DNA from: Nocardioides panzhihuensis
Lineage (GTDB): Bacteria; Actinomycetota; Actinomycetes; Propionibacteriales; Nocardioidaceae
Reading direction: 5' to 3'
Length of the DNA: 64,000 bases
NCBI RefSeq assembly: GCF_013408335.1
Contig: NZ_JACBZR010000001.1
Coordinates: 2,418,001 to 2,482,000 of the forward strand
The notes under the pieces were generated by a model. That model saw only the letters and a program-made list of their open reading frames with translations. It had not been told where the DNA came from and did not search any database. A program made the translations under genes and the position numbers. This document shows positions 1-64,000 of this stretch, one piece after another (position 1 is the stretch's first letter; each line of letters opens with the position of its first letter).

Positions 1-891
1 GCTGCCGCGGAAGTGCCCACGCTCCCGGGCCCGCTGCGCGGCGCTTTCCGCGGGATCGCGGCGCTCGGCTTCGGCGGTGTCATCTTCCAGGCGGCGCAGA
101 GCCTCCAGGTGCCGGCCTACGAGCCCTCTCTGGTCGGGCTCTGGGGGCTCGGGGCACTTCTCTACGCCTACGCGAGCGCAGGCGTGGCGCCGCTGGTCGT
201 GGGCATCGTGACCACGATGATCTGGTTCGACTGGCAGGTGGTGGCGAGCAGCGAGAGCACCTTCGCCGGCGTCTTCGCGGTGCTGGTCGGCGGCGTGATC
301 GCGACTGCGACAGCCGCACTGCACGACCGAGGCCGGGAGGCGTTCGCCCGGGTATGGCGGCTCGCGGGCGGCGTACTCGTCCTGGGTGGCCTTTTCGTCG
401 CCGCCATCCCGCAGGTCGGCGACCGCGAGCTGGCGTGGAGCCCGACCCTCGTCGTGGCGCTGGTGATCGCCGCGCTTCTCGCCGCCGTCGCGGTGGGGCG
501 TACGCGAGGGTGGTCCCGGTGGGAGGTGCTGGCCTCGGCGCTCATCGTGCCGATCGGACTCGCACTGGTCGCCTGGGACCCGCAGGTGAGCGACCTCGGC
601 TCCGTCTCGGGCGAGGCGTGGCTCTCCGCCTTCGTCAGCATCGCGGTCTACGTCGTCGTTGCCGGTGCGGTCGCCATCGACGGCTCCGTGCGCGACCATA
701 CGCTGCTCGTCGTGCTCGCCACCGGCGCGCTGGTCGTCTTCACGACCATGCAGAGCTTCGCGGTCTTCGCGCCGATCATGTCCGGCGCGACCCTGTTCCT
801 GATGCTGGGAGTGCTCCTGCTCGCCACCGGATTCGTCTTCGACCGCGCCCGACGTGGCGTGGCCGCCAACCTCAGCGAGGCCCTCTCATGA
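1..891 (+). CDS. DUF2157-type membrane protein, 5' end outside window
   Basis: Frame 1 is open from the first base, so the gene probably starts upstream; the first in-window candidate start is GTG at 13. The roughly 295 visible residues are almost all hydrophobic, with about nine membrane segments separated by short charged loops (for example around residues 20-55, 85-105 and 125-165). The stop overlaps the start of the next gene (ATGA), and that partner carries a GDYXXLXY-type motif. Membrane proteins of the DUF2157 group are often followed by, or fused to, such a domain, which is the basis for the name. No catalytic motif is visible and the biochemical role is unknown. Confidence 0.7.
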   Translation, partial: AAAEVPTLPGPLRGAFRGIAALGFGGVIFQAAQSLQVPAYEPSLVGLWGLGALLYAYASAGVAPLVVGIVTTMIWFDWQVVASSESTFAGVFAVLVGGVIATATAALHDRGREAFARVWRLAGGVLVLGGLFVAAIPQVGDRELAWSPTLVVALVIAALLAAVAVGRTRGWSRWEVLASALIVPIGLALVAWDPQVSDLGSVSGEAWLSAFVSIAVYVVVAGAVAIDGSVRDHTLLVVLATGALVVFTTMQSFAVFAPIMSGATLFLMLGVLLLATGFVFDRARRGVAANLSEALS

Positions 892-1349
892 ACGCTCGTA
901 CCAAGGTGATGCTCGTCTGCTTCCTCAACCTCGGACTGGTCGGCCTCGCCGTCGCCGGCCAGCTCTCCGCACGTCTCACCGGCGACGAGATCCGGCTCCG
1001 CGTCGCCCCGGTCGATCCGATCGACCCGTTCCGTGGCGCCTATGTCGACCTCGCCTATACCGACATCACCGAACGTACGACTCACGAGACCGGGGATGCG
1101 TACGCCTCGCTGGCACGACGTGGCCAGGTCTGGGAGGCGACCAGCGTCTCGGTAGACCCGCCTGCCGAGGGACTGTTCCTGAAGTGCCACGACGACGGCT
1201 CGCGGCTCGCCTGCGGCATCGAGAGCTTCTTCGTCCCGCAGGATCGGGCCAAGGAGATCGAGGGCGACGTCGGCCGCGGCGATGCGATCGCGGTGGTGAA
1301 GGTCGACTCCCGCGGCAACGCGGCGCTCGTCTCGGTCCGGACGCACTGA
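888..1349 (+). CDS. GDYXXLXY-domain protein
   Basis: A 153-residue protein with one N-terminal membrane anchor (residues 7-24) followed by an extracytoplasmic beta-rich domain. Residues around 47-56 read DPFRGAYVDLAY, a variant of the GDYXXLXY signature. It starts inside the stop codon of the upstream membrane protein, so the two are translationally coupled and probably act together at the membrane. Function is unknown. The stop lies 11 bp from the convergent HxlR gene. Confidence 0.7.
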   Translation: MNARTKVMLVCFLNLGLVGLAVAGQLSARLTGDEIRLRVAPVDPIDPFRGAYVDLAYTDITERTTHETGDAYASLARRGQVWEATSVSVDPPAEGLFLKCHDDGSRLACGIESFFVPQDRAKEIEGDVGRGDAIAVVKVDSRGNAALVSVRTH

Positions 1350-1360
1350 CAGAGACCCGG

Positions 1361-1738
1361 CTAACGATGGGCCTCGTCGGTCGCCGGCGCCTGAGCCGGC
1401 ATGGAGACCAAAGCTGAGACAGGTGCGGCGATCCCCCATTCGTACATCGCATCCAGCACCGGACGCAGCTGCCAGCCGAGCGGAGTCAGCTCATAGACCA
1501 CCCGCGGCGGGATCTCGGCATACGCGGTGCGGGTCACGATGCCGCGAGCCTCGAAAAGGCGCAGTCGGTTGGTCAGCGTATGGGCACTGATCCCGGGAAG
1601 CGCGGTTCGCAGCTCACCGAACCGGTGCGGGCCATGCATGAGCTCCCGGACGATGAGCGTCGCCCACGGACCGTCGAACAGCATCAGGAAACGCGACACA
1701 CCACACTCGGGAAGCTCAGGAAGGTCGACATCTGACAT
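1361..1738 (-). CDS. HxlR-family transcriptional regulator
   Basis: A 125-residue winged-helix regulator. Features typical of HxlR proteins are the early Cys (residue 12), the GPWATLIVRELMHGPHRFGEL helix pair, the GISAHTLTNRLRLFEARGIVTR recognition region and the PPRVVYELTPLGWQL wing. Members often sense reactive electrophiles or redox stress. It is divergent from the NmrA-type reductase at 1802, and the 63-bp gap carries an inverted repeat, so it most likely represses that gene and itself. Confidence 0.85.
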   Translation of the reverse strand: MSDVDLPELPECGVSRFLMLFDGPWATLIVRELMHGPHRFGELRTALPGISAHTLTNRLRLFEARGIVTRTAYAEIPPRVVYELTPLGWQLRPVLDAMYEWGIAAPVSALVSMPAQAPATDEAHR

Positions 1739-1774
1739 TTCTTCACCCTAGCCCAATAGTGCAGTTGACGTAAC

Positions 1775-1793
1775 TGGTGCACCATATGCACCA
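1775..1793. promoter_or_regulatory. Inverted repeat, probable HxlR operator
   Basis: TGGTGCA and TGCACCA arms of 7 bp are separated by 5 nt in the short gap between the divergent hxlR-type gene and the reductase gene, immediately before the ATG at 1802. Position and symmetry fit a dimeric repressor site; binding is inferred. Confidence 0.5.
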
Positions 1794-1801
1794 ATAGGTC
1801 C

Positions 1802-2665
1802 ATGACCTACATCATCCATGGCGCCACCGGCGCCCAGGGCTCCCCTGTCCTCGCCGCGATGCTCGCCGCCGGGAACCCGGCCGTGGCTGCCGTACGCACC
1901 TTGGACGCCGTAAACGACGGCGTCGCCTCGGTTGCCGTCGACCTCGCCGATGCCGGCTCCCTCGCCGAGGCGTACGCCGGCGCGGACGGGGTGTTCGTCC
2001 ATCTGCCGATGGGGCCGCCGGAGCAGTCCCTGCAGTACGTCGAGGCGATCGCCACCGCGGTCGCCAAAGCAAAGCCGGCCCGCGTGGTGATCTCCACCAG
2101 CGGCCAGATCGTGGACCAGCCCGGCTCGCCCCTGCAAGCCAACGACGACAGCCCGATCGCCACCCTCATTCGCCGCGTCGGCGACACCGGCGTCTCGACC
2201 GCCGTCGTCGCCACCCGGCTCTACCTGGAGAATCTGCTCCTGCCCGTCGTCTCCGGCTCCGCGACGCTCGACGGCGTCCTCCGCTATCCCCTCCCGACCG
2301 CGTTCGCGACGTCCTGGATCTCGCACAGCGACGTCGCCGAGGTCGTAGTCCGGCTCCTCACCGACCACTCCACCACAGGCATCGTCGCCGTCGGCGCCCA
2401 TCCCGGACTCACTGGTCCCGACCTGGCCGCAGCCTTCGCCGGACGGCTCGGCCGCGACGTGACCTACGAGGCGATCACACCCGAGGCGTTCGGCGAGCTG
2501 ATCTCCCCGCTCTTCGGACCGGAGGCCAGCGGCCCTGTCGTCGACCTCTACCAAGCCCTCAACACCCAGGAACGAAACACCATCGCCCCCGACAACAGCG
2601 CTCAAAGCCTTCTCGGCATCTCGCCGCGGTCCGTCGAGGACTGGCTCGCCAACGTACCTTTCTGA
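1802..2665 (+). CDS. NmrA-like NAD(P)-binding reductase
   Basis: 287 residues with the N-terminal dinucleotide-binding motif GATGAQGSP (residues 7-15), characteristic of atypical short-chain dehydrogenases of the NmrA/NAD(P)H azoreductase-like group. A central RLYLENLL and the GLTGPDLAAAF segment match the substrate-domain pattern of the same group. Divergence from an HxlR regulator is a common arrangement for stress-inducible quinone or azo reductases, so induction by electrophiles is likely. The substrate is unknown. Confidence 0.75.
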   Translation: MTYIIHGATGAQGSPVLAAMLAAGNPAVAAVRTLDAVNDGVASVAVDLADAGSLAEAYAGADGVFVHLPMGPPEQSLQYVEAIATAVAKAKPARVVISTSGQIVDQPGSPLQANDDSPIATLIRRVGDTGVSTAVVATRLYLENLLLPVVSGSATLDGVLRYPLPTAFATSWISHSDVAEVVVRLLTDHSTTGIVAVGAHPGLTGPDLAAAFAGRLGRDVTYEAITPEAFGELISPLFGPEASGPVVDLYQALNTQERNTIAPDNSAQSLLGISPRSVEDWLANVPF

Positions 2666-2777
2666 GACATCAGAACCACATGGACACGCATTTCGCCCGA
2701 GTGCGAACTTGGTGCGGCTCGCCGCATGGACGACCACGTCGGTTGCGATCAAGTAGCTGCTGGGTGGCCGACCGGGA

Positions 2778-3590
2778 TCAAACGCCCTTCTCTCTGAAAA
2801 CCTCGGAGAGCGGGTCTGCCTCGAAGTAGTCCGTCTTGATCTTCAGCCACTCACCGTTGACGACCATGTCTTCGATGACCCTGTCGATCCGCTCCTTGCG
2901 CGGATCGCCCTCACGCACCACGAACGCGATCGGGGCCTCCTCGGCCTGGTAGACGATCGGCTGCGCCAGCCGGATAGGCGCACGCTTGAGAATGGAGGCG
3001 GCGTACGGAGCGCCGTAGAAGAACGCATCGACCTCGCCCCTCCCCAGCGATCCGACCGCGGCGGCCGCGTCCCTGGCCCTGATGATGTTGACGTCCTCGT
3101 ACTGCTCTTCGAGGAAACGCTCGTGGATGGTGCCGTCGACGACGGCGACGTTCTTCCCGTCGACATCGCGACGGCTTCGGATGCTCGACCCCTCGGCGGC
3201 AAGAAAGGACACATAGGTCACGAAGTATGGAGTGCTGAAGTCGAACTCCCGCTCCCCCTCCGGCGTCTTGGTGACCTGCGCGCCAATCATGTCGATCTTG
3301 CCCGATCGCAGTGCAGGGTAGAGCTGACGGAACTCCATCTCCACGAACTCCGGATCGACACCCATGCCCTCGGCAACGCTGCGCGCCATCTGATAGTCGA
3401 AGCCCTTGGTCACGCCGTCGGTCTTGTAGTACGCCGGCTCGCCGCTTCCGACGCCGATCCGGAGCGTGCCTCCGACCGAGGCGCTCGCCGTGTCGTTTGC
3501 GGATGGAGCCGGCCCTGAGGACTGACCGCTGAAGACGATGGCACCTAGAAGCACCACGGCACCTGCGACGACGAACTTGGTCTGGTTCAT
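2778..3590 (-). CDS. Family 3 extracellular solute-binding protein
   Basis: 270 residues. The start at MNQTKF follows from the signal segment (residues 3-22, hydrophobic after Lys4); no lipobox Cys is present, so it may be secreted or membrane-anchored. The mature part has family-3 hallmarks: GTLRIGVGSGEP, KGFDYQMARSVAEGMG, a central IDMIGAQVTKTPEGEREFDFSTPY and a second-lobe VAVVDGTIHERFL. Such proteins capture amino acids or related small acids for ABC importers, or act as receptor domains. No permease or ATPase is next to it, so it is an orphan here. It converges with the NmrA-like gene. Confidence 0.8.
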   Translation of the reverse strand: MNQTKFVVAGAVVLLGAIVFSGQSSGPAPSANDTASASVGGTLRIGVGSGEPAYYKTDGVTKGFDYQMARSVAEGMGVDPEFVEMEFRQLYPALRSGKIDMIGAQVTKTPEGEREFDFSTPYFVTYVSFLAAEGSSIRSRRDVDGKNVAVVDGTIHERFLEEQYEDVNIIRARDAAAAVGSLGRGEVDAFFYGAPYAASILKRAPIRLAQPIVYQAEEAPIAFVVREGDPRKERIDRVIEDMVVNGEWLKIKTDYFEADPLSEVFREKGV

Positions 3591-3793
3591 GGGAGGGGGA
3601 TCCTGTTCCAGTGCTGGAGAGCCCAACCCGCACGAGTACGCCGAGAATGGGCCTCGTTGTGATGATGTGGCCGTTTTGTTGCCAAATCAAACCGGGGACC
3701 ACACCCCTGCGTCCAGGGGCGGCATGCGGCAGTGAAACGCGGAGGCAAGATCCAACCGCGACATATGACGCAAATCACGAGCCCTTGTCCGCA

Positions 3794-4115
3794 TCACGGA
3801 ACTAAGCGCAGCAATTCGAAACCAAACGACTGATACGCGGCGCCTATGACTCCGTCACCGATCACAGCCCAGAATCCTCGCGATTCGGGCATGTGCCCGC
3901 CGAGCGTGTGCCACGCCAATCCCGGATTCTCGGCACGCAGCGCGGAGAGCGCCGCGGCAGTCAGACCTGTGCCGATACTCCTCATGTGTCCACGGTTGCT
4001 CCACCCAGCCAAGCCGCCAACGAGGGCAGACCTGGTAGTCCACCGCGAACACTTCATCGCCGCCAATCCACGCCGCCCGCGTATCCAGAGCTGAGGGCGT
4101 TGGAACTGGTCTCAA
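3794..4115 (-). pseudogene. Remnant of a GNAT-family acetyltransferase
   Basis: The minus strand encodes a recognisable GNAT C-terminal half (GTGLTAAALSALRAENPGL, then WHTLGGHMPESRGFW), but the preceding part (DYQVCPRWRLGWVEQPWTHEEYRHR) lies in another frame. The two join around 3985, so the gene looks frameshifted, and no complete N-terminal half was found. Most of the 555 bp between the binding protein and the PucR gene (3591-4145) is this decayed gene. The family call rests on pattern recognition only. Confidence 0.4.
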
Positions 4116-4145
4116 CCACGTGCCGAGTTCGCCATGCCGTCGAAC

Positions 4146-5852
4146 CTATTCAGCTGGGTTTCGGGTATGTGGTCTCGGGTCAGTCGACGGAAACGAATGT
4201 TGATTCAGCAATCTCAACTGCAGCATCAGCGCGAACCGCGCCTCCGCATCGTCGAGGTCGACCCCACCGACCTCCGCGACCTTGCGCAGCCGATAGCGGA
4301 AGGTGTTGGCGTGGGTGAACACCGCGGCCGAGGCTGCGGTGACGTCGCCGAAGGAGTTGAGCCAGGTATCGACGGTCTCCACGAGGTTAGAGCCCTTCCG
4401 CTCGTCGTGCTCCAGGAGCCGCGCCAGCGGCCCGGCTGGCACGTCGCGATCTGCGCTCAGGTCCGCGAGCTCGAGCATGAGTGCGTCGACGTGCACCTGG
4501 TCGATGACCGCAACTCGCCGGCCGGTGCGGCCGGCCCGCAACACCCGCAGCGCGCGGTCCGCGGCGGCGCGCGAGCGGGTCAGGTCCGACCGGGTCAGGG
4601 CAAGGGTGCCGATGCCCACCAGCAACGGCGTGTCGTCGCCGATGCGCTCGAGGAACTCGCCGACGACGTGCTCGGCCCTATGGCTCGCGCTCCCCCTGTC
4701 ACCGCGCACGTTGACGATGGCATAGGCGACGTCGTTGATCTGCGCCGCAGCCGATCTCGGATAGACGGCGCTGAGGTGCATGGCGAACGCATCGGTGGTC
4801 CGCTGATGCTCGGCGGCGCGTTGGGCGCGGCCACCGGCCGCCGCTGCCGAGGAGCCGCCTCCGTCGGCGCCCTCCGGCAGGCGACCGGCTGCAAGTGCCA
4901 GCACGAGGTAGTCCCGGTGGAGGAGCCCGAGTCGGTCGACAGCCTCCAGCGCACCGGGACCACCCTCGAGCGCGGTGGCCACCAGGTCGGCCTGGAGGCG
5001 GCGCTCCACATCGGCCCCGGCCCGCAGGCGCAGCAGGTGGAGCGCAACCAGCTTGGCTGCTTCCTGCAGCTCCTGGCTGCCTTTTGCCGACAGCGGCTCC
5101 TTGACCGTCGCCCAGATCGACCCGAGGACCTCGTCACCCGCCCGCACCGCAAGGGCTACCTTCGGGGCGGTCGTCTGCTCGTCGTCGTACGGCATCGGGT
5201 CGATGTGCACCGGCGTGCGACTGCGCTGGATATCACGGGACACGCCCCGCTCCTCCAGCAGGCGGGCGAAGCGGTCCGGCACCTGGCGCCCGAGGATCGT
5301 CTCGACACGCACCGGGTCGGCATCGTCCTGGCCCTCAGAGAACGCCAGCACCCGCGAGCTGCGGTCCTCGATGGTGATCGGCGCGTCGAGCAGGGTGGAG
5401 ATCGCATTGGCCAGGGCGAAGAGGTCGCCGGACGGCATCCCGCCGAGGGTCTCTGCCTCGGAGACGCCGACGTCGCCCTCGGCGATCTGCGCGCGCAACA
5501 GGGCAGTCAGCTGCGACCACGAGGCTCTGCTGGTGAGGCCGAGCACAGGGACGCCCGTCGCCGAGACCGCGGCGCGGACGGCGTCATCGACCACGACGGG
5601 CGAGCGCACCACGAGACCCGCGGCGCCGTGGTCGCCGAGGTCGGTGACCAGCGTGGCGATGTCGGCCGGGTGCTGCAGCCCGACACCGAGGACCAGCGCC
5701 TGGCGCGGAGGTGGCGAGCCGTCCAGCGGGTCGTGGATCACCACGTTCCGGATCTCCTCCACCAGGTCGGCATCGCCGCAGGCGACCTCGAGCAGCGTGG
5801 ACCCGAGGTTGTCGAGGACACGGCCGAGACTCGCACGACCTTGGTGGATCAC
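4146..5852 (-). CDS. PucR-family transcriptional regulator
   Basis: 568 residues from the GTG at 5852 (VIHQGRASLG); the open frame continues upstream, but extending it would run into the preceding gene. The N-terminal domain (about 1-125) matches the PucR purine-catabolism sensor type; a middle GGDEF-like region precedes the C-terminal PucR helix-turn-helix (FTHANTFRYRLRKVAEVGG, then DAEARFALMLQLRLL). Family members activate genes for nitrogenous compounds. It lies directly downstream of the peptide transporter and peptidase genes on the same strand, so it probably controls that operon. The start codon is the least certain part. Confidence 0.8.
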   Translation of the reverse strand: MIHQGRASLGRVLDNLGSTLLEVACGDADLVEEIRNVVIHDPLDGSPPPRQALVLGVGLQHPADIATLVTDLGDHGAAGLVVRSPVVVDDAVRAAVSATGVPVLGLTSRASWSQLTALLRAQIAEGDVGVSEAETLGGMPSGDLFALANAISTLLDAPITIEDRSSRVLAFSEGQDDADPVRVETILGRQVPDRFARLLEERGVSRDIQRSRTPVHIDPMPYDDEQTTAPKVALAVRAGDEVLGSIWATVKEPLSAKGSQELQEAAKLVALHLLRLRAGADVERRLQADLVATALEGGPGALEAVDRLGLLHRDYLVLALAAGRLPEGADGGGSSAAAAGGRAQRAAEHQRTTDAFAMHLSAVYPRSAAAQINDVAYAIVNVRGDRGSASHRAEHVVGEFLERIGDDTPLLVGIGTLALTRSDLTRSRAAADRALRVLRAGRTGRRVAVIDQVHVDALMLELADLSADRDVPAGPLARLLEHDERKGSNLVETVDTWLNSFGDVTAASAAVFTHANTFRYRLRKVAEVGGVDLDDAEARFALMLQLRLLNQHSFPSTDPRPHTRNPAE

Positions 5853-5901
5853 GACAGAACCGTACCCATGTTTCGTCCAGCTCGACAATGAACGAATCCG
5901 A

Positions 5902-8900
5902 TCACGAGACCCTGGGCGTCGCCCGCCCGCCCGAATGGAGGTACGTCGCCCCCGTCGCCAGCGGCTCGAACACCACCGATGTCCACGACTCCACACCGTC
6001 CGCCCGATAGGCGAAGGTCCCTTCGGAGACCGGGACCAGGTCGAACTCCTCCGTGGTCTTTGGCATCAGGTCGGCGAGCAGACCGGTCACGGTCGTGATC
6101 ATCCGCAGCCCGAGCGCGCCCGGGCGCACCTCGATGCGCTGGCCCGCCCGCTCGTAGACCCCGACGTAGCCCGCGGTGTCCACCCGCGGCGGCTCGGGCG
6201 GCGGGGCGAAGGGCTCCGGCAGGGTCACATTCGCCAGCTCGGTGAAGATCTCGGTGAACAGGTCCTGGTAGAGGTCACGGGCATTGCCACCGTTGGTCAG
6301 CAGCGTGACGGCCAGCCCCTGGTCGGGCAGAACTCGCAGGAAGGCTGACTGGCCGATGGTGTTCCCGTCGTGGCCGACGACCTCGTGCCCGTCCCAGGTG
6401 GACCGGTTCCAGCCGAGGCCCCACGAGTCACCCATCGGATGGGGTGCCGGTACGTCGACCTGTCGCTGTCTCATCGCCACGACCTGCCCGACGGGGAGGA
6501 TCTCGCGCCCGTCCGCGGCGTTGCCCTCGCGCAGGTGGAGCGCCGCAAAGGTGAGTACGTCCGAGGCCGTTGCGTTGATCAGGCCCGCTGGTCCCAGCGC
6601 GCGGGGTAGTCCCCAGACTGACGCTGGCACGGCTGGTTTCCCGACGTGCCCGATCGCCGTACGGAACGCCAGCGCCTCCTCGGGCAAGGTGACGGTGTGC
6701 GCGAGACCCATCGGCACGAAGAGCCGCGCCCTCATCGCCTGGTCCCATGTCTGGCCCATGACCTTCTCGATGATCCGCCCGGCGATCACGAAGCCGGAGT
6801 TGCAGTAGGAGAAGGTGGCGCCGAGCGGATGGTTCAGCTCGACGTCGGCCAGTGCCGCGACGTAGTCCTCGAGACAGGCGTCGCCCCTGCCGGTGTCGAT
6901 GAAGAAGTCGCCGTCGATGCCGCTGGTGTGGGTCAGCAGGTGCCGGACAGTGAGCTCCTCGGCCACGTCTCGGTCGGCGAGCTTCAGCTCGGGAAGGAGC
7001 TCGATGACCTGGGTGTCCAGATCGAAGGATCCCTCAGCGACCAATTGCAGGACGACGGTTGCGGTCCACACCTTGGTGATGGATCCGATCTGGAAGAGGG
7101 AGTCGTCGGTGACCTCGACGCCGGTGGCGGTGTTCAGCACGCCGTGGTGCGCGATGACCGGGTCCTCCCCCAGACGCAGGACGCCGAGAGCGGCGCCGGG
7201 AACACCGTGCGCCACCGCGAGCTCGGTGAGCCGCGCCTGCCAGTGCTGCTGGTCGATGGGCCTGCGCTGGAGCTGTCCGGCCTCCGGGGCGTACTCCTCG
7301 ACCCACTCCGCGACGCGGCGGTTCCAGTCGATGCGGTGGGAGGGCGGACCGTCCAGGATGAACAGGTGGGAGCCACCGGGATAGGCGACCAGACGGGTGG
7401 GCACGTCGCGATCCCGCAAGGCCGTGAACCACTGCTCGGCCTGGCCCAGCGGACAGCGCTCATCGGCGGCGCCGTGCAGCAGCAAGGTCGGCGTTCGCAC
7501 GTCATGGACGCGGGTCAGGGGTGACGGCGAGTCGCCGAACTCGAGTCGCGCGAGCGGCGGACCGACGTCCGAGGTGCCGGCCATGCTGGTCAGATCCGCG
7601 ACCGCGCCGCCCGCGACAGCCGCCGCGAAGCGGTCGTCGTGTGCGGTCAGGTGGCACGTCATGTAGCCGCCGTAGCTGTAGCCGGTCACCGCAAGCCGAT
7701 CCGGGTGGGCCGTGCCCTCGGCGACCAGCTGGTCCAGCGGCTCGAGGAAGTCGGCTGCATCCGCCCGACCCCAGTCCCCCAGCGCAGCGGTGTAGAACTT
7801 CTCGCCGTAGCCGTCGCTGCCGCGGGGGTTGAGGAGCAGCACTGCCCACCCCTTCGCGGCCAGCACCTGGTGGTAGAGGTGGACCGGGTCGGCCGTGCCG
7901 CTCCACGCGTTGTGCGGCCCGCCGTGGATGTCGAGCAGCACCGGCATCGGCCCCGTGCATGCGGGATCACGGACCAGCCACCCGTGCACCTCACCGCCGT
8001 CGGAGACGGCGAACGTCCGCTCCTGCGGCGCGAAGAGGCCCAGATGCGCTGGCTGGTACGACGTCAGTGCGGTGCGGTCCGCAGTCGCGAGGTCGATCGC
8101 GACGATCTCGCCGAACGTGGTGGGTGTCGCGACCACGGCCACCGCGGTCCCGCCTGTCAGCGACATCCCGGAGATGCTCGCGTCACCTCCGACGAGGCAC
8201 CGGGCATCGCCCCCGGCAAGTGCGACCGAATACAGGTGGGTGCGACCGCGGTCGCGGGCACAGAAGAGGACGGCCCGCCCGTCGTCGTACACCTGGGGCA
8301 GGGCACCGGGATAGGCCGGACCTCCGGGCATGACGTTGCGGTCCAGGTCCGGGCAGAGGTCCTGAATGCTGTGGTCGTCGAGCGAGATCCGCAGCAGCTG
8401 CGCGTGGCCGATGTCGGAGTCGTTTCGGCCGACCGCGAGCAGGTCGCTGCCGTCACCCGTCCAGCCGACCACGTGGAGCCGCGCACTCGCCGGGCCGACC
8501 TGATCCGGCTTCTGACGTGGATCGGTCGACGACACGACATACGCCGGTCCGGAGAAACCCGTGTTGTCATCGAGCTCGTGAGCCGCGGAGAACGCGAGCT
8601 GGTGGCCGTCCGGCGACCAGCTCGGGTCCCCGACCTGCCAAGAACCGCGAGTGACCTGCCGCACCTCACCGGAGGCCAGCTCCAGCACGTGGACCTGTCG
8701 ACGGAGCGCCCCCAGGAAGCCGGCGCCGTCCACCTTGTAGGTCAGGTCGTCGGCCACGACGGGCGCAGCGAGGTCGTGGTGACCGGTGCTGTCGACGACA
8801 GCCGTGAAGGCCAGTCGGGTGCCGTCGGGGCTCCAGGCCGGTGTGCCGACGCCGTGGGGAAGGTCGGTCACCTGCTCGGGCTCTCCCCCATCCGCCGCGA

Positions 8901-9177
8901 GGACCCACACCTGGGCCGGTCCGTCCTGGCTGCGCAGGAACGCGACGCGGGCGCCGTCTGGGCTCCACGTCGGCGAGGCGTCGTTGCCGTGGCGGGTGAG
9001 TCTCCGGGGCTCACCGCCACTGACGGGGACCCGCCACAACGAGCGTTGGTAGCGGTCACGGCCGCGATCCACCGTGCGGAGCACGAACACCGCGGAGGTG
9101 GCGTCCGGGTTGATCGCGGGCTGCTCCACCTGGGCAAGGTCGTGGAGGTCCTCGAATGCCAGCGGTCGGGTCTCCAT
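5902..9177 (-). CDS. S9 peptidase fused to a beta-lactamase-type serine hydrolase
   Basis: 1091 residues joining two hydrolases. Residues 1 to about 380 form a TolB/DPP-IV-like propeller with repeated PxWSPDGxxLAF blades. About 400-640 is an S9 alpha/beta hydrolase with LDIHGGPHNAW, nucleophile GYSYGGY (Ser501), a DERCP acidic region and GGSHLF (His). From about 655 a second enzyme begins with the class C beta-lactamase/DD-peptidase signature: SITK (Ser699, Lys702), YCN (Tyr791) and HDGNTIGQS. An AAGGAG ribosome site supports METRPL as the start. It closes the peptide ABC operon, suggesting breakdown of imported peptides or amides. No signal peptide is seen, so it is likely cytoplasmic. Each domain normally exists alone. 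Confidence 0.85.
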   Translation of the reverse strand: METRPLAFEDLHDLAQVEQPAINPDATSAVFVLRTVDRGRDRYQRSLWRVPVSGGEPRRLTRHGNDASPTWSPDGARVAFLRSQDGPAQVWVLAADGGEPEQVTDLPHGVGTPAWSPDGTRLAFTAVVDSTGHHDLAAPVVADDLTYKVDGAGFLGALRRQVHVLELASGEVRQVTRGSWQVGDPSWSPDGHQLAFSAAHELDDNTGFSGPAYVVSSTDPRQKPDQVGPASARLHVVGWTGDGSDLLAVGRNDSDIGHAQLLRISLDDHSIQDLCPDLDRNVMPGGPAYPGALPQVYDDGRAVLFCARDRGRTHLYSVALAGGDARCLVGGDASISGMSLTGGTAVAVVATPTTFGEIVAIDLATADRTALTSYQPAHLGLFAPQERTFAVSDGGEVHGWLVRDPACTGPMPVLLDIHGGPHNAWSGTADPVHLYHQVLAAKGWAVLLLNPRGSDGYGEKFYTAALGDWGRADAADFLEPLDQLVAEGTAHPDRLAVTGYSYGGYMTCHLTAHDDRFAAAVAGGAVADLTSMAGTSDVGPPLARLEFGDSPSPLTRVHDVRTPTLLLHGAADERCPLGQAEQWFTALRDRDVPTRLVAYPGGSHLFILDGPPSHRIDWNRRVAEWVEEYAPEAGQLQRRPIDQQHWQARLTELAVAHGVPGAALGVLRLGEDPVIAHHGVLNTATGVEVTDDSLFQIGSITKVWTATVVLQLVAEGSFDLDTQVIELLPELKLADRDVAEELTVRHLLTHTSGIDGDFFIDTGRGDACLEDYVAALADVELNHPLGATFSYCNSGFVIAGRIIEKVMGQTWDQAMRARLFVPMGLAHTVTLPEEALAFRTAIGHVGKPAVPASVWGLPRALGPAGLINATASDVLTFAALHLREGNAADGREILPVGQVVAMRQRQVDVPAPHPMGDSWGLGWNRSTWDGHEVVGHDGNTIGQSAFLRVLPDQGLAVTLLTNGGNARDLYQDLFTEIFTELANVTLPEPFAPPPEPPRVDTAGYVGVYERAGQRIEVRPGALGLRMITTVTGLLADLMPKTTEEFDLVPVSEGTFAYRADGVESWTSVVFEPLATGATYLHSGGRATPRVS

Positions 9178-9188
9178 GGAAATCTCCT

Positions 9189-9956
9189 TCACAGGTTGCT
9201 GCCGAGCGCGGGCACGGAGTCGAGCAACTCGCGGGTGTAGGGATGGTCGGGCTCGGTGAGCACCTCGTCCGCGGCACCGAACTCGAGGAGCTCACCATGG
9301 TTCATGACGGCGACATAGTCGCTGAGGTAGCGGACCACGGCCAGGTTGTGCGAGATGAAGAGCATGGTGAGCCCCATCTGCTGCTGCAGCTCGCGGATCA
9401 GGTTGACGACGGCGCCCTGGACCGAGACGTCGAGGGCCGAGGTGATCTCGTCAGCGACGAGTACACCAGGCCGTGCCGCTAGGGCACGGGCCAGCGCCAC
9501 CCGCTGGCGCTGGCCCCCGGACAGCATCCCAGGCAGTGCTGCCGCGCGATCACCGTCGAGATTGACCAGCTCGAGCAGCCGCACGACCTCTGCCGTGCGC
9601 GCGAGCCGGTCGTGCCGCTCGGATCGTGGGAGCGCCTCGGCGATCGACTCCCCGATCGTCATCCGCGGGTCCAGCGACGAGTACGGATTCTGGAAGACCA
9701 TCTGGACCGGCCGGCTGTCGCCGCACGAGCGCAGCAGGTCGCGGCCCTCGAGGGTGATCGAGCCGGCCGTGACCGGCGTCAACCCGACGGCCGCGCGAGC
9801 CAGGGTCGACTTCCCGGAGCCGGACTCACCGACCAGGCCCACCACCGCACCGGACGGCACCACCAGGTCGACGTCCTTGACCGCCGTGTGCCCGGTACGA
9901 CGGCCGCCGTACCGCACGCTCACGTGGTCGAACCTCAGCTCACCCACCGATCTCAC
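9189..9956 (-). CDS. Oligopeptide ABC transporter ATPase (DppF/OppF type)
   Basis: 255 residues with Walker A GESGSGKS, Q-loop MVFQNPYSSLDPR, signature LSGGQRQRVALARALA and Walker B VLVADE, then the C-terminal HPYTRELL segment typical of the second ATPase of peptide/nickel transporters. The GTG start at 9956 lies inside the end of the permease-ATPase gene (17-bp overlap), consistent with coupled translation; a GTG at 9947 is an alternative. It pairs with the ATPase domain of the fused upstream protein. Confidence 0.85.
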   Translation of the reverse strand: MRSVGELRFDHVSVRYGGRRTGHTAVKDVDLVVPSGAVVGLVGESGSGKSTLARAAVGLTPVTAGSITLEGRDLLRSCGDSRPVQMVFQNPYSSLDPRMTIGESIAEALPRSERHDRLARTAEVVRLLELVNLDGDRAAALPGMLSGGQRQRVALARALAARPGVLVADEITSALDVSVQGAVVNLIRELQQQMGLTMLFISHNLAVVRYLSDYVAVMNHGELLEFGAADEVLTEPDHPYTRELLDSVPALGSNL

Positions 9957-11904
9957 CTGCCTTCACCGTCTCGACGGGGACGAACGCCTGCTTCGCGACG
10001 GAATGTTCGCCGTCTACGGGGTGCCAGCACGCCACCTGGTGACCGCTGTCGACCTGGCTCAGCTGCGGGTCCTCGTCGCGGCAGGCCGCGGTGGCGAAGC
10101 CGCACCGATCGGCGAAGGCGCAGCCCGTCGGGAACTGGCCCGGCTCGGGCGGACGCCCCGCGATCACGCCGAGCGGACTGGTTCGGTCGGCGTCGAGGTC
10201 GGGGACGACGTCGAGCAGGGCGCGGGTGTAGGGGTGACGTGCGGTGCGCAGCTCGGTGACCGGGAGGTCCTCGACGATCCGTCCGGCGTACATCACCAGC
10301 ACCCGGTCACACATCTGGGAGATGACCGCGATGTCATGGCTGATCAGCAGGATCGCCGCATCGGTCTCGGCCCGCACCTCGGCGAGCAGGCGCAGCACCT
10401 GGCGCTGGACCGTGACGTCGAGTGCGGTGGTGGGCTCGTCGGCCACAACCAGCCGTGGCGTGTTCATCAGGCCCATGCCGATCATCGCACGCTGCAGCAT
10501 GCCGCCGGAGAACTCGTGCGGGTACTGTCGCGCCCGCCGTGCCGGGGCGGGCACCCGCACCGCATCCAGGCGATCGATCGCCCGGGCGAGAGCTGCGCGG
10601 GGGTCGAGTCCCTGGTGCTCCACCGCGGTCTCGGCGAGCTGGCGCCCGACTCGCATCGTGGGGTTGAAGGACTTCATCGGATCCTGGAACACCATGGCCA
10701 ACGATCGCCCGAGCACGCGGCGCGTCCCCCGTGCAGGGGTCCCCAGCAGCGGGATGCCGCAGAAGTCGAGCCGGCCGGCACTGACCACGCCCGGCTCCTC
10801 GATCAGCCGAGAGGCCGCGAGCGCCGTCAGGCTCTTGCCCGAGCCGGACTCCCCGACGATCCCGACTGCTTCGCCGGCGCGCATCGTCAAGCTCACGCCG
10901 CGCACCGGCGTCACCCAGTCCTTGCCGGCAGGGAAGGAGACACGCAGGTCATCGATCCTCAGGACAATGTCCTCGAGCGTGTCGAGGCTGTCCGACACGT
11001 CGTTGTCGACAGCCTCGTCGACTGTCTCGTCGATCGCAGTCGGTGGAACCGTGGGCGCGCGGCCCGGCCGCGTTCGGGCCCGCCCACCGACGACTGCGGC
11101 CGCTGTCTCGCCGAGCAGGTTGAAGGCCAACCCGGCGAGCATCACCGCGACCGCGGGACCGAGCGCGCCAGCGGGGTTGCTGTAGATGCGGTTGATGCCA
11201 TCGCCGAGCAGCCGTCCCCAGTCGTACGACGGCGCCTGGACGCCGATGCCGAGGAAGGAGAGTCCGGCGAAGGCGAGCAGGGCGGCGCCGGCCCCAATCG
11301 TCGCGTTCACCACCAGCGGCTCGGCGATGTTGGGGAGGATGTGGCGACGCAGGATGCGGAAGCGGCTGACGCCCGCCACACGGGCCGCTGCGACGAAGTC
11401 CAGGCCGTCGACCGAGGCCGAGTGTGTCTGGGTGAGGCGGGCGAACGACGGAGCACCCGCCAGGCCGATGCCGAGCACCGCGCCCTGGGTTCCGACTCCG
11501 AAGACCACGGCGAAGAAGAGCGCCAGGAGCAGGGCGGGAAAGGCGACCGCGATGTTGACCGCGCCGGTGATGAGCCGTCCGAGCCGGCGCGGCAGCACCG
11601 CGGGTGCCGCGCCGATGAGGGTCCCGAGCCCGACCGCGATCGCGACGGCGAGGGCGGCCAGTCCCAGGGACATCCGGGTCGCCACCAGGACGCGGGCAAG
11701 AATGTCCCTGCCGAGGCCGTCGGTGCCGAGCAGGTGCGCGGCCGAGGGCCCCTGGTGGATCGCGTCGGTGTCGACCTGCACCGCTCGGTCGCCCCAGATC
11801 GCGGGGCCGAGCACGGCAAGGGTCACCATCGCCACCAACAGGAGGAGCGCGGCGGCGCCGAGCGGGGTGCGGACAACGGCCAGCCATCGGGTGCGGGCGT
11901 GCAT
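9940..11904 (-). CDS. Fused peptide ABC permease and ATPase (DppC-DppD)
   Basis: 654 residues. Positions 1 to about 275 are a DppC-like inner-membrane permease (TDGLGRDILARV motif, a GAAP stretch and several hydrophobic helices). An acidic linker rich in Asp, Glu, Val and Thr (about 280-325) leads into a complete DppD-like ATPase with Walker A GESGSGKS (Lys357), QDPMKSFNPTMRVG, signature FSGGMLQRAMIGMGL, Walker B LVVADEPTTALD and a Cys-rich end of the kind that can bind an Fe-S cluster. Its ATG overlaps the stop of the DppB gene by 1 bp. Such fusions occur in actinobacterial transporters and fix the subunit ratio. Confidence 0.85.
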   Translation of the reverse strand: MHARTRWLAVVRTPLGAAALLLLVAMVTLAVLGPAIWGDRAVQVDTDAIHQGPSAAHLLGTDGLGRDILARVLVATRMSLGLAALAVAIAVGLGTLIGAAPAVLPRRLGRLITGAVNIAVAFPALLLALFFAVVFGVGTQGAVLGIGLAGAPSFARLTQTHSASVDGLDFVAAARVAGVSRFRILRRHILPNIAEPLVVNATIGAGAALLAFAGLSFLGIGVQAPSYDWGRLLGDGINRIYSNPAGALGPAVAVMLAGLAFNLLGETAAAVVGGRARTRPGRAPTVPPTAIDETVDEAVDNDVSDSLDTLEDIVLRIDDLRVSFPAGKDWVTPVRGVSLTMRAGEAVGIVGESGSGKSLTALAASRLIEEPGVVSAGRLDFCGIPLLGTPARGTRRVLGRSLAMVFQDPMKSFNPTMRVGRQLAETAVEHQGLDPRAALARAIDRLDAVRVPAPARRARQYPHEFSGGMLQRAMIGMGLMNTPRLVVADEPTTALDVTVQRQVLRLLAEVRAETDAAILLISHDIAVISQMCDRVLVMYAGRIVEDLPVTELRTARHPYTRALLDVVPDLDADRTSPLGVIAGRPPEPGQFPTGCAFADRCGFATAACRDEDPQLSQVDSGHQVACWHPVDGEHSVAKQAFVPVETVKAGEIGG

Positions 11905-12905
11905 CAGGCCTCCCTGATCGTGGAGCGGGGATCGAGCAGGGCGAGGGTGATGTCGACCAGCAGGTTGACCAGCAGCACGAGACCGCCGTAGATGAGGATG
12001 ATCGCCTGCACCACCGGGTAGTCCTTGGCGGTGATCGACTGCACGAGGCGAGAGCCCAACCCGGGCCAGGCGAAGACGTTCTCCACCAGCACGGTCCCGG
12101 CCACCATGGTGGTCAGCATCAGGCCGGCGAGGGTGAGGGTTGCGGTGAGCGCGTTGGGCAGCGCGTGGCGCAGATAGATCCGGCGGGCCGGCAACCGCTT
12201 GGCGCGCGCGGTTCGGATGAAGTCGTCTTGGAGGACCGCCAGCATCTCGACCCGGAGGATCCGGGCCAGGATCGCCGCCGGACCGACAGCCAATGCCAGG
12301 ACCGGCAACACGTTGGAGGACAGCGTGCCGGCGCCGGCGACGGGGAACCAGGCGAGGTTGACGGCGAAGACGTAGACCAGCCCGACGGCGAGCAGGAACT
12401 CGGGGATGGCCGCCGCCAGCATCGCGCTGGTCGCGAAGGCCAGCTCAGCGCCGCGTCGTCGACCAGCCCTCGTCGTCACGGCCATCGCGACGCCGAGCGG
12501 TACGGCGACCGCGACGGCGACCGCGAAGGCCAGGACCGCGAGCTGAATGGTGGCGCCCAGTCGGTCGATGACCAGGGTCGACACCGGCTCCCCCGACCCC
12601 ATGGAGATCCCGAGGTCGCCGGAGAGCAGGTTGCGGAAGTAGCCCAGGTACTGCGCCAGGAGCGGGTCGTTCAGGCCGAGCGCCTCACGCCGCGACTCCA
12701 CGAGCTCGGCGGGGGCATCGATGCCCAGCGCCGCACGCACCGGGTCGCCCGGCACCAGGTGCATCATCAGGAACGCCGCGGTCACGAGTACCCACAAGGA
12801 GATGAGGAAGCGAGCGCCGCGCCGGAGGGCGAACGACAGCCACGGGCTGTCGAGCGCACTTCCGGCCACGGACGGCGTCCCGGGATCGGTTGCCAGGCTG
12901 GTCAT
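11904..12905 (-). CDS. Peptide ABC transporter permease (DppB type)
   Basis: 333 residues with six predicted membrane helices. The family motifs are near the N-terminus (MMHLVPGDPVRAALG, then ALGLNDPLLAQY), with the permease EAA-like loop RTARAKRLPARRIYLRHALPNAL in the second half. It is the second gene of the operon, 12 bp after the binding protein. It forms the channel with the permease half of the downstream fused protein. Confidence 0.88.
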   Translation of the reverse strand: MTSLATDPGTPSVAGSALDSPWLSFALRRGARFLISLWVLVTAAFLMMHLVPGDPVRAALGIDAPAELVESRREALGLNDPLLAQYLGYFRNLLSGDLGISMGSGEPVSTLVIDRLGATIQLAVLAFAVAVAVAVPLGVAMAVTTRAGRRRGAELAFATSAMLAAAIPEFLLAVGLVYVFAVNLAWFPVAGAGTLSSNVLPVLALAVGPAAILARILRVEMLAVLQDDFIRTARAKRLPARRIYLRHALPNALTATLTLAGLMLTTMVAGTVLVENVFAWPGLGSRLVQSITAKDYPVVQAIILIYGGLVLLVNLLVDITLALLDPRSTIREA

Positions 12906-12917
12906 GGATGTCCCGGC

Positions 12918-14510
12918 CTACTCGTACATCCGGATGGACATCGGGTTGACACCGACGTCGCTGGGCTCGAAGCGGGCTCCCTTGCCGTAGGTCGGGAAGC
13001 CCGAGTCCGCATAGGGGACCACGTCCACCGCCTTGAACAGCGCGACCTCCGCGGCAGCCCAGTCCTCACAGCCGGCGGCGCCGACCTTCGAGGCCGCCTT
13101 GGTGGCGAGGGCCTTGTACGCGGGGTTGTCGACGTGAGAGAAGTTGGTGCCCGCGGGCGGGTTGGGACCGGCGAAGAAGGGAACCAGCTTGCTGGGAACC
13201 CCTGCTGCGACCTGGCCCGCAGAGATGTCCCAGTCCCCGGTGCCGAAGAGGGTCTCGCCCAGCTGGGTCAGGTCGACGCCTCGGAGCTCGACGTCGACAC
13301 CGATCTTCTTCCACTCCTGCTGCGCCAGGTCGGCGGTGGCCCCCATCGTCTCGCCGACCGTGTTGAGGTAGATCATGGTCAGCTCGAGCTTCTTGCCGTC
13401 CTTGGCACGGATGCCGTCGGAGCCCTTCGTCCAGCCGGCCGCGTCGAGCGCCGCGTTCGCCGCAGCGACGTCGTACTCAGGAATGTTGCCCTTCACGGTG
13501 TCGATGTCGCAGGGGTCCGGTGACATCGTGACCATGCTGGTCGGCGCGGCGCCCCGGTCGCCGGTGAGGACCTTGCGCAGGTTGCCGAGATCTTGGGCCT
13601 GCACCAACGCGCGACGCACCGTCTCGTCCGCGGTCGGCCGCCCGGCGGACTGGTTGAAGTGGAACTGGCCGAAGGGAGTCAGGGGTGCGGCGCTGAAGAG
13701 GCCCTGCTGGTCCAGACGGTCGCGCTCGGCACCGGCGATGGTGGCTGCGTTGACCTCACCGGAGATCAGCAGGTTCGCCGCCGTGGTCTCGTTGGGGATG
13801 ATCCGGATCACGACCTCGTCGGGGAGGCCCTTCTGGTCCGGGTCCCAGTCTCCCGGGCCCCAGGTGTAGTCCTCGCGGCGCTCGAGCGTGTAGTGGTCGT
13901 TGGCGACCGCCTCGACCAGCTTGAACATCCCGGTGCCGGCCTTTCCCTTGGCCAGCAGGTCACGGTCCTCCAGGCCGCTGCCGCAAGCGATCGGTACGCC
14001 GCCGAGGTTGAGGAGCAGGAAGGAGTCGGGCCTGCCGCTGGTCACGGTGACGGTGCGTGATGCGTCATCGGCCTTCGCAACCGTCCCGGGCTGGACAGTG
14101 ACGCCGAGCTGCGGCGACTGGTGCGCGGGGTCAGCGATGAAGTTGATGTTGTCGGCCACTGCAGTGGCGGTCAGGTCGCTGCCGTCGTCACAGGTGATCC
14201 CCTCGCGCAGGGTGAAGACAGCTGTCTTGGCATCGATCTCCCACTTCTCGGCCAGGGCGGGCACCGCGTTGCCGTCTTTGTCGAGATCGATCAGCCGGGC
14301 GTAGATGAACTGCCCCAGGAAGCGCGCGGACGACAGCACGGTCATGGCCGGATCGATGGCGCCCGGATCGAGGCCGAGCGCCATGGTGAACGTCTTGCCG
14401 TCCACCATGGCGCCCTCTTCGCCGGCCCCGGAGCCGCCTCCGTTGGTACACCCTGCCAGCGTGAGCGCAGGGACTGCGATCAATGACACAACGAACTTCT
14501 TGGACCTCAT
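12918..14510 (-). CDS. Family 5 peptide-binding lipoprotein
   Basis: 530 residues. The N-terminal signal ends in the lipobox LAGC (Cys20) followed by a Gly/Ser-rich spacer, so it is a membrane-tethered binding protein. The family 5 pattern is clear (YARLIDLDKDGNAVPALAEKWEI, FTLREGITCDDGSDLTA, a central DETVRRALVQAQD). These proteins bind peptides, nickel or glycosides. It leads the operon binding protein - DppB - DppCD - DppF - S9 hydrolase, and a GGAGG-like ribosome site precedes the ATG. Peptides are the likely substrate because a peptidase is in the same operon. Confidence 0.88.
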   Translation of the reverse strand: MRSKKFVVSLIAVPALTLAGCTNGGGSGAGEEGAMVDGKTFTMALGLDPGAIDPAMTVLSSARFLGQFIYARLIDLDKDGNAVPALAEKWEIDAKTAVFTLREGITCDDGSDLTATAVADNINFIADPAHQSPQLGVTVQPGTVAKADDASRTVTVTSGRPDSFLLLNLGGVPIACGSGLEDRDLLAKGKAGTGMFKLVEAVANDHYTLERREDYTWGPGDWDPDQKGLPDEVVIRIIPNETTAANLLISGEVNAATIAGAERDRLDQQGLFSAAPLTPFGQFHFNQSAGRPTADETVRRALVQAQDLGNLRKVLTGDRGAAPTSMVTMSPDPCDIDTVKGNIPEYDVAAANAALDAAGWTKGSDGIRAKDGKKLELTMIYLNTVGETMGATADLAQQEWKKIGVDVELRGVDLTQLGETLFGTGDWDISAGQVAAGVPSKLVPFFAGPNPPAGTNFSHVDNPAYKALATKAASKVGAAGCEDWAAAEVALFKAVDVVPYADSGFPTYGKGARFEPSDVGVNPMSIRMYE

Positions 14511-14713
14511 CAGGTGCCTCCAGGGCGGTCTGGTTCCGCTGGACGACGAGCGGCCGGTCAGATGGGACGACGGCGATCAACTCGCGGGAACGGTCCCGAG
14601 AGTAATCTGGGTCACACTCATTCGTGTTAGTCGAGTCCGACATTATTTTCAGGGTGTTTCATCGGTCTCGACAATCCATAGGCCTTGTCGACCGGATGCG
14701 GTGCGCGTATCTT

Positions 14714-14745
14714 CACTACACAACGTAGCGCTACGTCGCGTAGTG
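14714..14745. promoter_or_regulatory. 32-bp dyad, probable TetR operator
   Basis: A dyad with its axis between 14729 and 14730. The outer arms are CACTAC (14714-14719) and GTAGTG (14740-14745), around a perfect 14-bp palindrome ACGTAGCGCTACGT (14723-14736); 14 of 16 half-site positions are symmetric. It lies just upstream of the TetR gene start at 14765, in the gap shared with the divergent ABC operon, so autoregulation is likely. Confidence 0.75.
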
Positions 14746-14764
14746 CAATGAAGGAGTGTGGTGA

Positions 14765-15343
14765 ATGATGCCGGGACGACCTCGCGATCCTGATCTGGAG
14801 CAACGGCTGCTCGCGGCGGCTTGGAGCATCCTCACCGAGGAGAGCTATGCCGCCCTGACGCTCGCCAAGGTCGCCGCCCGTGCCGGCGCCCACCGCAGCG
14901 ACGTCTACCGGCGCTGGCCGAACAAGATCCGCCTGGTCGCCGACGCCGTCGACGCGCACGTGCCGCCCGTCTCTGACGCCAACACCGGCTCGTTGCTCTC
15001 CGACATCCGAGTCCATGTCGACGACCTCGCCCGGTCCTGGACAGCACCCTGGACGGACAGCCTGGTCGGCTGGCTCGCTGATCTCGCCGACGATGCCGAG
15101 GCTGAAGCGACATTCCGCACCATGGGTCTGCGTCGAGGACGGTCCCTGCTGCTGTCACTGGAACGAGCCGTCGAGCGAGGAGAGATCCCCGAGCTCCCGA
15201 GCTATGAACTGGTCAGTGCCCTCATCGAGGGCCCACTGACGCACTGTCGGATCATCGGACGTCGGTCCCCCTCGGCCGAGTTCCTCGACATCGTCGCGAC
15301 CTCGGCCCACCGGGTCATCACGGCCACGGCAGCGGCGCGATGA
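14765..15343 (+). CDS. TetR-family transcriptional regulator
   Basis: 192 residues. The N-terminal helix-turn-helix is typical (LLAAAWSILTEESYAALTLAKVAARAGAHRSDVYRRWPNKIRL, residues about 15-58), followed by a ligand-binding all-helical domain like the AcrR C-terminal type. An AAGGAG site precedes tandem ATG codons. The stop overlaps the amidase start (ATGA), so it is the first gene of the catabolic operon up to 22153, and the operator just upstream suggests repression relieved by a pathway compound. Confidence 0.88.
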   Translation: MMPGRPRDPDLEQRLLAAAWSILTEESYAALTLAKVAARAGAHRSDVYRRWPNKIRLVADAVDAHVPPVSDANTGSLLSDIRVHVDDLARSWTAPWTDSLVGWLADLADDAEAEATFRTMGLRRGRSLLLSLERAVERGEIPELPSYELVSALIEGPLTHCRIIGRRSPSAEFLDIVATSAHRVITATAAAR

Positions 15344-16764
15344 GCCAGTTGCACGATCTCTCCGCCGCCGAGCAGCTCCGCGCCCTACGCGGCGGCGAGC
15401 TCACCTCGCGCGAGCTGACCGAGCACTACCTCGATCGCATCACCAAGCTCGACGCAGAGCTCGGCGCGTTCGTCACCGTCGACCCCGAGCTCGCCCTCCG
15501 CAACGCCGACCGCACCGACGAGCGACTGACTCGCGGCGAGCACACCCCGCTGGGCGGCATCCCCATCGGCATCAAGGACCTCCACGCGACCGCCGGACTC
15601 GCCACGTCCTTCGGCTCCGCGGCGTTGGCTGGGCACGTGCCCACCGACGACGACTGGACGGTCGGACTGATTCGGCGCGCCGGGGCCGTCGTCGTCGGTA
15701 AGACGAACGCACCCGAGTTCGGGGTGGCCTGCTACGTCGACGCCGTCGTCACGCCGGTGCCGGCGGTCACGCCGTACGACACCGGTCGCTACTCCAGCGG
15801 CTCCAGCGGTGGCGCGGCGACCGCGGTCGCTGCCGGTCTTCTCCCGATCGCCCATGCGAGCGACGGAGCCGGCTCCACCCGCACCCCGGCCGCCGCGTGC
15901 CACCTGGTCGGCATCAAGCCGAGCCGGGGCCTGGTCAGCCTCGCCCCCGCGAGCTCGTTCCTCGCAACGGGAGCCGAGGGTCCGCTCGCACGGACGGTCG
16001 AGGACGCTGCGCTGCTGCTGGAAGTGATGGCGCAGCCGCCGGCCCAGGACCTCTATGGGTGGACACCGGACACCAGCTTGGCCGAGGCCGGCCGCACCCG
16101 CCCCGACCGACCCCTGAAGATCGGGTGGTGGACCGACACCGGTCTCGCAGGCGTCGACCCGCACCCGGAGTCCGTCCGCGCGGTGCGCCGCACGGTCGAC
16201 CTGCTGCGCGGCCTCGGCCACGAGGTGCGGGAGATCGCCCCTCCGGCCAGACAGGAGACGGCGGCCGGAGCGATCAGCGACATGCTCGCCGTCTCCGCCA
16301 CCATGAGGGCGACGATGCAGGTGCCCGCCGACAAGCGGGACCTGCTCACCGCCCACACCCGAAATCTCGCTGCCGTCGGCGCCAAGATGACCGGCCCAGA
16401 TGTGCTGCTCATGCACGCGGCGCTCGCCCGTTTCGCGAGTGACTTCCTGGCCGGGCTCGACGACTTCGACGTCGCGCTCACTCCGACCACCAGCGGTCCT
16501 CCGGTCCCCCTCGGCCACTTCGAGGCCGACGGCATCGAGCGGGTCAACGAGAGGATGCTCGCCTGGTCCTGCTACACGCCGTGGGCCAACCTCACCGGCC
16601 AGCCGGCCGTGTCCCTTCCGTCCCACCTCGATGACGACGGGCTGCCCTACTCGGTGCAGCTGGTCGGACGCATCCGGCAGGACGCAACCCTCGTCTCCCT
16701 GGCCGCCCAGCTGGAGCACGAAGGTCTCTGGGACGCCGTCCACCCACCCCACTGGTTCCGATGA
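15340..16764 (+). CDS. Amidase signature family hydrolase
   Basis: 474 residues with the Ser-cisSer-Lys amidase layout: catalytic Lys in GIPIGIKDLHAT (about residue 80), the Gly/Ser-rich core YSSGSSGGAAT and the nucleophile region SDGAGSTRTPAA (about residue 175). It hydrolyses a carboxamide to acid plus ammonia or amine. A CoA ligase follows in the operon, so the acid product is probably activated and degraded by the thiolase and dehydrogenase. The true amide is unknown; aryl or cyclic amides are possible. No signal peptide. Confidence 0.85.
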   Translation: MSQLHDLSAAEQLRALRGGELTSRELTEHYLDRITKLDAELGAFVTVDPELALRNADRTDERLTRGEHTPLGGIPIGIKDLHATAGLATSFGSAALAGHVPTDDDWTVGLIRRAGAVVVGKTNAPEFGVACYVDAVVTPVPAVTPYDTGRYSSGSSGGAATAVAAGLLPIAHASDGAGSTRTPAAACHLVGIKPSRGLVSLAPASSFLATGAEGPLARTVEDAALLLEVMAQPPAQDLYGWTPDTSLAEAGRTRPDRPLKIGWWTDTGLAGVDPHPESVRAVRRTVDLLRGLGHEVREIAPPARQETAAGAISDMLAVSATMRATMQVPADKRDLLTAHTRNLAAVGAKMTGPDVLLMHAALARFASDFLAGLDDFDVALTPTTSGPPVPLGHFEADGIERVNERMLAWSCYTPWANLTGQPAVSLPSHLDDDGLPYSVQLVGRIRQDATLVSLAAQLEHEGLWDAVHPPHWFR

Positions 16765-17694
16765 AAGCGAGTACGACAATGCCCGGAAGACGCACCCAAT
16801 CATCGCCTGCCCCGAGCCTGGACCCGGGTGCGGGACTCGCCGAGCGAGCCGTCGTACTGCCGGACGGGCGGCGGATCCGCACGGTCGTGGCCGGCGACGC
16901 GGACGGGCCACTGATCGTTCTCGAGGCGGGCATGAGTGCCCCCGCCGCGTGCTGGCCGCACACCCAGCGGGAGCTGAGCGCCCACGCCCGGACCCTCTCT
17001 TAGGACCGTGCCGGCTACGGCGGCAGCGACATCGACGACGCCGACCGCACCCTGGAACGTCTGACCGAGGACCTGACCAATGTGCTCGACGCCATCGGCG
17101 AGACCGGACCTGTGGTCCTCGTCGGCCACAGCTGGGGCGGGCCGATCCTGCGCTGCTTCGCCGACCAGCACCCCGAGCGGGTCGCCGGTCTGGTGTTCGT
17201 CGACGCGACGATCGCCGAGATCATGACTCCGCGCATGATCCGGCTGAACAGGGCGTCCTTCCGCATCATCACGCTGCTCGCCCGGCTCGGGCGTACCGGC
17301 CTGATCATCCGGATGGCACTGCCGCACGGCTTCTCGAGCGCGATCAGCCCCGAGGACCAAGCGCTTCTAGCACGCGACTACGCCTGCGTGCAGGCGATGA
17401 AGGCGGGCACGCGTGAGGCCGAGCAGATCGGTGCAGCGGGGCCGCTGCTCAGGCGACTCCAGGCTGCCGGGACTCCCGACGTCCCGACCGTGTGCCTGCA
17501 GGCCGGCCGCGTCGAGCGCGTCACGGCGAAGTTGCGCCTGCTCTTCAACGGGGTCGCCGAGAAGCTGATGGCCGCAGCCCCCCCGGGGGCGCTTCGTCGT
17601 GGTCGAGGGTGCGGGGCACCTGATCCCCCAGGAGCAGCCCGATGCGGTCCACGACGCCATCCTCGAGGTGCTCGCCGAGGCGAAGGGAGACTGA
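16761..17694 (+). pseudogene. Alpha/beta hydrolase interrupted by stop and frameshift
   Basis: The frame from ATG 16761 reads through RTVVAGDADGPLIVLEAGMSAP and then meets TAG at 17001-17003, where relatives have Tyr (SYDRAGYGGSD). The same frame resumes with DRAGYGGSD, the nucleophile VGHSWGGP and a typical lid. Near 17579-17590 a C7-G5 homopolymer shifts the frame; the true ending (RFVVVEGAGHLIPQEQPDAVHDAI) continues in another frame to TGA 17692-17694. Two lesions in one gene suggest a real pseudogene, though the homopolymer could be an assembly error. It overlaps the amidase stop and was part of the operon. Confidence 0.75.
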
Positions 17695-17695
17695 C

Positions 17696-19177
17696 GTGGA
17701 CGGCGTGACCCCCATCGGCATCGCCCTCGCGGAGCTGGCCTCCGAGAAACCGGACCGCCCCGCGGTGACGACGAGCGCCGGAACCCTGACCCGCCAGGAG
17801 TTCGAGCTCCGCACCAACCGCCTCGCCCGTGCCTACATCGCGCAGGGTGTCACCCCTGACTCGTTCGTCACCATCCTCCTTCCCACGGGGTCTGCCTACC
17901 TGGAGGCGGTCGTAGCCACATGGAAGGCGGGGGCCACGCCGCAGCCGGTGTCGCACCGCCTGCCGGCACGGGAGCTGCAGGAGATCATCGAGCTCGCCGA
18001 TCCGTCACTGGTCGTCGGAGCGGACCTCCCGGGCCGCAACTCGGTAGCCGCGGACTGGTCCGCGCCTGATGGCACCTCTGCCGAGCCGCTGCCTCCGATG
18101 ATGGCGAGCTCGCTCAAGGCGCCGACCTCGGGAGGCAGCACCGGCCGCCCGAAGCTGATCGTCTCCACCGAGCCCGCCACCGCGGAGTCGCTGCGGTCGT
18201 TCGGGGGTCTGGTCCGCCTCCGAGGGGACGGGACCGTTCTCTCGACCGGCCCGCTGTCGCACAATGGCCCGCTCTTCACGAACGTCGCGGCCCTGCTCCT
18301 CGGGTGCCACGTCGTGGTGATGGAGCGCTTCGACGCTGCGCAGGCGCTGGCATTGGTCGAGCGCCACGGCGTGGACTGGATGTACTCCGTGCCGACGATG
18401 CTGCGGCGCATCCAGGACCTTCCCGAGGACGTACTCGCCGCGGCTGACACCTCGAGCCTGCGTACGGTCATCACGATGGCGGCCGCGTGCTCCCCTGCGC
18501 TGCGCTCGTTCTGCGTCGAGTACTTCGGTCCGGACGTCATGCTCGAGATCTACGCCGCCACCGAGGCGCACGCGGTCACGGTCACCGATGGCCATGGCTG
18601 GCTGAGTCATCCTGGTTCGGTGGGGCGGCCCGTCGTGGGCGAGATCGAGGTCCGTGGACCGGACGGCTCCGCCCTCTCTGCCGGTGAGGTCGGCGAGCTC
18701 TGGATGCGGCGAGGCCCTGACCAGGCCGGGCCCTACCGCTACGTCGGCGCCGAGCCGCAGCGGTCGAAGGACGGTTGGGAGACGGTCGGCGACCTCGGGC
18801 ACACCGACGCCGACGGATTCCTCTACCTGGCCGACCGCAAGACGGACATGGTCCTGGTCGGTGGGTCCAACGTGTATCCCGCGGAGGTCGAGGGCGCGCT
18901 CGAGGAGCATCCCGACGTCCTGGCAGCCTGTGTCGTCGGCCTGCCCGACGACGAGTACGGCAACCGGATCCACGCGGTGCTCAACGTGACCGGCCCGGTG
19001 AGCGACGACGAGCTGCTCGACCACCTGCGCACGGCCATCGCGCCGTACAAGCTGCCACGCACCTTCGAGCGAACCAGTGAGCCGCTGCGCGACGAGGCCG
19101 GGAAGATGCGCCGCAGTCGCCTCCGAGAAGAGGCGCTTGCCCGCTCCACATCTGAGACGAGGAACATCCATGACTGA
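17696..19177 (+). CDS. AMP-dependent acyl-CoA ligase
   Basis: 493 residues from the GTG at 17696, 1 bp after the hydrolase stop. Adenylate-forming motifs are present: A3 TSGGSTGRPK (about residue 142), A5 YAATEA, A7 GDLGHTDADGFLYLADRKTD, A8 MVLVGGSNVYPAEVE and the C-terminal GKMRRSRL with the catalytic Lys. It activates a carboxylic acid to its CoA thioester using ATP. In this operon the acid most likely comes from the amidase and feeds the thiolase. Medium or long-chain fatty-acid or bile-acid-type ligases are the nearest groups by motif. Confidence 0.82.
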   Translation: MDGVTPIGIALAELASEKPDRPAVTTSAGTLTRQEFELRTNRLARAYIAQGVTPDSFVTILLPTGSAYLEAVVATWKAGATPQPVSHRLPARELQEIIELADPSLVVGADLPGRNSVAADWSAPDGTSAEPLPPMMASSLKAPTSGGSTGRPKLIVSTEPATAESLRSFGGLVRLRGDGTVLSTGPLSHNGPLFTNVAALLLGCHVVVMERFDAAQALALVERHGVDWMYSVPTMLRRIQDLPEDVLAAADTSSLRTVITMAAACSPALRSFCVEYFGPDVMLEIYAATEAHAVTVTDGHGWLSHPGSVGRPVVGEIEVRGPDGSALSAGEVGELWMRRGPDQAGPYRYVGAEPQRSKDGWETVGDLGHTDADGFLYLADRKTDMVLVGGSNVYPAEVEGALEEHPDVLAACVVGLPDDEYGNRIHAVLNVTGPVSDDELLDHLRTAIAPYKLPRTFERTSEPLRDEAGKMRRSRLREEALARSTSETRNIHD

Positions 19178-20015
19178 CTCCGCCCCGCCGGCGATCGCCG
19201 GCGTCGAAACCTTCGTCGTCCATCCCGACGGCCTGGGTGCAGGCCTGCGCATCTCGATAGCGCGGCCCTCTTCCCGCTGGGGTGGGGATGCACCCGCTGG
19301 ACCTCTGTCAGTCGTGTTCCTGACCGACGCTGACTACGCGTTCGGCACGGTCGTCGAGGCGTCGCGGCTCGGGCAGTTCGGCGCGGACCATGGGCCGACG
19401 ATCGTCGTCGGGATCGGCTACGCCGAAGAGCGCGGGGACTACGCCTTCGTCGAGCAGCGCCGCTCCGTCGACTTCTACCGCGGCCCGCGGCGCTCTCTGG
19501 AGGTTCCCGGTCTCGGAACGCTGGAGCTCGGCGGCGCCGATGCCTTCCTGGCGGCACTGCTGGACACCGTCGTCTCGGAGGTCGCCCGGCGCGCGCCCGA
19601 GACGGTGGGAGCGCGTCGCATCCTGATCGGCATGTCAGCCGGTGGCCACTTCGCCGCGCACGTCCTGACCCAGCGCCCGGATGCGTTTCAAGGGTACGCA
19701 CTGCTGAGCCCCGCGCTCGTCGACTTCCCGCCGGCGCCGGGCGACGAGCAGCTGGTCGAGGCCGTACGTGCGCTGCCGTCCGGTTCGATCCCGCCTGGGA
19801 CCGTCGTGTTCCTCTCCGCCGGAGCGGACGAGGAAGATCCGGGCGGGCCACTCGCTGTCTGCTCGATCATCAGCAACGCCTACCGCATGCGGACCGCACT
19901 CTCTGCGCACGGCGTGGCGGTCGAGTTGACCGTGTTCCCCGATGAGTCTCACAACTCCTCGCTAGGCGTGGCGGCCACCCGGGCGCTGCGCTTCCTCGTG
20001 CCACCAGCGAACTAA
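19170..20015 (+). CDS. Alpha/beta hydrolase, esterase D-like
   Basis: 281 residues; ATG at 19170 overlaps the ligase stop by 8 bp. The fold resembles putative esterases of the enterochelin-esterase/esterase D type: an early strand VVFLTDADYAFG, YAEERGDYAFVEQRRSVDFYRGP, nucleophile GMSAGGHFA (Ser about 153), an acidic region SAGADEEDPG and catalytic His in FPDESHNS. No signal peptide, so cytosolic. It may hydrolyse an ester or thioester intermediate of the operon. The substrate is unknown. Confidence 0.75.
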   Translation: MTDSAPPAIAGVETFVVHPDGLGAGLRISIARPSSRWGGDAPAGPLSVVFLTDADYAFGTVVEASRLGQFGADHGPTIVVGIGYAEERGDYAFVEQRRSVDFYRGPRRSLEVPGLGTLELGGADAFLAALLDTVVSEVARRAPETVGARRILIGMSAGGHFAAHVLTQRPDAFQGYALLSPALVDFPPAPGDEQLVEAVRALPSGSIPPGTVVFLSAGADEEDPGGPLAVCSIISNAYRMRTALSAHGVAVELTVFPDESHNSSLGVAATRALRFLVPPAN

Positions 20016-20061
20016 GTGAATCATCACATTCCCAATTCGGTCACAAGTATTGGAGCAACTG

Positions 20062-21243
20062 ATGGCACGAACTCGAGTGGCTGGCGTGGGCATGGTCCCC
20101 TTCGCCACACCCAGCAAGAGCGAGACCTACGACGTGATGGGTGCCAAAGCGGCGCGCGCCGCCCTCGCTGACGCCGGCGTCGCCTACGGTGCGATCGAGC
20201 AGGCCTATGTCGGCTATGTGTACGGCGACTCGACTTGCGGCCAAGCGGCGCTCTACCCCGTCGGCCTGACCGGCATCCCGGTCATCAACGTCAACAACAA
20301 CTGCTCGACCGGTTCCTCGGCCCTCTACCTGGCGCGCCAGGCGGTCGAGTCCGGCGCCGCCGACTGTGTGCTCGTGCTCGGCTTCGAGCAGATGCAGCGA
20401 GGTGCGCTCGCCATGCACTGGCAGGACCGGCCGAGCCCGTTCACGCAGTTCGCCAAGGTCGCCCAAGCGGTTCAGGGTGAGTCTGACGCGCCGTTGGCCG
20501 CGCAGTACTTCGGCGGTGCCGGTGCTGCGTACGCCGCAGAGTATGGCCTGGCGCACGACACGCTCGCCAAGATCTCGGTGAAGTCCCGCCAGCACGCCGC
20601 GAACAACCCGTACGCCGTGTTTCGCGACCCGGTGACGGTCGAGGAGGTGCTGGCCTCGCCGCAGATCTTTGGTCCACTGACCCGCCTCCAGTGTTGCCCA
20701 CCGACCTGCGGTGCCGCGGCGGCGGTGATCTGCAGCGAGGAGTACGCCGCCAAGCACGGGCTCCGCACCGACGTGGCGATCACTGCCCAGGCGATGACCA
20801 CCGACACGTCGTCGACCTTCGAGCAGGCGGACATGCGCAAGCTGGTCGGCTACGACATGTCGCGTGCGGCCGCACAGCAGGTCTACGAAGCGGCGGGCGT
20901 CGGTCCGGAAGACATCCGGGTGGTGGAGCTTCACGACTGCTTCACCACCAACGAGCTGCTGAGCTACGAGGCCCTCGGTCTGACCCCGGAGGGCACGGCC
21001 GAGAAGTTCATCGCCGACGGTGACAACACCTACGGCGGCCGGGTCGTCACCAACCCGTCCGGCGGGCTGCTCTCCAAGGGCCACCCGCTGGGCGCGACCG
21101 GCCTCGCGCAGTGCGCTGAGCTGGTCTGGCAGCTTCGCGGTCAGGCCGAGGCACGTCAGGTCGAGGGCGTCAACCTCGCGCTCCAGCACAACATCGGCCT
21201 CGGCGGCGCCGCCGTGGTCACCCTCTACGAGAAGGTGGGCTAG
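20062..21243 (+). CDS. SCP-x-type thiolase
   Basis: 393 residues; GGAG at 20052 places the start at MARTRV. Nucleophilic Cys81 lies in VNNNCSTGSSAL, and the sterol-carrier-protein-x thiolase patterns VVELHDCFTTNELL and GGLLSKGHPLGATG (catalytic His) follow. It lacks a fused SCP2 domain. Such enzymes cleave 3-ketoacyl-CoAs, often branched or steroid-side-chain types, to acetyl- or propionyl-CoA. With the following dehydrogenase and upstream CoA ligase it forms a short beta-oxidation module. Confidence 0.87.
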   Translation: MARTRVAGVGMVPFATPSKSETYDVMGAKAARAALADAGVAYGAIEQAYVGYVYGDSTCGQAALYPVGLTGIPVINVNNNCSTGSSALYLARQAVESGAADCVLVLGFEQMQRGALAMHWQDRPSPFTQFAKVAQAVQGESDAPLAAQYFGGAGAAYAAEYGLAHDTLAKISVKSRQHAANNPYAVFRDPVTVEEVLASPQIFGPLTRLQCCPPTCGAAAAVICSEEYAAKHGLRTDVAITAQAMTTDTSSTFEQADMRKLVGYDMSRAAAQQVYEAAGVGPEDIRVVELHDCFTTNELLSYEALGLTPEGTAEKFIADGDNTYGGRVVTNPSGGLLSKGHPLGATGLAQCAELVWQLRGQAEARQVEGVNLALQHNIGLGGAAVVTLYEKVG

Positions 21244-21322
21244 CTCGCCGTCACTCTCTTGGACCGCACCACCACACTCACCCGCGACGCGTCCGTCACC
21301 GTCGCCTGACGAAGGAAGCGAC

Positions 21323-22153
21323 ATGAGCAGACTGGACAACAAGGTGGCCATCGTCACCGGCTCCGGCCGCGGGATCGGCCGCGAGATCGCCCTCAAGCTG
21401 GCCGTCGACGGCGCCGCAGTCGTCGTCAACGATCTCGACGAGGCGCCCGCGAAGGAGACCGTCGCTGCGATCGAGGCGGCCGGCGGCAAGGCGGTGGCCT
21501 GTGTCGGCAGCGTGACCGAGGACGGGTTCGCCGAGCGGTTCGTGCAGACAGCCGTCGATTCGTACGGTGGGCTGGACATCGTCGTCAACAACGCCGGCTA
21601 CACCTGGGACACCGTCATCCAGAAGATGACCGACGAGCAGTGGGACGCGATCCTCGACGTACACCTCAAGGCGCCCTTCCGGATCCTGCGGGCCGCCCAG
21701 CCGGTGATCTCGACGGCGGTGAAGCAGGCCAAGGCCGCCGGCGAACCGGTGCCGTGCCGCAAGGTCGTCAACATCTCCTCGATCGCCGGCCTCGGCGGCA
21801 ACGCCGGGCAGGCCAACTACGCCGCAGCCAAGGCGGGCATCACCGGCCTGACCAAGACGCTTGCCAAGGAATGGGGCCGGCTCAACGTCACCGTCAACAC
21901 TGTGGCCTTCGGCCTGATCAGGACCCGACTCACCGATGCGACCACCGACGGCGACGCCACGATCGACGTCGAGGGCAACGAGATCAAGGTCGGCGTCAAC
22001 CCCGACCTGATGACGACGATGGAGCAGATGATCCCGCTGGGCCGCGCGGGTACGCCCGAGGACGCAGCCGGCGCGGTCTACCTCTTCTGCATCCCCGAGT
22101 CCGACTACGTCAGCGCGCAGACCCTGGTCTGCGGCGGCGGCTTCATGATCTGA
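21323..22153 (+). CDS. Short-chain dehydrogenase (3-hydroxyacyl-CoA type)
   Basis: 276 residues with the classical SDR layout: TGSGRGIGRE (cofactor), NNAG at about residue 90, catalytic Ser in VVNISSIAG and YAAAK motif, and a C-terminal CGGGFMI. A GAAGGAAG ribosome site precedes ATG 21323. The insertion KVGVNPDLMTTMEQMIPLGRAG is usual in fatty-acyl FabG-like enzymes. Position after a thiolase suggests oxidation of 3-hydroxyacyl-CoA to the 3-keto thioester. Confidence 0.85.
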   Translation: MSRLDNKVAIVTGSGRGIGREIALKLAVDGAAVVVNDLDEAPAKETVAAIEAAGGKAVACVGSVTEDGFAERFVQTAVDSYGGLDIVVNNAGYTWDTVIQKMTDEQWDAILDVHLKAPFRILRAAQPVISTAVKQAKAAGEPVPCRKVVNISSIAGLGGNAGQANYAAAKAGITGLTKTLAKEWGRLNVTVNTVAFGLIRTRLTDATTDGDATIDVEGNEIKVGVNPDLMTTMEQMIPLGRAGTPEDAAGAVYLFCIPESDYVSAQTLVCGGGFMI

Positions 22154-22164
22154 GGAGACAGCCC

Positions 22165-22206
22165 ATGCCCACCATTACCGCCGCCCTCCGCGCTACCGCC
22201 CTTTGA
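22165..22206 (+). pseudogene. Possible truncated start of next operon gene
   Basis: GGAGA is followed 6 nt later by ATG 22165, 11 bp after the dehydrogenase stop, in the position of a next operon gene. The frame ends after 13 codons (MPTITAALRATAL). Downstream sequence up to the hairpin at 22328 has no coding character I can recognise. It fits a gene cut by insertion or deletion at the island edge, but a chance short frame cannot be excluded. Confidence 0.3.
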
Positions 22207-22327
22207 CGTGGGGGCACTCACCCCTTTGGCAGGCAAGGGCCGACGCTGGGCGCATCGCTGATCTCTGAACGTGGCTGTAGGCAGGGACGAAGAGAACTTG
22301 GCGAGCAACCGAGACCACCAGCAACAG

Positions 22328-22368
22328 CAATCGGCCCGCCACCATTGCCGCAGGTGGCGGGCCGATTG
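22328..22368 (-). terminator. Hairpin terminator at repeat copy A
   Basis: A perfect 16-bp stem (22328-22343 with 22353-22368; arms begin CAATCGGCCCG) and a 9-nt loop. It sits 16 nt beyond the ATPase-tail repeat, the place where the terminator of that gene would be, and can also stop the rightward operon ending at 22153. No U-tract is present. Confidence 0.7.
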
Positions 22369-22384
22369 TGCAGTCCAGACGGGT

Positions 22385-22474
22385 TACAGGTACTGACCCG
22401 TGTTGGAGACCTGCTCGATGGAACGGCCGGGCTCGGTGCCCTGCTTGCCGGTGATGAGCGTGCAGATGAAGACG
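22385..22474 (-). repeat. ATPase 3'-end direct repeat, copy A (attachment-site-like)
   Basis: 90 bp matching the end of the proteasome ATPase gene (59338-59427) with one mismatch at 22464. It still encodes the C-terminal residues through [11 protein letters not shown], with the stop codon changed to TAA. No other part of the gene is nearby, so it is not a decayed full copy. It forms the left limit of the demethylase island. Confidence 0.9.
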
Positions 22475-22800
22475 GTCTGCATCAGGGCTGTTCTCGGCGT
22501 ACGCCAATCGTGGGGAGGTCGTGGGTCGTCGCCGAAATCCGGCCAAATGTGGACACCGTCGACAGCCATCCGACCGCTCCTTCGCGAGAGCCGTCATGCT
22601 TGCGGCGTGGCGCTTGTTCCCAGCTTCGCGCCGATCGGTCTGCCATCGCCGAGGTTCTGCACGTAGTGGTCCCGGTCGAGGTAGCGCGCCATGCCGATCC
22701 GCACCAGGGCCGAAATCAGACAGACCCTCCGGATGGACTGAGAACCCCATAGTCTCACGATCTCTGAGGTCTCAAGCCAAACTTGGCACACGGGCAGCCC
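22475..22800. other. Non-coding stretch right of copy A
   Basis: 326 bp between repeat copy A and the stop of the AraC gene. No supported gene or clear hairpin was seen. Overlapping short frames on both strands show no family resemblance. It may be a degraded island end. Confidence 0.5.
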
Positions 22801-23850
22801 TCAGCCGTGGCCCGTCTGTGACGCGCTCAGGGTCACGGAGGGCATGACGCCAAAGGTGGCCTTGTAGGAGGCGGCGAACCGACCCGTGTGGAAGAAGCCC
22901 CACCTGGTCGCGACCTCGGTGACTGTGGTTCCGTTGGTGGCGTCAGCGGCCAATAGGTCGCGATGTGCTCGCTCAAGCCGGGTCCGGCGCATGTACTGAT
23001 ACGGAGTTTCGTCGAGCACTCGCCGGAAGCCCAACTCGAGGGCACGGACGGTGATACCGACGTGGCGCGCCAACTCGTTGACGTTGAACACCTCGCCGTC
23101 CTCGCCGTCGATCAAGCGGATGGCTGACCGTACGGCACTGCTCGGGGCGGCTCGGAAGGTGCGTTGAGTCGGGGCGCTGAGATCGTGCTCCAACCCGAGT
23201 AGCGCAGCGCTCAGCGCGTGCTCGGATAGTTGATGGAGCAGAGCGTTCGGGACAACGGCGATGTCTTCGTACTGCCCAAGGATCTGAGCGAGCAGTCTGG
23301 CTGCGGCATGGACTGCATACCCCTCCTCGAGCGGCAACACCTGATGCACGAACCGCGGTGGCCGGCCCGACTCCCATTCACCAGTCAGCGCGCCCGCCGC
23401 GCGCGCTAGCGAGGAGGTCGTCATGCGCAGCATGAGGGCATCGCAGTCGGCGCTCCACTCGGCCCGGAAGTGCCCGTCTGCTGCGATCACCACCAAAGAC
23501 TCACCGGCCTTCGCTTCGACAACCTCACCACCTCGCCAGACGCGTATTGTCCCTGACAACGGGATCGTGACCCCGAGGTATCGAGAGTCCGCCTGCCTGT
23601 CGACGCGCACCTCCGCGCCGTAGCTCATCCGCCCGACCCCGACGGCACCGGTGTCGGCGTAATAAGCACGCGCATCGACGTTGTCGCGGTCGCCACGACG
23701 TACGCTCAGTCTGCCGGGCGCCATGAACTGCCTGATTCCCGCCTCCGCAACCGCGAGGTCGTAAGTCTCATAGCGCTTGTAGGCCGTGAGGGACTGCAAG
23801 ATGGCGTCTTCCGTGCTTGGCCGACCGGAGACGTCCAGCAAGGCGCTCAT
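22801..23850 (-). CDS. AraC-family regulator (first of two)
   Basis: 349 residues. The N-terminal half is a cupin-like sensor of the AraC-binding-like type (YLGVTIPLSGTIRVWRGGEVVEAKAGESLVV). The C-terminal half has two helix-turn-helix units: NVNELARHVGITVRALELGFRRVLDETPYQYM and VTEVATRWGFFHTGRFAASYKATFGVMPS. Last gene of a leftward operon headed by the first demethylase; its start overlaps the NmrA-like stop by 4 bp. Likely activator of the demethylase genes in response to an aromatic acid. It resembles the regulator at 35447. Confidence 0.85.
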   Translation of the reverse strand: MSALLDVSGRPSTEDAILQSLTAYKRYETYDLAVAEAGIRQFMAPGRLSVRRGDRDNVDARAYYADTGAVGVGRMSYGAEVRVDRQADSRYLGVTIPLSGTIRVWRGGEVVEAKAGESLVVIAADGHFRAEWSADCDALMLRMTTSSLARAAGALTGEWESGRPPRFVHQVLPLEEGYAVHAAARLLAQILGQYEDIAVVPNALLHQLSEHALSAALLGLEHDLSAPTQRTFRAAPSSAVRSAIRLIDGEDGEVFNVNELARHVGITVRALELGFRRVLDETPYQYMRRTRLERAHRDLLAADATNGTTVTEVATRWGFFHTGRFAASYKATFGVMPSVTLSASQTGHG

Positions 23851-24707
23851 GTCACACTCCCAAACCTCGGTGCGTGGTCATCCACGAATTTCGCCAGTCC
23901 GACTGGCGCATGCCCCGTCACCAGTTCTACATCGTGGGACACGAGCCCGACGGAATCGTCGCGGGCGTAGATGTCCATGAGCTCGACCACGTGCCTCTGT
24001 ATCCACTCGGGTGCGCCAGAACGTGTCGCGCTTGCGCGCAACTCCTCGAGGGTGAGCGGGGCGTGGTTGACCCGTTTCCCCAACCCTGCAGAGATGAGGT
24101 CGGCGATGTCGGCCGGCGTCAAGGATTCCGGTCCGGTGACCTCGTAGGAACGCCCGCGGTGGGCGTCAGGGTTGCGAAGTACGGCGGCCGCGACGGCCGC
24201 GATGTCTCGGGCATCGACCAGAGCAAGACGATGCTCCTGCAGCGCCATGGGGAGCTTGCCCGCGACGATCGCCGGAGCGAGGCCGAGCAGATTCTGCATG
24301 AAGTAGTTCGGTCGCAGGATCGTCGATCCCAATCCGGACCGCTCCAGGTGCGCCTCGATCTCGGCGTGCGCGCGACCAACCCAGCTGGGCTTGTCGCGGC
24401 CGGTTGCCGCGCTCCCGGCCGAGACCTTCACGACGTGACGTACACCAGCCTGAGCTGCCGCATCGATGAGTCCGCTCTGGTGCGCCGCCATCTCCGGGTG
24501 TTGGCTGCTGTTCAGGAACACCGTCTCGACACCCTTGAGTGCGGCCACGACCGAGTCGCGATCGCCCAGCTCCATCCTCACGAGGGACGGATCAGAACCC
24601 ACCAACGATTCCTGACGTGTCGTCGCCCGGAACGGCGTCCTCGCGGCGATCAGCCCCGACACGACGGACCGACCGATGGTGCCGGTCGCTCCAGTAACCA
24701 AGATCAT
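23847..24707 (-). CDS. NmrA-like NAD(P)-binding protein
   Basis: 286 residues starting MILVTGATGTIGRSVV, the NAD(P)-binding Rossmann motif of NmrA/quinone-reductase-like proteins. The middle HVVKVSAGSAATG and TILRPNYFMQNLL are typical of the group. It sits between a YciI-like gene (7-bp gap) and the AraC gene (4-bp overlap). It could reduce a quinone or ring-cleavage intermediate, or act as a redox sensor; the sequence does not decide. Confidence 0.75.
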   Translation of the reverse strand: MILVTGATGTIGRSVVSGLIAARTPFRATTRQESLVGSDPSLVRMELGDRDSVVAALKGVETVFLNSSQHPEMAAHQSGLIDAAAQAGVRHVVKVSAGSAATGRDKPSWVGRAHAEIEAHLERSGLGSTILRPNYFMQNLLGLAPAIVAGKLPMALQEHRLALVDARDIAAVAAAVLRNPDAHRGRSYEVTGPESLTPADIADLISAGLGKRVNHAPLTLEELRASATRSGAPEWIQRHVVELMDIYARDDSVGLVSHDVELVTGHAPVGLAKFVDDHAPRFGSVT

Positions 24708-24714
24708 GGCTGCG

Positions 24715-25110
24715 TCAGTCTCCCACGGAGGACTTGGTGGTCGTACCCTCGTTCAGGCACCAGGCTCGAACCTCGAACCGGCGCGCCCCTCGCGAGTGCA
24801 TCGGGTCAGCCTCCGCCAGCCGGACTGCCTCCTCGAGGCTCGCGGCGCGATAGACGAAGACACCCTCACCGTTCCACTCCGTCCCCTCAGGCGATGCCAG
24901 GGGCCCAGCTGCGAACATCACGCCACTGTCCTCGAGCTTCTTCTGGTACGGCAGGTGCTCCTCCAGTGCGTCCTCGATAGGTGCGAAGCCGTTGATCGGC
25001 GTAGACCGGATCAGGAACAGCTGCTCGGCGTGCAGATCGAGCTGGCGCGAGCGCTCCAGCAGCTGCTCCCACGTCATGCCGTCCAGTTGGCCGGCGGTGT
25101 CGTTGGTCAT
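24715..25110 (-). CDS. YciI-like protein
   Basis: 131 residues. The domain LFLIRSTPINGFAPIEDALEEHLPYQKKLEDSGVMFAAGPL, ending with GVFVYRAASLEEAVRLAEADPMH, matches the YciI dimeric alpha/beta barrel, whose conserved His lies in EEHLPY. YciI-like domains appear in aromatic pathways as small hydrolases or isomerases, but the activity is often unknown. It is 30 bp downstream of the epoxide-hydrolase-like gene. Confidence 0.7.
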   Translation of the reverse strand: MTNDTAGQLDGMTWEQLLERSRQLDLHAEQLFLIRSTPINGFAPIEDALEEHLPYQKKLEDSGVMFAAGPLASPEGTEWNGEGVFVYRAASLEEAVRLAEADPMHSRGARRFEVRAWCLNEGTTTKSSVGD

Positions 25111-25140
25111 TGAAGTGCCTCTCTTTGATGTTTGTTTCGG

Positions 25141-26247
25141 TCAGTGGCCGAGATCGCCGTTGACGAAGCTGCCGATAGTTTCGGCGGCGTCGTCCGGAGC
25201 TTCGAACGGCCAGAAGTGGCCGGCGTCGAACAGGTGCAGTCCACTGCCCTTCGGCAGCTTCGCGAGGACGTCGGGGTCGCTGTAGAACTCGTGCGGTTGA
25301 CCGGGGTCGTGGCTTCCCTGAAGGAGCAGCACCGGGCAGCGCCAGGCGGCGATGAGACGCGTTCGGCGCTCGATCCACTCCTGGCGGAAGGAGGAGGAGT
25401 GGAAGTAGCGAGGGACCGCCGTGCTGATGCCCGGGTATGCGAACTCGGCGATCGTCCGCTCGAGAAGCTTGTCGTCGACCGGTTTCGCACCGAGCGCCGT
25501 ATAGCCGACGATCGTGAACGTACGAGCGTCGCCGAGCACGAACGGCGCGGTGGGCGCCGTGAACATCTTCTCCTGCGGGTGAAGGCTGGGGTGGAGGTGC
25601 CACAGGTGCTGCTGGCCACGGCCGTACCGGATCACGCGGGTGCCCAGCTTGGCCACCATGTGGTCCGCCGGCGGCGTCCCGCGGTCGTGGGTGATGAGGC
25701 TGAAGCGGTCGACACCGATGGTGTCCAGCAGTGCGATCAGCTGATCGGCGACGCCCTCCTGTCGGTAGTCGCCGGTGCGCTTGTCCGACTGGCCGTATCC
25801 CTTGAGGTCGATGGCGATGCAGCGGTGCCGATCCGAGATCCCGGCCATCACGACGTGCCACTGGAACCACGAGTCCGGTACGCCGTGCAGGAAGACGACC
25901 GGATCACCGTCTTTCGGTCCGCTCTCGACGTAGTGCCATCGCACGCTCTCTCCGTCGCCAGGTGCATCAACGAAGTGGTGGGTGAACTCCACACCCCTGA
26001 GCTCCTCCACCTCGCCCTCACCGGAGGTAGGGGGCGCGGTTACTTTGGGGATGGCCACGAGGCGTCGAGCGATGGCTCCCATCGGAGCATCGGCTTCGAC
26101 GAAGTCCTCAGGGGTCGCCACCATCTTCGGCAGCAACTCGGGCAGTTCTTGCCACATGGCTGCCGCGGCGGCCAAGTGGGGCGCTACTCGCTCGGGCGGC
26201 TCGGTCCAGTCGTCTTCGGTCCTGGCGCTGGCGGGGGTGGTGGTCAT
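25141..26247 (-). CDS. Epoxide hydrolase/dehalogenase-like alpha/beta hydrolase
   Basis: 368 residues; MTTTPASART is the start because it overlaps the demethylase stop by 4 bp. A roughly 90-residue N-terminal extension precedes the fold. Oxyanion motif HGVPDSW (121-127), nucleophile in THDRG (Asp188, as in epoxide hydrolases and haloalkane dehalogenases rather than Ser), and catalytic His in DAGHFWPFE. It could open an epoxide or act on a halogenated or ester-bearing aromatic. Co-transcribed with demethylase 1, so its substrate is probably related to the methoxylated compound. Confidence 0.78.
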   Translation of the reverse strand: MTTTPASARTEDDWTEPPERVAPHLAAAAAMWQELPELLPKMVATPEDFVEADAPMGAIARRLVAIPKVTAPPTSGEGEVEELRGVEFTHHFVDAPGDGESVRWHYVESGPKDGDPVVFLHGVPDSWFQWHVVMAGISDRHRCIAIDLKGYGQSDKRTGDYRQEGVADQLIALLDTIGVDRFSLITHDRGTPPADHMVAKLGTRVIRYGRGQQHLWHLHPSLHPQEKMFTAPTAPFVLGDARTFTIVGYTALGAKPVDDKLLERTIAEFAYPGISTAVPRYFHSSSFRQEWIERRTRLIAAWRCPVLLLQGSHDPGQPHEFYSDPDVLAKLPKGSGLHLFDAGHFWPFEAPDDAAETIGSFVNGDLGH

Positions 26248-27626
26248 CGTCGTGCTCCTTGGCTTGTGCGGGGGCTCGTACGCACTGTCACGCGTACTTC
26301 GGTCTCGCGGTGAGGTTCGACCTGTGGTTTGACCCCGATGGAGGCCTCGTCGCCCCACACGAGAGTCAGTCGCTGTCCGTCCTCGGCCAGGCCGGCATCG
26401 ATGCTGGCCAGTGAGGTGACGTTGCCGTGGTTCATCGTGAACATCGGGTCCATCGCGACGCCGACGCCCGTTCTGTCGAGCAGCACCCGGTCATAGTGGA
26501 TGAGGGAATAGCCACCGGCGGGCAGGCTCAGGTACTTGGCCCCGCGACCGCTGGCGAACAGGCTGCTCGTCAGGACGTGGCCGGTGTCTCCCGCGTCCCA
26601 GTCGAGCCACACCTTCCGGCGAGGCGGTGCGACAGCGATCTGCTCGAGCGCCTCGCGACCGATGAAGTCGTGGTCGAAGCTGACCACGCGGCCATAACCC
26701 AGGTCGTACGGCGTGAGGTAGTAGTCCTCGATGGAGTCGGATACGAAGCTTCCTCCGAGCGAGGCGTGCGCCTCGAAGCCGTGCGCGGGGAGGTGTTCCC
26801 GATAGGCACGCATGTCGTCCCCGGTGTAAATCGCTGGCAGGGGGCGGGCGATCCATCCGGACTCGTTGGACGTGGTCGGGTAGGACACCGCGCCGCCCTG
26901 GAGCATGCCGAGCCCCGAGCCTGCCTCGAGCAGTGCTTCCTTGACCGGTGCTGAATGTTCCCGTGGCCCGAAGATCTCCAGGCCGGTGTGCTCCTGGCCG
27001 GGGATGCCAACCATGGTGTGGTTGAGCGCCCGGACCGTCACTCCGGCGATCTGGAACTCGCCGATGTTGAAGAACTTCACCGGTCCGAGCGTCCCGCCTG
27101 ACGCTTTCCGGACGATCTCGAGGGCGGCGGGTCCCTGCACCTGGTAGCGGAACAACAGTCGCTCCCGGGGGTTGATCGGGCTGGCGTCGTCCCGCTCCAC
27201 GTCGACCTTGTAGTCGCCGGTCTCGGCGTGGAACTGCACCCAGTTCGCGGCCACTGGTGAACCGACCAGGGCGTACTCCTCCTCGTCGAGTCCGAAGAGG
27301 ATGGCGTCGCCAATGACATGGCCGCGCGGGTTCGTCGCCACGAACTGCTTGGCCTTGTCCCTCCCGAAGGTGCGGAACGAGTTCACGCCTACCTCGGAGA
27401 ACAGCCGTTTCGCGTCGGGGCCACGGAAGTACACGTCGCTCATGTGGAAGGACTGATCGAAGAAGATCGCGGATTCCCTCCACACCCGCTGTTCGTCACG
27501 CCAGTTCGCGTACTCCATCTGCGGAATCGGGAACTGGTACGGGCCGCGGGCATCGGCGCGCAGCATCTTGGCGGGATTTCCGCCGCTGCGGTCGATGGCT
27601 TGCTCGAGGTTGGGGGTGGTCATCAT
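26244..27626 (-). CDS. THF-dependent O-demethylase, paralog 1 (LigM/DesA-like GcvT family)
   Basis: 460 residues of the aminomethyltransferase (GcvT) fold. It closely follows LigM/DesA vanillate and syringate demethylases: PNLEQAIDRSGGNPAKML, FPIPQMEYANWRDEQRVWR, FDQSFHM (His61, aligning from memory with LigM His60), VNSFRTFGRDKAKQ, YPTTSNESGWIARPLPAIYTGDD and LGYGRVVSFDHDFIGREAL. LigM Tyr31 appears to be Phe here. It would move a methyl group from a methoxy-aromatic to tetrahydrofolate, giving 5-methyl-THF and a phenol. It heads a leftward operon and is divergent from the MetF-like gene. More similar to paralog 3 than to paralog 2. Confidence 0.88.
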   Translation of the reverse strand: MMTTPNLEQAIDRSGGNPAKMLRADARGPYQFPIPQMEYANWRDEQRVWRESAIFFDQSFHMSDVYFRGPDAKRLFSEVGVNSFRTFGRDKAKQFVATNPRGHVIGDAILFGLDEEEYALVGSPVAANWVQFHAETGDYKVDVERDDASPINPRERLLFRYQVQGPAALEIVRKASGGTLGPVKFFNIGEFQIAGVTVRALNHTMVGIPGQEHTGLEIFGPREHSAPVKEALLEAGSGLGMLQGGAVSYPTTSNESGWIARPLPAIYTGDDMRAYREHLPAHGFEAHASLGGSFVSDSIEDYYLTPYDLGYGRVVSFDHDFIGREALEQIAVAPPRRKVWLDWDAGDTGHVLTSSLFASGRGAKYLSLPAGGYSLIHYDRVLLDRTGVGVAMDPMFTMNHGNVTSLASIDAGLAEDGQRLTLVWGDEASIGVKPQVEPHRETEVRVTVRTSPRTSQGARR

Positions 27627-27744
27627 CGCGTTCCTTCGTCAGGCGAATGCACGTGTGCCACCCGAATGTAGGAGCGCTTCAGCGGGCCGGATAGCCACGG
27701 ACCGAACCGATTGGGTGCACTTCGCGAACCCTCGAAACCGGCTT

Positions 27745-27775
27745 CGCCAGCCGGCGCAGAGACCTTCGGCTGGCG
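27745..27775. promoter_or_regulatory. Inverted repeat between divergent demethylase and metF-like genes
   Basis: Perfect 9-bp arms CGCCAGCCG and CGGCTGGCG with a 13-nt spacer, in the 241-bp gap between the two divergent starts. A TAGCGT box at 27801-27806 is a plausible -10 for the rightward operon, putting the repeat where an activator could bind. It could equally be a hairpin in RNA. Confidence 0.35.
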
Positions 27776-27867
27776 GCTCGCAGAGACGTCTCCCCACACC
27801 TAGCGTTTCTCGTCATCGTCAACCAGCGGGCCCTCTCCTGAGCGGCCCCGATCCATAAGGAGACTCG

Positions 27868-28719
27868 ATGGCCACCGACCAGCCCACAACCTCATCAGAG
27901 GTAGACGGCCGGCTTCTCCAGATGCTGACCGACGCCACGATGGAGGTCATCCCGTTGAAGGGCGGACCAGAGCAGATCCTGGCAACGTCCCCGGGTGCGA
28001 CCGTCGCGGTGACGTGTTCCCCGAAGTTCGGTCTGAGTCGCACGCTGGAGCAGTGCGAAGTGGCGGCGAGCGCAGGGCGACGGGTCGTTCCCCACATCGC
28101 GGCCCGCATGGTCGAGGATCGCGCAGCGCTTCGTGACGCCGTGCGACGGGTCGCAGACCTCGGGGTGACCGACCTCTACGTGATCGGTGGCGACGCCGCC
28201 GCTCCCATCGGCCGCTATGGCGAGGCGGGACAGCTGCTCGACGACCTGGCGGAGATCGAGCATCCGTTCACCAGGATCGGGGTCGGCTGCTATCCCGAGG
28301 GCCACCCGCACATCGACGACGACCGCCTGTGGGAGGCGCTGCTACGCAAGCAGAGCTCCGCCACCTACATGGTCAGCCAGATGTGCTTCGACGCCGAGGC
28401 GCTCACGACGTGGCTGGCTCAAGCGCGTGCACGGGGCGTGACGTTGCCGCTCCGGGTCGGCATTGCCGGTCCCCTCAAGCTCGCCAAGCTCACCGAGCTG
28501 TCGCTCCGCATCGGAGTCGGCCAGTCGTTGCGCTACCTCTCCAAGCAGCACGGACTGGTCGGCAACGTACTTCTCGGCCGAACCTACGACCCCGTTCCGC
28601 TGATCCGCTCTGTCGTCTCTGACAAGCCGGGCACTGACATCGAGGGCCTCCACGCCTTCACCTTCAACCAGGTGCCCGTCTTCCGGGCCTGGGCCAAGAC
28701 GTACGGAGCAATGTCATGA
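27868..28719 (+). CDS. metF: Methylenetetrahydrofolate reductase-like protein
   Basis: 283 residues of the MTHFR barrel: EVIPLKGGPEQIL, VAVTCSPKFGLSRTLE, VTDLYVIGGDAAAP, GVGCYPEGHPHIDDD, SQMCFDAEALTTW and VGIAGP. Such enzymes interconvert 5-methyl- and 5,10-methylene-THF. In a demethylase island the physiological direction should be oxidation of the 5-methyl-THF made by the demethylases. First gene of metF-purU-folP, each overlapping the next by 4 bp. Clustering of metF with THF-dependent demethylases is known from syringate and dicamba degraders. Confidence 0.88.
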   Translation: MATDQPTTSSEVDGRLLQMLTDATMEVIPLKGGPEQILATSPGATVAVTCSPKFGLSRTLEQCEVAASAGRRVVPHIAARMVEDRAALRDAVRRVADLGVTDLYVIGGDAAAPIGRYGEAGQLLDDLAEIEHPFTRIGVGCYPEGHPHIDDDRLWEALLRKQSSATYMVSQMCFDAEALTTWLAQARARGVTLPLRVGIAGPLKLAKLTELSLRIGVGQSLRYLSKQHGLVGNVLLGRTYDPVPLIRSVVSDKPGTDIEGLHAFTFNQVPVFRAWAKTYGAMS

Positions 28720-29570
28720 GCGAACTCGTCCTCACCCTGTCCTGCCCGGACCGCCCTGGCATCGTTCAGGCGGTCTCCACCTTCGTGACCGCTCACGGCC
28801 TCAACATCGTCGAGACCGAACAGTTCGGTGACCGCGACGAAACACGCTTCTACATGCGTGTCGCCGCGGAGAGCCTCGATGACGTGTCGCCCGACGCCGA
28901 CTCGCTGCGCGCCGACTTCGAGATCGTGGCTCGTGACTTCGCCATGGACTGGCGCCTGGTCGACTCCCAGCAGCGCCCGCGAATGCTGATCATGGTCAGC
29001 AAGTTCGGTCATTGCCTCAGCGACCTGCTCTACCGCGTACGCATCGAACAGCTCGCCGCGGACGTGGTCGCAGTCGTCTCCAACCATCCCGATTGCAGGG
29101 ATATGGTCCAAGCCGCCGGCGTCCCCTTCGTGCATCTCCCGGTTGATGCCGGGTCCAAGGCGGACGCCGAGGACAAGCTGATGCAGCTCGTCGACCAGGA
29201 GCAGGTGGACCTGGTGGTGCTCGCCCGGTACATGCAGATCCTCTCGCCCGAGCTCTGCGACCGGCTGAGCGGCCGCGTCATCAACATCCACCACTCGATG
29301 CTGCCCAGCTTCAAGGGCGCCCGGCCCTACCAACAGGCGTACGACAGGGGCGTCAAGCTCGTCGGCGCGACCGCCCACTACGCCACCTCGGACCTCGATG
29401 AAGGCCCGATCATCGAGCAGGAAGTGCAGCGGGTCGACCACACGATGGACGCCGCGGCCCTCACGGCGCTTGGCCGCGACACCGAGTGCCTGGCCTTGTC
29501 GCGGGCAGTGCGCTACCACCTCGAGAACCGAGTCATGGTCCACGGCCGCAAGACGGTCGTCCTGAAATGA
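28716..29570 (+). CDS. purU: Formyltetrahydrofolate deformylase
   Basis: 284 residues. An N-terminal ACT domain (about 1-75, starting LSCPDRPGIVQAVS) precedes a formyltransferase domain with INIHHSMLPSFKGARPY and LDEGPIIEQ, which carry the conserved Asn, His and Asp. It hydrolyses 10-formyl-THF to formate and THF, releasing the carrier and disposing of the methyl carbon as formate. This closes the cycle methyl - methylene - methenyl/formyl - formate expected for a demethylation pathway. ATGA overlaps on both sides. Confidence 0.9.
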   Translation: MSELVLTLSCPDRPGIVQAVSTFVTAHGLNIVETEQFGDRDETRFYMRVAAESLDDVSPDADSLRADFEIVARDFAMDWRLVDSQQRPRMLIMVSKFGHCLSDLLYRVRIEQLAADVVAVVSNHPDCRDMVQAAGVPFVHLPVDAGSKADAEDKLMQLVDQEQVDLVVLARYMQILSPELCDRLSGRVINIHHSMLPSFKGARPYQQAYDRGVKLVGATAHYATSDLDEGPIIEQEVQRVDHTMDAAALTALGRDTECLALSRAVRYHLENRVMVHGRKTVVLK

Positions 29571-30376
29571 TGCCGGTCCCTGGACGACCCCGCGTGATGG
29601 GTGTCCTCAACGTGACCCCGGACTCCTTCTCCGACGGTGGGGCCCACCTGAGCACAGACGACGCGGTACGGCACGGGCTGAACATGGCTGCGGACGGCGC
29701 GGACTGGATCGACATCGGTGGCGAGTCGACGCGCCCCGGGGCGCGGCGCCCCTCTGTTGCGACGGAGCTCGAACGCGTACTACCTGTCGTTCGCGCCCTC
29801 TCGCACCGAGGGGTGCCGGTCTCCGTCGACACGATGCGGGCCGAAGTCGCGCGCCGCGCGATCGACGTCGGCGCGAGCATGGTCAATGACGTCAGCGGCG
29901 GGCTCGCCGATCCTGCGATGTTTGCCACGGTGGCCGACCTGAGCGCTCCTTACGTGCTGACCCACTGGCGGTCTGGGGGTGTCCAAGAGCACAGACCGGA
30001 GACGTACGCCGACGTGGCCGACGACGTCGCGGCCGAGCTGCGGGACCGAGTCCATCGCGCCATCGACGCCGGGGTCGACAAGGATCAGATCATCGTCGAC
30101 CCCGGCGTCGGCTTCTCCAAGAACGCCATCCAGTCGTGGACACTGCTCCGCCGCATCGAGGTCGTCCAGGATCTGGGGTTCCCCGTGCTGGTCGGCGTGA
30201 GCCGAAAGCGGCTGCTTACCCAGGTCTGCGGTGACGAGGCGGGTCTTGTCGACCGCGACCTCGCCACCGCCGTCGTCAGCGCACTACTGGCGTCGAGCGG
30301 CGTCGACCTGCTGCGGGTCCACGACGTGGCCGGGACCATGGTGGCGCTGCGGACCGCGCAGCAACTGAGAGCCTGA
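29567..30376 (+). CDS. folP: Dihydropteroate synthase
   Basis: 269 residues, starting at tandem ATG codons overlapping the purU stop. DHPS signatures: MGVLNVTPDSFSDGG, IDIGGESTRPGA, VSVDTMRAEVA, VNDVSGG, VDPGVGFSKN, PVLVGVSRKRLL and the final RVHDV. It joins pterin pyrophosphate with p-aminobenzoate, the sulfonamide-sensitive step of folate synthesis. A second copy in a catabolic island would raise the folate pool needed by the demethylases, and could alter sulfonamide tolerance. The stop abuts the convergent MFS stop with no gap. Confidence 0.9.
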   Translation: MMPVPGRPRVMGVLNVTPDSFSDGGAHLSTDDAVRHGLNMAADGADWIDIGGESTRPGARRPSVATELERVLPVVRALSHRGVPVSVDTMRAEVARRAIDVGASMVNDVSGGLADPAMFATVADLSAPYVLTHWRSGGVQEHRPETYADVADDVAAELRDRVHRAIDAGVDKDQIIVDPGVGFSKNAIQSWTLLRRIEVVQDLGFPVLVGVSRKRLLTQVCGDEAGLVDRDLATAVVSALLASSGVDLLRVHDVAGTMVALRTAQQLRA

Positions 30377-31621
30377 TCAGCTGACGGCAAGCTCGGCATC
30401 CGCCGTGGCCGGGCTCCGCAGGGCGGCGAGGGTGATCACGCCGAGCGCCACCACGATCAGAGGCAAGGCGGACAGGCCGATGATCGAGGTCGCGCCGAGC
30501 CCGCCGGCTACCAGCACACCGTTGAGTGCCGGACCAGCTATCGAGCCGGTGCGACCTACGGCGTACGCCCATCCGATGCCTGTGCCGCGGATCGGCAGCG
30601 GGTAGAGGGAGACGGCGAGGATCGTCAGACCGGACTGTCCACCGACGATGCCGACTCCGATGAGGAGGATGCCAGTCATCAACAGCGGGGTGCTTGTCGT
30701 GAGCAGCACCAGGCCGATGCCGACCATGCCGATGAGGTATCCGCCGACCAGTGTCGCGTGCGCCTGCCCGCGCCGGTCGATCCGGAACCCGAGCAGGATG
30801 CCGCCGATGAACCCGCCCGCAGCGAACAGCGAACTGCCGATGAACGCCGTTCCTGCGTCGAGGCCGGCCTGGACCAGAAGGGTCGGCAGCCAGTTGAGCA
30901 GTGCGAACATGACGAGCAGGTTCAGGAAGTAGACGAGCCAGAGCGCGATGGTGCTGGTGGCGCGGCCCTCTCGGAAGAGGACAGCGGGCGAGGTGGACGC
31001 GTGATCGACCGTGCGCTGAGGGCCGGTAGTGACACCTCGGACGACGACGGCGGCCAGGACGGCGAACACGAGCGGCAGCAGGCCACCGATGATAAAGATC
31101 GAGCGCCAGCCGTACGCCGGGATGGCCGCGCGCGACACCAGGGCACCGAGAAATGCACCCAGGGAAACGCAGCCGACCGCCACCATCACGGCACGGGATC
31201 GGACGTGTGCGGGGACGTTCTCGGAGACGAGAGCGATGAAGCTCGGCGCCACTCCGCCCATTCCGATTCCCGCGATGAAGCGGATGAGCAGGAAGGTCTC
31301 CACGCTGGTGGCGAGGGCGGGGATCGTGAGGGTGGCCAGCCCGAAGATGACAACCGAGGCGATGAGCCCGAACTTGCGCCCAAGGCGGTCGACCAGCATC
31401 CCGAAGAGAACACTGCCCAGCGCCATGCCGACGAGGCTCGCCGAGAACACGATGCCCAGAGCCCCCGGGCCGAATCCGAACTCGGTCGTGATGGACGGCG
31501 CCGCGTACGCCAGGGTCTGCGCATCGAAGCCGTCAAGCACCGCCATCGCCAGGCACACGCCCAACGTCCCTACCTGCGCGGCTGTCATCCGCGAGCCACG
31601 GTCGTTTCCAGTCGTCTTCAT
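30377..31621 (-). CDS. MFS aromatic acid transporter (AAHS type)
   Basis: 414 residues with about 12 membrane helices. The first helix carries DGFDAQT, the DGFD-type motif of aromatic acid:proton symporters (PcaK, VanK, BenK), and the loop 2-3 motif MLVDRLGRKFGL follows. Start at MKTTGN has an AGAGGA site. It probably imports the methoxylated benzoate or related acid used by the island. It lies 138 bp downstream of the amidohydrolase on the same strand. Confidence 0.85.
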   Translation of the reverse strand: MKTTGNDRGSRMTAAQVGTLGVCLAMAVLDGFDAQTLAYAAPSITTEFGFGPGALGIVFSASLVGMALGSVLFGMLVDRLGRKFGLIASVVIFGLATLTIPALATSVETFLLIRFIAGIGMGGVAPSFIALVSENVPAHVRSRAVMVAVGCVSLGAFLGALVSRAAIPAYGWRSIFIIGGLLPLVFAVLAAVVVRGVTTGPQRTVDHASTSPAVLFREGRATSTIALWLVYFLNLLVMFALLNWLPTLLVQAGLDAGTAFIGSSLFAAGGFIGGILLGFRIDRRGQAHATLVGGYLIGMVGIGLVLLTTSTPLLMTGILLIGVGIVGGQSGLTILAVSLYPLPIRGTGIGWAYAVGRTGSIAGPALNGVLVAGGLGATSIIGLSALPLIVVALGVITLAALRSPATADAELAVS

Positions 31622-31759
31622 GACGAGGTCCTCTCGGGATCTTCGCCGGCCCAAGCGGCAGGCGATGACGAACGGTATGCCGCAGGTCACATTCATCGCC
31701 GGTCGTGGGGCGAAGCCCCTTGGGCCACTTGGCGAATGCCCAAGCGAGCCTCGTCGTTG

Positions 31760-32731
31760 TCAGTGGCTCGCCACGCCCTGTGCGTGGAAAGCGGCGGCGT
31801 TGTCGCGAGCCAGCTCTCGCCACGCGCCGTGGACATCCGCGCGCCATGCGGAGTCGAGCGCTGCGATCTGCGAGTTCACGATGTGCGGAGGTGTCCAGCA
31901 GTAGTCGCTGCCGTAGAGGAGGCGGCCGGTGCCGACCTGGCTGATGAGAGCGTCTGCCTGAAGTGGCATGGGTGTCCCGGCAAGGTCGAACCAGAGTCGC
32001 CCAAGACCTTCGTCGATGCGCTCGAGTCCGTCCGGCGTCGAGGACAGGATCGAGGCGAACAGACGTAGCCGGTCTGCGAGTAGCGGTAGCGACGCACCGC
32101 AATGCGGCACGATCATGCGCAGCCGGTCGCGGCGAGCAACGTCGCCTTTCATGAGCATGGCCGAGATCACCCGGGTGGTGTCAGCGAAGAACTCCACCAT
32201 GGGTCGCGGGAACCCCAAGGTCGTGTGCTCCCAGCCCAGGGGCGTGGTTGGGTGCACGAAGACCGCGGCTCCCCGGCGGTCCAGCTCATCAAGGAAAAGC
32301 TCGACGGCAGGGTCGCTGAGGTAGACGCCACCTGCGTTGGTCATCACCACAGTGCCGGCCGCACCCAATTGGTCCAGCGCACGCGTTGCCTCCGCGATCG
32401 CCTCGTCGACCGCCGGGAGCGGGACCGAGGCGAAGAACTGGAAGCGATCAGGATGTTCGGCGACCACATCGGCCGCAAAGTCGTTCACCCGGCGGCAGAG
32501 CGCCGTCGACGATCCCAGGTCGCCGAACCAGACCCCTGGCGACGAGATCGAGAGAATCGACCGCTCGATGCCGTGCGCATCCATGAGCCGAAGGTGATCC
32601 TCAGCGCTCCACGATGGCCACGACGCCATCCCGTCCGGACGGCGATGCCCTGCCGCCGAAGCCGCCTCCACGTACGACGAGGTCAGGAAATGGGCATGTA
32701 CATCGACCAGGGGTGCTGTGTCGTCCTGCAT
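31760..32731 (-). CDS. Amidohydrolase family 2 (ACMSD-like) enzyme
   Basis: 323 residues; start MQDDTAP with GGAG upstream. Metal site residues: DVHAHF (His12, His14), VHPTTPLGWEH, IVPHCGASLP and YGSDYCWTP (Asp). The family includes aromatic acid decarboxylases (5-carboxyvanillate, gamma-resorcylate, ACMS) and hydratases such as LigJ. Which reaction it performs cannot be read here; decarboxylation of a phenolic acid after demethylation is one option. Confidence 0.75.
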   Translation of the reverse strand: MQDDTAPLVDVHAHFLTSSYVEAASAAGHRRPDGMASWPSWSAEDHLRLMDAHGIERSILSISSPGVWFGDLGSSTALCRRVNDFAADVVAEHPDRFQFFASVPLPAVDEAIAEATRALDQLGAAGTVVMTNAGGVYLSDPAVELFLDELDRRGAAVFVHPTTPLGWEHTTLGFPRPMVEFFADTTRVISAMLMKGDVARRDRLRMIVPHCGASLPLLADRLRLFASILSSTPDGLERIDEGLGRLWFDLAGTPMPLQADALISQVGTGRLLYGSDYCWTPPHIVNSQIAALDSAWRADVHGAWRELARDNAAAFHAQGVASH

Positions 32732-33039
32732 CTTGTTCTCCTCTGACAAAGCAGGCACGTGGCCCGCTAACGACTGGGCAACGCCATGCTCTCGAAGTCC
32801 GCCGGCCTATCAACCCCGCAAGCGACTTTCGGCCCCGGCCGCTTCGCAGCCTGACCATCGGCGCCGAAAGAGCGCCGCTGCGATGCCAGGAGGCACGGTG
32901 CGAAGCCCCGACGGTCGAAAGCCGCATCAGCGTTGACTGCCGTCTCTGGGACGCAAGCATGAGAGGAGACGCCCCGCGAGGCGTTGGCGCTCAATCTCGG
33001 ATCGTGCGCACAAACGCGAACCAGGAAGGTTGGTACGAC
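32732..33039. other. Divergent intergenic region, amidohydrolase/demethylase 2
   Basis: 308 bp between divergent starts. It should hold promoters for both directions. An AGGAAGG site at 33023-33029 belongs to demethylase 2. I see no convincing dyad or conserved box shared with the other demethylase promoters. Confidence 0.5.
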
Positions 33040-34458
33040 ATGTCCGTCGAGTCCCCGCTCCGATCCCTCCAGGATCTCGTCGACTCACTCCCAGATCTCG
33101 TCGATTACTTCTACAACGACAGCCCCGGCCTGAACATCCGCACGCGCACCGACCGGATTCCGATCCCGGCCGAGTTCTCGAACTGGCGCGAGGAGCAGCG
33201 CGCTTGGCGTGAGACGGCCGTCCTGTTCGACCAGACCCACCACATGCCCGAGCTCTTCGTGACCGGTCCCGATGCCAGGGCTATGCTCAACTGGATCGGC
33301 GTCAACAGCTTCGCCAACCTCCAGCCGGGTCTTGCGAAGCAGCTCGTCGGATGCACCCCGCAGGGCCACATCATCGGCGAGTCCATCCTCTACGCCCACG
33401 GCGACGACAGCTACGAGCTGGTCAGCGGAATGCCCCTGTTGAACTGGATCGAGTTTCAGGCAAGCACGGGCGGCTGGGACGTCTCGATCCAACGGGACAA
33501 CAACACGTCCGAGAACACCACGGGACGCCGTGTCCGCTTCCGGTATCAGCTCGACGGCCCGCTGGCCGCGAGCATCTTCGAGAAGGTCGTGGGCGAGCCA
33601 CTGCCGGACCCCGGCGCCTTCCGCACGTTCACCACCAAAGTCGCAGGGGTCGACGTCCTCGTACTCCGGCACGGCATGGCCGGGCGGCACAAGGCGTACG
33701 AGATCAGTGGCGCGTACGACGACGAGGCCACTGTCCGCGACGCCCTGCTCCGCGCCGGCGAAGAGTTCGGCCTGCGTCGCGGCGGCACCAAGGCGTACTT
33801 CAGCACGAACTACGAGTCTGGTTGGATCGCCGGTCCGTTGCCTGGCATCTACACCGCCGAGGATCTGCGAGCGTTCCGGCACTGGCTCCCCGCCGATGGT
33901 TGGGAGGGAACCTGGCAGATCGCCGGCAGTTTCCGGCCATCGCGGATCGAGGACTTCTACACCACCCCCTACGACCTCGGGTACGACAAGATCGTGAAGT
34001 TCGACCACGACTTCATCGGTCAGGGCGCGCTGGCCGAGATCGCCCAGAACCCGCCGCGCCGCCGCGTCACGCTGATGTGGAACAAGGACGACGTCTTGTC
34101 GGTAATCGGCTCGCTCCTCGAGCAGGGTACGCCTGGCAAGTTCATCGACTTCCCCATGGCGGACTACGGCTTGCTGGTGCAGCGCGACACGGTGTTCATC
34201 GACGCTCGCCCTGTTGGTCTGTCGACGTTCTGCGGGTACTCAGCCAACGAGCGACGGATCCTCTCTATCGCGATGCTCGATGCGGCACACGCCGAGCCGG
34301 GCACCGAGGTCACCGTACTGTGGGGCGAGCCGGATGGTGGCTCGCGCAAGTCGCGGGTCGAGCGGCACCGGCAGATGGAGGTACGCGCGACGGTCGCGCC
34401 CGCTCCGTTCGCGTGTTCTCCACAGTCGACCGGCCACTCCGAAGCGCCGAGGGGCTGA
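33040..34458 (+). CDS. THF-dependent O-demethylase, paralog 2 (LigM/DesA-like)
   Basis: 472 residues of the same GcvT-type family with a longer, different N-terminus (SVESPLRSLQDLVDSLPDLV). Conserved blocks: IPAEFSNWREEQRAWRETAVLFDQTHHM (His68), VNSFANLQPGLAKQLV, TPQGHIIGESILY, RHGMAGRHKAYEISG, YESGWIAGPLPGIYTAEDL and LGYDKIVKFDHDFIG; the end resembles LigM (TVLWGEPDGGSRK). The LigM Tyr31 position seems to be Ile. It lies 1 bp from folD, so methyl transfer and folate recycling are co-expressed. Its divergence from paralogs 1 and 3 suggests another substrate or ring position. Confidence 0.88.
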   Translation: MSVESPLRSLQDLVDSLPDLVDYFYNDSPGLNIRTRTDRIPIPAEFSNWREEQRAWRETAVLFDQTHHMPELFVTGPDARAMLNWIGVNSFANLQPGLAKQLVGCTPQGHIIGESILYAHGDDSYELVSGMPLLNWIEFQASTGGWDVSIQRDNNTSENTTGRRVRFRYQLDGPLAASIFEKVVGEPLPDPGAFRTFTTKVAGVDVLVLRHGMAGRHKAYEISGAYDDEATVRDALLRAGEEFGLRRGGTKAYFSTNYESGWIAGPLPGIYTAEDLRAFRHWLPADGWEGTWQIAGSFRPSRIEDFYTTPYDLGYDKIVKFDHDFIGQGALAEIAQNPPRRRVTLMWNKDDVLSVIGSLLEQGTPGKFIDFPMADYGLLVQRDTVFIDARPVGLSTFCGYSANERRILSIAMLDAAHAEPGTEVTVLWGEPDGGSRKSRVERHRQMEVRATVAPAPFACSPQSTGHSEAPRG

Positions 34459-34459
34459 C

Positions 34460-35362
34460 GTGGTCGCACGCATCATCGACGGCGCTGCGATCGCACGCGA
34501 GATCCGAGAGGATCTTTCGGCGCGTGTCGAGATCCTCAAGGCACGTACCGGTCGCGGTCCCGGCCTTGCGGTCGTTCTGGTCGGTGACGATCCTGCGTCG
34601 CAGGTCTACGTCCGCAACAAGCAGCGGGCCTGCGCGCAGGTGGGGATCAAGTCGATCCGGCACGATCTACCAGCCAGCGTCACCACCGCGGAGCTTCTGG
34701 ACCTGATCGTAGAACTCAACGGCCGCGATGACATCCACGGGATCCTCGTTCAGCTACCGCTTCCGCCGCAGGTGGATGCGCGGCAGGTGCTGGAGGCCAT
34801 CGAGCTCAGCAAGGACGTGGACGGCTTCCATCAGTACAACATCGGAGGATTGGTCGCGGGCCATCCGGTCTTCCCGCCGTGCACTCCGCACGGCGTGATG
34901 GAGATGCTCTCCCACGAGGGCATCGAGGTCGCCGGCCAGAACGCCGTCGTAGTTGGCGCCAGCGCCATCGTGGGCAAGCCACTCGGTCTCATGCTGACCC
35001 GCCGGGACGCGACCGTCTCCATCTGTCACGCGCTGACACGCGACTTGGCGCAGTTCACCCGGCTGGCCGACCTGCTGGTCGTCGCCGCGGGCGTGCCGGG
35101 CCTGTTGACGGCTGAGATGGTGCATGACGGGGCGGTCGTCATCGACGTCGGCATCAACCGCGTCTCCGGCACCAATCGCGTTGTCGGCGACGTCGACTTC
35201 GAGCAGGTACGTCACAAGGCGTCGTACATCACGCCTGTGCCGGGTGGCGTAGGACCGATGACGATCACCATGCTACTGAAGCACACTTTGCTCTCGGCTG
35301 AGCGTCGCCAGACCGCGTTGAGCGGGTCATCGGTGTTGCGGCCGGAAGCGCGTTCGGCGTGA
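34460..35362 (+). CDS. folD: Bifunctional methylene-THF dehydrogenase/cyclohydrolase
   Basis: 300 residues from the GTG at 34460, one base after the demethylase stop. FolD motifs: GLAVVLVGDDPASQVYVRNK (with the Tyr and Lys of the active site), ILVQLPLPPQVD, VDGFHQYNIG, VVGASAIVGKPLGLML and TPVPGGVGPMTI. It converts 5,10-methylene-THF to methenyl- and 10-formyl-THF, linking the MetF-like step to PurU. A housekeeping copy is expected elsewhere in the genome. Confidence 0.92.
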   Translation: MVARIIDGAAIAREIREDLSARVEILKARTGRGPGLAVVLVGDDPASQVYVRNKQRACAQVGIKSIRHDLPASVTTAELLDLIVELNGRDDIHGILVQLPLPPQVDARQVLEAIELSKDVDGFHQYNIGGLVAGHPVFPPCTPHGVMEMLSHEGIEVAGQNAVVVGASAIVGKPLGLMLTRRDATVSICHALTRDLAQFTRLADLLVVAAGVPGLLTAEMVHDGAVVIDVGINRVSGTNRVVGDVDFEQVRHKASYITPVPGGVGPMTITMLLKHTLLSAERRQTALSGSSVLRPEARSA

Positions 35363-35446
35363 GGGGCGAGCCTCGGGCGCCTTGACATGTGAGCGCCGTC
35401 ACGTGCAGCCTGGCGGGAAGAGGCACCCCGCACGAAGGGCTCGACC

Positions 35447-36454
35447 ATGGCAGTGACAGCGACGTCGGAGACCGGGCCCCTCGCCGGGTTTGAGCTCTTC
35501 CGGACCAGGGACCCCTTGGTAGCGCAGGAGTCAGCGACACGCGTAACGGCACCGCACCGACTGCGGGTGTACGGCCAGGACGTCGACTTCGCGGCGGCTT
35601 TCGACGCCGTCGAGGTTGGTCCCGTGACCCTCGGTGTCATCCGTTACGGCACCGATGTCACGATCGAGCGCCCCCGGTTCGACGGCTTTCTCGCTGTCCT
35701 GGTGCCGCTTTGCGGCCAGCTGGCGGTCGAACAGCATGGGCACGAGCATGTCGCCGAACCGGAGCGCTCGATGGTCGTCCTCTCCCCCGGACACGACGAC
35801 AGCCGCGTGCGCTGGGCACGCGGGACCACCGTGCTAGCGCTGAAGGTGGAGTCGGCAGAGCTCAACCAGGCCCTTCGCTGGGTGGCCCCTCAGGCCGACG
35901 AGCGCCCGTTCGTGGCTTCCTCTCCCGTGGTGACCGGCTCGGCGTCGCGCGCCGTGATCGGCACGGCGCAGCTGTTCACCGACGTCTTCTCCCGCATCGG
36001 ACCGAGCAAATCTGTTCCGCTGCCCTTGGCGAGGCGGCTGCGCGAACAGGCAATCACCACGCTGTGGCTCTCCGTGCCCAACAACCACACCGACGTCATC
36101 CATCAGATCCGGGAGGTGCCCAAGTCGGCCCATGTCCGCCAGGCGATCGACCTCCTCGCCGCAGAGTCTCGAGCGGAGTACACCGTTCCAGACCTGGCTC
36201 GAGCCGTCCATGTCGGCGTTCGGGCACTTGAGATGGCGTTCCGCAGGGACCTCGACCAGACCCCGCTGCAGTACGTACATAGGATCCGCTTGGAGCGTGC
36301 CCACGACGACCTCCGCGACCTGGGCCCCTCAGAGACCACGGTCACCGAGGTCGCCCTGCGATGGGGCTTCCCGCATCTCGGGCGCTTCGCGGCCCGTTAC
36401 CGGGCCCAGTTCGGGGAGATGCCTTCGGAGACGCTCAACTCCCCTGCCCAGTAA
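35447..36454 (+). CDS. AraC-family regulator (second of two)
   Basis: 335 residues with a cupin-like N-terminal sensor (about 60-130) and a C-terminal double helix-turn-helix: YTVPDLARAVHVGVRALEMAFRRDLDQTPLQYVHRIRLERAHDDL and VTEVALRWGFPHLGRFAARYRAQFGEMPSETL. The architecture matches the regulator at 22801. Placed between folD and demethylase 3, it probably activates the rightward genes. A TTGACA at 35382 may belong to its promoter, but no good -10 was seen. Confidence 0.85.
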   Translation: MAVTATSETGPLAGFELFRTRDPLVAQESATRVTAPHRLRVYGQDVDFAAAFDAVEVGPVTLGVIRYGTDVTIERPRFDGFLAVLVPLCGQLAVEQHGHEHVAEPERSMVVLSPGHDDSRVRWARGTTVLALKVESAELNQALRWVAPQADERPFVASSPVVTGSASRAVIGTAQLFTDVFSRIGPSKSVPLPLARRLREQAITTLWLSVPNNHTDVIHQIREVPKSAHVRQAIDLLAAESRAEYTVPDLARAVHVGVRALEMAFRRDLDQTPLQYVHRIRLERAHDDLRDLGPSETTVTEVALRWGFPHLGRFAARYRAQFGEMPSETLNSPAQ

Positions 36455-36569
36455 TCATTCGGAAACTGCATAGGGCGACGGATCGCATCGGATAGTCGCT
36501 CGCTCGCCCTCTTCGTAGCGTGCTTGAGGACCCAGCACACTCCGGCATCGCCGGAACGAAGGAGGCATC

Positions 36570-37928
36570 GTGACGCAGCAAAATCTCGAGCAGTTGATTC
36601 AGAAGTCGGGCGGCAACCCGGCGAAGATGCTCCGCCAGCTTCCGGGCGGCCCCTACCGCTTTCCGATTCCGGAGGAGGAGTACACGAACTGGCGCGACGA
36701 GCAGGAGTCGTGGCGGACCAGCGCTATCCTGTTCGATCAGTCTTTCCACATGAGCGACGTCTACTTCAAAGGGCCGGACGTCAAGCGCCTGTTCTCCGAC
36801 ACCGGCGTCAACTCCTTCCGGACCTTCGGGAAGAACAAGGCCAAGCAGTTCGTCGCTGTGAACCCGCGCGGGAAGGTGATCGCTGACGCGATCCTGTTCG
36901 CGTTTGCCGATGACGAGTATTCGCTCGTTGGCGGGCCCGCGGCCGCGAACTGGGTGCAGTACCACAGCGAGATCGGCGACTACGATGTCACGGTCACCCG
37001 CGACGAGGCGAGCATGTGGAACCCGGGCGACCGGTTGCTCTTTCGGCTGCAGATTCAAGGCCCCCGCGCCCTCGATGTGGTCGCGGCTGCCGCGGACGGA
37101 GCGCTCCCGGAGATCGGATTCTTCCACGTCGGTGAGTTCACTATCGCCGGCACGACGGTTCGAGCACTTAACCACACGATGATCGGGACGCCCGGTCTGG
37201 AGCACACGGGCCTGGAGATGACCGGCCCGTGGACCGAGCACGACAAGGTGTACGCCGCACTCGTCGAAGCGGGCGAACAGTTCGATATGCGGATCGGCGG
37301 CTCACGCTCGTATCCGACTACTTCCAACGAGTCGGGCTGGATCGCGCTACCCCTCCCCGCGGTCTACAGCGGAGACGACATGAAGGCATATCGCGAGTGG
37401 CTGCCGGCCATGGGGTTCGAGGGGCAGGCGTCTCTCGGCGGCAGCTTCTACTCGGAGAACGTCGAGGACTACTACGTCAGCCCGTACGACCTCGGCTACG
37501 GGCGGGTCGTGAAGTTCGACCACGACTTCATCGGCCGTGAGGCGCTGGAGCGGATCGCCGAAGGGCCGCGGCGCCGCAAGGTGTGGCTGGAGTGGGACGA
37601 CGCGGACGTCGCTCGGGTGCTGGCCAGCAGCCTGACCGCCGGACCCGAGCGGGCGAAGTTCCTCGGCCTGCCCTCTGCCTGGTTCTCGATCATCCACTAC
37701 GACAAGGTGCTCTCCGGCACGGACATCGTTGGATTCGGAATGGACCCCGTTTATACGGTCAACCAGCGTCACGTCACGTCCCTCGCCATGATCGATGAGG
37801 CCAAGGCGACCGACGGCACCATCCTCACTCTCACGTGGGGCGACGAGGCGTCGATCGGTCACAAACTCCGGGTCGAGACGCACAAGGAGACCACCGTGCG
37901 GGTGCGCGTCCGCACGACACAGATCTAG
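36570..37928 (+). CDS. THF-dependent O-demethylase, paralog 3 (LigM/DesA-like)
   Basis: 452 residues from GTG 36570 with AAGGAGG just upstream. It follows paralog 1 closely along its length: QNLEQLIQKSGGNPAKML, FPIPEEEYTNWRDEQ, FDQSFHMSDVYFKGPD (His60), VNSFRTFGKNKAKQF, YPTTSNESGWIALPLPAVY and LGYGRVVKFDHDFIGREALE. The Tyr31 equivalent of LigM is again Phe. It transfers an aromatic O-methyl to THF. A TAGCGT box at 36516-36521 is a possible -10. It leads the ring-cleavage genes that follow. Confidence 0.88.
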   Translation: MTQQNLEQLIQKSGGNPAKMLRQLPGGPYRFPIPEEEYTNWRDEQESWRTSAILFDQSFHMSDVYFKGPDVKRLFSDTGVNSFRTFGKNKAKQFVAVNPRGKVIADAILFAFADDEYSLVGGPAAANWVQYHSEIGDYDVTVTRDEASMWNPGDRLLFRLQIQGPRALDVVAAAADGALPEIGFFHVGEFTIAGTTVRALNHTMIGTPGLEHTGLEMTGPWTEHDKVYAALVEAGEQFDMRIGGSRSYPTTSNESGWIALPLPAVYSGDDMKAYREWLPAMGFEGQASLGGSFYSENVEDYYVSPYDLGYGRVVKFDHDFIGREALERIAEGPRRRKVWLEWDDADVARVLASSLTAGPERAKFLGLPSAWFSIIHYDKVLSGTDIVGFGMDPVYTVNQRHVTSLAMIDEAKATDGTILTLTWGDEASIGHKLRVETHKETTVRVRVRTTQI

Positions 37929-38043
37929 GCAACAGGTTCGCCTATCGGCTATGCGGAGTTCGTCACAGGCCTCGGTGAGTGCGGACCGATCGGGCAGGCT
38001 TTGACTCAACCGTTCACCGCGATCCAATTCCAAGGAGCAACTC

Positions 38044-38904
38044 GTGCGCATCGCCAACCTCTTGGGCCGTCTGGTCCTGGTCGCCCCGGAGGGTGCCCGG
38101 GCAATCGATGTCGAGCGGGCGAGCGGTGGGCGGTTCGGGCCGGACGTCCAGGCGATCTACGGCCGGTGGGCAGAGTTCACCGCCTGGGCGGAGAGCGTCG
38201 ACCTGTCGGCGGCTGTGCCGTTCGCCGTTGAGAACCTGGGCGCACCGGCGCCGGCACCTGGACAGTTGCTTGCCATCGGCTTGAATTACGCCGACCACGC
38301 CGCCGAGTCCGGGTTCGCCGTGCCTGACGCCCCGACTGTGCTGTTCACCAAGTGGGCCTCGTGCCTGACTGGGCCGGTCACCACGGTCGAGCTGCCCGAC
38401 GGCGGCAACACCGATTGGGAGGTCGAGCTGGTCGTCGTTCTGGGGAAGCGGGCCTGGCGGATCGAGGAAGACAAGGCATGGGACCACGTGGCCGGGCTGA
38501 CCGTCGGCCAGGACCTCTCCGAGCGGATCACCCAGACCGCCGGCCCGTCGCCGCAGTTCAGCCTGGGCAAGTCGCTACCTGGCTTCGGCCCGATGGGGCC
38601 ATGGCTGGTCACCCACGATGAGTTCGCCGATCCGGACGACCTCGAGATCGGGTGCGCGATCAACGGCGAGACCGTGCAGAAGGGCCGTACGAGGGACCTG
38701 ATCTTCTCGGTGTCATCCATGATCACCAAGGTCTCAGCCAGGCTGCCACTGATGCCCGGCGACGTGCTGTTCACCGGGACCCCGGCCGGCGTCGGCGCTG
38801 GGCGAAAGCCACCCCGGTTCATCCGCCCGGGAGATGAGCTCGTCTCGTACGTCTCCGGCATCGGCGAGCTGCGTCAGCGCTTCGTTGCCGCGCACTCCGC
38901 CTGA
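38044..38904 (+). CDS. Fumarylacetoacetate hydrolase family protein
   Basis: 286 residues from GTG 38044 with AAGGAG 8 nt upstream. The FAH domain occupies about 75-280: LAIGLNYADHA, WEVELVVVLGKRAW (two metal-ligand Glu), GQDLSERITQ (Asp), LGKSLPGFGPMGPWLVT and FTGTPAGVGAGRKPPRFIRPGDEL. Members hydrolyse C-C bonds of ring-cleavage products or act as isomerases, decarboxylases or hydratases on similar 2-oxo acids. Placed before the extradiol dioxygenase, it should process the opened ring. Confidence 0.85.
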   Translation: MRIANLLGRLVLVAPEGARAIDVERASGGRFGPDVQAIYGRWAEFTAWAESVDLSAAVPFAVENLGAPAPAPGQLLAIGLNYADHAAESGFAVPDAPTVLFTKWASCLTGPVTTVELPDGGNTDWEVELVVVLGKRAWRIEEDKAWDHVAGLTVGQDLSERITQTAGPSPQFSLGKSLPGFGPMGPWLVTHDEFADPDDLEIGCAINGETVQKGRTRDLIFSVSSMITKVSARLPLMPGDVLFTGTPAGVGAGRKPPRFIRPGDELVSYVSGIGELRQRFVAAHSA

Positions 38905-38936
38905 TTACACCGATTCCGCATACGAGGAGCACTGTC

Positions 38937-39881
38937 ATGGCCCTGCACCGCCTCACCAAGATCGTCATGGGCGTTCCCAACCCCGACGAGACGGCCGCGT
39001 ACTACACCGACTTCGGGCTGGCCCCCGGCAACCTCGACACGGCGCCGAACGCTGATCGCACCTTCTCGACCGTCGACGGCGGAGAACAGCTGCAGGTAGT
39101 TCACAACGACCGGCGGCGCCTCTTGCAGATGGGGGTCGGGGCGGACGATCCCGACGACCTCGACCGTGTGGTCGCCTCCCTGACCGACCTCGAGGTCCCG
39201 GTCGAGCGCACCGAGCGCGGCATCCGCGCGATGGACCCTGGCACCGGAGTCGTCGTCTTGGTCGAAGTCGCCGACCGCTACGACCAGGAACCAACGCCCG
39301 CGCCGGCCTACAACTCCCCCGGCGTCAACGCACGCACCGAGTCTCGCGCTCCGGGTATCGAGCGGGAGGGCGTCGTACGGCCGCGCAAGCTCGGCCACGT
39401 CGTGCTCGGCTCGACAGATCAGGAGTTCTCCCAGAAGTTCTTCCAGCAGGGCATCGGGTTCAAGGTCAGCGACACAGTGCCCGGGCTGGCGGCGTTCATG
39501 CGGTGCTCCACCGACCACCACAACGTGCTCGTGCAACAAGCCCCGGTGGCCTTCCTGCATCACACCTCGTGGCAGGTTGACGACGTCGACGAGGTCGGCC
39601 GCGGCGCCACTTCGATGCTCGAGAAGGACCCGGACCGGCATGTGTGGGGTCTGGGCCGTCACCACGTCGGATCGAACTTCTTCTGGTACCTCAAAGACCC
39701 CGCCGGCAACTTCTCCGAGTACTACGCCGACCTCGACTGTATCGTCGACGACGCGCTCTGGACGCCAGGAGTGTGGGAAGGCACCCGCGGACTCTTCAAC
39801 TGGGGCCCTCCCCCGCCGCCGTCCTTCCTTGCCCCCGACGACCTTGCCGAGCTCATGACCGGCGCCCACCAGCCCGGCTGA
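38937..39881 (+). CDS. Type I extradiol ring-cleavage dioxygenase (VOC family)
   Basis: 314 residues with two glyoxalase/VOC modules. The catalytic C-terminal module has the Fe(II) ligands in typical positions: His154 (LGHVVLG), His208 or 209 (LHHTSW) and Glu261 (FSEYYADLD). Family members include BphC and catechol 2,3-dioxygenase-like enzymes that cleave next to the diol. Demethylation of a methoxyphenol would create the diol. The stop overlaps the acetoacetyl-CoA synthetase start (TGATG). Confidence 0.85.
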   Translation: MALHRLTKIVMGVPNPDETAAYYTDFGLAPGNLDTAPNADRTFSTVDGGEQLQVVHNDRRRLLQMGVGADDPDDLDRVVASLTDLEVPVERTERGIRAMDPGTGVVVLVEVADRYDQEPTPAPAYNSPGVNARTESRAPGIEREGVVRPRKLGHVVLGSTDQEFSQKFFQQGIGFKVSDTVPGLAAFMRCSTDHHNVLVQQAPVAFLHHTSWQVDDVDEVGRGATSMLEKDPDRHVWGLGRHHVGSNFFWYLKDPAGNFSEYYADLDCIVDDALWTPGVWEGTRGLFNWGPPPPPSFLAPDDLAELMTGAHQPG

Positions 39882-41896
39882 TGGGCACTGAGGACGACAC
39901 CGTGGTCGGTCCCGTCCCGATCTGGAACCCAGATCCGAAGGTGGTGGCCGATGCGGCCGTCACCCGTTTCGGCCGATACGTCACCGAGTGCACGGGGACC
40001 ACATTCGACAGCTATCTCGATCTATGGGCATGGTCGGTCGACCACCTCGAGCAGTTCTGGGCCACCATCTGGGACTACTTCGAGATCCTGGCCGACGGCC
40101 ACCCGACCACTGTGCTCGCGGAATCCTCGATGCCCGGCGCGAGATGGTTTCTCGGAACGAGGCTCAACTACGCCGAGCACGCCCTCCGGTACGGCGCCGA
40201 CGACACCGTAGCGGTGACCGCAGTGGCCGAGGACGGGACCACCACGCGGACCACCCGCGGGCAGCTTCGCGCCCAGGTCGCCGCGGTGTCGGGATGGTTG
40301 CGCGAAGCTGGCGTTCACCCCGGGGACCGGGTGGTCGGTTACCTGCCCAACACGACCGAGACACTCGTCGCGTTCCTCGCCGCTGCAAGCATCGGCGCGG
40401 TGTGGTCGGCCTGCGCGCAGGACTACTCGGCGCACGGGGCAGCCGCGCGTTTCGCACAGCTCGAGCCGGTCGTCTTGTTTGCCGCGGACGGCTACTCCTG
40501 GAACGGGCGGTCCTACGACCGGCGCAGCGAGGTCACCGCACTGCAGCAAGCGTTGCCCACGTTGCGCGCCACGGTCCACGTACCCAATCTCGGGCTGCCT
40601 ATCGACATCGAGGCTGATTCCGGTGGTACGCACGCCACCTGGGAGCAGGCCACCGCTCGGTCGGCGGAGCTGCGTTTCGAGCAAGTCGCGTTCGACGCTC
40701 CGCTGTGGGTCCTGTTCTCGTCCGGCACCACAGGCTTGCCCAAGGGCATCGTGCATGGTCACGGCGGCGTGCTCCTCGAGCACCTCAAAATGCTCGCCCT
40801 GCACCTCGACGTCGGCCCCAGCAAACCGTTGTTCTGGTACACCACGACCAACTGGATGATGTGGAACATCGTCGCCTCCGGCTTGCTGGTGGGCGCACCG
40901 ATCGTCTTGTACGACGGCAGCCCCAGCTACCCCGACACCGCTCGGCTGTGGCAGGTCGCCGCCGCTGAGCAGGTCGCGATGCTCGGCGTCAGCCCCGGCT
41001 ACCTCCTCGCCAGCGCCAAGGCCGGCCTTCAGCCCGGCCGCGAACTCGACCTCCGTGCACTACGCACGATCGGCGCCACCGGAGCCCCGCTGTCGGCAGC
41101 CTCCTACCAATGGGTGCACGACGCGGTCGGGCCGTCGATCCAGCTGGCTTCCACCAGCGGCGGTACGGACGTGGTCGGCGGTTTCGCCGGGAGCGCCCCG
41201 ACCACACCGGTATGGGCTGGAGAGATCTCAGCCCCCAACCTCGGCGTCGCACTCGAAGCATGGAACGAGGCCGGTCAGCCCGTGGTTGGCGAGGTGGGTG
41301 AGCTCGTCGTCACCAAACCGATGCCCTCCATGCCACTCTACTTCTGGAACGACCCCGACGGCGAGCGGTACCGGGACGCCTACTTCGCCACCTACCCCGG
41401 CGTATGGCGGCACGGCGACTGGATGCAGGTCACCGAACACGGCAGCGTCATCGTCTCGGGACGCTCCGACTCCACGCTCAACCGCCACGGCGTCCGCCTC
41501 GGCAGCGCCGACATCTACGACGCCGTGGACAAGCTCCCGCAGATCACCGACTCGCTGGTAGTCGGCGCCGAGCTAGGAGGCGGGAGGTATTGGCTCGTCC
41601 TATTTGTCGTCCTCGCTGACGACTCCACGCTCGATGGCGAGCTGACCAGCGAGATCGAGCAGGCAATCGCCACGTCGGCCTCGCCCCGGCACGTACCCGA
41701 CGACATCATCACCCTCGACACCCTGCCTCACACCCGCACCGGCAAGCGACTCGAAGTGCCCGCAAAACGACTGATCCAAGGACATGCCCTGGCCACGGTC
41801 GCAAGCAGGGACGCCGTGGACAACTTCGACGCGCTGGCGCAGTTCACAAAGTACGCAGGCGGGCCTGCACGTCCCGGCTCTGCTCCGCCAGCCTGA
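39881..41896 (+). CDS. Acetoacetyl-CoA synthetase
   Basis: 671 residues. The N-terminal part IWNPDPKVVADAAVTRFGRYV, the ACS-type core (SSGTTGLPKGIVHGHGG, TSGGTDVVGGF, FATYPGVWRHGDWM, SDSTLNRHGVRLGSADIYD) and the catalytic Lys in TGKRLEVPAKRL match acetoacetate-CoA ligase. It makes acetoacetyl-CoA from acetoacetate and ATP. This suggests that ring cleavage plus FAH-type hydrolysis releases acetoacetate, or that the enzyme activates a similar 3-oxo acid. Last gene of the rightward run. Confidence 0.85.
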   Translation: MGTEDDTVVGPVPIWNPDPKVVADAAVTRFGRYVTECTGTTFDSYLDLWAWSVDHLEQFWATIWDYFEILADGHPTTVLAESSMPGARWFLGTRLNYAEHALRYGADDTVAVTAVAEDGTTTRTTRGQLRAQVAAVSGWLREAGVHPGDRVVGYLPNTTETLVAFLAAASIGAVWSACAQDYSAHGAAARFAQLEPVVLFAADGYSWNGRSYDRRSEVTALQQALPTLRATVHVPNLGLPIDIEADSGGTHATWEQATARSAELRFEQVAFDAPLWVLFSSGTTGLPKGIVHGHGGVLLEHLKMLALHLDVGPSKPLFWYTTTNWMMWNIVASGLLVGAPIVLYDGSPSYPDTARLWQVAAAEQVAMLGVSPGYLLASAKAGLQPGRELDLRALRTIGATGAPLSAASYQWVHDAVGPSIQLASTSGGTDVVGGFAGSAPTTPVWAGEISAPNLGVALEAWNEAGQPVVGEVGELVVTKPMPSMPLYFWNDPDGERYRDAYFATYPGVWRHGDWMQVTEHGSVIVSGRSDSTLNRHGVRLGSADIYDAVDKLPQITDSLVVGAELGGGRYWLVLFVVLADDSTLDGELTSEIEQAIATSASPRHVPDDIITLDTLPHTRTGKRLEVPAKRLIQGHALATVASRDAVDNFDALAQFTKYAGGPARPGSAPPA

Positions 41897-42215
41897 TACG
41901 TGCGAGCGGCCTATCGGTACTCGACAAGGCAGAACTCACGGCACCGTTACCCTCTCAGGTCGCTCACGCCAACCATGAACCCCGGCCTCGTACTCGAGCC
42001 GCTCGCCGCCCCAGGGACGCGGCATAGTCGCGAAGTGAGCGTGTGAACTGCTGTTCCTAGCCGAGGCCGGCGGCTCCCGCCTCGTCGTGCGCCCACTGCC
42101 CTCTGCGTGGAGCCTGGATCAGCTCGCCGAGGACGACATCGCCGTCGCCGCCGGCAAACAAACATCCGCCCGTGACCAAAAGCGCAGGCCACGGGCGGAT
42201 TATCAGGTGATCCTT
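41897..42215. other. Intergenic region left of repeat copy B
   Basis: 319 bp after the acetoacetyl-CoA synthetase. It contains the copy B hairpin (42164-42200) and, on the plus strand from about 42052, a short open stretch including SAWSLDQLAEDDIAVAAGKQ without a start. The stretch may be a gene tail, but I cannot assign it. Confidence 0.45.
42164..42200 (-). terminator. Hairpin terminator at repeat copy B
   Basis: Arms ATCCGCCCGTG and CACGGGCGGAT (11 bp, perfect), extendable through one G-U pair to about 14 bp on the minus-strand transcript. It is 15 nt from the repeat, like the other copies, and could also end the rightward operon at 41896. Confidence 0.65.
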
Positions 42216-42304
42216 TACAGGTACTGACCGTGTTGGAGACCTGCTCGATGGAACGGCCGGGCTCGGTGCCCTGCTTGCCGGTGATGAGCGTACGGATGAA
42301 GACG
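42216..42304 (-). repeat. ATPase 3'-end direct repeat, copy B (attachment-site-like)
   Basis: 89 bp matching 59338-59427 with one C deleted in the GACCCG run and one substitution (GTA for GTG near 42293). The deletion lies within the last codons, so this copy would encode VSNTVSTC instead of VSNTGQYL. It therefore could not serve as a working ATPase end. It bounds island 1 on the right and island 2 on the left. Confidence 0.9.
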
Positions 42305-42487
42305 GCCCGCACGAAAGCGCTGTTGAGCGCTCGGGACGCGTCCGGACCGGCTGGGAGACGCCCGGACATGGCGCCAAGCGTTGGCGCTGTCAACACGCAT
42401 CCGCCGCTTATCGAGCTACTCGCAGAACGACACGTCCGACCCAATTGCATGGATCCCGAGCACGACGATGTTCGGCCGACGCATTGC

Positions 42488-43555
42488 CTAGCGAGTGAGC
42501 TGCTTGATCAACTCCGCCGGCGTACCTTCGACCTTGTCACCGATCGGGTCCTCCTCGTCGATCGACATCTCCAGCCGGCTGACACCGACACGCTCCGCGT
42601 CCTCTGCGACGGTGAGGAGGTCAGCTTGCGTCTTGACGGTCAGCACCAGCCAAGTTTCGGTCCCACCGCCGATGAAGGTGACGCTCGCGATCGGCGAATC
42701 CTTCAGCCCTTCGAGCACCGCAACCTCGGCCCCGACTTCCTCGACCGTGCCCATCACCAGGAGGAACCCCTCAGAAGGCACGTCGGCGACCGACACGAAA
42801 AGGTCGTTCGGGTTCACCAGCTTCGCCTGCGCCGCGAGAGCCGACCTGTTGACATCGACTGTGTCCGCCAAGGGAACATTGAAGCGGAGTCCGATCTTGT
42901 TCGGCTTCTCGTTGATGCCGCCGACCTGCACCAACGCGCCGTCGTACGCGCTCCAGTCAGGCAGGCTTTCGAGGTCCGTCACGACGCTGTCGATCAGGCT
43001 CGCGTCGAGCTTGTCCATCGCCACCAGAACGTGAAAGCCACCTGGTGCCTCGACCGAGAGCGTGCCATAACGGGTCGCATGATCCCCCAGCGCCTTCAGG
43101 ACGGTGATGGTGACTCCCATCGGGTCCTCAACGCCGTCCAGCGACACCCGGAACGAGTCATCGATCCCTCCCGCACCAAACGGCTTGATCTCCTCAGAGG
43201 TGTATTGATCGAGTTCCAGACCTGCCAACTCCACGAACGCGGCAACGGCCTCGTTGGGCAGTTGCTGCTGCGCCACGTCGGATCCGACGACCACGCCGTT
43301 GCTCGTCAGGTCCCAGCCGTTCAGCCTGGTTGCGAGACCGCCGTCGTCCTCCCACTCGGCGATCCGATCGGCGACCGGCTTCAGGTCGCTCTCCTTGACG
43401 CCTGAGAACTCCACCCGCCGGTCATCGACATCGACCTGCTCGACTCCGGCCATCTTCAGGAGGTCTTTCTCCAAGGCCGCGTCCCGATCGAACGGCCCGC
43501 ATCCCGACAGGCCCAGCACCATGCCAGCGACCCCAACCCCGAGCATGAGTCTCAT
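42488..43555 (-). CDS. Hypothetical lipoprotein
   Basis: 355 residues. MRLMLGVGVAGMVLGLSGC is a lipoprotein signal with lipobox LSGC (Cys19), and a GGGGA ribosome site supports this start over more distal ones. The mature part is acidic, without further membrane helices, and seems to contain repeated alpha/beta units around DLKPVADRIAEWEDDGG and AEVAVLEGLKDSP. I do not recognise a family. It lies 154 bp downstream of the SUKH gene on the same strand and may work with it at the cell surface. Confidence 0.7.
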   Translation of the reverse strand: MRLMLGVGVAGMVLGLSGCGPFDRDAALEKDLLKMAGVEQVDVDDRRVEFSGVKESDLKPVADRIAEWEDDGGLATRLNGWDLTSNGVVVGSDVAQQQLPNEAVAAFVELAGLELDQYTSEEIKPFGAGGIDDSFRVSLDGVEDPMGVTITVLKALGDHATRYGTLSVEAPGGFHVLVAMDKLDASLIDSVVTDLESLPDWSAYDGALVQVGGINEKPNKIGLRFNVPLADTVDVNRSALAAQAKLVNPNDLFVSVADVPSEGFLLVMGTVEEVGAEVAVLEGLKDSPIASVTFIGGGTETWLVLTVKTQADLLTVAEDAERVGVSRLEMSIDEEDPIGDKVEGTPAELIKQLTR

Positions 43556-43709
43556 CCGTGTCCCCGATCCGAGTACGTTGTTCGATCGCTTCTGGCGTGT
43601 CCACGCAAACAGTGCCACGCCGCCAGCGTCGCTGGGCGCCAGGGCGCCCAACATACGAGTGGGCTGCTGCCGGGTCGGGGCTGACATTGCGCTGATCCCG
43701 GTATGCACG

Positions 43710-45065
43710 TCAGGCCGTGAGCTTGCCTACGATCATTTGCGTCGTGAGGGGGGCACCACCGCAGTGTCGAATGAGTTCATCGAAGACGTGATCCACATCC
43801 GCCCTGGGGAGACCGTACCCGTAGACGGAAGCTGCCAGCAGCGAGGACGGGACGGCATCCGCCTCGAGCAACGTCTTCCACTCGGCGAGACCGATCTCGA
43901 GGTACTCCAGCTGATCAAGCTCGCCGATGACATGCGGAGCCGCGATCGTTCCCGGGGCTGCACGCAGCGTACGCAGCCTGGGCAGTCCGACAAGCGGGGT
44001 CAGATCGGTCGGTGCGTCCGATCGGCCGATGGTGAGCACCTCGAGGGCAGTCGTCGCGGCAGCCTCGATGGTCATGTTGGACCCAGCAACCAGACGGACG
44101 ACTGCCGGGGGACTTGTGCAGGCGTCCTCGGTGGCCTCCTTGGCGTTGCCGTGGACCACGAGGTCGGTGAACGACTCGGCGAGCAGCTCAGCCCCGATCT
44201 CGGCTTCATGGCTGATCACCACCAGTTGGCCGATGTGCCCTGCGGGCCCAGGGGCGAGGTCCAGAGCAACCCAATCGCCTGAGCCTCCCCCGAGATCGCC
44301 GATCACCACCCAGTCTGGTGGGTCGACGAGGCCTTGAACCGCCGAGTCCAGGTTGGTGACGGCGGCGACGCCTACCAGCACGTCGAACGGGAGGCCTTTG
44401 CGTACGTCGGCGTTCGACGCTGACTCGATCCCGTGGAGACCGAAGAGGCAGATCCCGCCCAGGGCCTCGGTCTCCTTGTTCTCCAGATTCCAGTCGGTGC
44501 CGTAATCCGCCTTGGTCACCCTGAGCACAGCGCGCAGCTCGTCGGGCAACGGACGACCGATCCGTTCCTCCAGGTCGGCCAGCTCGTCCGCGCTGGCGCC
44601 GACGGCCCCGGGCATCCGCTCACGCAGGACATCCTCAAGAAGCTCCGGGTCAGCTGATGGGGCGGTGCGTACGTCAGAAAAGAATGCTGGTTTCTGCCGA
44701 GCCGGAGCCGGGTCGCGATCAGGAACGAGAAGCAAGGTTCCCGCCGAGTTGATGCCGGGCACCCGAACGATTTGATGGGTAGTGGACTCGGCGGCCAAAG
44801 TGATACTCACGCGGCCGTCATCGGCGATGCGTACCGCGAAGTCGACAGAGTCGCGATCGGCCTTTCGAAGTGCATGTTTGACTGGCTCGCAGGCGCGCAT
44901 GAGGTCGAGATAACCGTCGTCCGGCGTCATGACGAATCCTCCGATCACGCCGCGACCGACACTCGCCTTCCACTCGGACAACCTGGGCTCCCACGTGTTG
45001 ACCAGTTGGATCAACGTCCGCCAGGTGGCAAAATCCGTCAATTCATGAGACTCGGTGGGCTCCAT
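43710..45065 (-). CDS. SMI1/KNR4 (SUKH) domain protein
   Basis: 451 residues starting MEPTESHEL. An N-terminal region (about 1-110) of unknown type is followed by a SUKH-1-like domain (about 145-280): ELADLEERIGRPLPDELRAVLRVTKADYG, GICLFGLHGIES and WVVIGDLGGGSGDWVALDL. The C-terminal 130 residues contain leucine-rich-like elements (TDLTPLVGLPRLRTLRAAPG, LDQLEYLEIG). SUKH proteins are commonly immunity partners of polymorphic or contact-dependent toxins. No toxin gene is adjacent, so a defence role is only suggested. The frame stays open upstream, but that extension is antisense to the transporter gene. Confidence 0.75.
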   Translation of the reverse strand: MEPTESHELTDFATWRTLIQLVNTWEPRLSEWKASVGRGVIGGFVMTPDDGYLDLMRACEPVKHALRKADRDSVDFAVRIADDGRVSITLAAESTTHQIVRVPGINSAGTLLLVPDRDPAPARQKPAFFSDVRTAPSADPELLEDVLRERMPGAVGASADELADLEERIGRPLPDELRAVLRVTKADYGTDWNLENKETEALGGICLFGLHGIESASNADVRKGLPFDVLVGVAAVTNLDSAVQGLVDPPDWVVIGDLGGGSGDWVALDLAPGPAGHIGQLVVISHEAEIGAELLAESFTDLVVHGNAKEATEDACTSPPAVVRLVAGSNMTIEAAATTALEVLTIGRSDAPTDLTPLVGLPRLRTLRAAPGTIAAPHVIGELDQLEYLEIGLAEWKTLLEADAVPSSLLAASVYGYGLPRADVDHVFDELIRHCGGAPLTTQMIVGKLTA

Positions 45066-45125
45066 ACGACTCCTGGTTCGTGAAGGGTGACCTCGTGACC
45101 GTTCTGTGAGCCCCTGAGAGTAGCG

Positions 45126-45159
45126 AGGCCCGCCACCTGATTCCGCAGGTGGCGGGCCT
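45126..45159 (-). terminator. Hairpin terminator at repeat copy C
   Basis: Perfect 14-bp stem (45126-45139 with 45146-45159; arms start AGGCCCGCCACC) with a 6-nt loop. It lies 20 nt from the 27-bp core and 61 nt upstream of the SUKH start. It may end transcription from the MHS transporter gene or reflect a former ATPase terminator. Confidence 0.65.
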
Positions 45160-45179
45160 ACGTCGGCGGTGCGACGCTT

Positions 45180-45206
45180 TACAGGTACTGCCCCGTGTTG
45201 GAGACC
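45180..45206 (-). repeat. ATPase 3'-end direct repeat, copy C (27-bp core)
   Basis: Only 27 bp match the ATPase end (59338-59364), with one mismatch (C for A at 45191). They cover the stop and the codons for VSNTGQYL. Homology stops abruptly at 45206. As the shortest copy it marks the probable recombination core. Confidence 0.75.
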
Positions 45207-45253
45207 CGGCGCGCAGCGCCAAACGGCGCGACCCGGCCGGTTGCCGATCAGGC

Positions 45254-46618
45254 TCAGCTGAACTGGGTCCGGAGCTTGGCTCGGGCCAATGCCCGGGGAG
45301 CCGTCTCGGGGAGCAGACAGAGGCAGAGCAGCGAGAGCCCACACATGGCGGCCAGGTAGTAGCCGACGTACGTCGGCTCGCCGGTGCTCGCGATGATCCG
45401 GTTGGCGATCAGCGGCGAGATGCCGCCGCCCAGCACCGCACCGACATGGAAGGAGACGCCCATCCCCGACTGGCGCTGTTCGCGCGGGAAGAGCTCGGTG
45501 AAGAAGGTGTACATCGGTCCGAACAGGAATCCGGTCGTCGTGAACCCAATGATCATCGCGGTGGCCACACCGGCCACGCTGCCCGTCTCGGCGAGGTGGA
45601 AGATCACCAGCCCCGAGGCGATCGAACCGACCGCGCCGGCCATCATCACCGGCCGGCGACCGAGCCTGTCGGCGGCCCAGGCGGCCAACACGTTCGCGAC
45701 GGCGTGCATCACCAAGGCGGCGATGCTGGCGTTGACGATGGGCTGACGCGGCAGGCCGAGACCCTCCGGGGCGGCAGCGGTGGCGTACGAGAGCATGAAG
45801 GTGACCAGCGCGAAGGTGCTCGCGTTCAGGCCGATGTTGACGCCGGCCGCCAGCACGACGCGACGCCAGTTGGTCTTGAGGACGGCGAAGACCGGGAGCT
45901 GGTTCTTCTTCAGCGTCTCGCCCTCCTCGCGCATCATCTGCTGGAAGACCGGGCTCTCCGAGACTCCGTGGCGGATCCAGATGCCGAGGAACAGCACCAC
46001 ACCACCGATGAGGAAGGGGATCCGCCAGCCCCAGCTCTCCACGCTGGCAGCAGGGAGGAGCAGGACCGCCGCGAAGGCGAGGTTGGCCAGGATCGACCCG
46101 ATCGGCGACCCGAGCGCCACGAAGACGCCGTACCTGGCCCGCTTGTCGTCGGGGGCGTGCTCGATCGCGAGCACTGCCGCACCGCCGGTCTCCCCGCCCC
46201 GGCACAGGCCGTGCACCATCCGGAGCAGCACGAGCATGATCGGCGCGGCGACGCCGATCTGGGCGTAGGTGGGCAGCATGCCCATCACCATCGTGGCGAC
46301 GCCCATACCGATGAACGTCATCAGCAGCGCTGACTTGCGGCCGTACCGGTCGCCGACCCAGCCGAAGAGCACCGCACCGACCGGTGCCATCAGGAAGCCG
46401 ATCGCGAAGGTCGCCAGGCCCATGAAGGTGCTGAACCAGGGGTCGTCGGTCCGGAAGAAGGTGTCGGTGAAGACGAGTGCGGTCGCCGTCCCGTAGATGG
46501 CGAAGTCGTAGAACTCCAGAGAGGTTCCGACGCCGCTGGCGAAGGCGAGGCGGGCGACGCCGCCCTTGGTGGAGGTCAGATCCGATCCGTCGGTGTCGAC
46601 GCGGGATGTCGTGGTCAT
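45254..46618 (-). CDS. MHS-family MFS transporter
   Basis: 454 residues with 12 predicted helices. It shows the metabolite:H+ symporter features GTSLEFYDFAIYGTATAL at helix 1, GWVGDRYGRKSAL in loop 2-3 and GGETGGAAVLAIEHAPDDKRARYG. Start MTTTSRV follows the promoter with operator 46766-46780. It shares that operator with the iac-like genes, so it probably imports indole-3-acetate or a related acid. Confidence 0.85.
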   Translation of the reverse strand: MTTTSRVDTDGSDLTSTKGGVARLAFASGVGTSLEFYDFAIYGTATALVFTDTFFRTDDPWFSTFMGLATFAIGFLMAPVGAVLFGWVGDRYGRKSALLMTFIGMGVATMVMGMLPTYAQIGVAAPIMLVLLRMVHGLCRGGETGGAAVLAIEHAPDDKRARYGVFVALGSPIGSILANLAFAAVLLLPAASVESWGWRIPFLIGGVVLFLGIWIRHGVSESPVFQQMMREEGETLKKNQLPVFAVLKTNWRRVVLAAGVNIGLNASTFALVTFMLSYATAAAPEGLGLPRQPIVNASIAALVMHAVANVLAAWAADRLGRRPVMMAGAVGSIASGLVIFHLAETGSVAGVATAMIIGFTTTGFLFGPMYTFFTELFPREQRQSGMGVSFHVGAVLGGGISPLIANRIIASTGEPTYVGYYLAAMCGLSLLCLCLLPETAPRALARAKLRTQFS

Positions 46619-46715
46619 GACTGTCCTGTCGGTAAGGCGCGAGGAGCAGATCATCCCTCAACCGCACGGCATCGTGCGACTGCGGATGTTCCGACCCTCG
46701 CGAGGGGGTGGTTCC

Positions 46716-46780
46716 ACGCTAGGAACGTTGACGCCAGGGCTCCATTGGCATTGGCCGCAGCCCGTTGAGGGTTTCCCCTA
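46716..46780 (-). promoter_or_regulatory. Promoter of the MHS transporter with shared operator
   Basis: The operator TGAGGGTTTCCCCTA occupies 46766-46780 (TAGGGGAAACCCTCA on the transcribed-direction strand). The -10 box TAGCGT is at 46721-46716, with 57 nt between the operator start and the CC of CCTAGCGT. A second conserved element lies at 46738-46760 (core GGCCAATGCCAATGG on the minus strand) and matches 21 of 23 positions with 57259-57281. The operator centre would be near -64, suitable for a NarL-type activator. Confidence 0.7.
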
Positions 46781-46792
46781 CCGGCGCCGGCG

Positions 46793-47746
46793 TCAGTACA
46801 GCTCGATGACGAGCTTCGGGCTCTTCGCCCGCGAGACGCACAGTGCCATCTGGTCGCCGGCTTCCTTGTCGGCCGCGGAGAGGCAGTTGTCCCGATGGTC
46901 AGGGACGCCTTCGAGGACTCCAGAGACGCAGGAGCCGCAGATCCCCTCCTCGCAGGACTTGAACACGTCGATCCCGTTGTCGGTCAGCACCGACAGGATC
47001 GAGCGGTCGGCGGGGATGTCGAAGGACTCCCCGGTGTCGAGCTCGACGGTGAACGAGTCGTCCTCCGAGGTGTCGATCTCGGCGGCCTCGAAGTGCTCGA
47101 CATGTACGTTGCGCTCACCGACCACGGGCGTGGCGACCGCGGTCACCTGCTCCATGAAGCCGCTCGGGCCGCAGGTGTAGACGTGGCTGCTCGGATTCAT
47201 CGTCTCGAGCGCGTCGCGCATCAGCGTGCTCTGGTCGCCACGAGGTACGCCCAGGTGGATCTCGACGCGAGCCGCGAAGTCGGCGTCCTCGAGCAGGTCC
47301 AGGAAGGCGGCATGGTCGCGGGACCGGGCGAAGTAGACCAGCCGGAACTCCTCACCACGCTCGTGCAGCTCGTAGGCGAGGCTGAGCATCGGGGTGATCC
47401 CGACGCCTCCGGCGACGAGCAGGTGCTGGTCGGCGCCCTCGACGACGGAGACGAGGTTGCGTGGCTCCCCGATGGCGAGGACGTCGCCCTCGCCCACCTG
47501 ATGCAGCGCCACGCTGCCGCCGCGCGAGTCCGGTTCGAGCTTGACCGCGATCAGCTGCGACTCGCACTCGGACGGCGGGCTGCACAGCGAGTACTGGCGC
47601 AGTACGCCGGTCGGGCCGACCACGTCGATGTGGGCTCCGGCTCGGTAGGGCTCGAACCTCCGGCCGTCCTCACGGACGAGCCGCAGCGTACGGATCTGCG
47701 GGGTCACGACCCCGATATGGGTGACACGCACCTTGATGTCGGTCAT
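46793..47746 (-). CDS. iacF: Rieske oxygenase reductase (IacF-like)
   Basis: 317 residues: an FAD-binding domain (RQYSLCSPP, residues 50-58), an NAD-binding domain (GGVGITPML about 113, YTCGPSGFM about 190) and a C-terminal plant-type 2Fe-2S ferredoxin with Cys265, Cys270, Cys273 and Cys288. This is the class IA reductase layout that passes electrons from NADH to a Rieske oxygenase. It is last of the A-B-C-D-E-F run. In the known iac pathway the C, D and F proteins convert dioxindole-3-acetate towards catechol. Confidence 0.8.
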   Translation of the reverse strand: MTDIKVRVTHIGVVTPQIRTLRLVREDGRRFEPYRAGAHIDVVGPTGVLRQYSLCSPPSECESQLIAVKLEPDSRGGSVALHQVGEGDVLAIGEPRNLVSVVEGADQHLLVAGGVGITPMLSLAYELHERGEEFRLVYFARSRDHAAFLDLLEDADFAARVEIHLGVPRGDQSTLMRDALETMNPSSHVYTCGPSGFMEQVTAVATPVVGERNVHVEHFEAAEIDTSEDDSFTVELDTGESFDIPADRSILSVLTDNGIDVFKSCEEGICGSCVSGVLEGVPDHRDNCLSAADKEAGDQMALCVSRAKSPKLVIELY

Positions 47747-47769
47747 CGATCTGCTCCTCTCGGTGGTGA

Positions 47770-48528
47770 TCAGCGCACGTAGAGGCCACCGTTGGCGTCC
47801 CAGCACGCTCCGGTCACCGAGGCCGCGCCCGGCGAGGCCAGCAGCGCGACCATCTCGGCGATGAACTCGGGGCTTCCGAGCCTGCCCACGGGGATGGTCT
47901 CGGCGAACCGGTCGACGTCGGCCTCGCCGACGATGCGGCGTACGACGGGGAGGTCAAGGGGTCCGGGTGAGACGGCGTTGACGGTCACCCCGGCGCTCGC
48001 GAGCTCGCGGGCGAACACCTTCGTGGCCGCCAGCACCGCGCCCTTGGAGGACGCGTAGTGGCCGCCGGTGGCGGTGCCGCCGTTCTGGCCGGCGAGGGAT
48101 CCGAGGTTCACGATCCGGCCGTAGCCGGCGGCGGCCATGTGCCGCCCGAAGACCTGGCAGGCGGCGAAGGTGCCGCCGATGTTGACCGCCATCACCGAGG
48201 CGAGCTCCTCGGACGAGATCTCCAGCAGCGGGGTCGCCTGGGTCCGGGCAGCGTTGTTCACCAGGACCTGTACGTCACCCCAGCTCTCCAGCAGAGTGGT
48301 CAGCAGGTCCTCGATCGCCCCTCGGTCGGTGACGTCGAGGCCGTACGCACGGGCGGTCTCGCCCGTGCCGTCCAGGTCGCCGGCCACCGTCGTCGCGGCG
48401 GCTTCGTCGACGTCCACGACGGCCACGCGGTGTCCGGAGCGGTGCAGGTGCGCGGCGATCACCGCTCCGAGCCCGTTGCCGGCGCCGGTGACGACCGCGA
48501 CAGGCCGGCCCTCGGATCGGGTTGTCAC
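47770..48528 (-). CDS. iacE: Short-chain dehydrogenase (IacE-like)
   Basis: 252 residues from a GTG overlapping the preceding stop by 4 bp. SDR motifs are VVTGAGNGLGAVIA, NNAA, the catalytic Ser in IVNLGSLAG and YASSK. Position between the oxygenase small subunit and the reductase matches iacE in Pseudomonas iac clusters, where it helps convert 2-hydroxy-indole-3-acetate to dioxindole-3-acetate. Confidence 0.78.
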   Translation of the reverse strand: MTTRSEGRPVAVVTGAGNGLGAVIAAHLHRSGHRVAVVDVDEAAATTVAGDLDGTGETARAYGLDVTDRGAIEDLLTTLLESWGDVQVLVNNAARTQATPLLEISSEELASVMAVNIGGTFAACQVFGRHMAAAGYGRIVNLGSLAGQNGGTATGGHYASSKGAVLAATKVFARELASAGVTVNAVSPGPLDLPVVRRIVGEADVDRFAETIPVGRLGSPEFIAEMVALLASPGAASVTGACWDANGGLYVR

Positions 48529-49055
48529 AGCAGGAACCCGGCGGCGGGGACGGCAGCCTGGCTGTCGACCAGGCGGACGACCTTGAGCACGATCAGGTCC
48601 TCGGCCGGAGTGGCGCCCAGCCGGATCCGGTACTCCACGTCGCCGGCCCACAGGTCATGCCGGCCGCGCTTGAACGCGACCAGCACCTGAGAGGCGCGCA
48701 GCACGACCTCGGCGTCGGAGACCTCGACGGGCACGAACCGGGACACGGTGCGGGTGGTCGTCGCCGAGTCGACGGCGGCGAGGGCGTACCCCTCGGTCAT
48801 CCGGGTGACGCGCATCGCGCGCATCCGAGCGTCGTCGTAGACCATGTTCAGCGTGTTGTCGAAGTCCGTCGTGGTCGGATCGATCGGGATGACGTAGTGG
48901 CCGTCCTCGGCGTAGAGCGCGTTCCACGCGACGTACTCCTTGCGGTCGAGCAGGTCGGCCTCCCGCCAGGCCAGCTCGATCCCGCGCAGCACGCGCGGGT
49001 CCGTCAGCGACGTGGCAGCCGTGTCGGTGCGGGTGTCGGGGAGAGTCTCAGTCAT
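48525..49055 (-). CDS. iacD: Ring-hydroxylating oxygenase small subunit (IacD-like)
   Basis: 176 residues of the SnoaL-like cone fold used by beta subunits: READLLDRKEYVAWNALYAEDGHYVIPIDP near the start, RTVSRFVPVEV in the middle and ADVEYRIRLG-like strands at the end. It overlaps the alpha subunit by 8 bp and the dehydrogenase by 4 bp. It should assemble with the alpha subunit into an (alpha-beta)n oxygenase. Confidence 0.82.
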   Translation of the reverse strand: MTETLPDTRTDTAATSLTDPRVLRGIELAWREADLLDRKEYVAWNALYAEDGHYVIPIDPTTTDFDNTLNMVYDDARMRAMRVTRMTEGYALAAVDSATTTRTVSRFVPVEVSDAEVVLRASQVLVAFKRGRHDLWAGDVEYRIRLGATPAEDLIVLKVVRLVDSQAAVPAAGFLL

Positions 49056-50346
49056 CGCTCATCATCTGCTTCCACTGGGCGTACGCAGCGCGCATCCCGG
49101 TCTCGTCGGTGACATGTGAGGTCGGCCAGCCCTCGGGGCTCGGCTTCTCCCGAGCCGCACCCCGGTTGACCAGGATCGGCATCTCGGGTGCGCCCTGCGC
49201 GCCTCGCTGGACCCGGTCCCATCCCTCCGCATCGTCGGGGGTGCCGAAGCCGAACGGCCCCTGGAAGTGCTCGTGCACCCTCAGCCGGGCGCGGTTCACC
49301 GGGCCGACGACCTCGTCGGGGCCGTCGGGGCCGATCGCGACGTGCTCGATGACCGTCTTGTCGACCGAGATCGGCCGCAGGACCCGGAAGAACGCCGCGG
49401 ACATCGAGACGTTCGGGAAGAGGTTGAGGTTGAACCCGGTGCCGTGCATAGCCAGGACCACCTTGCGGATCGCCGAGTCGGACAGACCGGCCGCACGCAG
49501 GTCGGCGATCAACCCGTCGAACCGGTCCTGGAGCTTCTCGGTGCCGTCGTCGGCGTCGAGGTCGGAGTGCTCGGGCACCATCTGCATGACGCTGTGACCA
49601 TTGCCGAGGTCATGGGTGATCGCCTCGGGGTCGGTCATGAACGACATCATGTCGGCGGTCTCGGCGTCGACCGACGCCATCCAGGAGCGGTGCACGATCG
49701 GGAAGTGGTAGCCGTCGGTGGTGTTCTCCAGCTGGATCTTCCAGTTGCCGCCGAAGGTGAACTGGTGGGTGCCGAGTACCTTGACCGGGTAGCCGCCACC
49801 CTGCTTCATGAACCGGTCGATCCACACCTTCACGTCGCCGAGAAATTCCTCGAGCGGCTCGATGTCCTCGTCGAGGGTGGCGAAGACCATGCCGCCGTAC
49901 GACTCGGTGCGCAGCCTCTTGAGCGAGAGCTCGCTCTTGTCCAGGACACCCTCGTAGCCCTCCGGATAGGGGATGCCGCGCAGCTTGCCGTCGAGGCTGT
50001 AGGACCAGGCGTGGTAGGGGCAGGTGAAGCCGTTGGCCTCGCCGGTCCGCTTCTCGCACAGGCTCGCTCCGCGATGACGGCAGCGGTTGACGAGCGTATG
50101 GATCGCGCCCTTGCGGTCTCGCGAGACGATGACTGGTTGCCGTCCGACGTACGTCGACTTGAAACTGCCGGGCTTGGGCAACTCGCTCTCGTGCGCGACC
50201 CAGATCCAGGTGTGCTCGAAGATCCGGGTCATCTCCTGCTCGAAGATCTCGGGGTCGGTGTACATCCGGCCCGCGACGCGGTCACCCTGGACCAGGTCGG
50301 CAGCGGCGAGGTCGTACACGTTGGCTGCGGTGATCTCGGTGGTCAT
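49048..50346 (-). CDS. iacC: Rieske oxygenase large subunit (IacC-like)
   Basis: 432 residues. The Rieske 2Fe-2S ligands are Cys89, His91, Cys109 and His112 (CRHRGASLCEK and CPYHAW). The mononuclear iron site includes His214 and His219 (DGYHFPIVH). The start is MTTEITAANV, 1 bp after the IacB-like stop; the frame extends upstream only as a shadow. It should carry out the oxygenation leading from dioxindole-3-acetate to catechol. No catechol dioxygenase is in the window. Confidence 0.87.
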   Translation of the reverse strand: MTTEITAANVYDLAAADLVQGDRVAGRMYTDPEIFEQEMTRIFEHTWIWVAHESELPKPGSFKSTYVGRQPVIVSRDRKGAIHTLVNRCRHRGASLCEKRTGEANGFTCPYHAWSYSLDGKLRGIPYPEGYEGVLDKSELSLKRLRTESYGGMVFATLDEDIEPLEEFLGDVKVWIDRFMKQGGGYPVKVLGTHQFTFGGNWKIQLENTTDGYHFPIVHRSWMASVDAETADMMSFMTDPEAITHDLGNGHSVMQMVPEHSDLDADDGTEKLQDRFDGLIADLRAAGLSDSAIRKVVLAMHGTGFNLNLFPNVSMSAAFFRVLRPISVDKTVIEHVAIGPDGPDEVVGPVNRARLRVHEHFQGPFGFGTPDDAEGWDRVQRGAQGAPEMPILVNRGAAREKPSPEGWPTSHVTDETGMRAAYAQWKQMMSDD

Positions 50347-50347
50347 C

Positions 50348-50734
50348 TCAGTTCGCCTCCGCGGGCTCGTAGGAGCGCGGGGTGAGGGCTCTGCCCATCC
50401 GCGCTTCGACCTTGGCGTATCTCCAGAGCTTGAAGTCGCCGTCCCCCACCGCGATGGTGCGGAACAGGTTGCAGGCGGCTCTGACTGTCTCCTGGGTGTC
50501 CACGTCGGCCAGCAGGTAGCAGGTCCACGGCCAGGAGTCGGAGGGGCCGACCAGGTGCGCGTCGTCATCGATGTCCCCGATGAAGTCGACCCCCGGCAGT
50601 GCCTTGATGCCGTCCATCATCTCGACGAAGGCCCTCCATACGTCGTCGACGGTGACGCCGGCGCTGGGCAGGTCGAAGAAGTTCTGGTTGATACCGATGC
50701 AGAACAGGACGCGGAGTGGTGTTGGCTCACTCAT
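50348..50734 (-). CDS. iacB: IacB-like small protein
   Basis: 128 residues: LRVLFCIGINQNFFDLP at the start, MDGIKALPGVDFIGDIDDD in the middle and SDSWPWTCYLLADVDTQETVRAACNLFRTI towards the end. It looks like a dimeric alpha/beta-barrel of the EthD/muconolactone isomerase size. It sits between the A and C genes exactly as iacB does; the role of IacB is not established. AAGGAG precedes ATG 50734; a GTG at 50779 that overlaps the upstream stop is an alternative start. Confidence 0.7.
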   Translation of the reverse strand: MSEPTPLRVLFCIGINQNFFDLPSAGVTVDDVWRAFVEMMDGIKALPGVDFIGDIDDDAHLVGPSDSWPWTCYLLADVDTQETVRAACNLFRTIAVGDGDFKLWRYAKVEARMGRALTPRSYEPAEAN

Positions 50735-50775
50735 CGGGGCTCCTTGGGTCGTGGGACGGGCGGCTGGTGGATCGC

Positions 50776-51930
50776 TCACATGAATCCGGGAACGGTCGGC
50801 TCCTGGCCGAGCAGCACCGCACCGGCGGCGTCGTACATCGAGGGACCGAGGAAGGCATGTACCTGCGGCACCTCGGCGTCGCGGCGAAGCCGTTGCAACG
50901 GATGCTGGTTCGCGATCGTGCCGGTGCCGGAGATGGTGCAGAGGTCAGCGACGATGCGGGCCGCGGTGGAGGCCAGGTAGGTGGCGGATAGCCGGATCCG
51001 GGCGTGCTGCTCGGGGCGGACATCGTCGCCGGCGACGACGCTGCTCCAGACCTCCTCGGCCACCTCGTAGTAGAACGCCCGGGCCGAGCGCAGCGCGGCG
51101 TAGCTCTCGGCGTAGGACGTGCGGTAGTAGGCGCGGGCAGCCAGGGGCGGTGCACCGGTCACGCCGGTGCGCGAACCCGCCTGCTGGGCGAAGTCGAGCG
51201 CCGCCTGCGCGACCCCGAGACCGACTGCGGCATGCACCTGCGCCTGGTAGCCGATCGTGGGGTAGCGGAAGAGCGGCTCGTCGACGGTCGGCTCTCCGCC
51301 TCGGACGAACGTCCACTCGCGGGCGACCTCGACCTCCTTGACGACCAGGTCGAACGAGCCCGATGCGCGCATCCCGGCGACGTCCCAGTCCTGCACGATC
51401 TCGACCTGCTCGGGCCGCAGCAGCGCGGTTCTCGGCTTGCCTCCGGAGGCGCCATCGCTGGGGATGCCGACACCGAGAACGTCAGCGCCCATGCAGCCGC
51501 TGGCGAACTTCCAGCGACCGTCGACGACGAAGCCGCGCTCGGTGGGGGTCACCGGTTGAACCGGGAAGAGTCCGCCCGCGAAGACGAGATCGGGACCGGC
51601 GGCGTAGAGCTCGGCCTGGGTCTCGAGCGGGAGCGCCGCCAGGTAGGTGAGTGCGGACCCGAACGCCGCGACCCATCCGGTCGAGCCGTCGACGGCAGAG
51701 ATCCGCTCGACGACCTCGAGGAAGTCGGCGGGTGCCATCGGCTCGCCTCCGAACATCCGCGGGGCCGAGCTCCGGTAGACCCCGACCTGCTTGAGCCGGT
51801 CGACGAAGTCACGGGGAACGTAGCTCTGCTCGTGGAACTCACCCCGCCGGGAAGCCAGCTCCGACAGGACGTCCTCCAGGGTGAGCGGCGCTGCGGCCGT
51901 CTCCTTCTGGATCTCCTGGGCCTGGGCCAT
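50776..51930 (-). CDS. iacA: Acyl-CoA dehydrogenase-fold monooxygenase (IacA-like)
   Basis: 384 residues of the group D flavin monooxygenase fold: GVYRSSAPRMFGGEPM, SAVDGSTGWVAAFGSALTYL, GRWKFASGCMGAD, VAGMRASGSFDLVVKEVEV and the C-terminal ISGTGTIANQHPLQRLRRDAEVPQVHAFLGPSMYDAAG. It uses reduced flavin from the flavin reductase at 53752. In the iac pathway IacA hydroxylates indole-3-acetate to 2-hydroxy-indole-3-acetate. First gene of the leftward operon, divergent from the kinase gene. Confidence 0.82.
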   Translation of the reverse strand: MAQAQEIQKETAAAPLTLEDVLSELASRRGEFHEQSYVPRDFVDRLKQVGVYRSSAPRMFGGEPMAPADFLEVVERISAVDGSTGWVAAFGSALTYLAALPLETQAELYAAGPDLVFAGGLFPVQPVTPTERGFVVDGRWKFASGCMGADVLGVGIPSDGASGGKPRTALLRPEQVEIVQDWDVAGMRASGSFDLVVKEVEVAREWTFVRGGEPTVDEPLFRYPTIGYQAQVHAAVGLGVAQAALDFAQQAGSRTGVTGAPPLAARAYYRTSYAESYAALRSARAFYYEVAEEVWSSVVAGDDVRPEQHARIRLSATYLASTAARIVADLCTISGTGTIANQHPLQRLRRDAEVPQVHAFLGPSMYDAAGAVLLGQEPTVPGFM

Positions 51931-52002
51931 GTCGGCTCCTCTGAGTTGGATCGGAACGGGTCGGATGTGTCGGACCGGCCGGGGTGCCGACCGCCGAGTT
52001 CG

Positions 52003-52090
52003 ACGCTATGAGGCCGCCCGCGCGGCGGGAATTGGGAATGCCCGGTCCGGGTGAGGGGGGCCTCACTGCCCCGCGTAGGGGATTTCTTCA
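52003..52090. promoter_or_regulatory. iacA/kinase divergent control region with two operator-like sites
   Basis: Leftward, -10 TAGCGT at 52008-52003 precedes iacA; about 56 nt further upstream is the palindrome GTGAGGGGGGCCTCAC (52051-52066). A second site, TAGGGGATTTCTTCA (52076-52090), matches the transporter and flavin-reductase operators. For the rightward kinase gene, TATCCT at 52115-52120 ends 6 nt before ATG 52127, suggesting a leaderless transcript. The arrangement fits control by the local response regulator. Confidence 0.6.
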
Positions 52091-52126
52091 GCGCCCCGGC
52101 CTCATCCGGCGACCTATCCTGACCAG

Positions 52127-53644
52127 ATGCAGGTCGATCCACAGGCGCCCGAGCTGGTCCATACCGACTTCCTCGCGATGATGAACGCGACCTCGTTGTG
52201 CGTGCTGATCCACGACGCCGAGACGCAGGCCATCATCTGGGCCAACCCCGCCGCTTGCGAGCTGCTCGAATGGAGCGTCACCGAGCTGCGACCGCTCAAG
52301 GCCGACAAGATGAGCAGTTCCGCCCAGGAGTACGACCGTGTGATCGCCAGGGCGTGGTTGCAGGAGGCGGTCGAGAAGGGCCGCAGCAGGATCGAGTGGC
52401 ACTACCGTTCGAGCACCGGCCGGGTGGTCCCGACCGAGGCGGTCGCGATCCGCATCGACCTCGCCCAGGGCCCGGCGGTGATGGTGCAGTTCCGCGACAT
52501 CGAGCGCGAGCAGGCGGTCGAGCGCGAGCTGCGGCAGACCACGGCGTACGTCGAGACGCTGAGCCGGCACACCGCCGCGGGGGTCGTCGTGCTGAACCCG
52601 GAAGGCGTCGTCGAGCACGTGACCGACCAGGCGCTCGCCCAGTTCGGCGTGTCCCGGTCCGATATGGCAGGGCACCTTCTGGACGACGTCGCCTCGGTCC
52701 AGATCGACCGGCGAGGCGACCGCGAGCGCACCGGTTGGTCGGCGGCGGTCCGTGCCGCCGACCCGATCGCCACCGTCCGGCTGCGGTTGCGCGGCCGCGC
52801 TGGATCCGGCCCGTCCCGGTCCGCCTGGCTGGGCGGGACGCTCGAGCGGATGCATCAGCCCGGGGTCGCGGAGTTCGTGCTCACCGTCCACGACATCTCC
52901 GAACGGGTCCGGGCCGAGCACGCGTATGACCAGGAGAACTATCTGGCTCGCTACAACGCGATGGGCGACATGGCGATGGCTATCGCCCACGAGCTGGGTC
53001 AGCCCCTGGCCGCGGCGAACAACTTCCTGGCCGGCGTCCGCGCCCGCGCACGGACGCTCCAGGGCTGTGCCGAGACAGCGGGCGCCACCGAGATGCTCGC
53101 CTTCGGGGTGGAAGGCGCCGAACGCCAGATCGAGCGAGCGGCGACGATCGTCAGCTCCGTACGTTCCTATGTCGGACATCTCGAACAGGTCTCGGGCCGG
53201 GTGGACCTCAACGACGTGGTCGAGGAGTGCCTCTACTTCGTCGGGTTGCGGGCGGACCCCGCGGGGATCGAGGTCGAGCTCGATCTGTTCTCGGACCCGG
53301 TCCCCGTACGCTGCGAACGGGTGCTGACCGGACAGGTGGTGCTCAACCTCTGCTTCAACGCCGTCGACGAGCTGAGCCAGTGCGGACCGGACAGCCGGGT
53401 GCTCCGGATCAGCACCAGCACCGCGACGTACGACGGGAAGACCTCGGGAATGGTGACCGTCGAGGACCGGGGGCGCGGGCTGACGCAGGACCCGTTCGCG
53501 GAGTCGTTCACGTCCAAGGAGCGCGGGAGCGGGATCGGGCTGGCCCTGAGCTACCGGATCATCACCCGTCAGCACGGCATGATCTGGGCCGAGCCGCGCG
53601 ACGGCGGTGGCACCCGATTCGCGTTCACGCTGCCCCGCGCGTAG
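52127..53644 (+). CDS. PAS-domain sensor histidine kinase
   Basis: 505 residues without membrane helices, so a soluble sensor. Two PAS-like domains (about 12-125 and 130-260; the first includes LIHDAETQAIIWANPAACELL) precede the HisKA box AIAHELGQPLAAANN with phospho-acceptor His288 and a HATPase with LNLCFNAVDEL (N box), VEDRGRGL and GSGIGLAL. The build resembles FixL/TodS-like soluble kinases. It should sense the pathway substrate or a product and phosphorylate the FixJ-like regulator at 55880. It lies divergent from iacA. Confidence 0.87.
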   Translation: MQVDPQAPELVHTDFLAMMNATSLCVLIHDAETQAIIWANPAACELLEWSVTELRPLKADKMSSSAQEYDRVIARAWLQEAVEKGRSRIEWHYRSSTGRVVPTEAVAIRIDLAQGPAVMVQFRDIEREQAVERELRQTTAYVETLSRHTAAGVVVLNPEGVVEHVTDQALAQFGVSRSDMAGHLLDDVASVQIDRRGDRERTGWSAAVRAADPIATVRLRLRGRAGSGPSRSAWLGGTLERMHQPGVAEFVLTVHDISERVRAEHAYDQENYLARYNAMGDMAMAIAHELGQPLAAANNFLAGVRARARTLQGCAETAGATEMLAFGVEGAERQIERAATIVSSVRSYVGHLEQVSGRVDLNDVVEECLYFVGLRADPAGIEVELDLFSDPVPVRCERVLTGQVVLNLCFNAVDELSQCGPDSRVLRISTSTATYDGKTSGMVTVEDRGRGLTQDPFAESFTSKERGSGIGLALSYRIITRQHGMIWAEPRDGGGTRFAFTLPRA

Positions 53645-53655
53645 CCGCGCCGGCG

Positions 53656-53721
53656 TAGGGGAAATCCTCATCGTCCGTCGAGGAACTCTCGATTCCGCGT
53701 CAGAGCGACACTGCCTACGGT
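53656..53721 (+). promoter_or_regulatory. Promoter of the flavin reductase operon with shared operator
   Basis: TAGGGGAAATCCTCA at 53656-53670 is followed 58 nt after its start by CCTACGGT, whose TACGGT (53716-53721) serves as -10. Spacing equals that of the other operator-bearing promoters (57 nt). An AGGAGG ribosome site at 53740 leads to the TTG start at 53752. Confidence 0.7.
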
Positions 53722-53751
53722 CGAGGTATCCGACCCGGTAGGAGGCCCAGG

Positions 53752-54279
53752 TTGTCAACCACGACCCATCCCGAGCTGACCCCGACCCAGCGCGCCTTTC
53801 GAGCCGCGATGTCGAATCTGTCGGCAGCGGTCAACATCGTCACCACCGATGGACCACGCGGGCCGGCCGGCATCACCGTGAGCGCGGCGTGCTCGGTCAC
53901 CGACCGCCCGCCGACGATGCTCGTCTGCGTGAACCGGTCCAGCTACACCCACGACTTCTTCGTCGAGAACAAGCGGGTCGGCATCAACGTGCTCGGCGCC
54001 GAGCACGAGCCGCTCGCGATGCGCTTCGCCGGAGCGAGCGACGTGACGATGAGCGACCGGCTCTCGGAGCCGGAGTGGGAGCATGACTGCCACGGCGTGC
54101 CCGTCCTGCGCGATGCCGTCGCGACAGTCATCGGCCGAGTCGCCGACCACCGTTCGCACGGCTCGCACACGGTGCTCTTCATCGAGGTCGAGGCCGTCAG
54201 CAGCCGGGACGACACCGGCGGCCTGGTCTACTTCCAGCGCCGGTTCCACGCCCTGAACCCCACCGAGCTCTCCGCATGA
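53752..54279 (+). CDS. iacG: Flavin reductase (IacG-like)
   Basis: 175 residues of the FMN-binding flavin reductase (HpaC-like) fold: RAFRAAMSNLSAAVNIVTTDGP, GITVSAACSVTDRPPTMLVCVNRSSYTHDFF and a C-terminal strand with HTVLFIEVEAV and YFQRRFHAL. The start is TTG with AGGAGG 6 nt upstream. It supplies reduced flavin to the IacA-like monooxygenase. First of a rightward operon with the next two genes, each overlapping by 4 bp. Confidence 0.82.
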   Translation: MSTTTHPELTPTQRAFRAAMSNLSAAVNIVTTDGPRGPAGITVSAACSVTDRPPTMLVCVNRSSYTHDFFVENKRVGINVLGAEHEPLAMRFAGASDVTMSDRLSEPEWEHDCHGVPVLRDAVATVIGRVADHRSHGSHTVLFIEVEAVSSRDDTGGLVYFQRRFHALNPTELSA

Positions 54280-54566
54280 GCCGAAGAAGCGCGATGATGA
54301 TGGAGCCGGGGACCCGGATGACGCTGATGTGCTACACCGACACCCACGGGTACGGCTGGCAGCACGTGGACCTCTTCGTCCACGACGCCTCCGGCCACGA
54401 GCTCGACTGGGTGCACTGGGAAGTCTCCGGCGACGGACCCGAGATCGCCGACAGGGTCACCTCCCGAGTCGAGCCGTCCCTGCGACGCACCTCCGAGTGG
54501 CGCCATGCCGTGTCCGCCAGCGGGATGGACTACTGGACCGCCGACGCCAGCTGGGAGGACGCATGA
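54276..54566 (+). CDS. Small conserved-context protein, function unknown
   Basis: 96 residues rich in Trp, His and Asp (TLMCYTDTHGYGWQHVDLFVHDASGHELDWVHWEV, TSEWRHAVSASGMDYWTADASW). It overlaps the flavin reductase and the amidase by 4 bp each, so it is co-translated with both. I do not recognise a family. It could be a small auxiliary of the pathway comparable to iacI; that is only a position-based guess. Confidence 0.6.
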   Translation: MSRRSAMMMEPGTRMTLMCYTDTHGYGWQHVDLFVHDASGHELDWVHWEVSGDGPEIADRVTSRVEPSLRRTSEWRHAVSASGMDYWTADASWEDA

Positions 54567-55831
54567 GCACGTCGCTGTGGCAGCCCTGGTCGCTGCGTGA
54601 CCTCGTCTCCGAGCTGGCCCGAGGCGCCACCACGCCGGCCGAGGCGATGGTTCGCTCCGCCGAGCGGATCGCGGTGACAGAACCCGAGCTCAACGCCTGG
54701 GTGGTCCGCCAGGACCCGGCCCCGGGAACCGGTGTGGGGCCGCTGGCGGGCGTACCGCTGGGCGTCAAGGACATCATCGACGTCGGCGGGCTGCCGACCA
54801 GATGCGGCTCCGGGCTCCGCGCGGACGAAACCGCCGCCGAGGAGGACGCGGCGATCGTCGCAGAGTGGCGCCGGACCGGTGTGGTGCCGATGGGCAAGAC
54901 GGTCACCACCGAGTTCGCCTTCTTCTCCCCCGGGCCCACGGCCAACCCGGTCGCGACCGACCACACGCCGGGCGGCTCCTCCAGCGGCTCGGCAGCGGCC
55001 GTGGGTGCCGGACAGGTGCCGCTCGCTCTGGGGTCGCAGACGGCCGGTTCGGTAACCCGCCCGGCGGCGTACTGCGGGGTCGCGGCCCTGGTGATGACCA
55101 AAGGTCGCTTCCCGGTCGACGGCGTCACCGGGCTGAGCCCGAGCCTCGACAGCCACGGCGTGTACGCCGCCACGGCAGGTGACCTCGCTCTGGCCTGGTC
55201 CGCGCTCAGCGGCGGTGCGGACGTCGCCCGACCCGGCGCGCCCCGGCGAGGCGAGCCGTTTCGCGCGCTGCTCTGGTCGGCCTCCCCGATCGGTGTCCTG
55301 GACCCGACCATGCGGGCGGCCCTGGACACCACCCGGGCCGCGCTGGAGGCGCGCGGCGCCATCGTCCGCGACTTCCCCGAGGAGCAGTTCGTCGCCGACC
55401 TCGCCGCTGCGCACCCCGTGGTCATGGCGTACGAGGCGGCCCGCGAGCGCACCGCGGAGCTGGCCGCGGCCGACCAGCTGTCCGAGCCGCTGGCCGGGCT
55501 GCTGCGTACGGGGGCCGAGACCAGCCGGAGCGACTACGAGGCGGCCCTCGGCCTGATCGCGCGGGGCCGTGAGCGAGTCGCCGAGCTTCTTGCGGCGCAC
55601 GACGTCGTGGTCGGTGCCGCAGCGCCTGGCCCCGCTCCCCGGGGGCTCGGCGCGACCGGAGACCCGGTGCTGAGCCGGCCGTGGCAGGCGCTCGGCCTGC
55701 CCGTCGTGACAGTGCCCGGACTGCGGGATGCGGCGGGCATGCCGCTCGGTATCCAGGTGGTCGGCCACCGACTCGGTGAGGACCACCTCCTGGCCGCAGC
55801 GTGCACCGTCGAGCAAAGCCTGGTGTGCTGA
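54563..55831 (+). CDS. iacH: Amidase signature enzyme (IacH-like)
   Basis: 422 residues. Catalytic Lys in LGVKDIIDVGG (about residue 73), Gly/Ser core GGSSSGSAAAV (cis-Ser) and nucleophile region GSQTAGSVTRPAAYCGV. The length is near the usual 430-470. It hydrolyses an amide, in auxin metabolism possibly indole-3-acetamide or an amino-acid conjugate to free indole-3-acetate. Last gene of the flavin reductase operon and unlike the amidase at 15340. Confidence 0.8.
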   Translation: MSTSLWQPWSLRDLVSELARGATTPAEAMVRSAERIAVTEPELNAWVVRQDPAPGTGVGPLAGVPLGVKDIIDVGGLPTRCGSGLRADETAAEEDAAIVAEWRRTGVVPMGKTVTTEFAFFSPGPTANPVATDHTPGGSSSGSAAAVGAGQVPLALGSQTAGSVTRPAAYCGVAALVMTKGRFPVDGVTGLSPSLDSHGVYAATAGDLALAWSALSGGADVARPGAPRRGEPFRALLWSASPIGVLDPTMRAALDTTRAALEARGAIVRDFPEEQFVADLAAAHPVVMAYEAARERTAELAAADQLSEPLAGLLRTGAETSRSDYEAALGLIARGRERVAELLAAHDVVVGAAAPGPAPRGLGATGDPVLSRPWQALGLPVVTVPGLRDAAGMPLGIQVVGHRLGEDHLLAAACTVEQSLVC

Positions 55832-55879
55832 TCCTTGGCATATGGCCCGGGGCACACCACGAGGGATGGGTGAAATACG

Positions 55880-56599
55880 ATGACGAAACGGCCGGGCAAC
55901 AGCAACGACGTACCGTCGACGACCATCCCCACGAGCGAGGCGACACCGATGAGCACCACTGAACTCCCCCGGCCGGACGTCGCCGCCACGCGCTCTCCGG
56001 TCGTCCACATCGTCGACGACGACCACGACCTTCGACAGTCGTTGGTCTTCCTGCTGGAGACCGTCGGCATCGAGGCGCTGACCTATCCCGACGCAACCGC
56101 GTTCCTCGACGAGTACGACGCGACCGAACCGGCGGTCCTCATCGTCGATGTCAGGATGCCCGGGGTCAGCGGCTTCCAACTGCAGGAGACCTTGCGCCAG
56201 CAGGACTATCCAGCGCCAGTCATCTTCTGCTCCGCGCACGGTGACGTGCCCATGTCGGTGCGGGCGATGCAGCACGGGGCCGTCGACTTCTTGGAGAAGC
56301 CCTACGACTCCCAGCAGATGCTGGAGGTCGTCCAGGAGCAGCTTCTCGAGGCAAGCAGACGGTTCGCCGCCGATGCCGAACGACGCGAGGTGCAGGCCCG
56401 GGTCGACCAGCTCACCCCGCGCGAGCTCGAAGTCCTACGCCTGGTCATCGACGGTCTACCGAGCCAACACATCGCCCGTGAGCTCGGCACCAGCGTCAAG
56501 ACGGTCGACGTCCACCGAGCCCGGATCAAGGCGAAGACCTGCTCCGACAGCCTCGGCACTCTCGTGCGCGACGTGCTCTTCTACCAGGTGACCATCTGA
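55880..56599 (+). CDS. FixJ/NarL-type response regulator
   Basis: 239 residues. After a variable N-terminus (1-35) the receiver domain has acidic DDD, phospho-acceptor Asp90 in IVDVRMPG, SAHGD and Lys in LEKPYD. The C-terminal LuxR-type helix-turn-helix is LTPRELEVLRLVIDGLPSQHIARELGTSVKTVDVHRARIKAK. It is the likely partner of the kinase at 52127 and the likely ligand of the four shared operators. The start at 55880 is the first of two; ATG 55949 is possible. Confidence 0.87.
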   Translation: MTKRPGNSNDVPSTTIPTSEATPMSTTELPRPDVAATRSPVVHIVDDDHDLRQSLVFLLETVGIEALTYPDATAFLDEYDATEPAVLIVDVRMPGVSGFQLQETLRQQDYPAPVIFCSAHGDVPMSVRAMQHGAVDFLEKPYDSQQMLEVVQEQLLEASRRFAADAERREVQARVDQLTPRELEVLRLVIDGLPSQHIARELGTSVKTVDVHRARIKAKTCSDSLGTLVRDVLFYQVTI

Positions 56600-56606
56600 G
56601 CTCGGC

Positions 56607-57197
56607 TCAGGGCGCCATCAGCACGGACGCCGACGGATAGAACTCCGCCCAGGTCGGTGCGAGCGGCGCGATGAAGACGTTCTCGGTGCGGGTGCGGCTG
56701 ATCCGCCAGGTCCCCTCGACGCGACGGAAGGCGTTGTTCAGACGGCTCGAGCGCAGCAGTGCCCTGCCATCGGAGAAGAGCCACGGCTGAACATGGATCC
56801 ACTGGCCCTCGGCGTCCTCACCATCGACGTGGATCTGCTCGGAAGTCAGGTAGTGGGCGTTGAGCAGCAGGGCCGGATCGTGCTTCTCCCCCCAGAACCT
56901 CTCGAAGTGTGCACGCACCGCAGCCTTGCCCTCGGCCTTGCCGAACTGTCCGTCGTAGTACTCGCCGACGCCCTCCCAGACCGCGTCCTCGGTGTAGAGA
57001 TCCATGATCAGGTCGACGCGCTGAGCATCGTCGCTGACGCCGAACTCCGGGCAGGGCGTGTCGCACAGGAACATGTAGCGCGCCTGCAGCCGGCGGATCT
57101 CCGCCTCCGACTCGAGGGCCTCCACCCGGCGCAGCAGAGCGGTGATCGTGTCAGTGAACTTCTCGGTGATCGTCTCGGTGTCGGGGGTGCTGGTCAT
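56607..57197 (-). CDS. SnoaL-like (NTF2-fold) protein
   Basis: 196 residues. After a short coiled helix (ITALLRRVEALESEAEIRRLQARYMFLCD) comes a SnoaL-type domain: LIMDLYTEDAVWEGVGEYYDGQFGKAEGKAAVRAHFERFW and TSEQIHVDGEDAEGQWIHVQPW, ending RVEGTWRISRTRTENVFIAP. Such proteins act as isomerases, hydratases or oxygenase-like helpers. Its promoter carries the shared operator, so it belongs to the same regulon; it is another candidate for an iacI-like role. It converges with the regulator gene (7-bp gap). Confidence 0.75.
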   Translation of the reverse strand: MTSTPDTETITEKFTDTITALLRRVEALESEAEIRRLQARYMFLCDTPCPEFGVSDDAQRVDLIMDLYTEDAVWEGVGEYYDGQFGKAEGKAAVRAHFERFWGEKHDPALLLNAHYLTSEQIHVDGEDAEGQWIHVQPWLFSDGRALLRSSRLNNAFRRVEGTWRISRTRTENVFIAPLAPTWAEFYPSASVLMAP

Positions 57198-57236
57198 GTT
57201 CTCTCCTCGGACTGATCCGTACGGCAGGGCACCTTC

Positions 57237-57301
57237 ACGCTAGGAAGCACGAGCTCCCGGCTCCAGTGGCAATGGCCGCAGTTCGATGAGGGAATCCCCT
57301 A
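57237..57301 (-). promoter_or_regulatory. Promoter of the SnoaL-like gene with shared operator
   Basis: Operator TGAGGGAATCCCCTA at 57287-57301, conserved middle element at 57259-57281 (core GGCCATTGCCACTGG on the minus strand) and -10 TAGCGT at 57242-57237. The operator-to-CCTA distance is 57 nt, identical to the transporter promoter. The two promoters are alike over about 65 bp although they are 10 kb apart. Confidence 0.72.
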
Positions 57302-57332
57302 TCCGCCGCCTCGGAGTGACCGAGGCGGCGGA
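57302..57332 (-). terminator. Hairpin terminator after the tannase-family gene
   Basis: Perfect 13-bp stem (57302-57314 with 57320-57332; arms start TCCGCCGCCTCGG) with a 5-nt loop, 14 nt beyond the stop of the tannase-like gene and abutting the next operator. No U-tract, as is common in high-GC genomes. Confidence 0.75.
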
Positions 57333-57346
57333 CGCCCTGCTGACCG

Positions 57347-59008
57347 TCAGTTGCTCCGCTCCCGGGCCTGCATGCGCTGCTTTTCGCGTGCCACGTCCTT
57401 GGCGAAGTCGCCCCAGTCGTTCTCACGCCGGAAGCTGCTGGCCTCGGTGGTGGGCCCGGCTCCGTCGTAGCCGGCGATCTGGGGGTAGGGGCACAGAGGC
57501 CTCGTCATCACGACCCGGTTCTCCTGCCGGTCGTCCTGGTACTTGGTGGCGACCATCTGCTTCGGCGCGATCCCCTGCTCGACCCATGCCCGCACGGCGG
57601 ACAGGGCGTCGAACGAGTTGGGCCCCATACCCCCGGTGACATGTCCGCCGCCAGGGATCATGAAGAGGCGGTAGAACTCCTGGACGTCTCGCAGGGCCGA
57701 GCGCACGGTGGAGCCGTCCCGCTCGAGGAGGACCCGCGTGTAGTACTCGATCGGGAGACTGCCCGACTGGAACGGGTCGCTCCATCCCTGGGTCATGATC
57801 AGCTTGCCGCCCCGCTCGTCGAACTTCGAGAGATCGGCACGCGTGGGATCGATCTTGGGGCTCAGCTTCTCCTCCACCAGAGCCACGTCCTCATCCCAGT
57901 CGAAGCTGCGCCAGTCCCACTCGGGATCGTCGAACACGGCCCTGCCGAACAGCGCCTGCGGATAGGAGACGAGTTCCTGTCGCTCCGCTGCGAAGTTCCA
58001 TGCCGCCTCGCTGCCGTAGGCGAAGCCCGGATAGAGGTGCTCACCGCTCCCCTGGTTGGTGACCGCGGTGTAGACATGTTCCGCTGTCCTGACCTGCTCC
58101 GCCGTCAGACACCCCGTGCTCGTCCCGGGACGGCACTCCAGCCGCTTGACGTTGTAGTGACAGTCTCGTGGATCGTTGAGGAACGGATCGCTCGCGACCC
58201 CGTCCCGGCCGCCGCATGCGGCCAGCACGGCGTCATTGAGGAGCTTGCGGTCATCGCTGTCGAGCGCACCTTTCGGACGGTCCGCGAGGCGCTGCGCAGT
58301 CCACAGAACCGCCATCATCACGTGGCTGTAGTCCATGCCCGGGCTGTGCGAGACGATGCCGTCGTAGTCGTCCGGGAAGAACTCTGCCTGGCCCATCGCC
58401 TGCCGGCCGCCGGTCGAGCCACCTTCGAAGTAGGAGAACTTCGGCGCCTTCTCGTGGTACGCGGTCAGGATCTGCTTGGCACGCAACGTCATCAGGTGGA
58501 TCGAGGTACGCCCCCACATCTCCAACTGGGCCGGGTTGCTGATCCAGGAGTTGGCCGAGTCGGACTTGGAGTGGCCCGTGTCGGTGGACGCTGTCGCATA
58601 GCCCTTCGCGAGAGCCGGAGCCATCGAGTCGTACCTGATGTTTCCGGCGAAGCCGCCGTTACCCACTCCCAGGAATCTCTCGTTCCATGTGGCCGTCGGC
58701 ATCCACACCTCGAAGTTCAGGCTCGGAGCGACTCTCGCGGCCACCCGACAGAACTCGGGCAGATCGCGATGGACGGTGCCCTCGGCGTCCACGAAGTCAC
58801 CGGCGGGAACGAGCTCGCCCGCCGTGATCTCGGTGTCGGGCACCGAGAGTTCGGTCATCTCCTCGCAGCGAGCGCCGCCGGCGTCGGTGTCGACATCGGC
58901 AGCGCTGGGCGCTGCCCCGGCGATCTGGAGACTGAGTGCGAAAAGAGACACAATCCCGACGAGCACACGCAGCGTGCCCCCGGATCTCCTCGGCCGTCGA
59001 GCAGTCAT
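57347..59008 (-). CDS. Tannase/feruloyl esterase family protein, secreted
   Basis: 553 residues; start MTARRPRRS followed by a twin-Arg-like basic stretch and a hydrophobic signal segment ending AGAAPSA, so probably exported. Tannase-family marks: FCRVAARVAPSLNFEVWMP, GNGGFAGNIRYDSM, ASTDTGHSKSD, nucleophile region EGGSTGGRQAMGQAEFFPDDYDGIV (Ser), paired Cys in CGGRDGV and CHYNVKRLEC, TQGWSDPFQSG (Asp) and GGGHVTGG (His). It hydrolyses aromatic acid esters such as ferulates or gallates outside the cell. Function within the auxin-like cluster is unclear; ester-linked indole or phenolic acids are possible. Confidence 0.82.
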   Translation of the reverse strand: MTARRPRRSGGTLRVLVGIVSLFALSLQIAGAAPSAADVDTDAGGARCEEMTELSVPDTEITAGELVPAGDFVDAEGTVHRDLPEFCRVAARVAPSLNFEVWMPTATWNERFLGVGNGGFAGNIRYDSMAPALAKGYATASTDTGHSKSDSANSWISNPAQLEMWGRTSIHLMTLRAKQILTAYHEKAPKFSYFEGGSTGGRQAMGQAEFFPDDYDGIVSHSPGMDYSHVMMAVLWTAQRLADRPKGALDSDDRKLLNDAVLAACGGRDGVASDPFLNDPRDCHYNVKRLECRPGTSTGCLTAEQVRTAEHVYTAVTNQGSGEHLYPGFAYGSEAAWNFAAERQELVSYPQALFGRAVFDDPEWDWRSFDWDEDVALVEEKLSPKIDPTRADLSKFDERGGKLIMTQGWSDPFQSGSLPIEYYTRVLLERDGSTVRSALRDVQEFYRLFMIPGGGHVTGGMGPNSFDALSAVRAWVEQGIAPKQMVATKYQDDRQENRVVMTRPLCPYPQIAGYDGAGPTTEASSFRRENDWGDFAKDVAREKQRMQARERSN

Positions 59009-59283
59009 GGTTCCACCCTTCGAGGTTTGCGAGCCCGGGCCGCGGCATGCTTGCGCCCAGCTCCTACGTTCACCAGTCCCGTTGTCGGCTGAGCGGTCGG
59101 CGCTGACCAACTGATGTCGCTTCAGAATATGAAGGTGATCACCCTGGTCATACGGGAGAAATCCTTACCTGAGTAAGGCCCTCGCACCGGCGGCGCGGCA
59201 GATCACCGACGCTCACCCGAACGGGAACTGTCGTCTCGCGCTCTGGCCGACAACACTCGACACCGCACATCCCAACACCGAAT
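59009..59283. promoter_or_regulatory. Upstream region of the tannase-family gene
   Basis: Leftward promoter candidates are a -10 TATTCT at 59129-59124 and a weak -35 about 16 nt upstream. The spacer holds the palindrome GGTGATCACC (59134-59143), a possible repressor site. A degenerate match to the iac operator (TAAGGATTTCTCC on the minus strand, 59167-59155) lies further upstream at non-standard spacing. Nothing else recognisable is present. Confidence 0.4.
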
Positions 59284-59317
59284 CGGCCTGCCACCCGTAT
59301 CCACAGGTGACAGGCCG
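59284..59317 (-). terminator. Hairpin terminator of the proteasome ATPase gene
   Basis: 12-bp stem with one G-U pair in the minus-strand transcript (59284-59295 with 59306-59317) and a 10-nt loop, 19 nt after the ATPase stop. Its spacing from the coding end equals that of the hairpins at repeats A, B and C. Confidence 0.7.
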
Positions 59318-59336
59318 AGTTCGGCGACGTAGAGGG

Positions 59337-61100
59337 CTACAGGTACTGACCCGTGTTGGAGACCTGCTCGATGGAACGGCCGGGCTCGGTGCCCTGCTTG
59401 CCGGTGATGAGCGTGCGGATGAAGACGATCCGCTCGCCCTTCTTGCCGGAGATGCGGGCCCAGTCGTCGGGGTTGGTGGTGTTGGGGAGGTCCTCGTTCT
59501 CCTTGAACTCGTCCACGCAGGCCTGGAGCAGATGCTGCACCCGCAGGCCCTTCTGGTTCTGGTCCTGCTTGGAGTCGAGGAAGTCCTTGATGGCCATCTT
59601 CTTGGCCCGGTCGACGATGTTCTGGATCATCGCGCCGGAGTTGAAGTCCTTGAAGTAGAGGATCTCCTTGTCACCGTTGGCGTAGGTGACCTCCAGGAAG
59701 CGGTTCTCCTCGGACTCGGTGTACATCCGCTCGACGGTGGTGCGGATGAGGCCGTCGACGGTCGCCTGACGGTCGCCACCGAACTCGGCGACGTCGCCGG
59801 GGTGCAGGGGCAGGTCGGGCACGAGGTACTTCGTGAAGATGTCGCGAGCGCCCTCGGCGTCGGGACGCTCGATCTTGATCTTCACGTCGAGCCGGCCCGG
59901 GCGCAGAATCGCCGGGTCGATCATGTCCTCACGGTTGGAGGCACCGATGACCAGGACGTTCTCCAGGGCCTCGACACCGTCGATCTCGGAGAGGAGCTGC
60001 GGCACGATCGTGTTCTCGACGTCGGAGGAGACGCCGGAGCCACGCGTGCGGAACAGGGAGTCCATCTCGTCGAAGAAGACGATCACCGGGGTGCCGGCCG
60101 CGGCCTTCTCACGAGCACGCTGGAAGACCAGGCGGATGTGGCGCTCGGTCTCGCCGACGTACTTGTTGAGAAGCTCGGGGCCCTTGATGTTGAGGAAGTA
60201 GGACTTCCCGTCAGCACCGGTCTTGGCGGCGACCTTCTTCGCCAGGCTGTTGGCGACAGCCTTCGCGATCAGGGTCTTTCCGCAGCCCGGAGGGCCGTAG
60301 AGCAGCACTCCCTTGGGCGGCTTGAGCCGGTGCTCGATGAAGAGCTCGGGATAGAGGTAGGGAAGCTCGACCGCGTCCTGGATCTGCTCGATCTGGCCGG
60401 CGAGGCCACCGATCGACTCGTAGGCGATGTCGGGCACCTCCTCCAGGACGAGCTCCTCGACCTCGGACTTCGGGACCTTCTCATAGACATAGCCGCTGCG
60501 TGGCTCCAGAAGAAGTGAGTCGCCAGCACGGAGGGTCTCGTTGAGAAGTGGGTCGGCGAGACGTACGACTCGCTCTTCGTCGGCGTTGGCGATGACCAGG
60601 ACGCGCTCGCCGTCGGCGAGCAGCTCCTTGAACATCACGACCTCGCCGACCTTCTCGTACTCCATCGCGGCGACGACGTTGAGCGCCTCGTTGAGCATGA
60701 CCTCCTGGCCATAGCGCAGCTCGTCGAGGTCGACGTTGGGCGATGCGGTCACCCGGAGCTTGCGCCCACCGGTGAACACGTCGATCGAGTCGTCCTCGTT
60801 GCGCTCCAGGAATGTGCCGAAACCTGCTGGCGGCTGTGCCAGCCGGTCGACCTCTTCCTTCAGCTTGATGATCTGGTCGCGGGCGTCCCGAAGCGTCACG
60901 GTGAGTCGCTCGTTCTGCGACGTCACGGCGGCCAGGGAGCGCTGCGCGTCTGCGAGCCTCGCCTCCAGGCCACGCGAAGATCCGGGCATCTCGGTCAGCC
61001 TGTGCCGCAGGTCGGTCACCTCAGCTTCGAGGAAACGGACATGACTCTCGAGCTCCTCGGGGCTGCGCCCCTCGGACTGGAATCCATCGGATGTCGACAT
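59337..61100 (-). CDS. mpa: Proteasome-associated AAA+ ATPase (Mpa/ARC)
   Basis: 587 residues; ATG 61100 has AGGAGG at 7 nt. The N-terminal coiled coil (about 12-88) binds pupylated substrates; tandem OB domains (about 95-225) follow; the AAA+ module has Walker A GPPGCGKT (269-276), Walker [13 protein letters not shown] and [20 protein letters not shown]. The C-terminus SNTGQYL docks into the 20S proteasome. The protein unfolds Pup-tagged substrates. It is intact, although its last 90 bp are the site of the repeats. The usual downstream dop-pup-prcBA genes are not in the window. Confidence 0.96.
59338..59427 (-). repeat. ATPase 3' end, reference copy of the direct repeat
   Basis: The last 90 bp of the functional ATPase gene, encoding the end through [11 protein letters not shown] and the TAG stop (the repeat begins at its second base). 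Copies A, B and C match this segment. All four are on the minus strand, as expected for repeated integration into one gene end. Confidence 0.9.
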
Positions 61101-61249
61101 CAGCACACCTCCTCTACTCCCTCGACCCTACAAGGGTGAGGGGTGGGAGAGGTGAAGGATTTACCGGTGTTGGACACATTCGCTCGACTTCTGCCGAGTT
61201 CGTGTCGACCCGTGGCACGTCGGAATATCTGGACCGACGCGGAGCGGAC

Positions 61250-62239
61250 TCAGTCCAGGTCGCTGCCGACCTCGGGGAGCACCTCGGCGACAGGCTCCGG
61301 AGCGGGCATGTCGGCCGGGCGCGGGCCCGTGTAGTCAGGTCCGTACGCCCCGGGGGCAGGCCGCCGCGTCTTGCGAGGCGCGCGCTGGCCGGGGGCGAGC
61401 TTTCTGGCGGTCACCAGGAAGGCGGTGTGGCCGATCATCTTGTGACCCGGCCGGACCGCGAGGCCCTCGACGTGCCAGTCGCGCACCAGCGACTCCCAGG
61501 CCTGCGGCTCGGTGAACCCGCCGTGGGCGCGGACCGTCTCGACGAAGCGGGACAGCTGGGTGGTGGTCGCGACGTAGGCGCAGACCATGCCGCCCGGGTA
61601 GAGCGCGTCAGCGGTGGCGTCGATGCACTCCCACGGAGCGAGCATGTCGAGGATCAGTCGGTCGCAGCGGATCTGCTGGCGCGGGAGCTCCTCCTGGAGG
61701 TCGCCGAGGTTGAGCGACCAGTTGGGGTGCGTCTCCCCCGCCGGCGTGCCGAAGAACTGGTCGACGTTCTTGCGGGCGACCTCGGCGAACTCCTCGCGAC
61801 GCTCGAAGGAGGTCACTTTGCCGTAGGGTCCGACCGCGCGCAGCAGGGAGCAGGTCAGGGCACCGGAGCCGACCCCGGCCTCGACCACGGAGGCGCCGGG
61901 GAAGATGTCGGCCATGGCGACGATCTGGGCGGCGTCCTTGGGGTAGACGACGGCGGCACCACGCGGCATGGAGACGACGAACTCGCTCAGCAGCGGACGG
62001 AAGACCAGGTACTCACCGCCGGTGGAGGCGGTGACCGTGAAGCCCTCTTCGCGGCCGATCAGCTCGTCGTGATCGATGTGGCCCTTGTTGGAGAAGAAGC
62101 GCTTGCCGGCGACGAGCTCGAAGTTGTGGCGGCGACCCTTGGTGTCGGTCAGCCGCACCCATTCGCCCTCACGAAGCGGCCCTCGGTGCACGCCCGCTCG
62201 GGCCTCTACCGGAATGTCTGGGATATCAGCGCTTGACAC
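61250..62239 (-). CDS. trmI: tRNA (adenine58-N1)-methyltransferase
   Basis: 329 residues from GTG 62239. The N-terminal beta domain (FELVAGKRFFSNKGHIDHDELIG) precedes a SAM-dependent Rossmann domain with VVEAGVGSGALTCSLL (about residue 115), FERREEFAEVARKN and LDMLAPWECID. The C-terminal tail is Pro-rich and basic. It methylates A58 in the T loop of tRNAs as a tetramer. It precedes the proteasome ATPase gene, the normal actinobacterial order. Confidence 0.93.
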   Translation of the reverse strand: MSSADIPDIPVEARAGVHRGPLREGEWVRLTDTKGRRHNFELVAGKRFFSNKGHIDHDELIGREEGFTVTASTGGEYLVFRPLLSEFVVSMPRGAAVVYPKDAAQIVAMADIFPGASVVEAGVGSGALTCSLLRAVGPYGKVTSFERREEFAEVARKNVDQFFGTPAGETHPNWSLNLGDLQEELPRQQIRCDRLILDMLAPWECIDATADALYPGGMVCAYVATTTQLSRFVETVRAHGGFTEPQAWESLVRDWHVEGLAVRPGHKMIGHTAFLVTARKLAPGQRAPRKTRRPAPGAYGPDYTGPRPADMPAPEPVAEVLPEVGSDLD

Positions 62240-62287
62240 CCGCCGAGGTTATCGGTTTCCCGGGCCAACCCGGCAAACCGCGATCTC

Positions 62288-63457
62288 CTATGCGCCCGCG
62301 CGGAAGGCGGCGTCGACGTCGGAGGTGACCAGTACGCCGTAGATCGAGCCGTCCGGCTCGACCAGGAGGTATTCGGGCGCTGGTGCCTTCGAGATCGCCT
62401 GGATGAGCTCCTCGCCGTCGATGTCGGCCGGGAGGGTGAGGCCCTCCTCGAGCTGGCGGGTGACCGTCGAGGTGGCCATCCACGGGCGGCGGTCCTCCGG
62501 CGTCGCCAGCAGCGCGCCCTCGTGCACGAGACCGATCGGCTCGCCGCCGCTGGTCACAGTGACGATGCTGCCGGCCTCGGCCTCGTGGGCGCGGCGCACG
62601 GCCTCGGAGAGCGGGAGGTCGGCGGGCACGGCCAGGGTGCGGCGGGCGAGGTCGCGGGCGACGAGGAGCGGGAGCCGGAGGCGTACCTTCGCCGACGTGA
62701 TCGCCGCGGAGGCACCGCTCCAGAGGAAGACGCCGAGGATGACGGCGACGACGTAGCTCGTGAGGCGCGGCTCGATACCGAGGATCTGGCCCTGGATGAA
62801 GGGCCACAGCAGCACGACGAACGAGAGCACCCGCCCGGCCCAGCCGGCGACGATGCTGCCGCGGTTGATGTTGCCGGTTGCGCTCCATACGCCCGCCTTG
62901 AGCATCCGGCCGCCGTCGAGGGGCAGGCCGGGGACGAGGTTGAGCACGCCCACCAGGAGGTTGATGACCCACAGGCCTGTGACGAACAGCCCGATCAGAC
63001 CGTCGGGGGTGAGGAAGGAGACGCCGAAGGCGGCCGCGGCGACGGCGAGCGAGGCCAACGGCCCCACGACGGCGATCCAGAACTCGTGGGCGGGCTTCTT
63101 CGCCTCGCTCTCCACGGCGGTCGCGCCACCCAGGAAGTGGAGCATGATCGCACCCACGGGGTAGCCCAGTCGCCTGGCGACGACCGCGTGCGCCGCCTCG
63201 TGCAGCAGCACCGCGCCGTAGAGGACGATCGCGAACGCGAAGCCCGCCACGTACGCCAACCAGCCCAGGCCCGGCTCCGCGGCATCGATCTGCGGCGCCA
63301 TCACCCAGGCGATCAGCGCCGCGATGAGGAACCAGGACGGAGTCACCAGGACGGCACTGCCCGCGATGGAGCCGACCTTGATCGTGCCCGGGACGCGGGG
63401 GGTGGGCGCCGCTTCGACCGGCTTGTCGCCGTCGGGGCGTGGGTCGGGGTCTGCCAC
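62288..63457 (-). CDS. M50 site-2-type membrane metalloprotease with CBS domains
   Basis: 389 residues from GTG 63457, chosen because longer versions overlap the divergent nuclease gene. Six or so membrane helices carry the zinc site HEAAH (86-90) and the NLVPGLPLDGGRML motif. The C-terminal 130 residues are a CBS pair (LSEAVRRAHEAEAGSIVTV onwards). The family performs intramembrane proteolysis. It is conserved beside the tRNA methyltransferase in actinobacteria. Confidence 0.9.
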   Translation of the reverse strand: MADPDPRPDGDKPVEAAPTPRVPGTIKVGSIAGSAVLVTPSWFLIAALIAWVMAPQIDAAEPGLGWLAYVAGFAFAIVLYGAVLLHEAAHAVVARRLGYPVGAIMLHFLGGATAVESEAKKPAHEFWIAVVGPLASLAVAAAAFGVSFLTPDGLIGLFVTGLWVINLLVGVLNLVPGLPLDGGRMLKAGVWSATGNINRGSIVAGWAGRVLSFVVLLWPFIQGQILGIEPRLTSYVVAVILGVFLWSGASAAITSAKVRLRLPLLVARDLARRTLAVPADLPLSEAVRRAHEAEAGSIVTVTSGGEPIGLVHEGALLATPEDRRPWMATSTVTRQLEEGLTLPADIDGEELIQAISKAPAPEYLLVEPDGSIYGVLVTSDVDAAFRAGA

Positions 63458-63545
63458 GTTCCGAGCGTACTTGAGCGGCGGTTGCGGGGCGGCGCCGACC
63501 CGGTGGTCGACGATTGTGTCGGTGCCTGCCAATAGTGTCGCTCTC

Positions 63546-64000
63546 ATGAGCACCTCACCAGCCGATGCGCAGTCGACCCCGGTCGACGGCGTCAACGTGC
63601 TGGGCTCGCTCTCGCCGAGCCGCGCGAGCGACTTCACCTCGTGCCCGCTGCTCTACCGGTTCCGCACCATCGACCGGCTCCCCGAGCCGCCCTCGGAGGC
63701 GGCCGCGCGCGGGACCGTGGTGCACAAGGTGCTCGAGGACCTCTTCGACCTGCCCGCTCCCGAGCGCACGCCCCGGCAGGCGAGGTCGATGGTGGAGCAG
63801 GCATGGGAGGACGTACGCAGCCTCGACCCGTCGCTGGCGACGCTGTTCACCTCGGGGGCCGACGGTGCGGAGGAGGGCTGGCTGGACTCGTGCCGCCAGG
63901 TGCTGCGGCGCTACTTCGACCTGGAGGACCCGCGCCGCCTCGAACCTGCCGAGCGCGAGCACTACGTGGAGGCGCTGCTCGACTCCAAGCTGCTCCTGCG
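63546..64000 (+). CDS. RecB-family PD-(D/E)XK nuclease, 3' end outside window
   Basis: The first 151 residues are visible, from ATG 63546. SPSRASDFTSCPLLYRFRTIDRLPEPPSEAAARGTVVHKVLEDLFDLP is the hallmark N-terminal part of RecB-like exonucleases, including the Cys of the CxxxF pattern and the RGTxVHxxLE helix. The catalytic core lies beyond the window. Divergent from the M50 protease as usual at this locus. Confidence 0.88.
   Translation, partial: MSTSPADAQSTPVDGVNVLGSLSPSRASDFTSCPLLYRFRTIDRLPEPPSEAAARGTVVHKVLEDLFDLPAPERTPRQARSMVEQAWEDVRSLDPSLATLFTSGADGAEEGWLDSCRQVLRRYFDLEDPRRLEPAEREHYVEALLDSKLLL

Follow-up and report, generated by a model that had tools for sequence, protein, structure and literature searches.

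Direct copies of the proteasome ATPase gene 3' end border a probable stack of integrase-less islands in Nocardioides panzhihuensis

A 58-kb insertion between mpa (arc), the gene of the proteasomal AAA ATPase, and its native neighbour in Nocardioides panzhihuensis contains three direct copies of the mpa 3' end in addition to the intact gene end. Within the 64,000-nucleotide stretch analyzed (the window), these 58 kb are probably several islands in tandem, each acquired on its own, with the mpa 3' end as the one site of entry and reciprocal recombination as the route. We read the stack as tandem site-specific accretion of integrase-less, CIME-like islands, the enzyme having been lost or having acted in trans.

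Copies of the mpa 3' end and the segments beside them

The mpa gene (59337–61100, minus strand) encodes a protein of 587 aa that was identified by its proteasomal ATPase OB domains and AAA domain (Pfam PF17758, PF16450 and PF00004) and that ends in ...SNTGQYL. On the plus strand, opposite to mpa coding, copy 1 (22385–22474) is 89/90 identical to the gene end with G to A as the sole change, copy 2 (42216–42304) carries a 1-bp deletion that shifts the frame and one substitution, copy 3 (45180–45206) is a 27-bp core matching at 26 of 27 positions, and the fourth copy is the intact mpa 3' end itself (59338–59427). All four are in the same orientation, with starts 19,831, 2,964 and 14,158 bp apart. 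Genome search and sequence comparison thereby re-found what a sequence-only reading had described, namely four direct copies at these coordinates and identities with segments of about 19.8, 3.0 and 14.2 kb between them. Searching the 90-bp end against the whole genome (6.31 Mb, three contigs) returned four matches at E ≤ 0.001, all in the window, and no fifth. The 22-bp core with up to three mismatches occurs at three sites in the window, a count that leaves out the gapped copy 2, and at none in 100 dinucleotide shuffles. The displaced copies have decayed (Arg to Cys in copy 1, a frameshift in copy 2), whereas the one still attached to mpa is undamaged. Position 91 is the first base at which both copies 1 and 2 depart from mpa, and the DNA beyond it is unlike.

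Synteny with near kin places the insertion at about 1354–59337. Because it starts at about 1354, a further 21-kb segment lies to the left of the copy array. This segment, E1 (1354–22384, 21.0 kb, no strand assigned), is absent between the native neighbour and mpa in relatives G011, G051, G235 and G196, and no mpa copy was found at its left edge. Copies flank segments E2, E3 and E4, and the stack runs 21 kb further left than the array. By Pfam, E1 encodes an HxlR regulator, an NmrA-like protein, a peptide ABC transporter, an S9 peptidase/beta-lactamase-fold hydrolase, an amidase, an acyl-CoA synthetase, a thiolase and an SDR. E2 (22475–42215, 19.7 kb) holds a tetrahydrofolate-dependent O-demethylase-like cluster (Pfam and NCBIfam) with three GcvT/LigM/DesA-like genes, an MTHFR-like gene, formyl-THF deformylase, FolD and a pterin-binding enzyme, together with an amidohydrolase, an MFS transporter, an extradiol-type dioxygenase, an FAA hydrolase, acetoacetate-CoA ligase and AraC regulators. 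An E2 marker gene was matched in one of 215 Nocardioides genomes, its own (E ≤ 1e-60), from which E2 looks to be of foreign origin. E3 (42305–45179, 2.9 kb; Pfam and homologues) has two minus-strand genes, a predicted lipoprotein (42488–43654) and a SUKH/SMI1 protein (43710–44615, Pfam). Pfam, NCBIfam and PADLOC gave no match for the lipoprotein-like ORF, which, by its sequence motif and an alignment, starts with a lipoprotein signal. E4 (45207–59337, 14.1 kb; Pfam) encodes an MFS transporter, a ferredoxin reductase, an SDR, Rieske ring-hydroxylating dioxygenase alpha and beta subunits, an acyl-CoA dehydrogenase, a PAS kinase with a response regulator, a flavin reductase, an amidase and a tannase/feruloyl esterase. 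The cargo is mostly catabolic, and a search for cargo homologues did not locate a donor. Beyond families like AraC, SDR and MFS, we noticed no gene that the segments have in common.

A strong hairpin (fold z −3.5 to −7.1) lies directly past the mpa stop codon at each copy, a feature absent from the earlier account. These terminator-like arms, all on the minus strand, are T(E1) by copy 1 (22319–22384, fold z −4.5), T(E2) (42150–42215), T(E3) (45114–45179) and T(E4) (59272–59337, fold z −7.05), the last being the present mpa terminator. T(E2) matches in type the terminator that follows mpa in G015, and T(E3) is near-identical to that of G196. T(E1) with copy 1 is 85% like an orphan copy in G235 over 202 bp. 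A strict hairpin pattern has only six sites in the genome, three of them in this region. A model of ten arms found matches in 196 of 215 genomes (E ≤ 0.01; training genomes included), among them T(E1), itself part of the training set; beyond seven training-genome loci it returned 23 loci, 10 of which abut an intact tRNA gene. We therefore rejected the hairpin as an element-specific feature, as similar hairpins follow tRNA genes, and regard it as a common terminator type.

The mpa locus in related genomes

The sister genome G196 (Nocardioides sp. MAG-46, a metagenome assembly) has a single element at this place, in the order native neighbour, native terminator, decayed mpa 3' copy (42647–42726, many changes), SUKH stretch (93% to window 43662–45206), new terminator and intact mpa. 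The two copies are in attL/attR configuration around an insertion that supplied mpa with a new terminator; the terminators have thus been swapped, and the displaced end keeps the native one. The element is without the E3 lipoprotein ORF, yet both ends are present; the two parts of E3 occur separately at the mpa of kin, the SUKH part in G196 and the lipoprotein part in G099. The left ends of E3 and the G196 element are alike for only about 20–45 bp beyond the copy, where 5 of 100 shuffles did as well. At one synonymous-looking site, the displaced copy of G196 has the allele of G235, G011, G051 and G015. Taking base changes as proof that the mpa 3' end was replaced was rejected as weak, as the window tests were unconvincing (best pair, 75 of 1,634 windows as divergent).

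Empty or nearly empty sites are found in G235, G051 and G011, the distance between mpa and the point where the alignment of the neighbour protein stops being 72 bp in G235 and 78 bp in G051. In the stretches around mpa of the island-free relatives G011, G051, G001 and G235 there was no second mpa copy. The sequence-only reading had named the same copies at the same places in such relatives, or repeats scattered away from mpa, as findings that would refute it. One copy of the latter kind exists, in G235, 1.09 Mb from its mpa; the four of N. panzhihuensis are all in the window. To the left of the core, the E1 and G235 right ends resemble each other over about 105 bp, with no further cargo similarity found, and one of 15 inner-arm pairs (window 42305 with G235), aligned over 93 bp, scored better than any of 100 shuffles.

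Three further relatives, G172, G015 and G099, have insertions of 5.5–35 kb at the same place. No second mpa copy was found with those of G172 and G099, and the best candidate in G015 scored barely above background (35 versus 33 in 20 shuffles). The locus is variable in kin, with insertions in N. panzhihuensis, G196, G099, G015 and G172 and repeats only in the first two. The suggestion that the mpa 3' end is an attachment site is supported by the single element of G196, by the empty sites and by the single mpa end around mpa in the island-free relatives. It is limited by the insertions with no clear second copy, by the failure to find a recombinase (below), by the G235 copy far from mpa and by the 21 kb of the stack that lie beyond the copies.

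Duplication of the mpa end is rare in Nocardioides. An extra long copy in clear context occurs in 3 of 215 genomes (N. panzhihuensis, G196 and G235). Apart from N. panzhihuensis, 26 genomes had at least two matches, two of them (G196 and G235) with such a copy; the search took the best four matches per genome, so that decayed copies can be missed, and all 26 were re-searched. In G047 and G222 the second matches lie on other contigs of incomplete assemblies. Across the order, with the best two candidates per genome, two mpa copies (E ≤ 1e-7) were present in N. panzhihuensis alone (391 genomes searched, 235 with a match). Its inner arms were also unique to it among 391 genomes of the order, a sample outside which G196 falls, and the exact inner-arm pattern matched only MAG-46 among GTDB contigs, a set that perhaps does not hold N. 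panzhihuensis. No near-full mpa copy was found on phages, plasmids or viral contigs. Phage matches (25 records, E ≤ 1) covered no more than 48% of the 90-bp end and, where annotated, fell in unrelated genes, and the plasmid set gave mpa-like matches in an 11.85-Mb Nonomuraea replicon and in a Tsukamurella plasmid record with a whole arc gene amid housekeeping-type genes.

Recombinase searches and routes of entry

Between 1354 and 59337, 42 island genes were called, and scans for protein families (41 genes by Pfam, the gene at 36570–37928 by NCBIfam) revealed no recombinase among them. Nor did a six-frame tyrosine-recombinase HMM search of the mpa–dop stretch in 78 genomes, which were chosen among the nearest matches rather than randomly; in G053 it covered 14.8 kb beside mpa, as dop is on another contig. 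For the island, these scans agree with the earlier statement that no recombinase is in the window. The serine recombinases of seven genomes lie on different contigs or at a long distance from mpa, about 280 kb in the closest case (G172). N. panzhihuensis itself has 20 tyrosine recombinases above the cut-off and 3 serine recombinases, and near its integrases, in 23 loci, core matches were of only 10–11 bp. No integrase-bearing element with the same att site was found in 215 Nocardioides genomes, phages, plasmids and viral contigs, searched as partial sets with the best few candidates per genome. The same genome does contain a canonical element, with a duplicated tRNA-Gly (78/78, 43.9 kb apart), whose anatomy is that of the mpa islands plus an integrase.

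With no recombinase found, site-specific recombination is inferred, as are the circular intermediate and the order of entry. An incoming circle would carry an mpa-matching copy (last codons, stop and terminator) and recombine reciprocally with the mpa 3' end. With each entry, mpa would gain the 3' end and terminator of the element, and the old 3' end would stay behind as a copy, free to decay and possibly a target again. The recombinase, presumably site-specific, would have been lost after entry or supplied in trans by another element. The left edge of E1 is accommodated by this stack model only with a later deletion.

Another route, which we consider improbable though the strongest competitor, is RecA-dependent crossover within the short mpa homology, with circles or fragments from other Nocardioides, bearing an mpa 3' end and the cargo next to it, and no dedicated recombinase. 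It would suit islands in which no recombinase was found, at the end of a conserved gene where near-identity extends to as much as 90 bp, and the repeat-less DNA in G172, G015 and G099 fits whole-island replacement by double crossover. It sits poorly with the departure of copies 1 and 2 from mpa at the same base, with the mere 27 bp shared by copy 3 and with element ends that are in some cases alike beyond the match, and it still requires an origin for the first circle with its trimmed 90-bp gene end.

More speculatively, and in our estimate also unlikely, the mpa end could be a docking site of recombinase-free catabolic cassettes that share only their ends and depend for movement on a single enzyme encoded at another place. 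The shared ends would comprise the hairpin, about 20 bp, the mpa 3' end and a short inner arm, and the cell would stack pathways at mpa. The ATPase requires its last three residues to dock to the proteasome core, so that under such a scheme the site would be kept intact and common.

It is quite improbable that an undescribed recombinase in the cargo escaped the profile searches. The E3 lipoprotein-like ORF without a family match and some unnamed short ORFs leave room for one, but that ORF has a lipoprotein signal and is missing from the G196 element that keeps both ends, and the segments share no noticed candidate beyond the families named above. An assembly or scaffolding artefact is very unlikely: 90-bp repeats can mislead short-read assembly and G196 derives from a metagenome, but the copies differ mutually, the N. 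panzhihuensis contig is 6.13 Mb long and the E3–mpa junction recurs in the separately assembled G196.

Returning to the stack of islands, a bacterial proteasome ATPase gene would join the gene ends that apparently serve as attachment sites, and catabolic blocks could accrete by a conserved gene that is left unbroken. Close kin form a natural series of empty site, one element and stack, a route to the missing recombinase. Discovery of an enzyme that acts on this gene end would give actinomycetes a new insertion tool.

Relation to known integrative elements

Several element classes do not fit. An autonomous ICE, AICE or prophage does not fit scans without integrase, transfer or phage genes; an integron, with intI and single-gene cassettes followed by attC sites, does not fit a region in which no integrase was found and whose segments span 3–21 kb, the longer of them having numerous genes in both orientations; and a Tn7-like transposon does not fit scans without a transposase family or repeats of 27–90 bp in place of a short target duplication. 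The kind of arrangement is familiar from PAISt, which also uses a protein-gene end; to our knowledge, neither mpa as a target nor a recombinase-free stack with four copies has a precedent. In the openly accessible literature we found no report naming mpa/arc as an attachment site.

A close parallel is to cis-mobilizable elements (CIMEs) and their tandem accretion, as in ICESt1-related Streptococcus islands. These are bounded by att sites, have no integration or transfer genes and lie one behind another where their target gene ends; in accretion, the incoming element uses the att site containing the gene end (PMC5704250). Likewise, mpa-end copies flank E2, E3, E4 and, on both sides, the G196 element, though not the left edge of E1, and family scans of the 42 genes gave the mpa islands no integration or transfer genes of their own. 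In contrast to CIMEs, the target here is mpa and the host an actinomycete, the searches gave no autonomous ICE or IME that shares the site, and the islands are known from sequence alone.

PAISt of Streptomyces turgidiscabies is a modular island at the bacA 3' end with one internal and two flanking direct-repeat sites, and related islands became fixed after erosion of integrase and site (PMC4057263). Like the mpa islands, it lies in an actinomycete and abuts a protein-gene 3' end, but its site is an 8-bp palindrome and its tyrosine recombinase, intSt, has been tested, whereas the mpa islands have copies of 27–90 bp and no enzyme was found. In additive flexible genomic islands, cassettes are joined singly at a tRNA gene end and marked by direct repeats of that end, and the Actinomarinales text does not contain the word 'integrase' (PMC4119200, PMC7771536). 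Both systems have cassettes that vary among kin at a single conserved locus and a gene-end repeat as boundary, although additive islands, so far as described there, target tRNA genes and the mpa islands a protein gene. Finally, the Rhodococcus thc herbicide-degradation module adjoins dop and a truncated proteasome operon (PMC12915292). It too is a catabolic block beside proteasome-pathway genes, but there the operon is relocated and truncated, and the passages that describe it do not mention mpa-end repeats (PMC12915292).

Copies of the mpa 3' end and their background

The proteasome ATPase gene mpa/arc (59337–61100, minus strand) was identified from its Pfam domains, and its protein ends in SNTGQYL. 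The three further copies of its end claimed by the sequence-only reading were recovered at the same places and in one orientation, matching the intact 90-bp end joined to the gene at 59338–59427: copy 1 at 22385 (89/90), copy 2 at 42216 (one deletion, one substitution) and copy 3 at 45180 (26/27 over the first 27 bp). Searching the whole genome with the 90 bp at E ≤ 0.001 returned these four matches and no fifth, and such copies appeared in 0 of 100 shuffled sequences. The stop codon is TAG at mpa and TAA at the three other copies. Copies of the mpa end decay once displaced: only the one joined to mpa is intact, copy 1 carries an Arg to Cys change, copy 2 a frameshift, and the displaced copy in G196 (Nocardioides sp. 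MAG-46) many changes with loss of the stop region.

Of 215 Nocardioides genomes, 205 were matched by a 96-bp query taken from copy 1, and a second long copy in clear context was present in our genome, G196 and G235 (two incomplete assemblies not counted). In G235 the mpa site is empty, and the extra copy (C1:2015438–2015582) lies 1.09 Mb from mpa with an element-type hairpin arm, flanked by catabolic genes and an AraC-type regulator gene, as named by eye; it may mark a second target site or stem from rearrangement of a stack. Scattering of the repeat away from mpa, which the sequence-only reading had taken to speak against an attachment-site array, is seen in that one copy and not in our genome, where all copies lie in the window.

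Across 884 kb of our genome, 11 direct-repeat pairs (25–400 bp, at least 88% identity, 0.5–70 kb apart) comprised one tRNA-Gly pair, two of mpa copies and eight that were dispersed or simple repeats or unexplained. The tRNA-Gly pair (78/78, 43.9 kb apart, C1:2121492–2165464), one copy of which adjoins a tyrosine integrase (2163174–2164148), is an ordinary island and a positive control recovered by the same method. In two unexplained pairs outside or beside called genes, C1:2827529–2829923 (116 bp, 97%) and C1:2860491–2866858 (83 bp, 89%), no tyrosine recombinase was found between the copies. A palindromic dispersed family, CTGGTCGAGCCGCCGGAGC...GTGTCGAGACCAACAC, REP-like by its look, occurs at C1:2179746, 2212884, 2528797, 2555483, 2563666, 2768362 and 2773473.

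Insertion at the mpa–dop locus and the sister genome

Homology to related genomes (~84–97% nucleotide identity) runs through the native neighbour genes, stops at about 1353–1359 and picks up again at the mpa end, near 59338. Between the last aligned part of the neighbour protein and mpa lie 72 bp in G235, 78 bp in G051, 167 bp in G011 and 57,992 bp in our genome, where dop, beyond the native neighbour, lies 62 kb from mpa. Among 77 genomes measurable for both genes (ours, 75 other Nocardioides and one of the same order, chosen non-randomly from the nearest matches), the median mpa–dop distance is 1.2 kb; four exceed 10 kb (G099, 11.3 kb; G015, 16.9 kb; G172, 39.5 kb; ours, 61.9 kb), and the locus is therefore insertion-prone in this clade. 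In G026 and G053, mpa and dop fall on separate contigs, which may conceal more repeats or islands. Among eight relatives compared, only the lipoprotein gene (G099) and the SUKH gene (G196) of our cargo recur beside mpa at high identity, and matches in G172 reach just 29–36%.

G196 is the sister of our genome in the mpa-body tree (100/99 support, 12 rows). Its order is neighbour gene, native terminator with the same tail as in the empty G235 site, decayed mpa 3' copy, a SUKH stretch 93% identical to 43662–45206, then the terminator found at 45114–45179 of the window, and intact mpa. This layout is what gene-end integration leaves, with the old end and terminator displaced outward and the gene now carrying a different pair. 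Compared with G196, segment E3 of the window (42305–45179) has a different left terminator and an extra lipoprotein gene, with E4 (45207–59337) intervening before mpa; likeness of the two left ends past the copy spans just ~20–45 bp. If E3 came first, later elements would have used both the displaced copy and mpa as entry points, an order that we infer.

A strong hairpin directly follows the stop at every window copy (z −3.5 to −7.1). Those of E1 (1354–22384), E3, E4, G196, G172, G011, G099 and the G235 orphan copy are similar, and a second type occurs in E2 (22475–42215) and G015. Similar hairpins also stand behind tRNA genes in the genus; they are therefore terminators of a common type and not proof of an element. 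One locus of G149 (C69:1–2230) combines a similar hairpin with a partial tRNA-Met 3' end and an adjoining tyrosine integrase, the latter two named by eye; it repeats the layout of the mpa copies and, unlike them, includes the enzyme. The right ends of E1 and G235 are alike for ~105 bp left of the 27-bp core that starts the mpa end, with no similarity found past that point. For copies 1 and 2 alike, the first difference from mpa falls at position 91. Inner arms (the DNA on the other side of each copy) were compared in 15 pairs, of which one (ours at 42305 with G235) scored above all 100 shuffles, and four more were equalled by 2–5 of 100. Together these sequence likenesses weakly point to a defined element end.

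Cargo and the recombinase search

The scanned island genes encode regulators, transporters, catabolic enzymes and a SUKH protein. E2 has the look of a cluster for tetrahydrofolate-dependent O-demethylation and recycling of one-carbon units; three GcvT-fold genes score best to syringate/vanillate O-demethylases, though below curated cut-offs. A pair of diverged O-demethylase-like genes facing opposite ways (26244–27626 and 36570–37928) forms long inverted repeats, and a third relative lies at 33004–34458. An E2 marker gene had no match at E ≤ 1e-60 in the other 214 Nocardioides genomes (two candidates scored per genome). E4 carries a tannase/feruloyl-esterase family gene and a Rieske dioxygenase, relatives of which, at 99% identity, lie on other contigs. 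Lignin- and tannin-derived aromatics are likely substrates of the cargo. A 1091-aa protein at 5902–9177 combines a prolyl-oligopeptidase part of family S9 with one of beta-lactamase fold.

Family scans found no recombinase or transposase in the 42 genes called between 1354 and 59337 by a custom gene caller (41 scanned by Pfam, one by NCBIfam) or in further ORFs, short ones being covered in part. All 20 tyrosine recombinases of the genome above the Pfam cut-off lie outside the window, in keeping with the earlier claim that it holds no recombinase; near them, no core match exceeded 11 bp. Five of equal profile score, at four places on C3 (an 83-kb contig) and at C1:5839583, are possibly a recombinase-based mobile element. 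A profile built from 15 distinct tyrosine recombinases of our genome, run in six frames over the mpa–dop stretch of 78 genomes (279 kb), hit controls only, and the serine recombinases of seven genomes were located elsewhere, none at mpa. A near-full mpa-end copy was absent from the phages, plasmids and viral contigs searched, apart from mpa-like sequence in two plasmid-set records, one an 11.85-Mb Nonomuraea replicon and the other a Tsukamurella plasmid record that includes an arc gene.

Mechanism and known parallels

Tandem site-specific accretion of islands, with their own integrase lost or never present, is the best reading and a fairly probable one; stacking mediated by RecA is its main rival, which we consider unlikely. 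New to us are the choice of mpa as target and a set of four copies without a recombinase; no report of mpa/arc as an attachment site was found in the literature searched, in keeping with the sequence-only reading, which had called such a target not widely described. The kind of arrangement is already known. Integrases targeting protein genes are not unusual in themselves (PMC12884075). Additive flexible islands give the same picture as the mpa stack, but at tRNA genes (PMC4119200, PMC7771536). Cis-mobilizable elements are described as arising through decay and then offering the next element a docking site (PMC5704250). PAISt of Streptomyces is reported to occupy the 3' end of a protein gene; it carries three att repeats and its excision is modular, while integrase erosion fixed related islands in place (PMC4057263).
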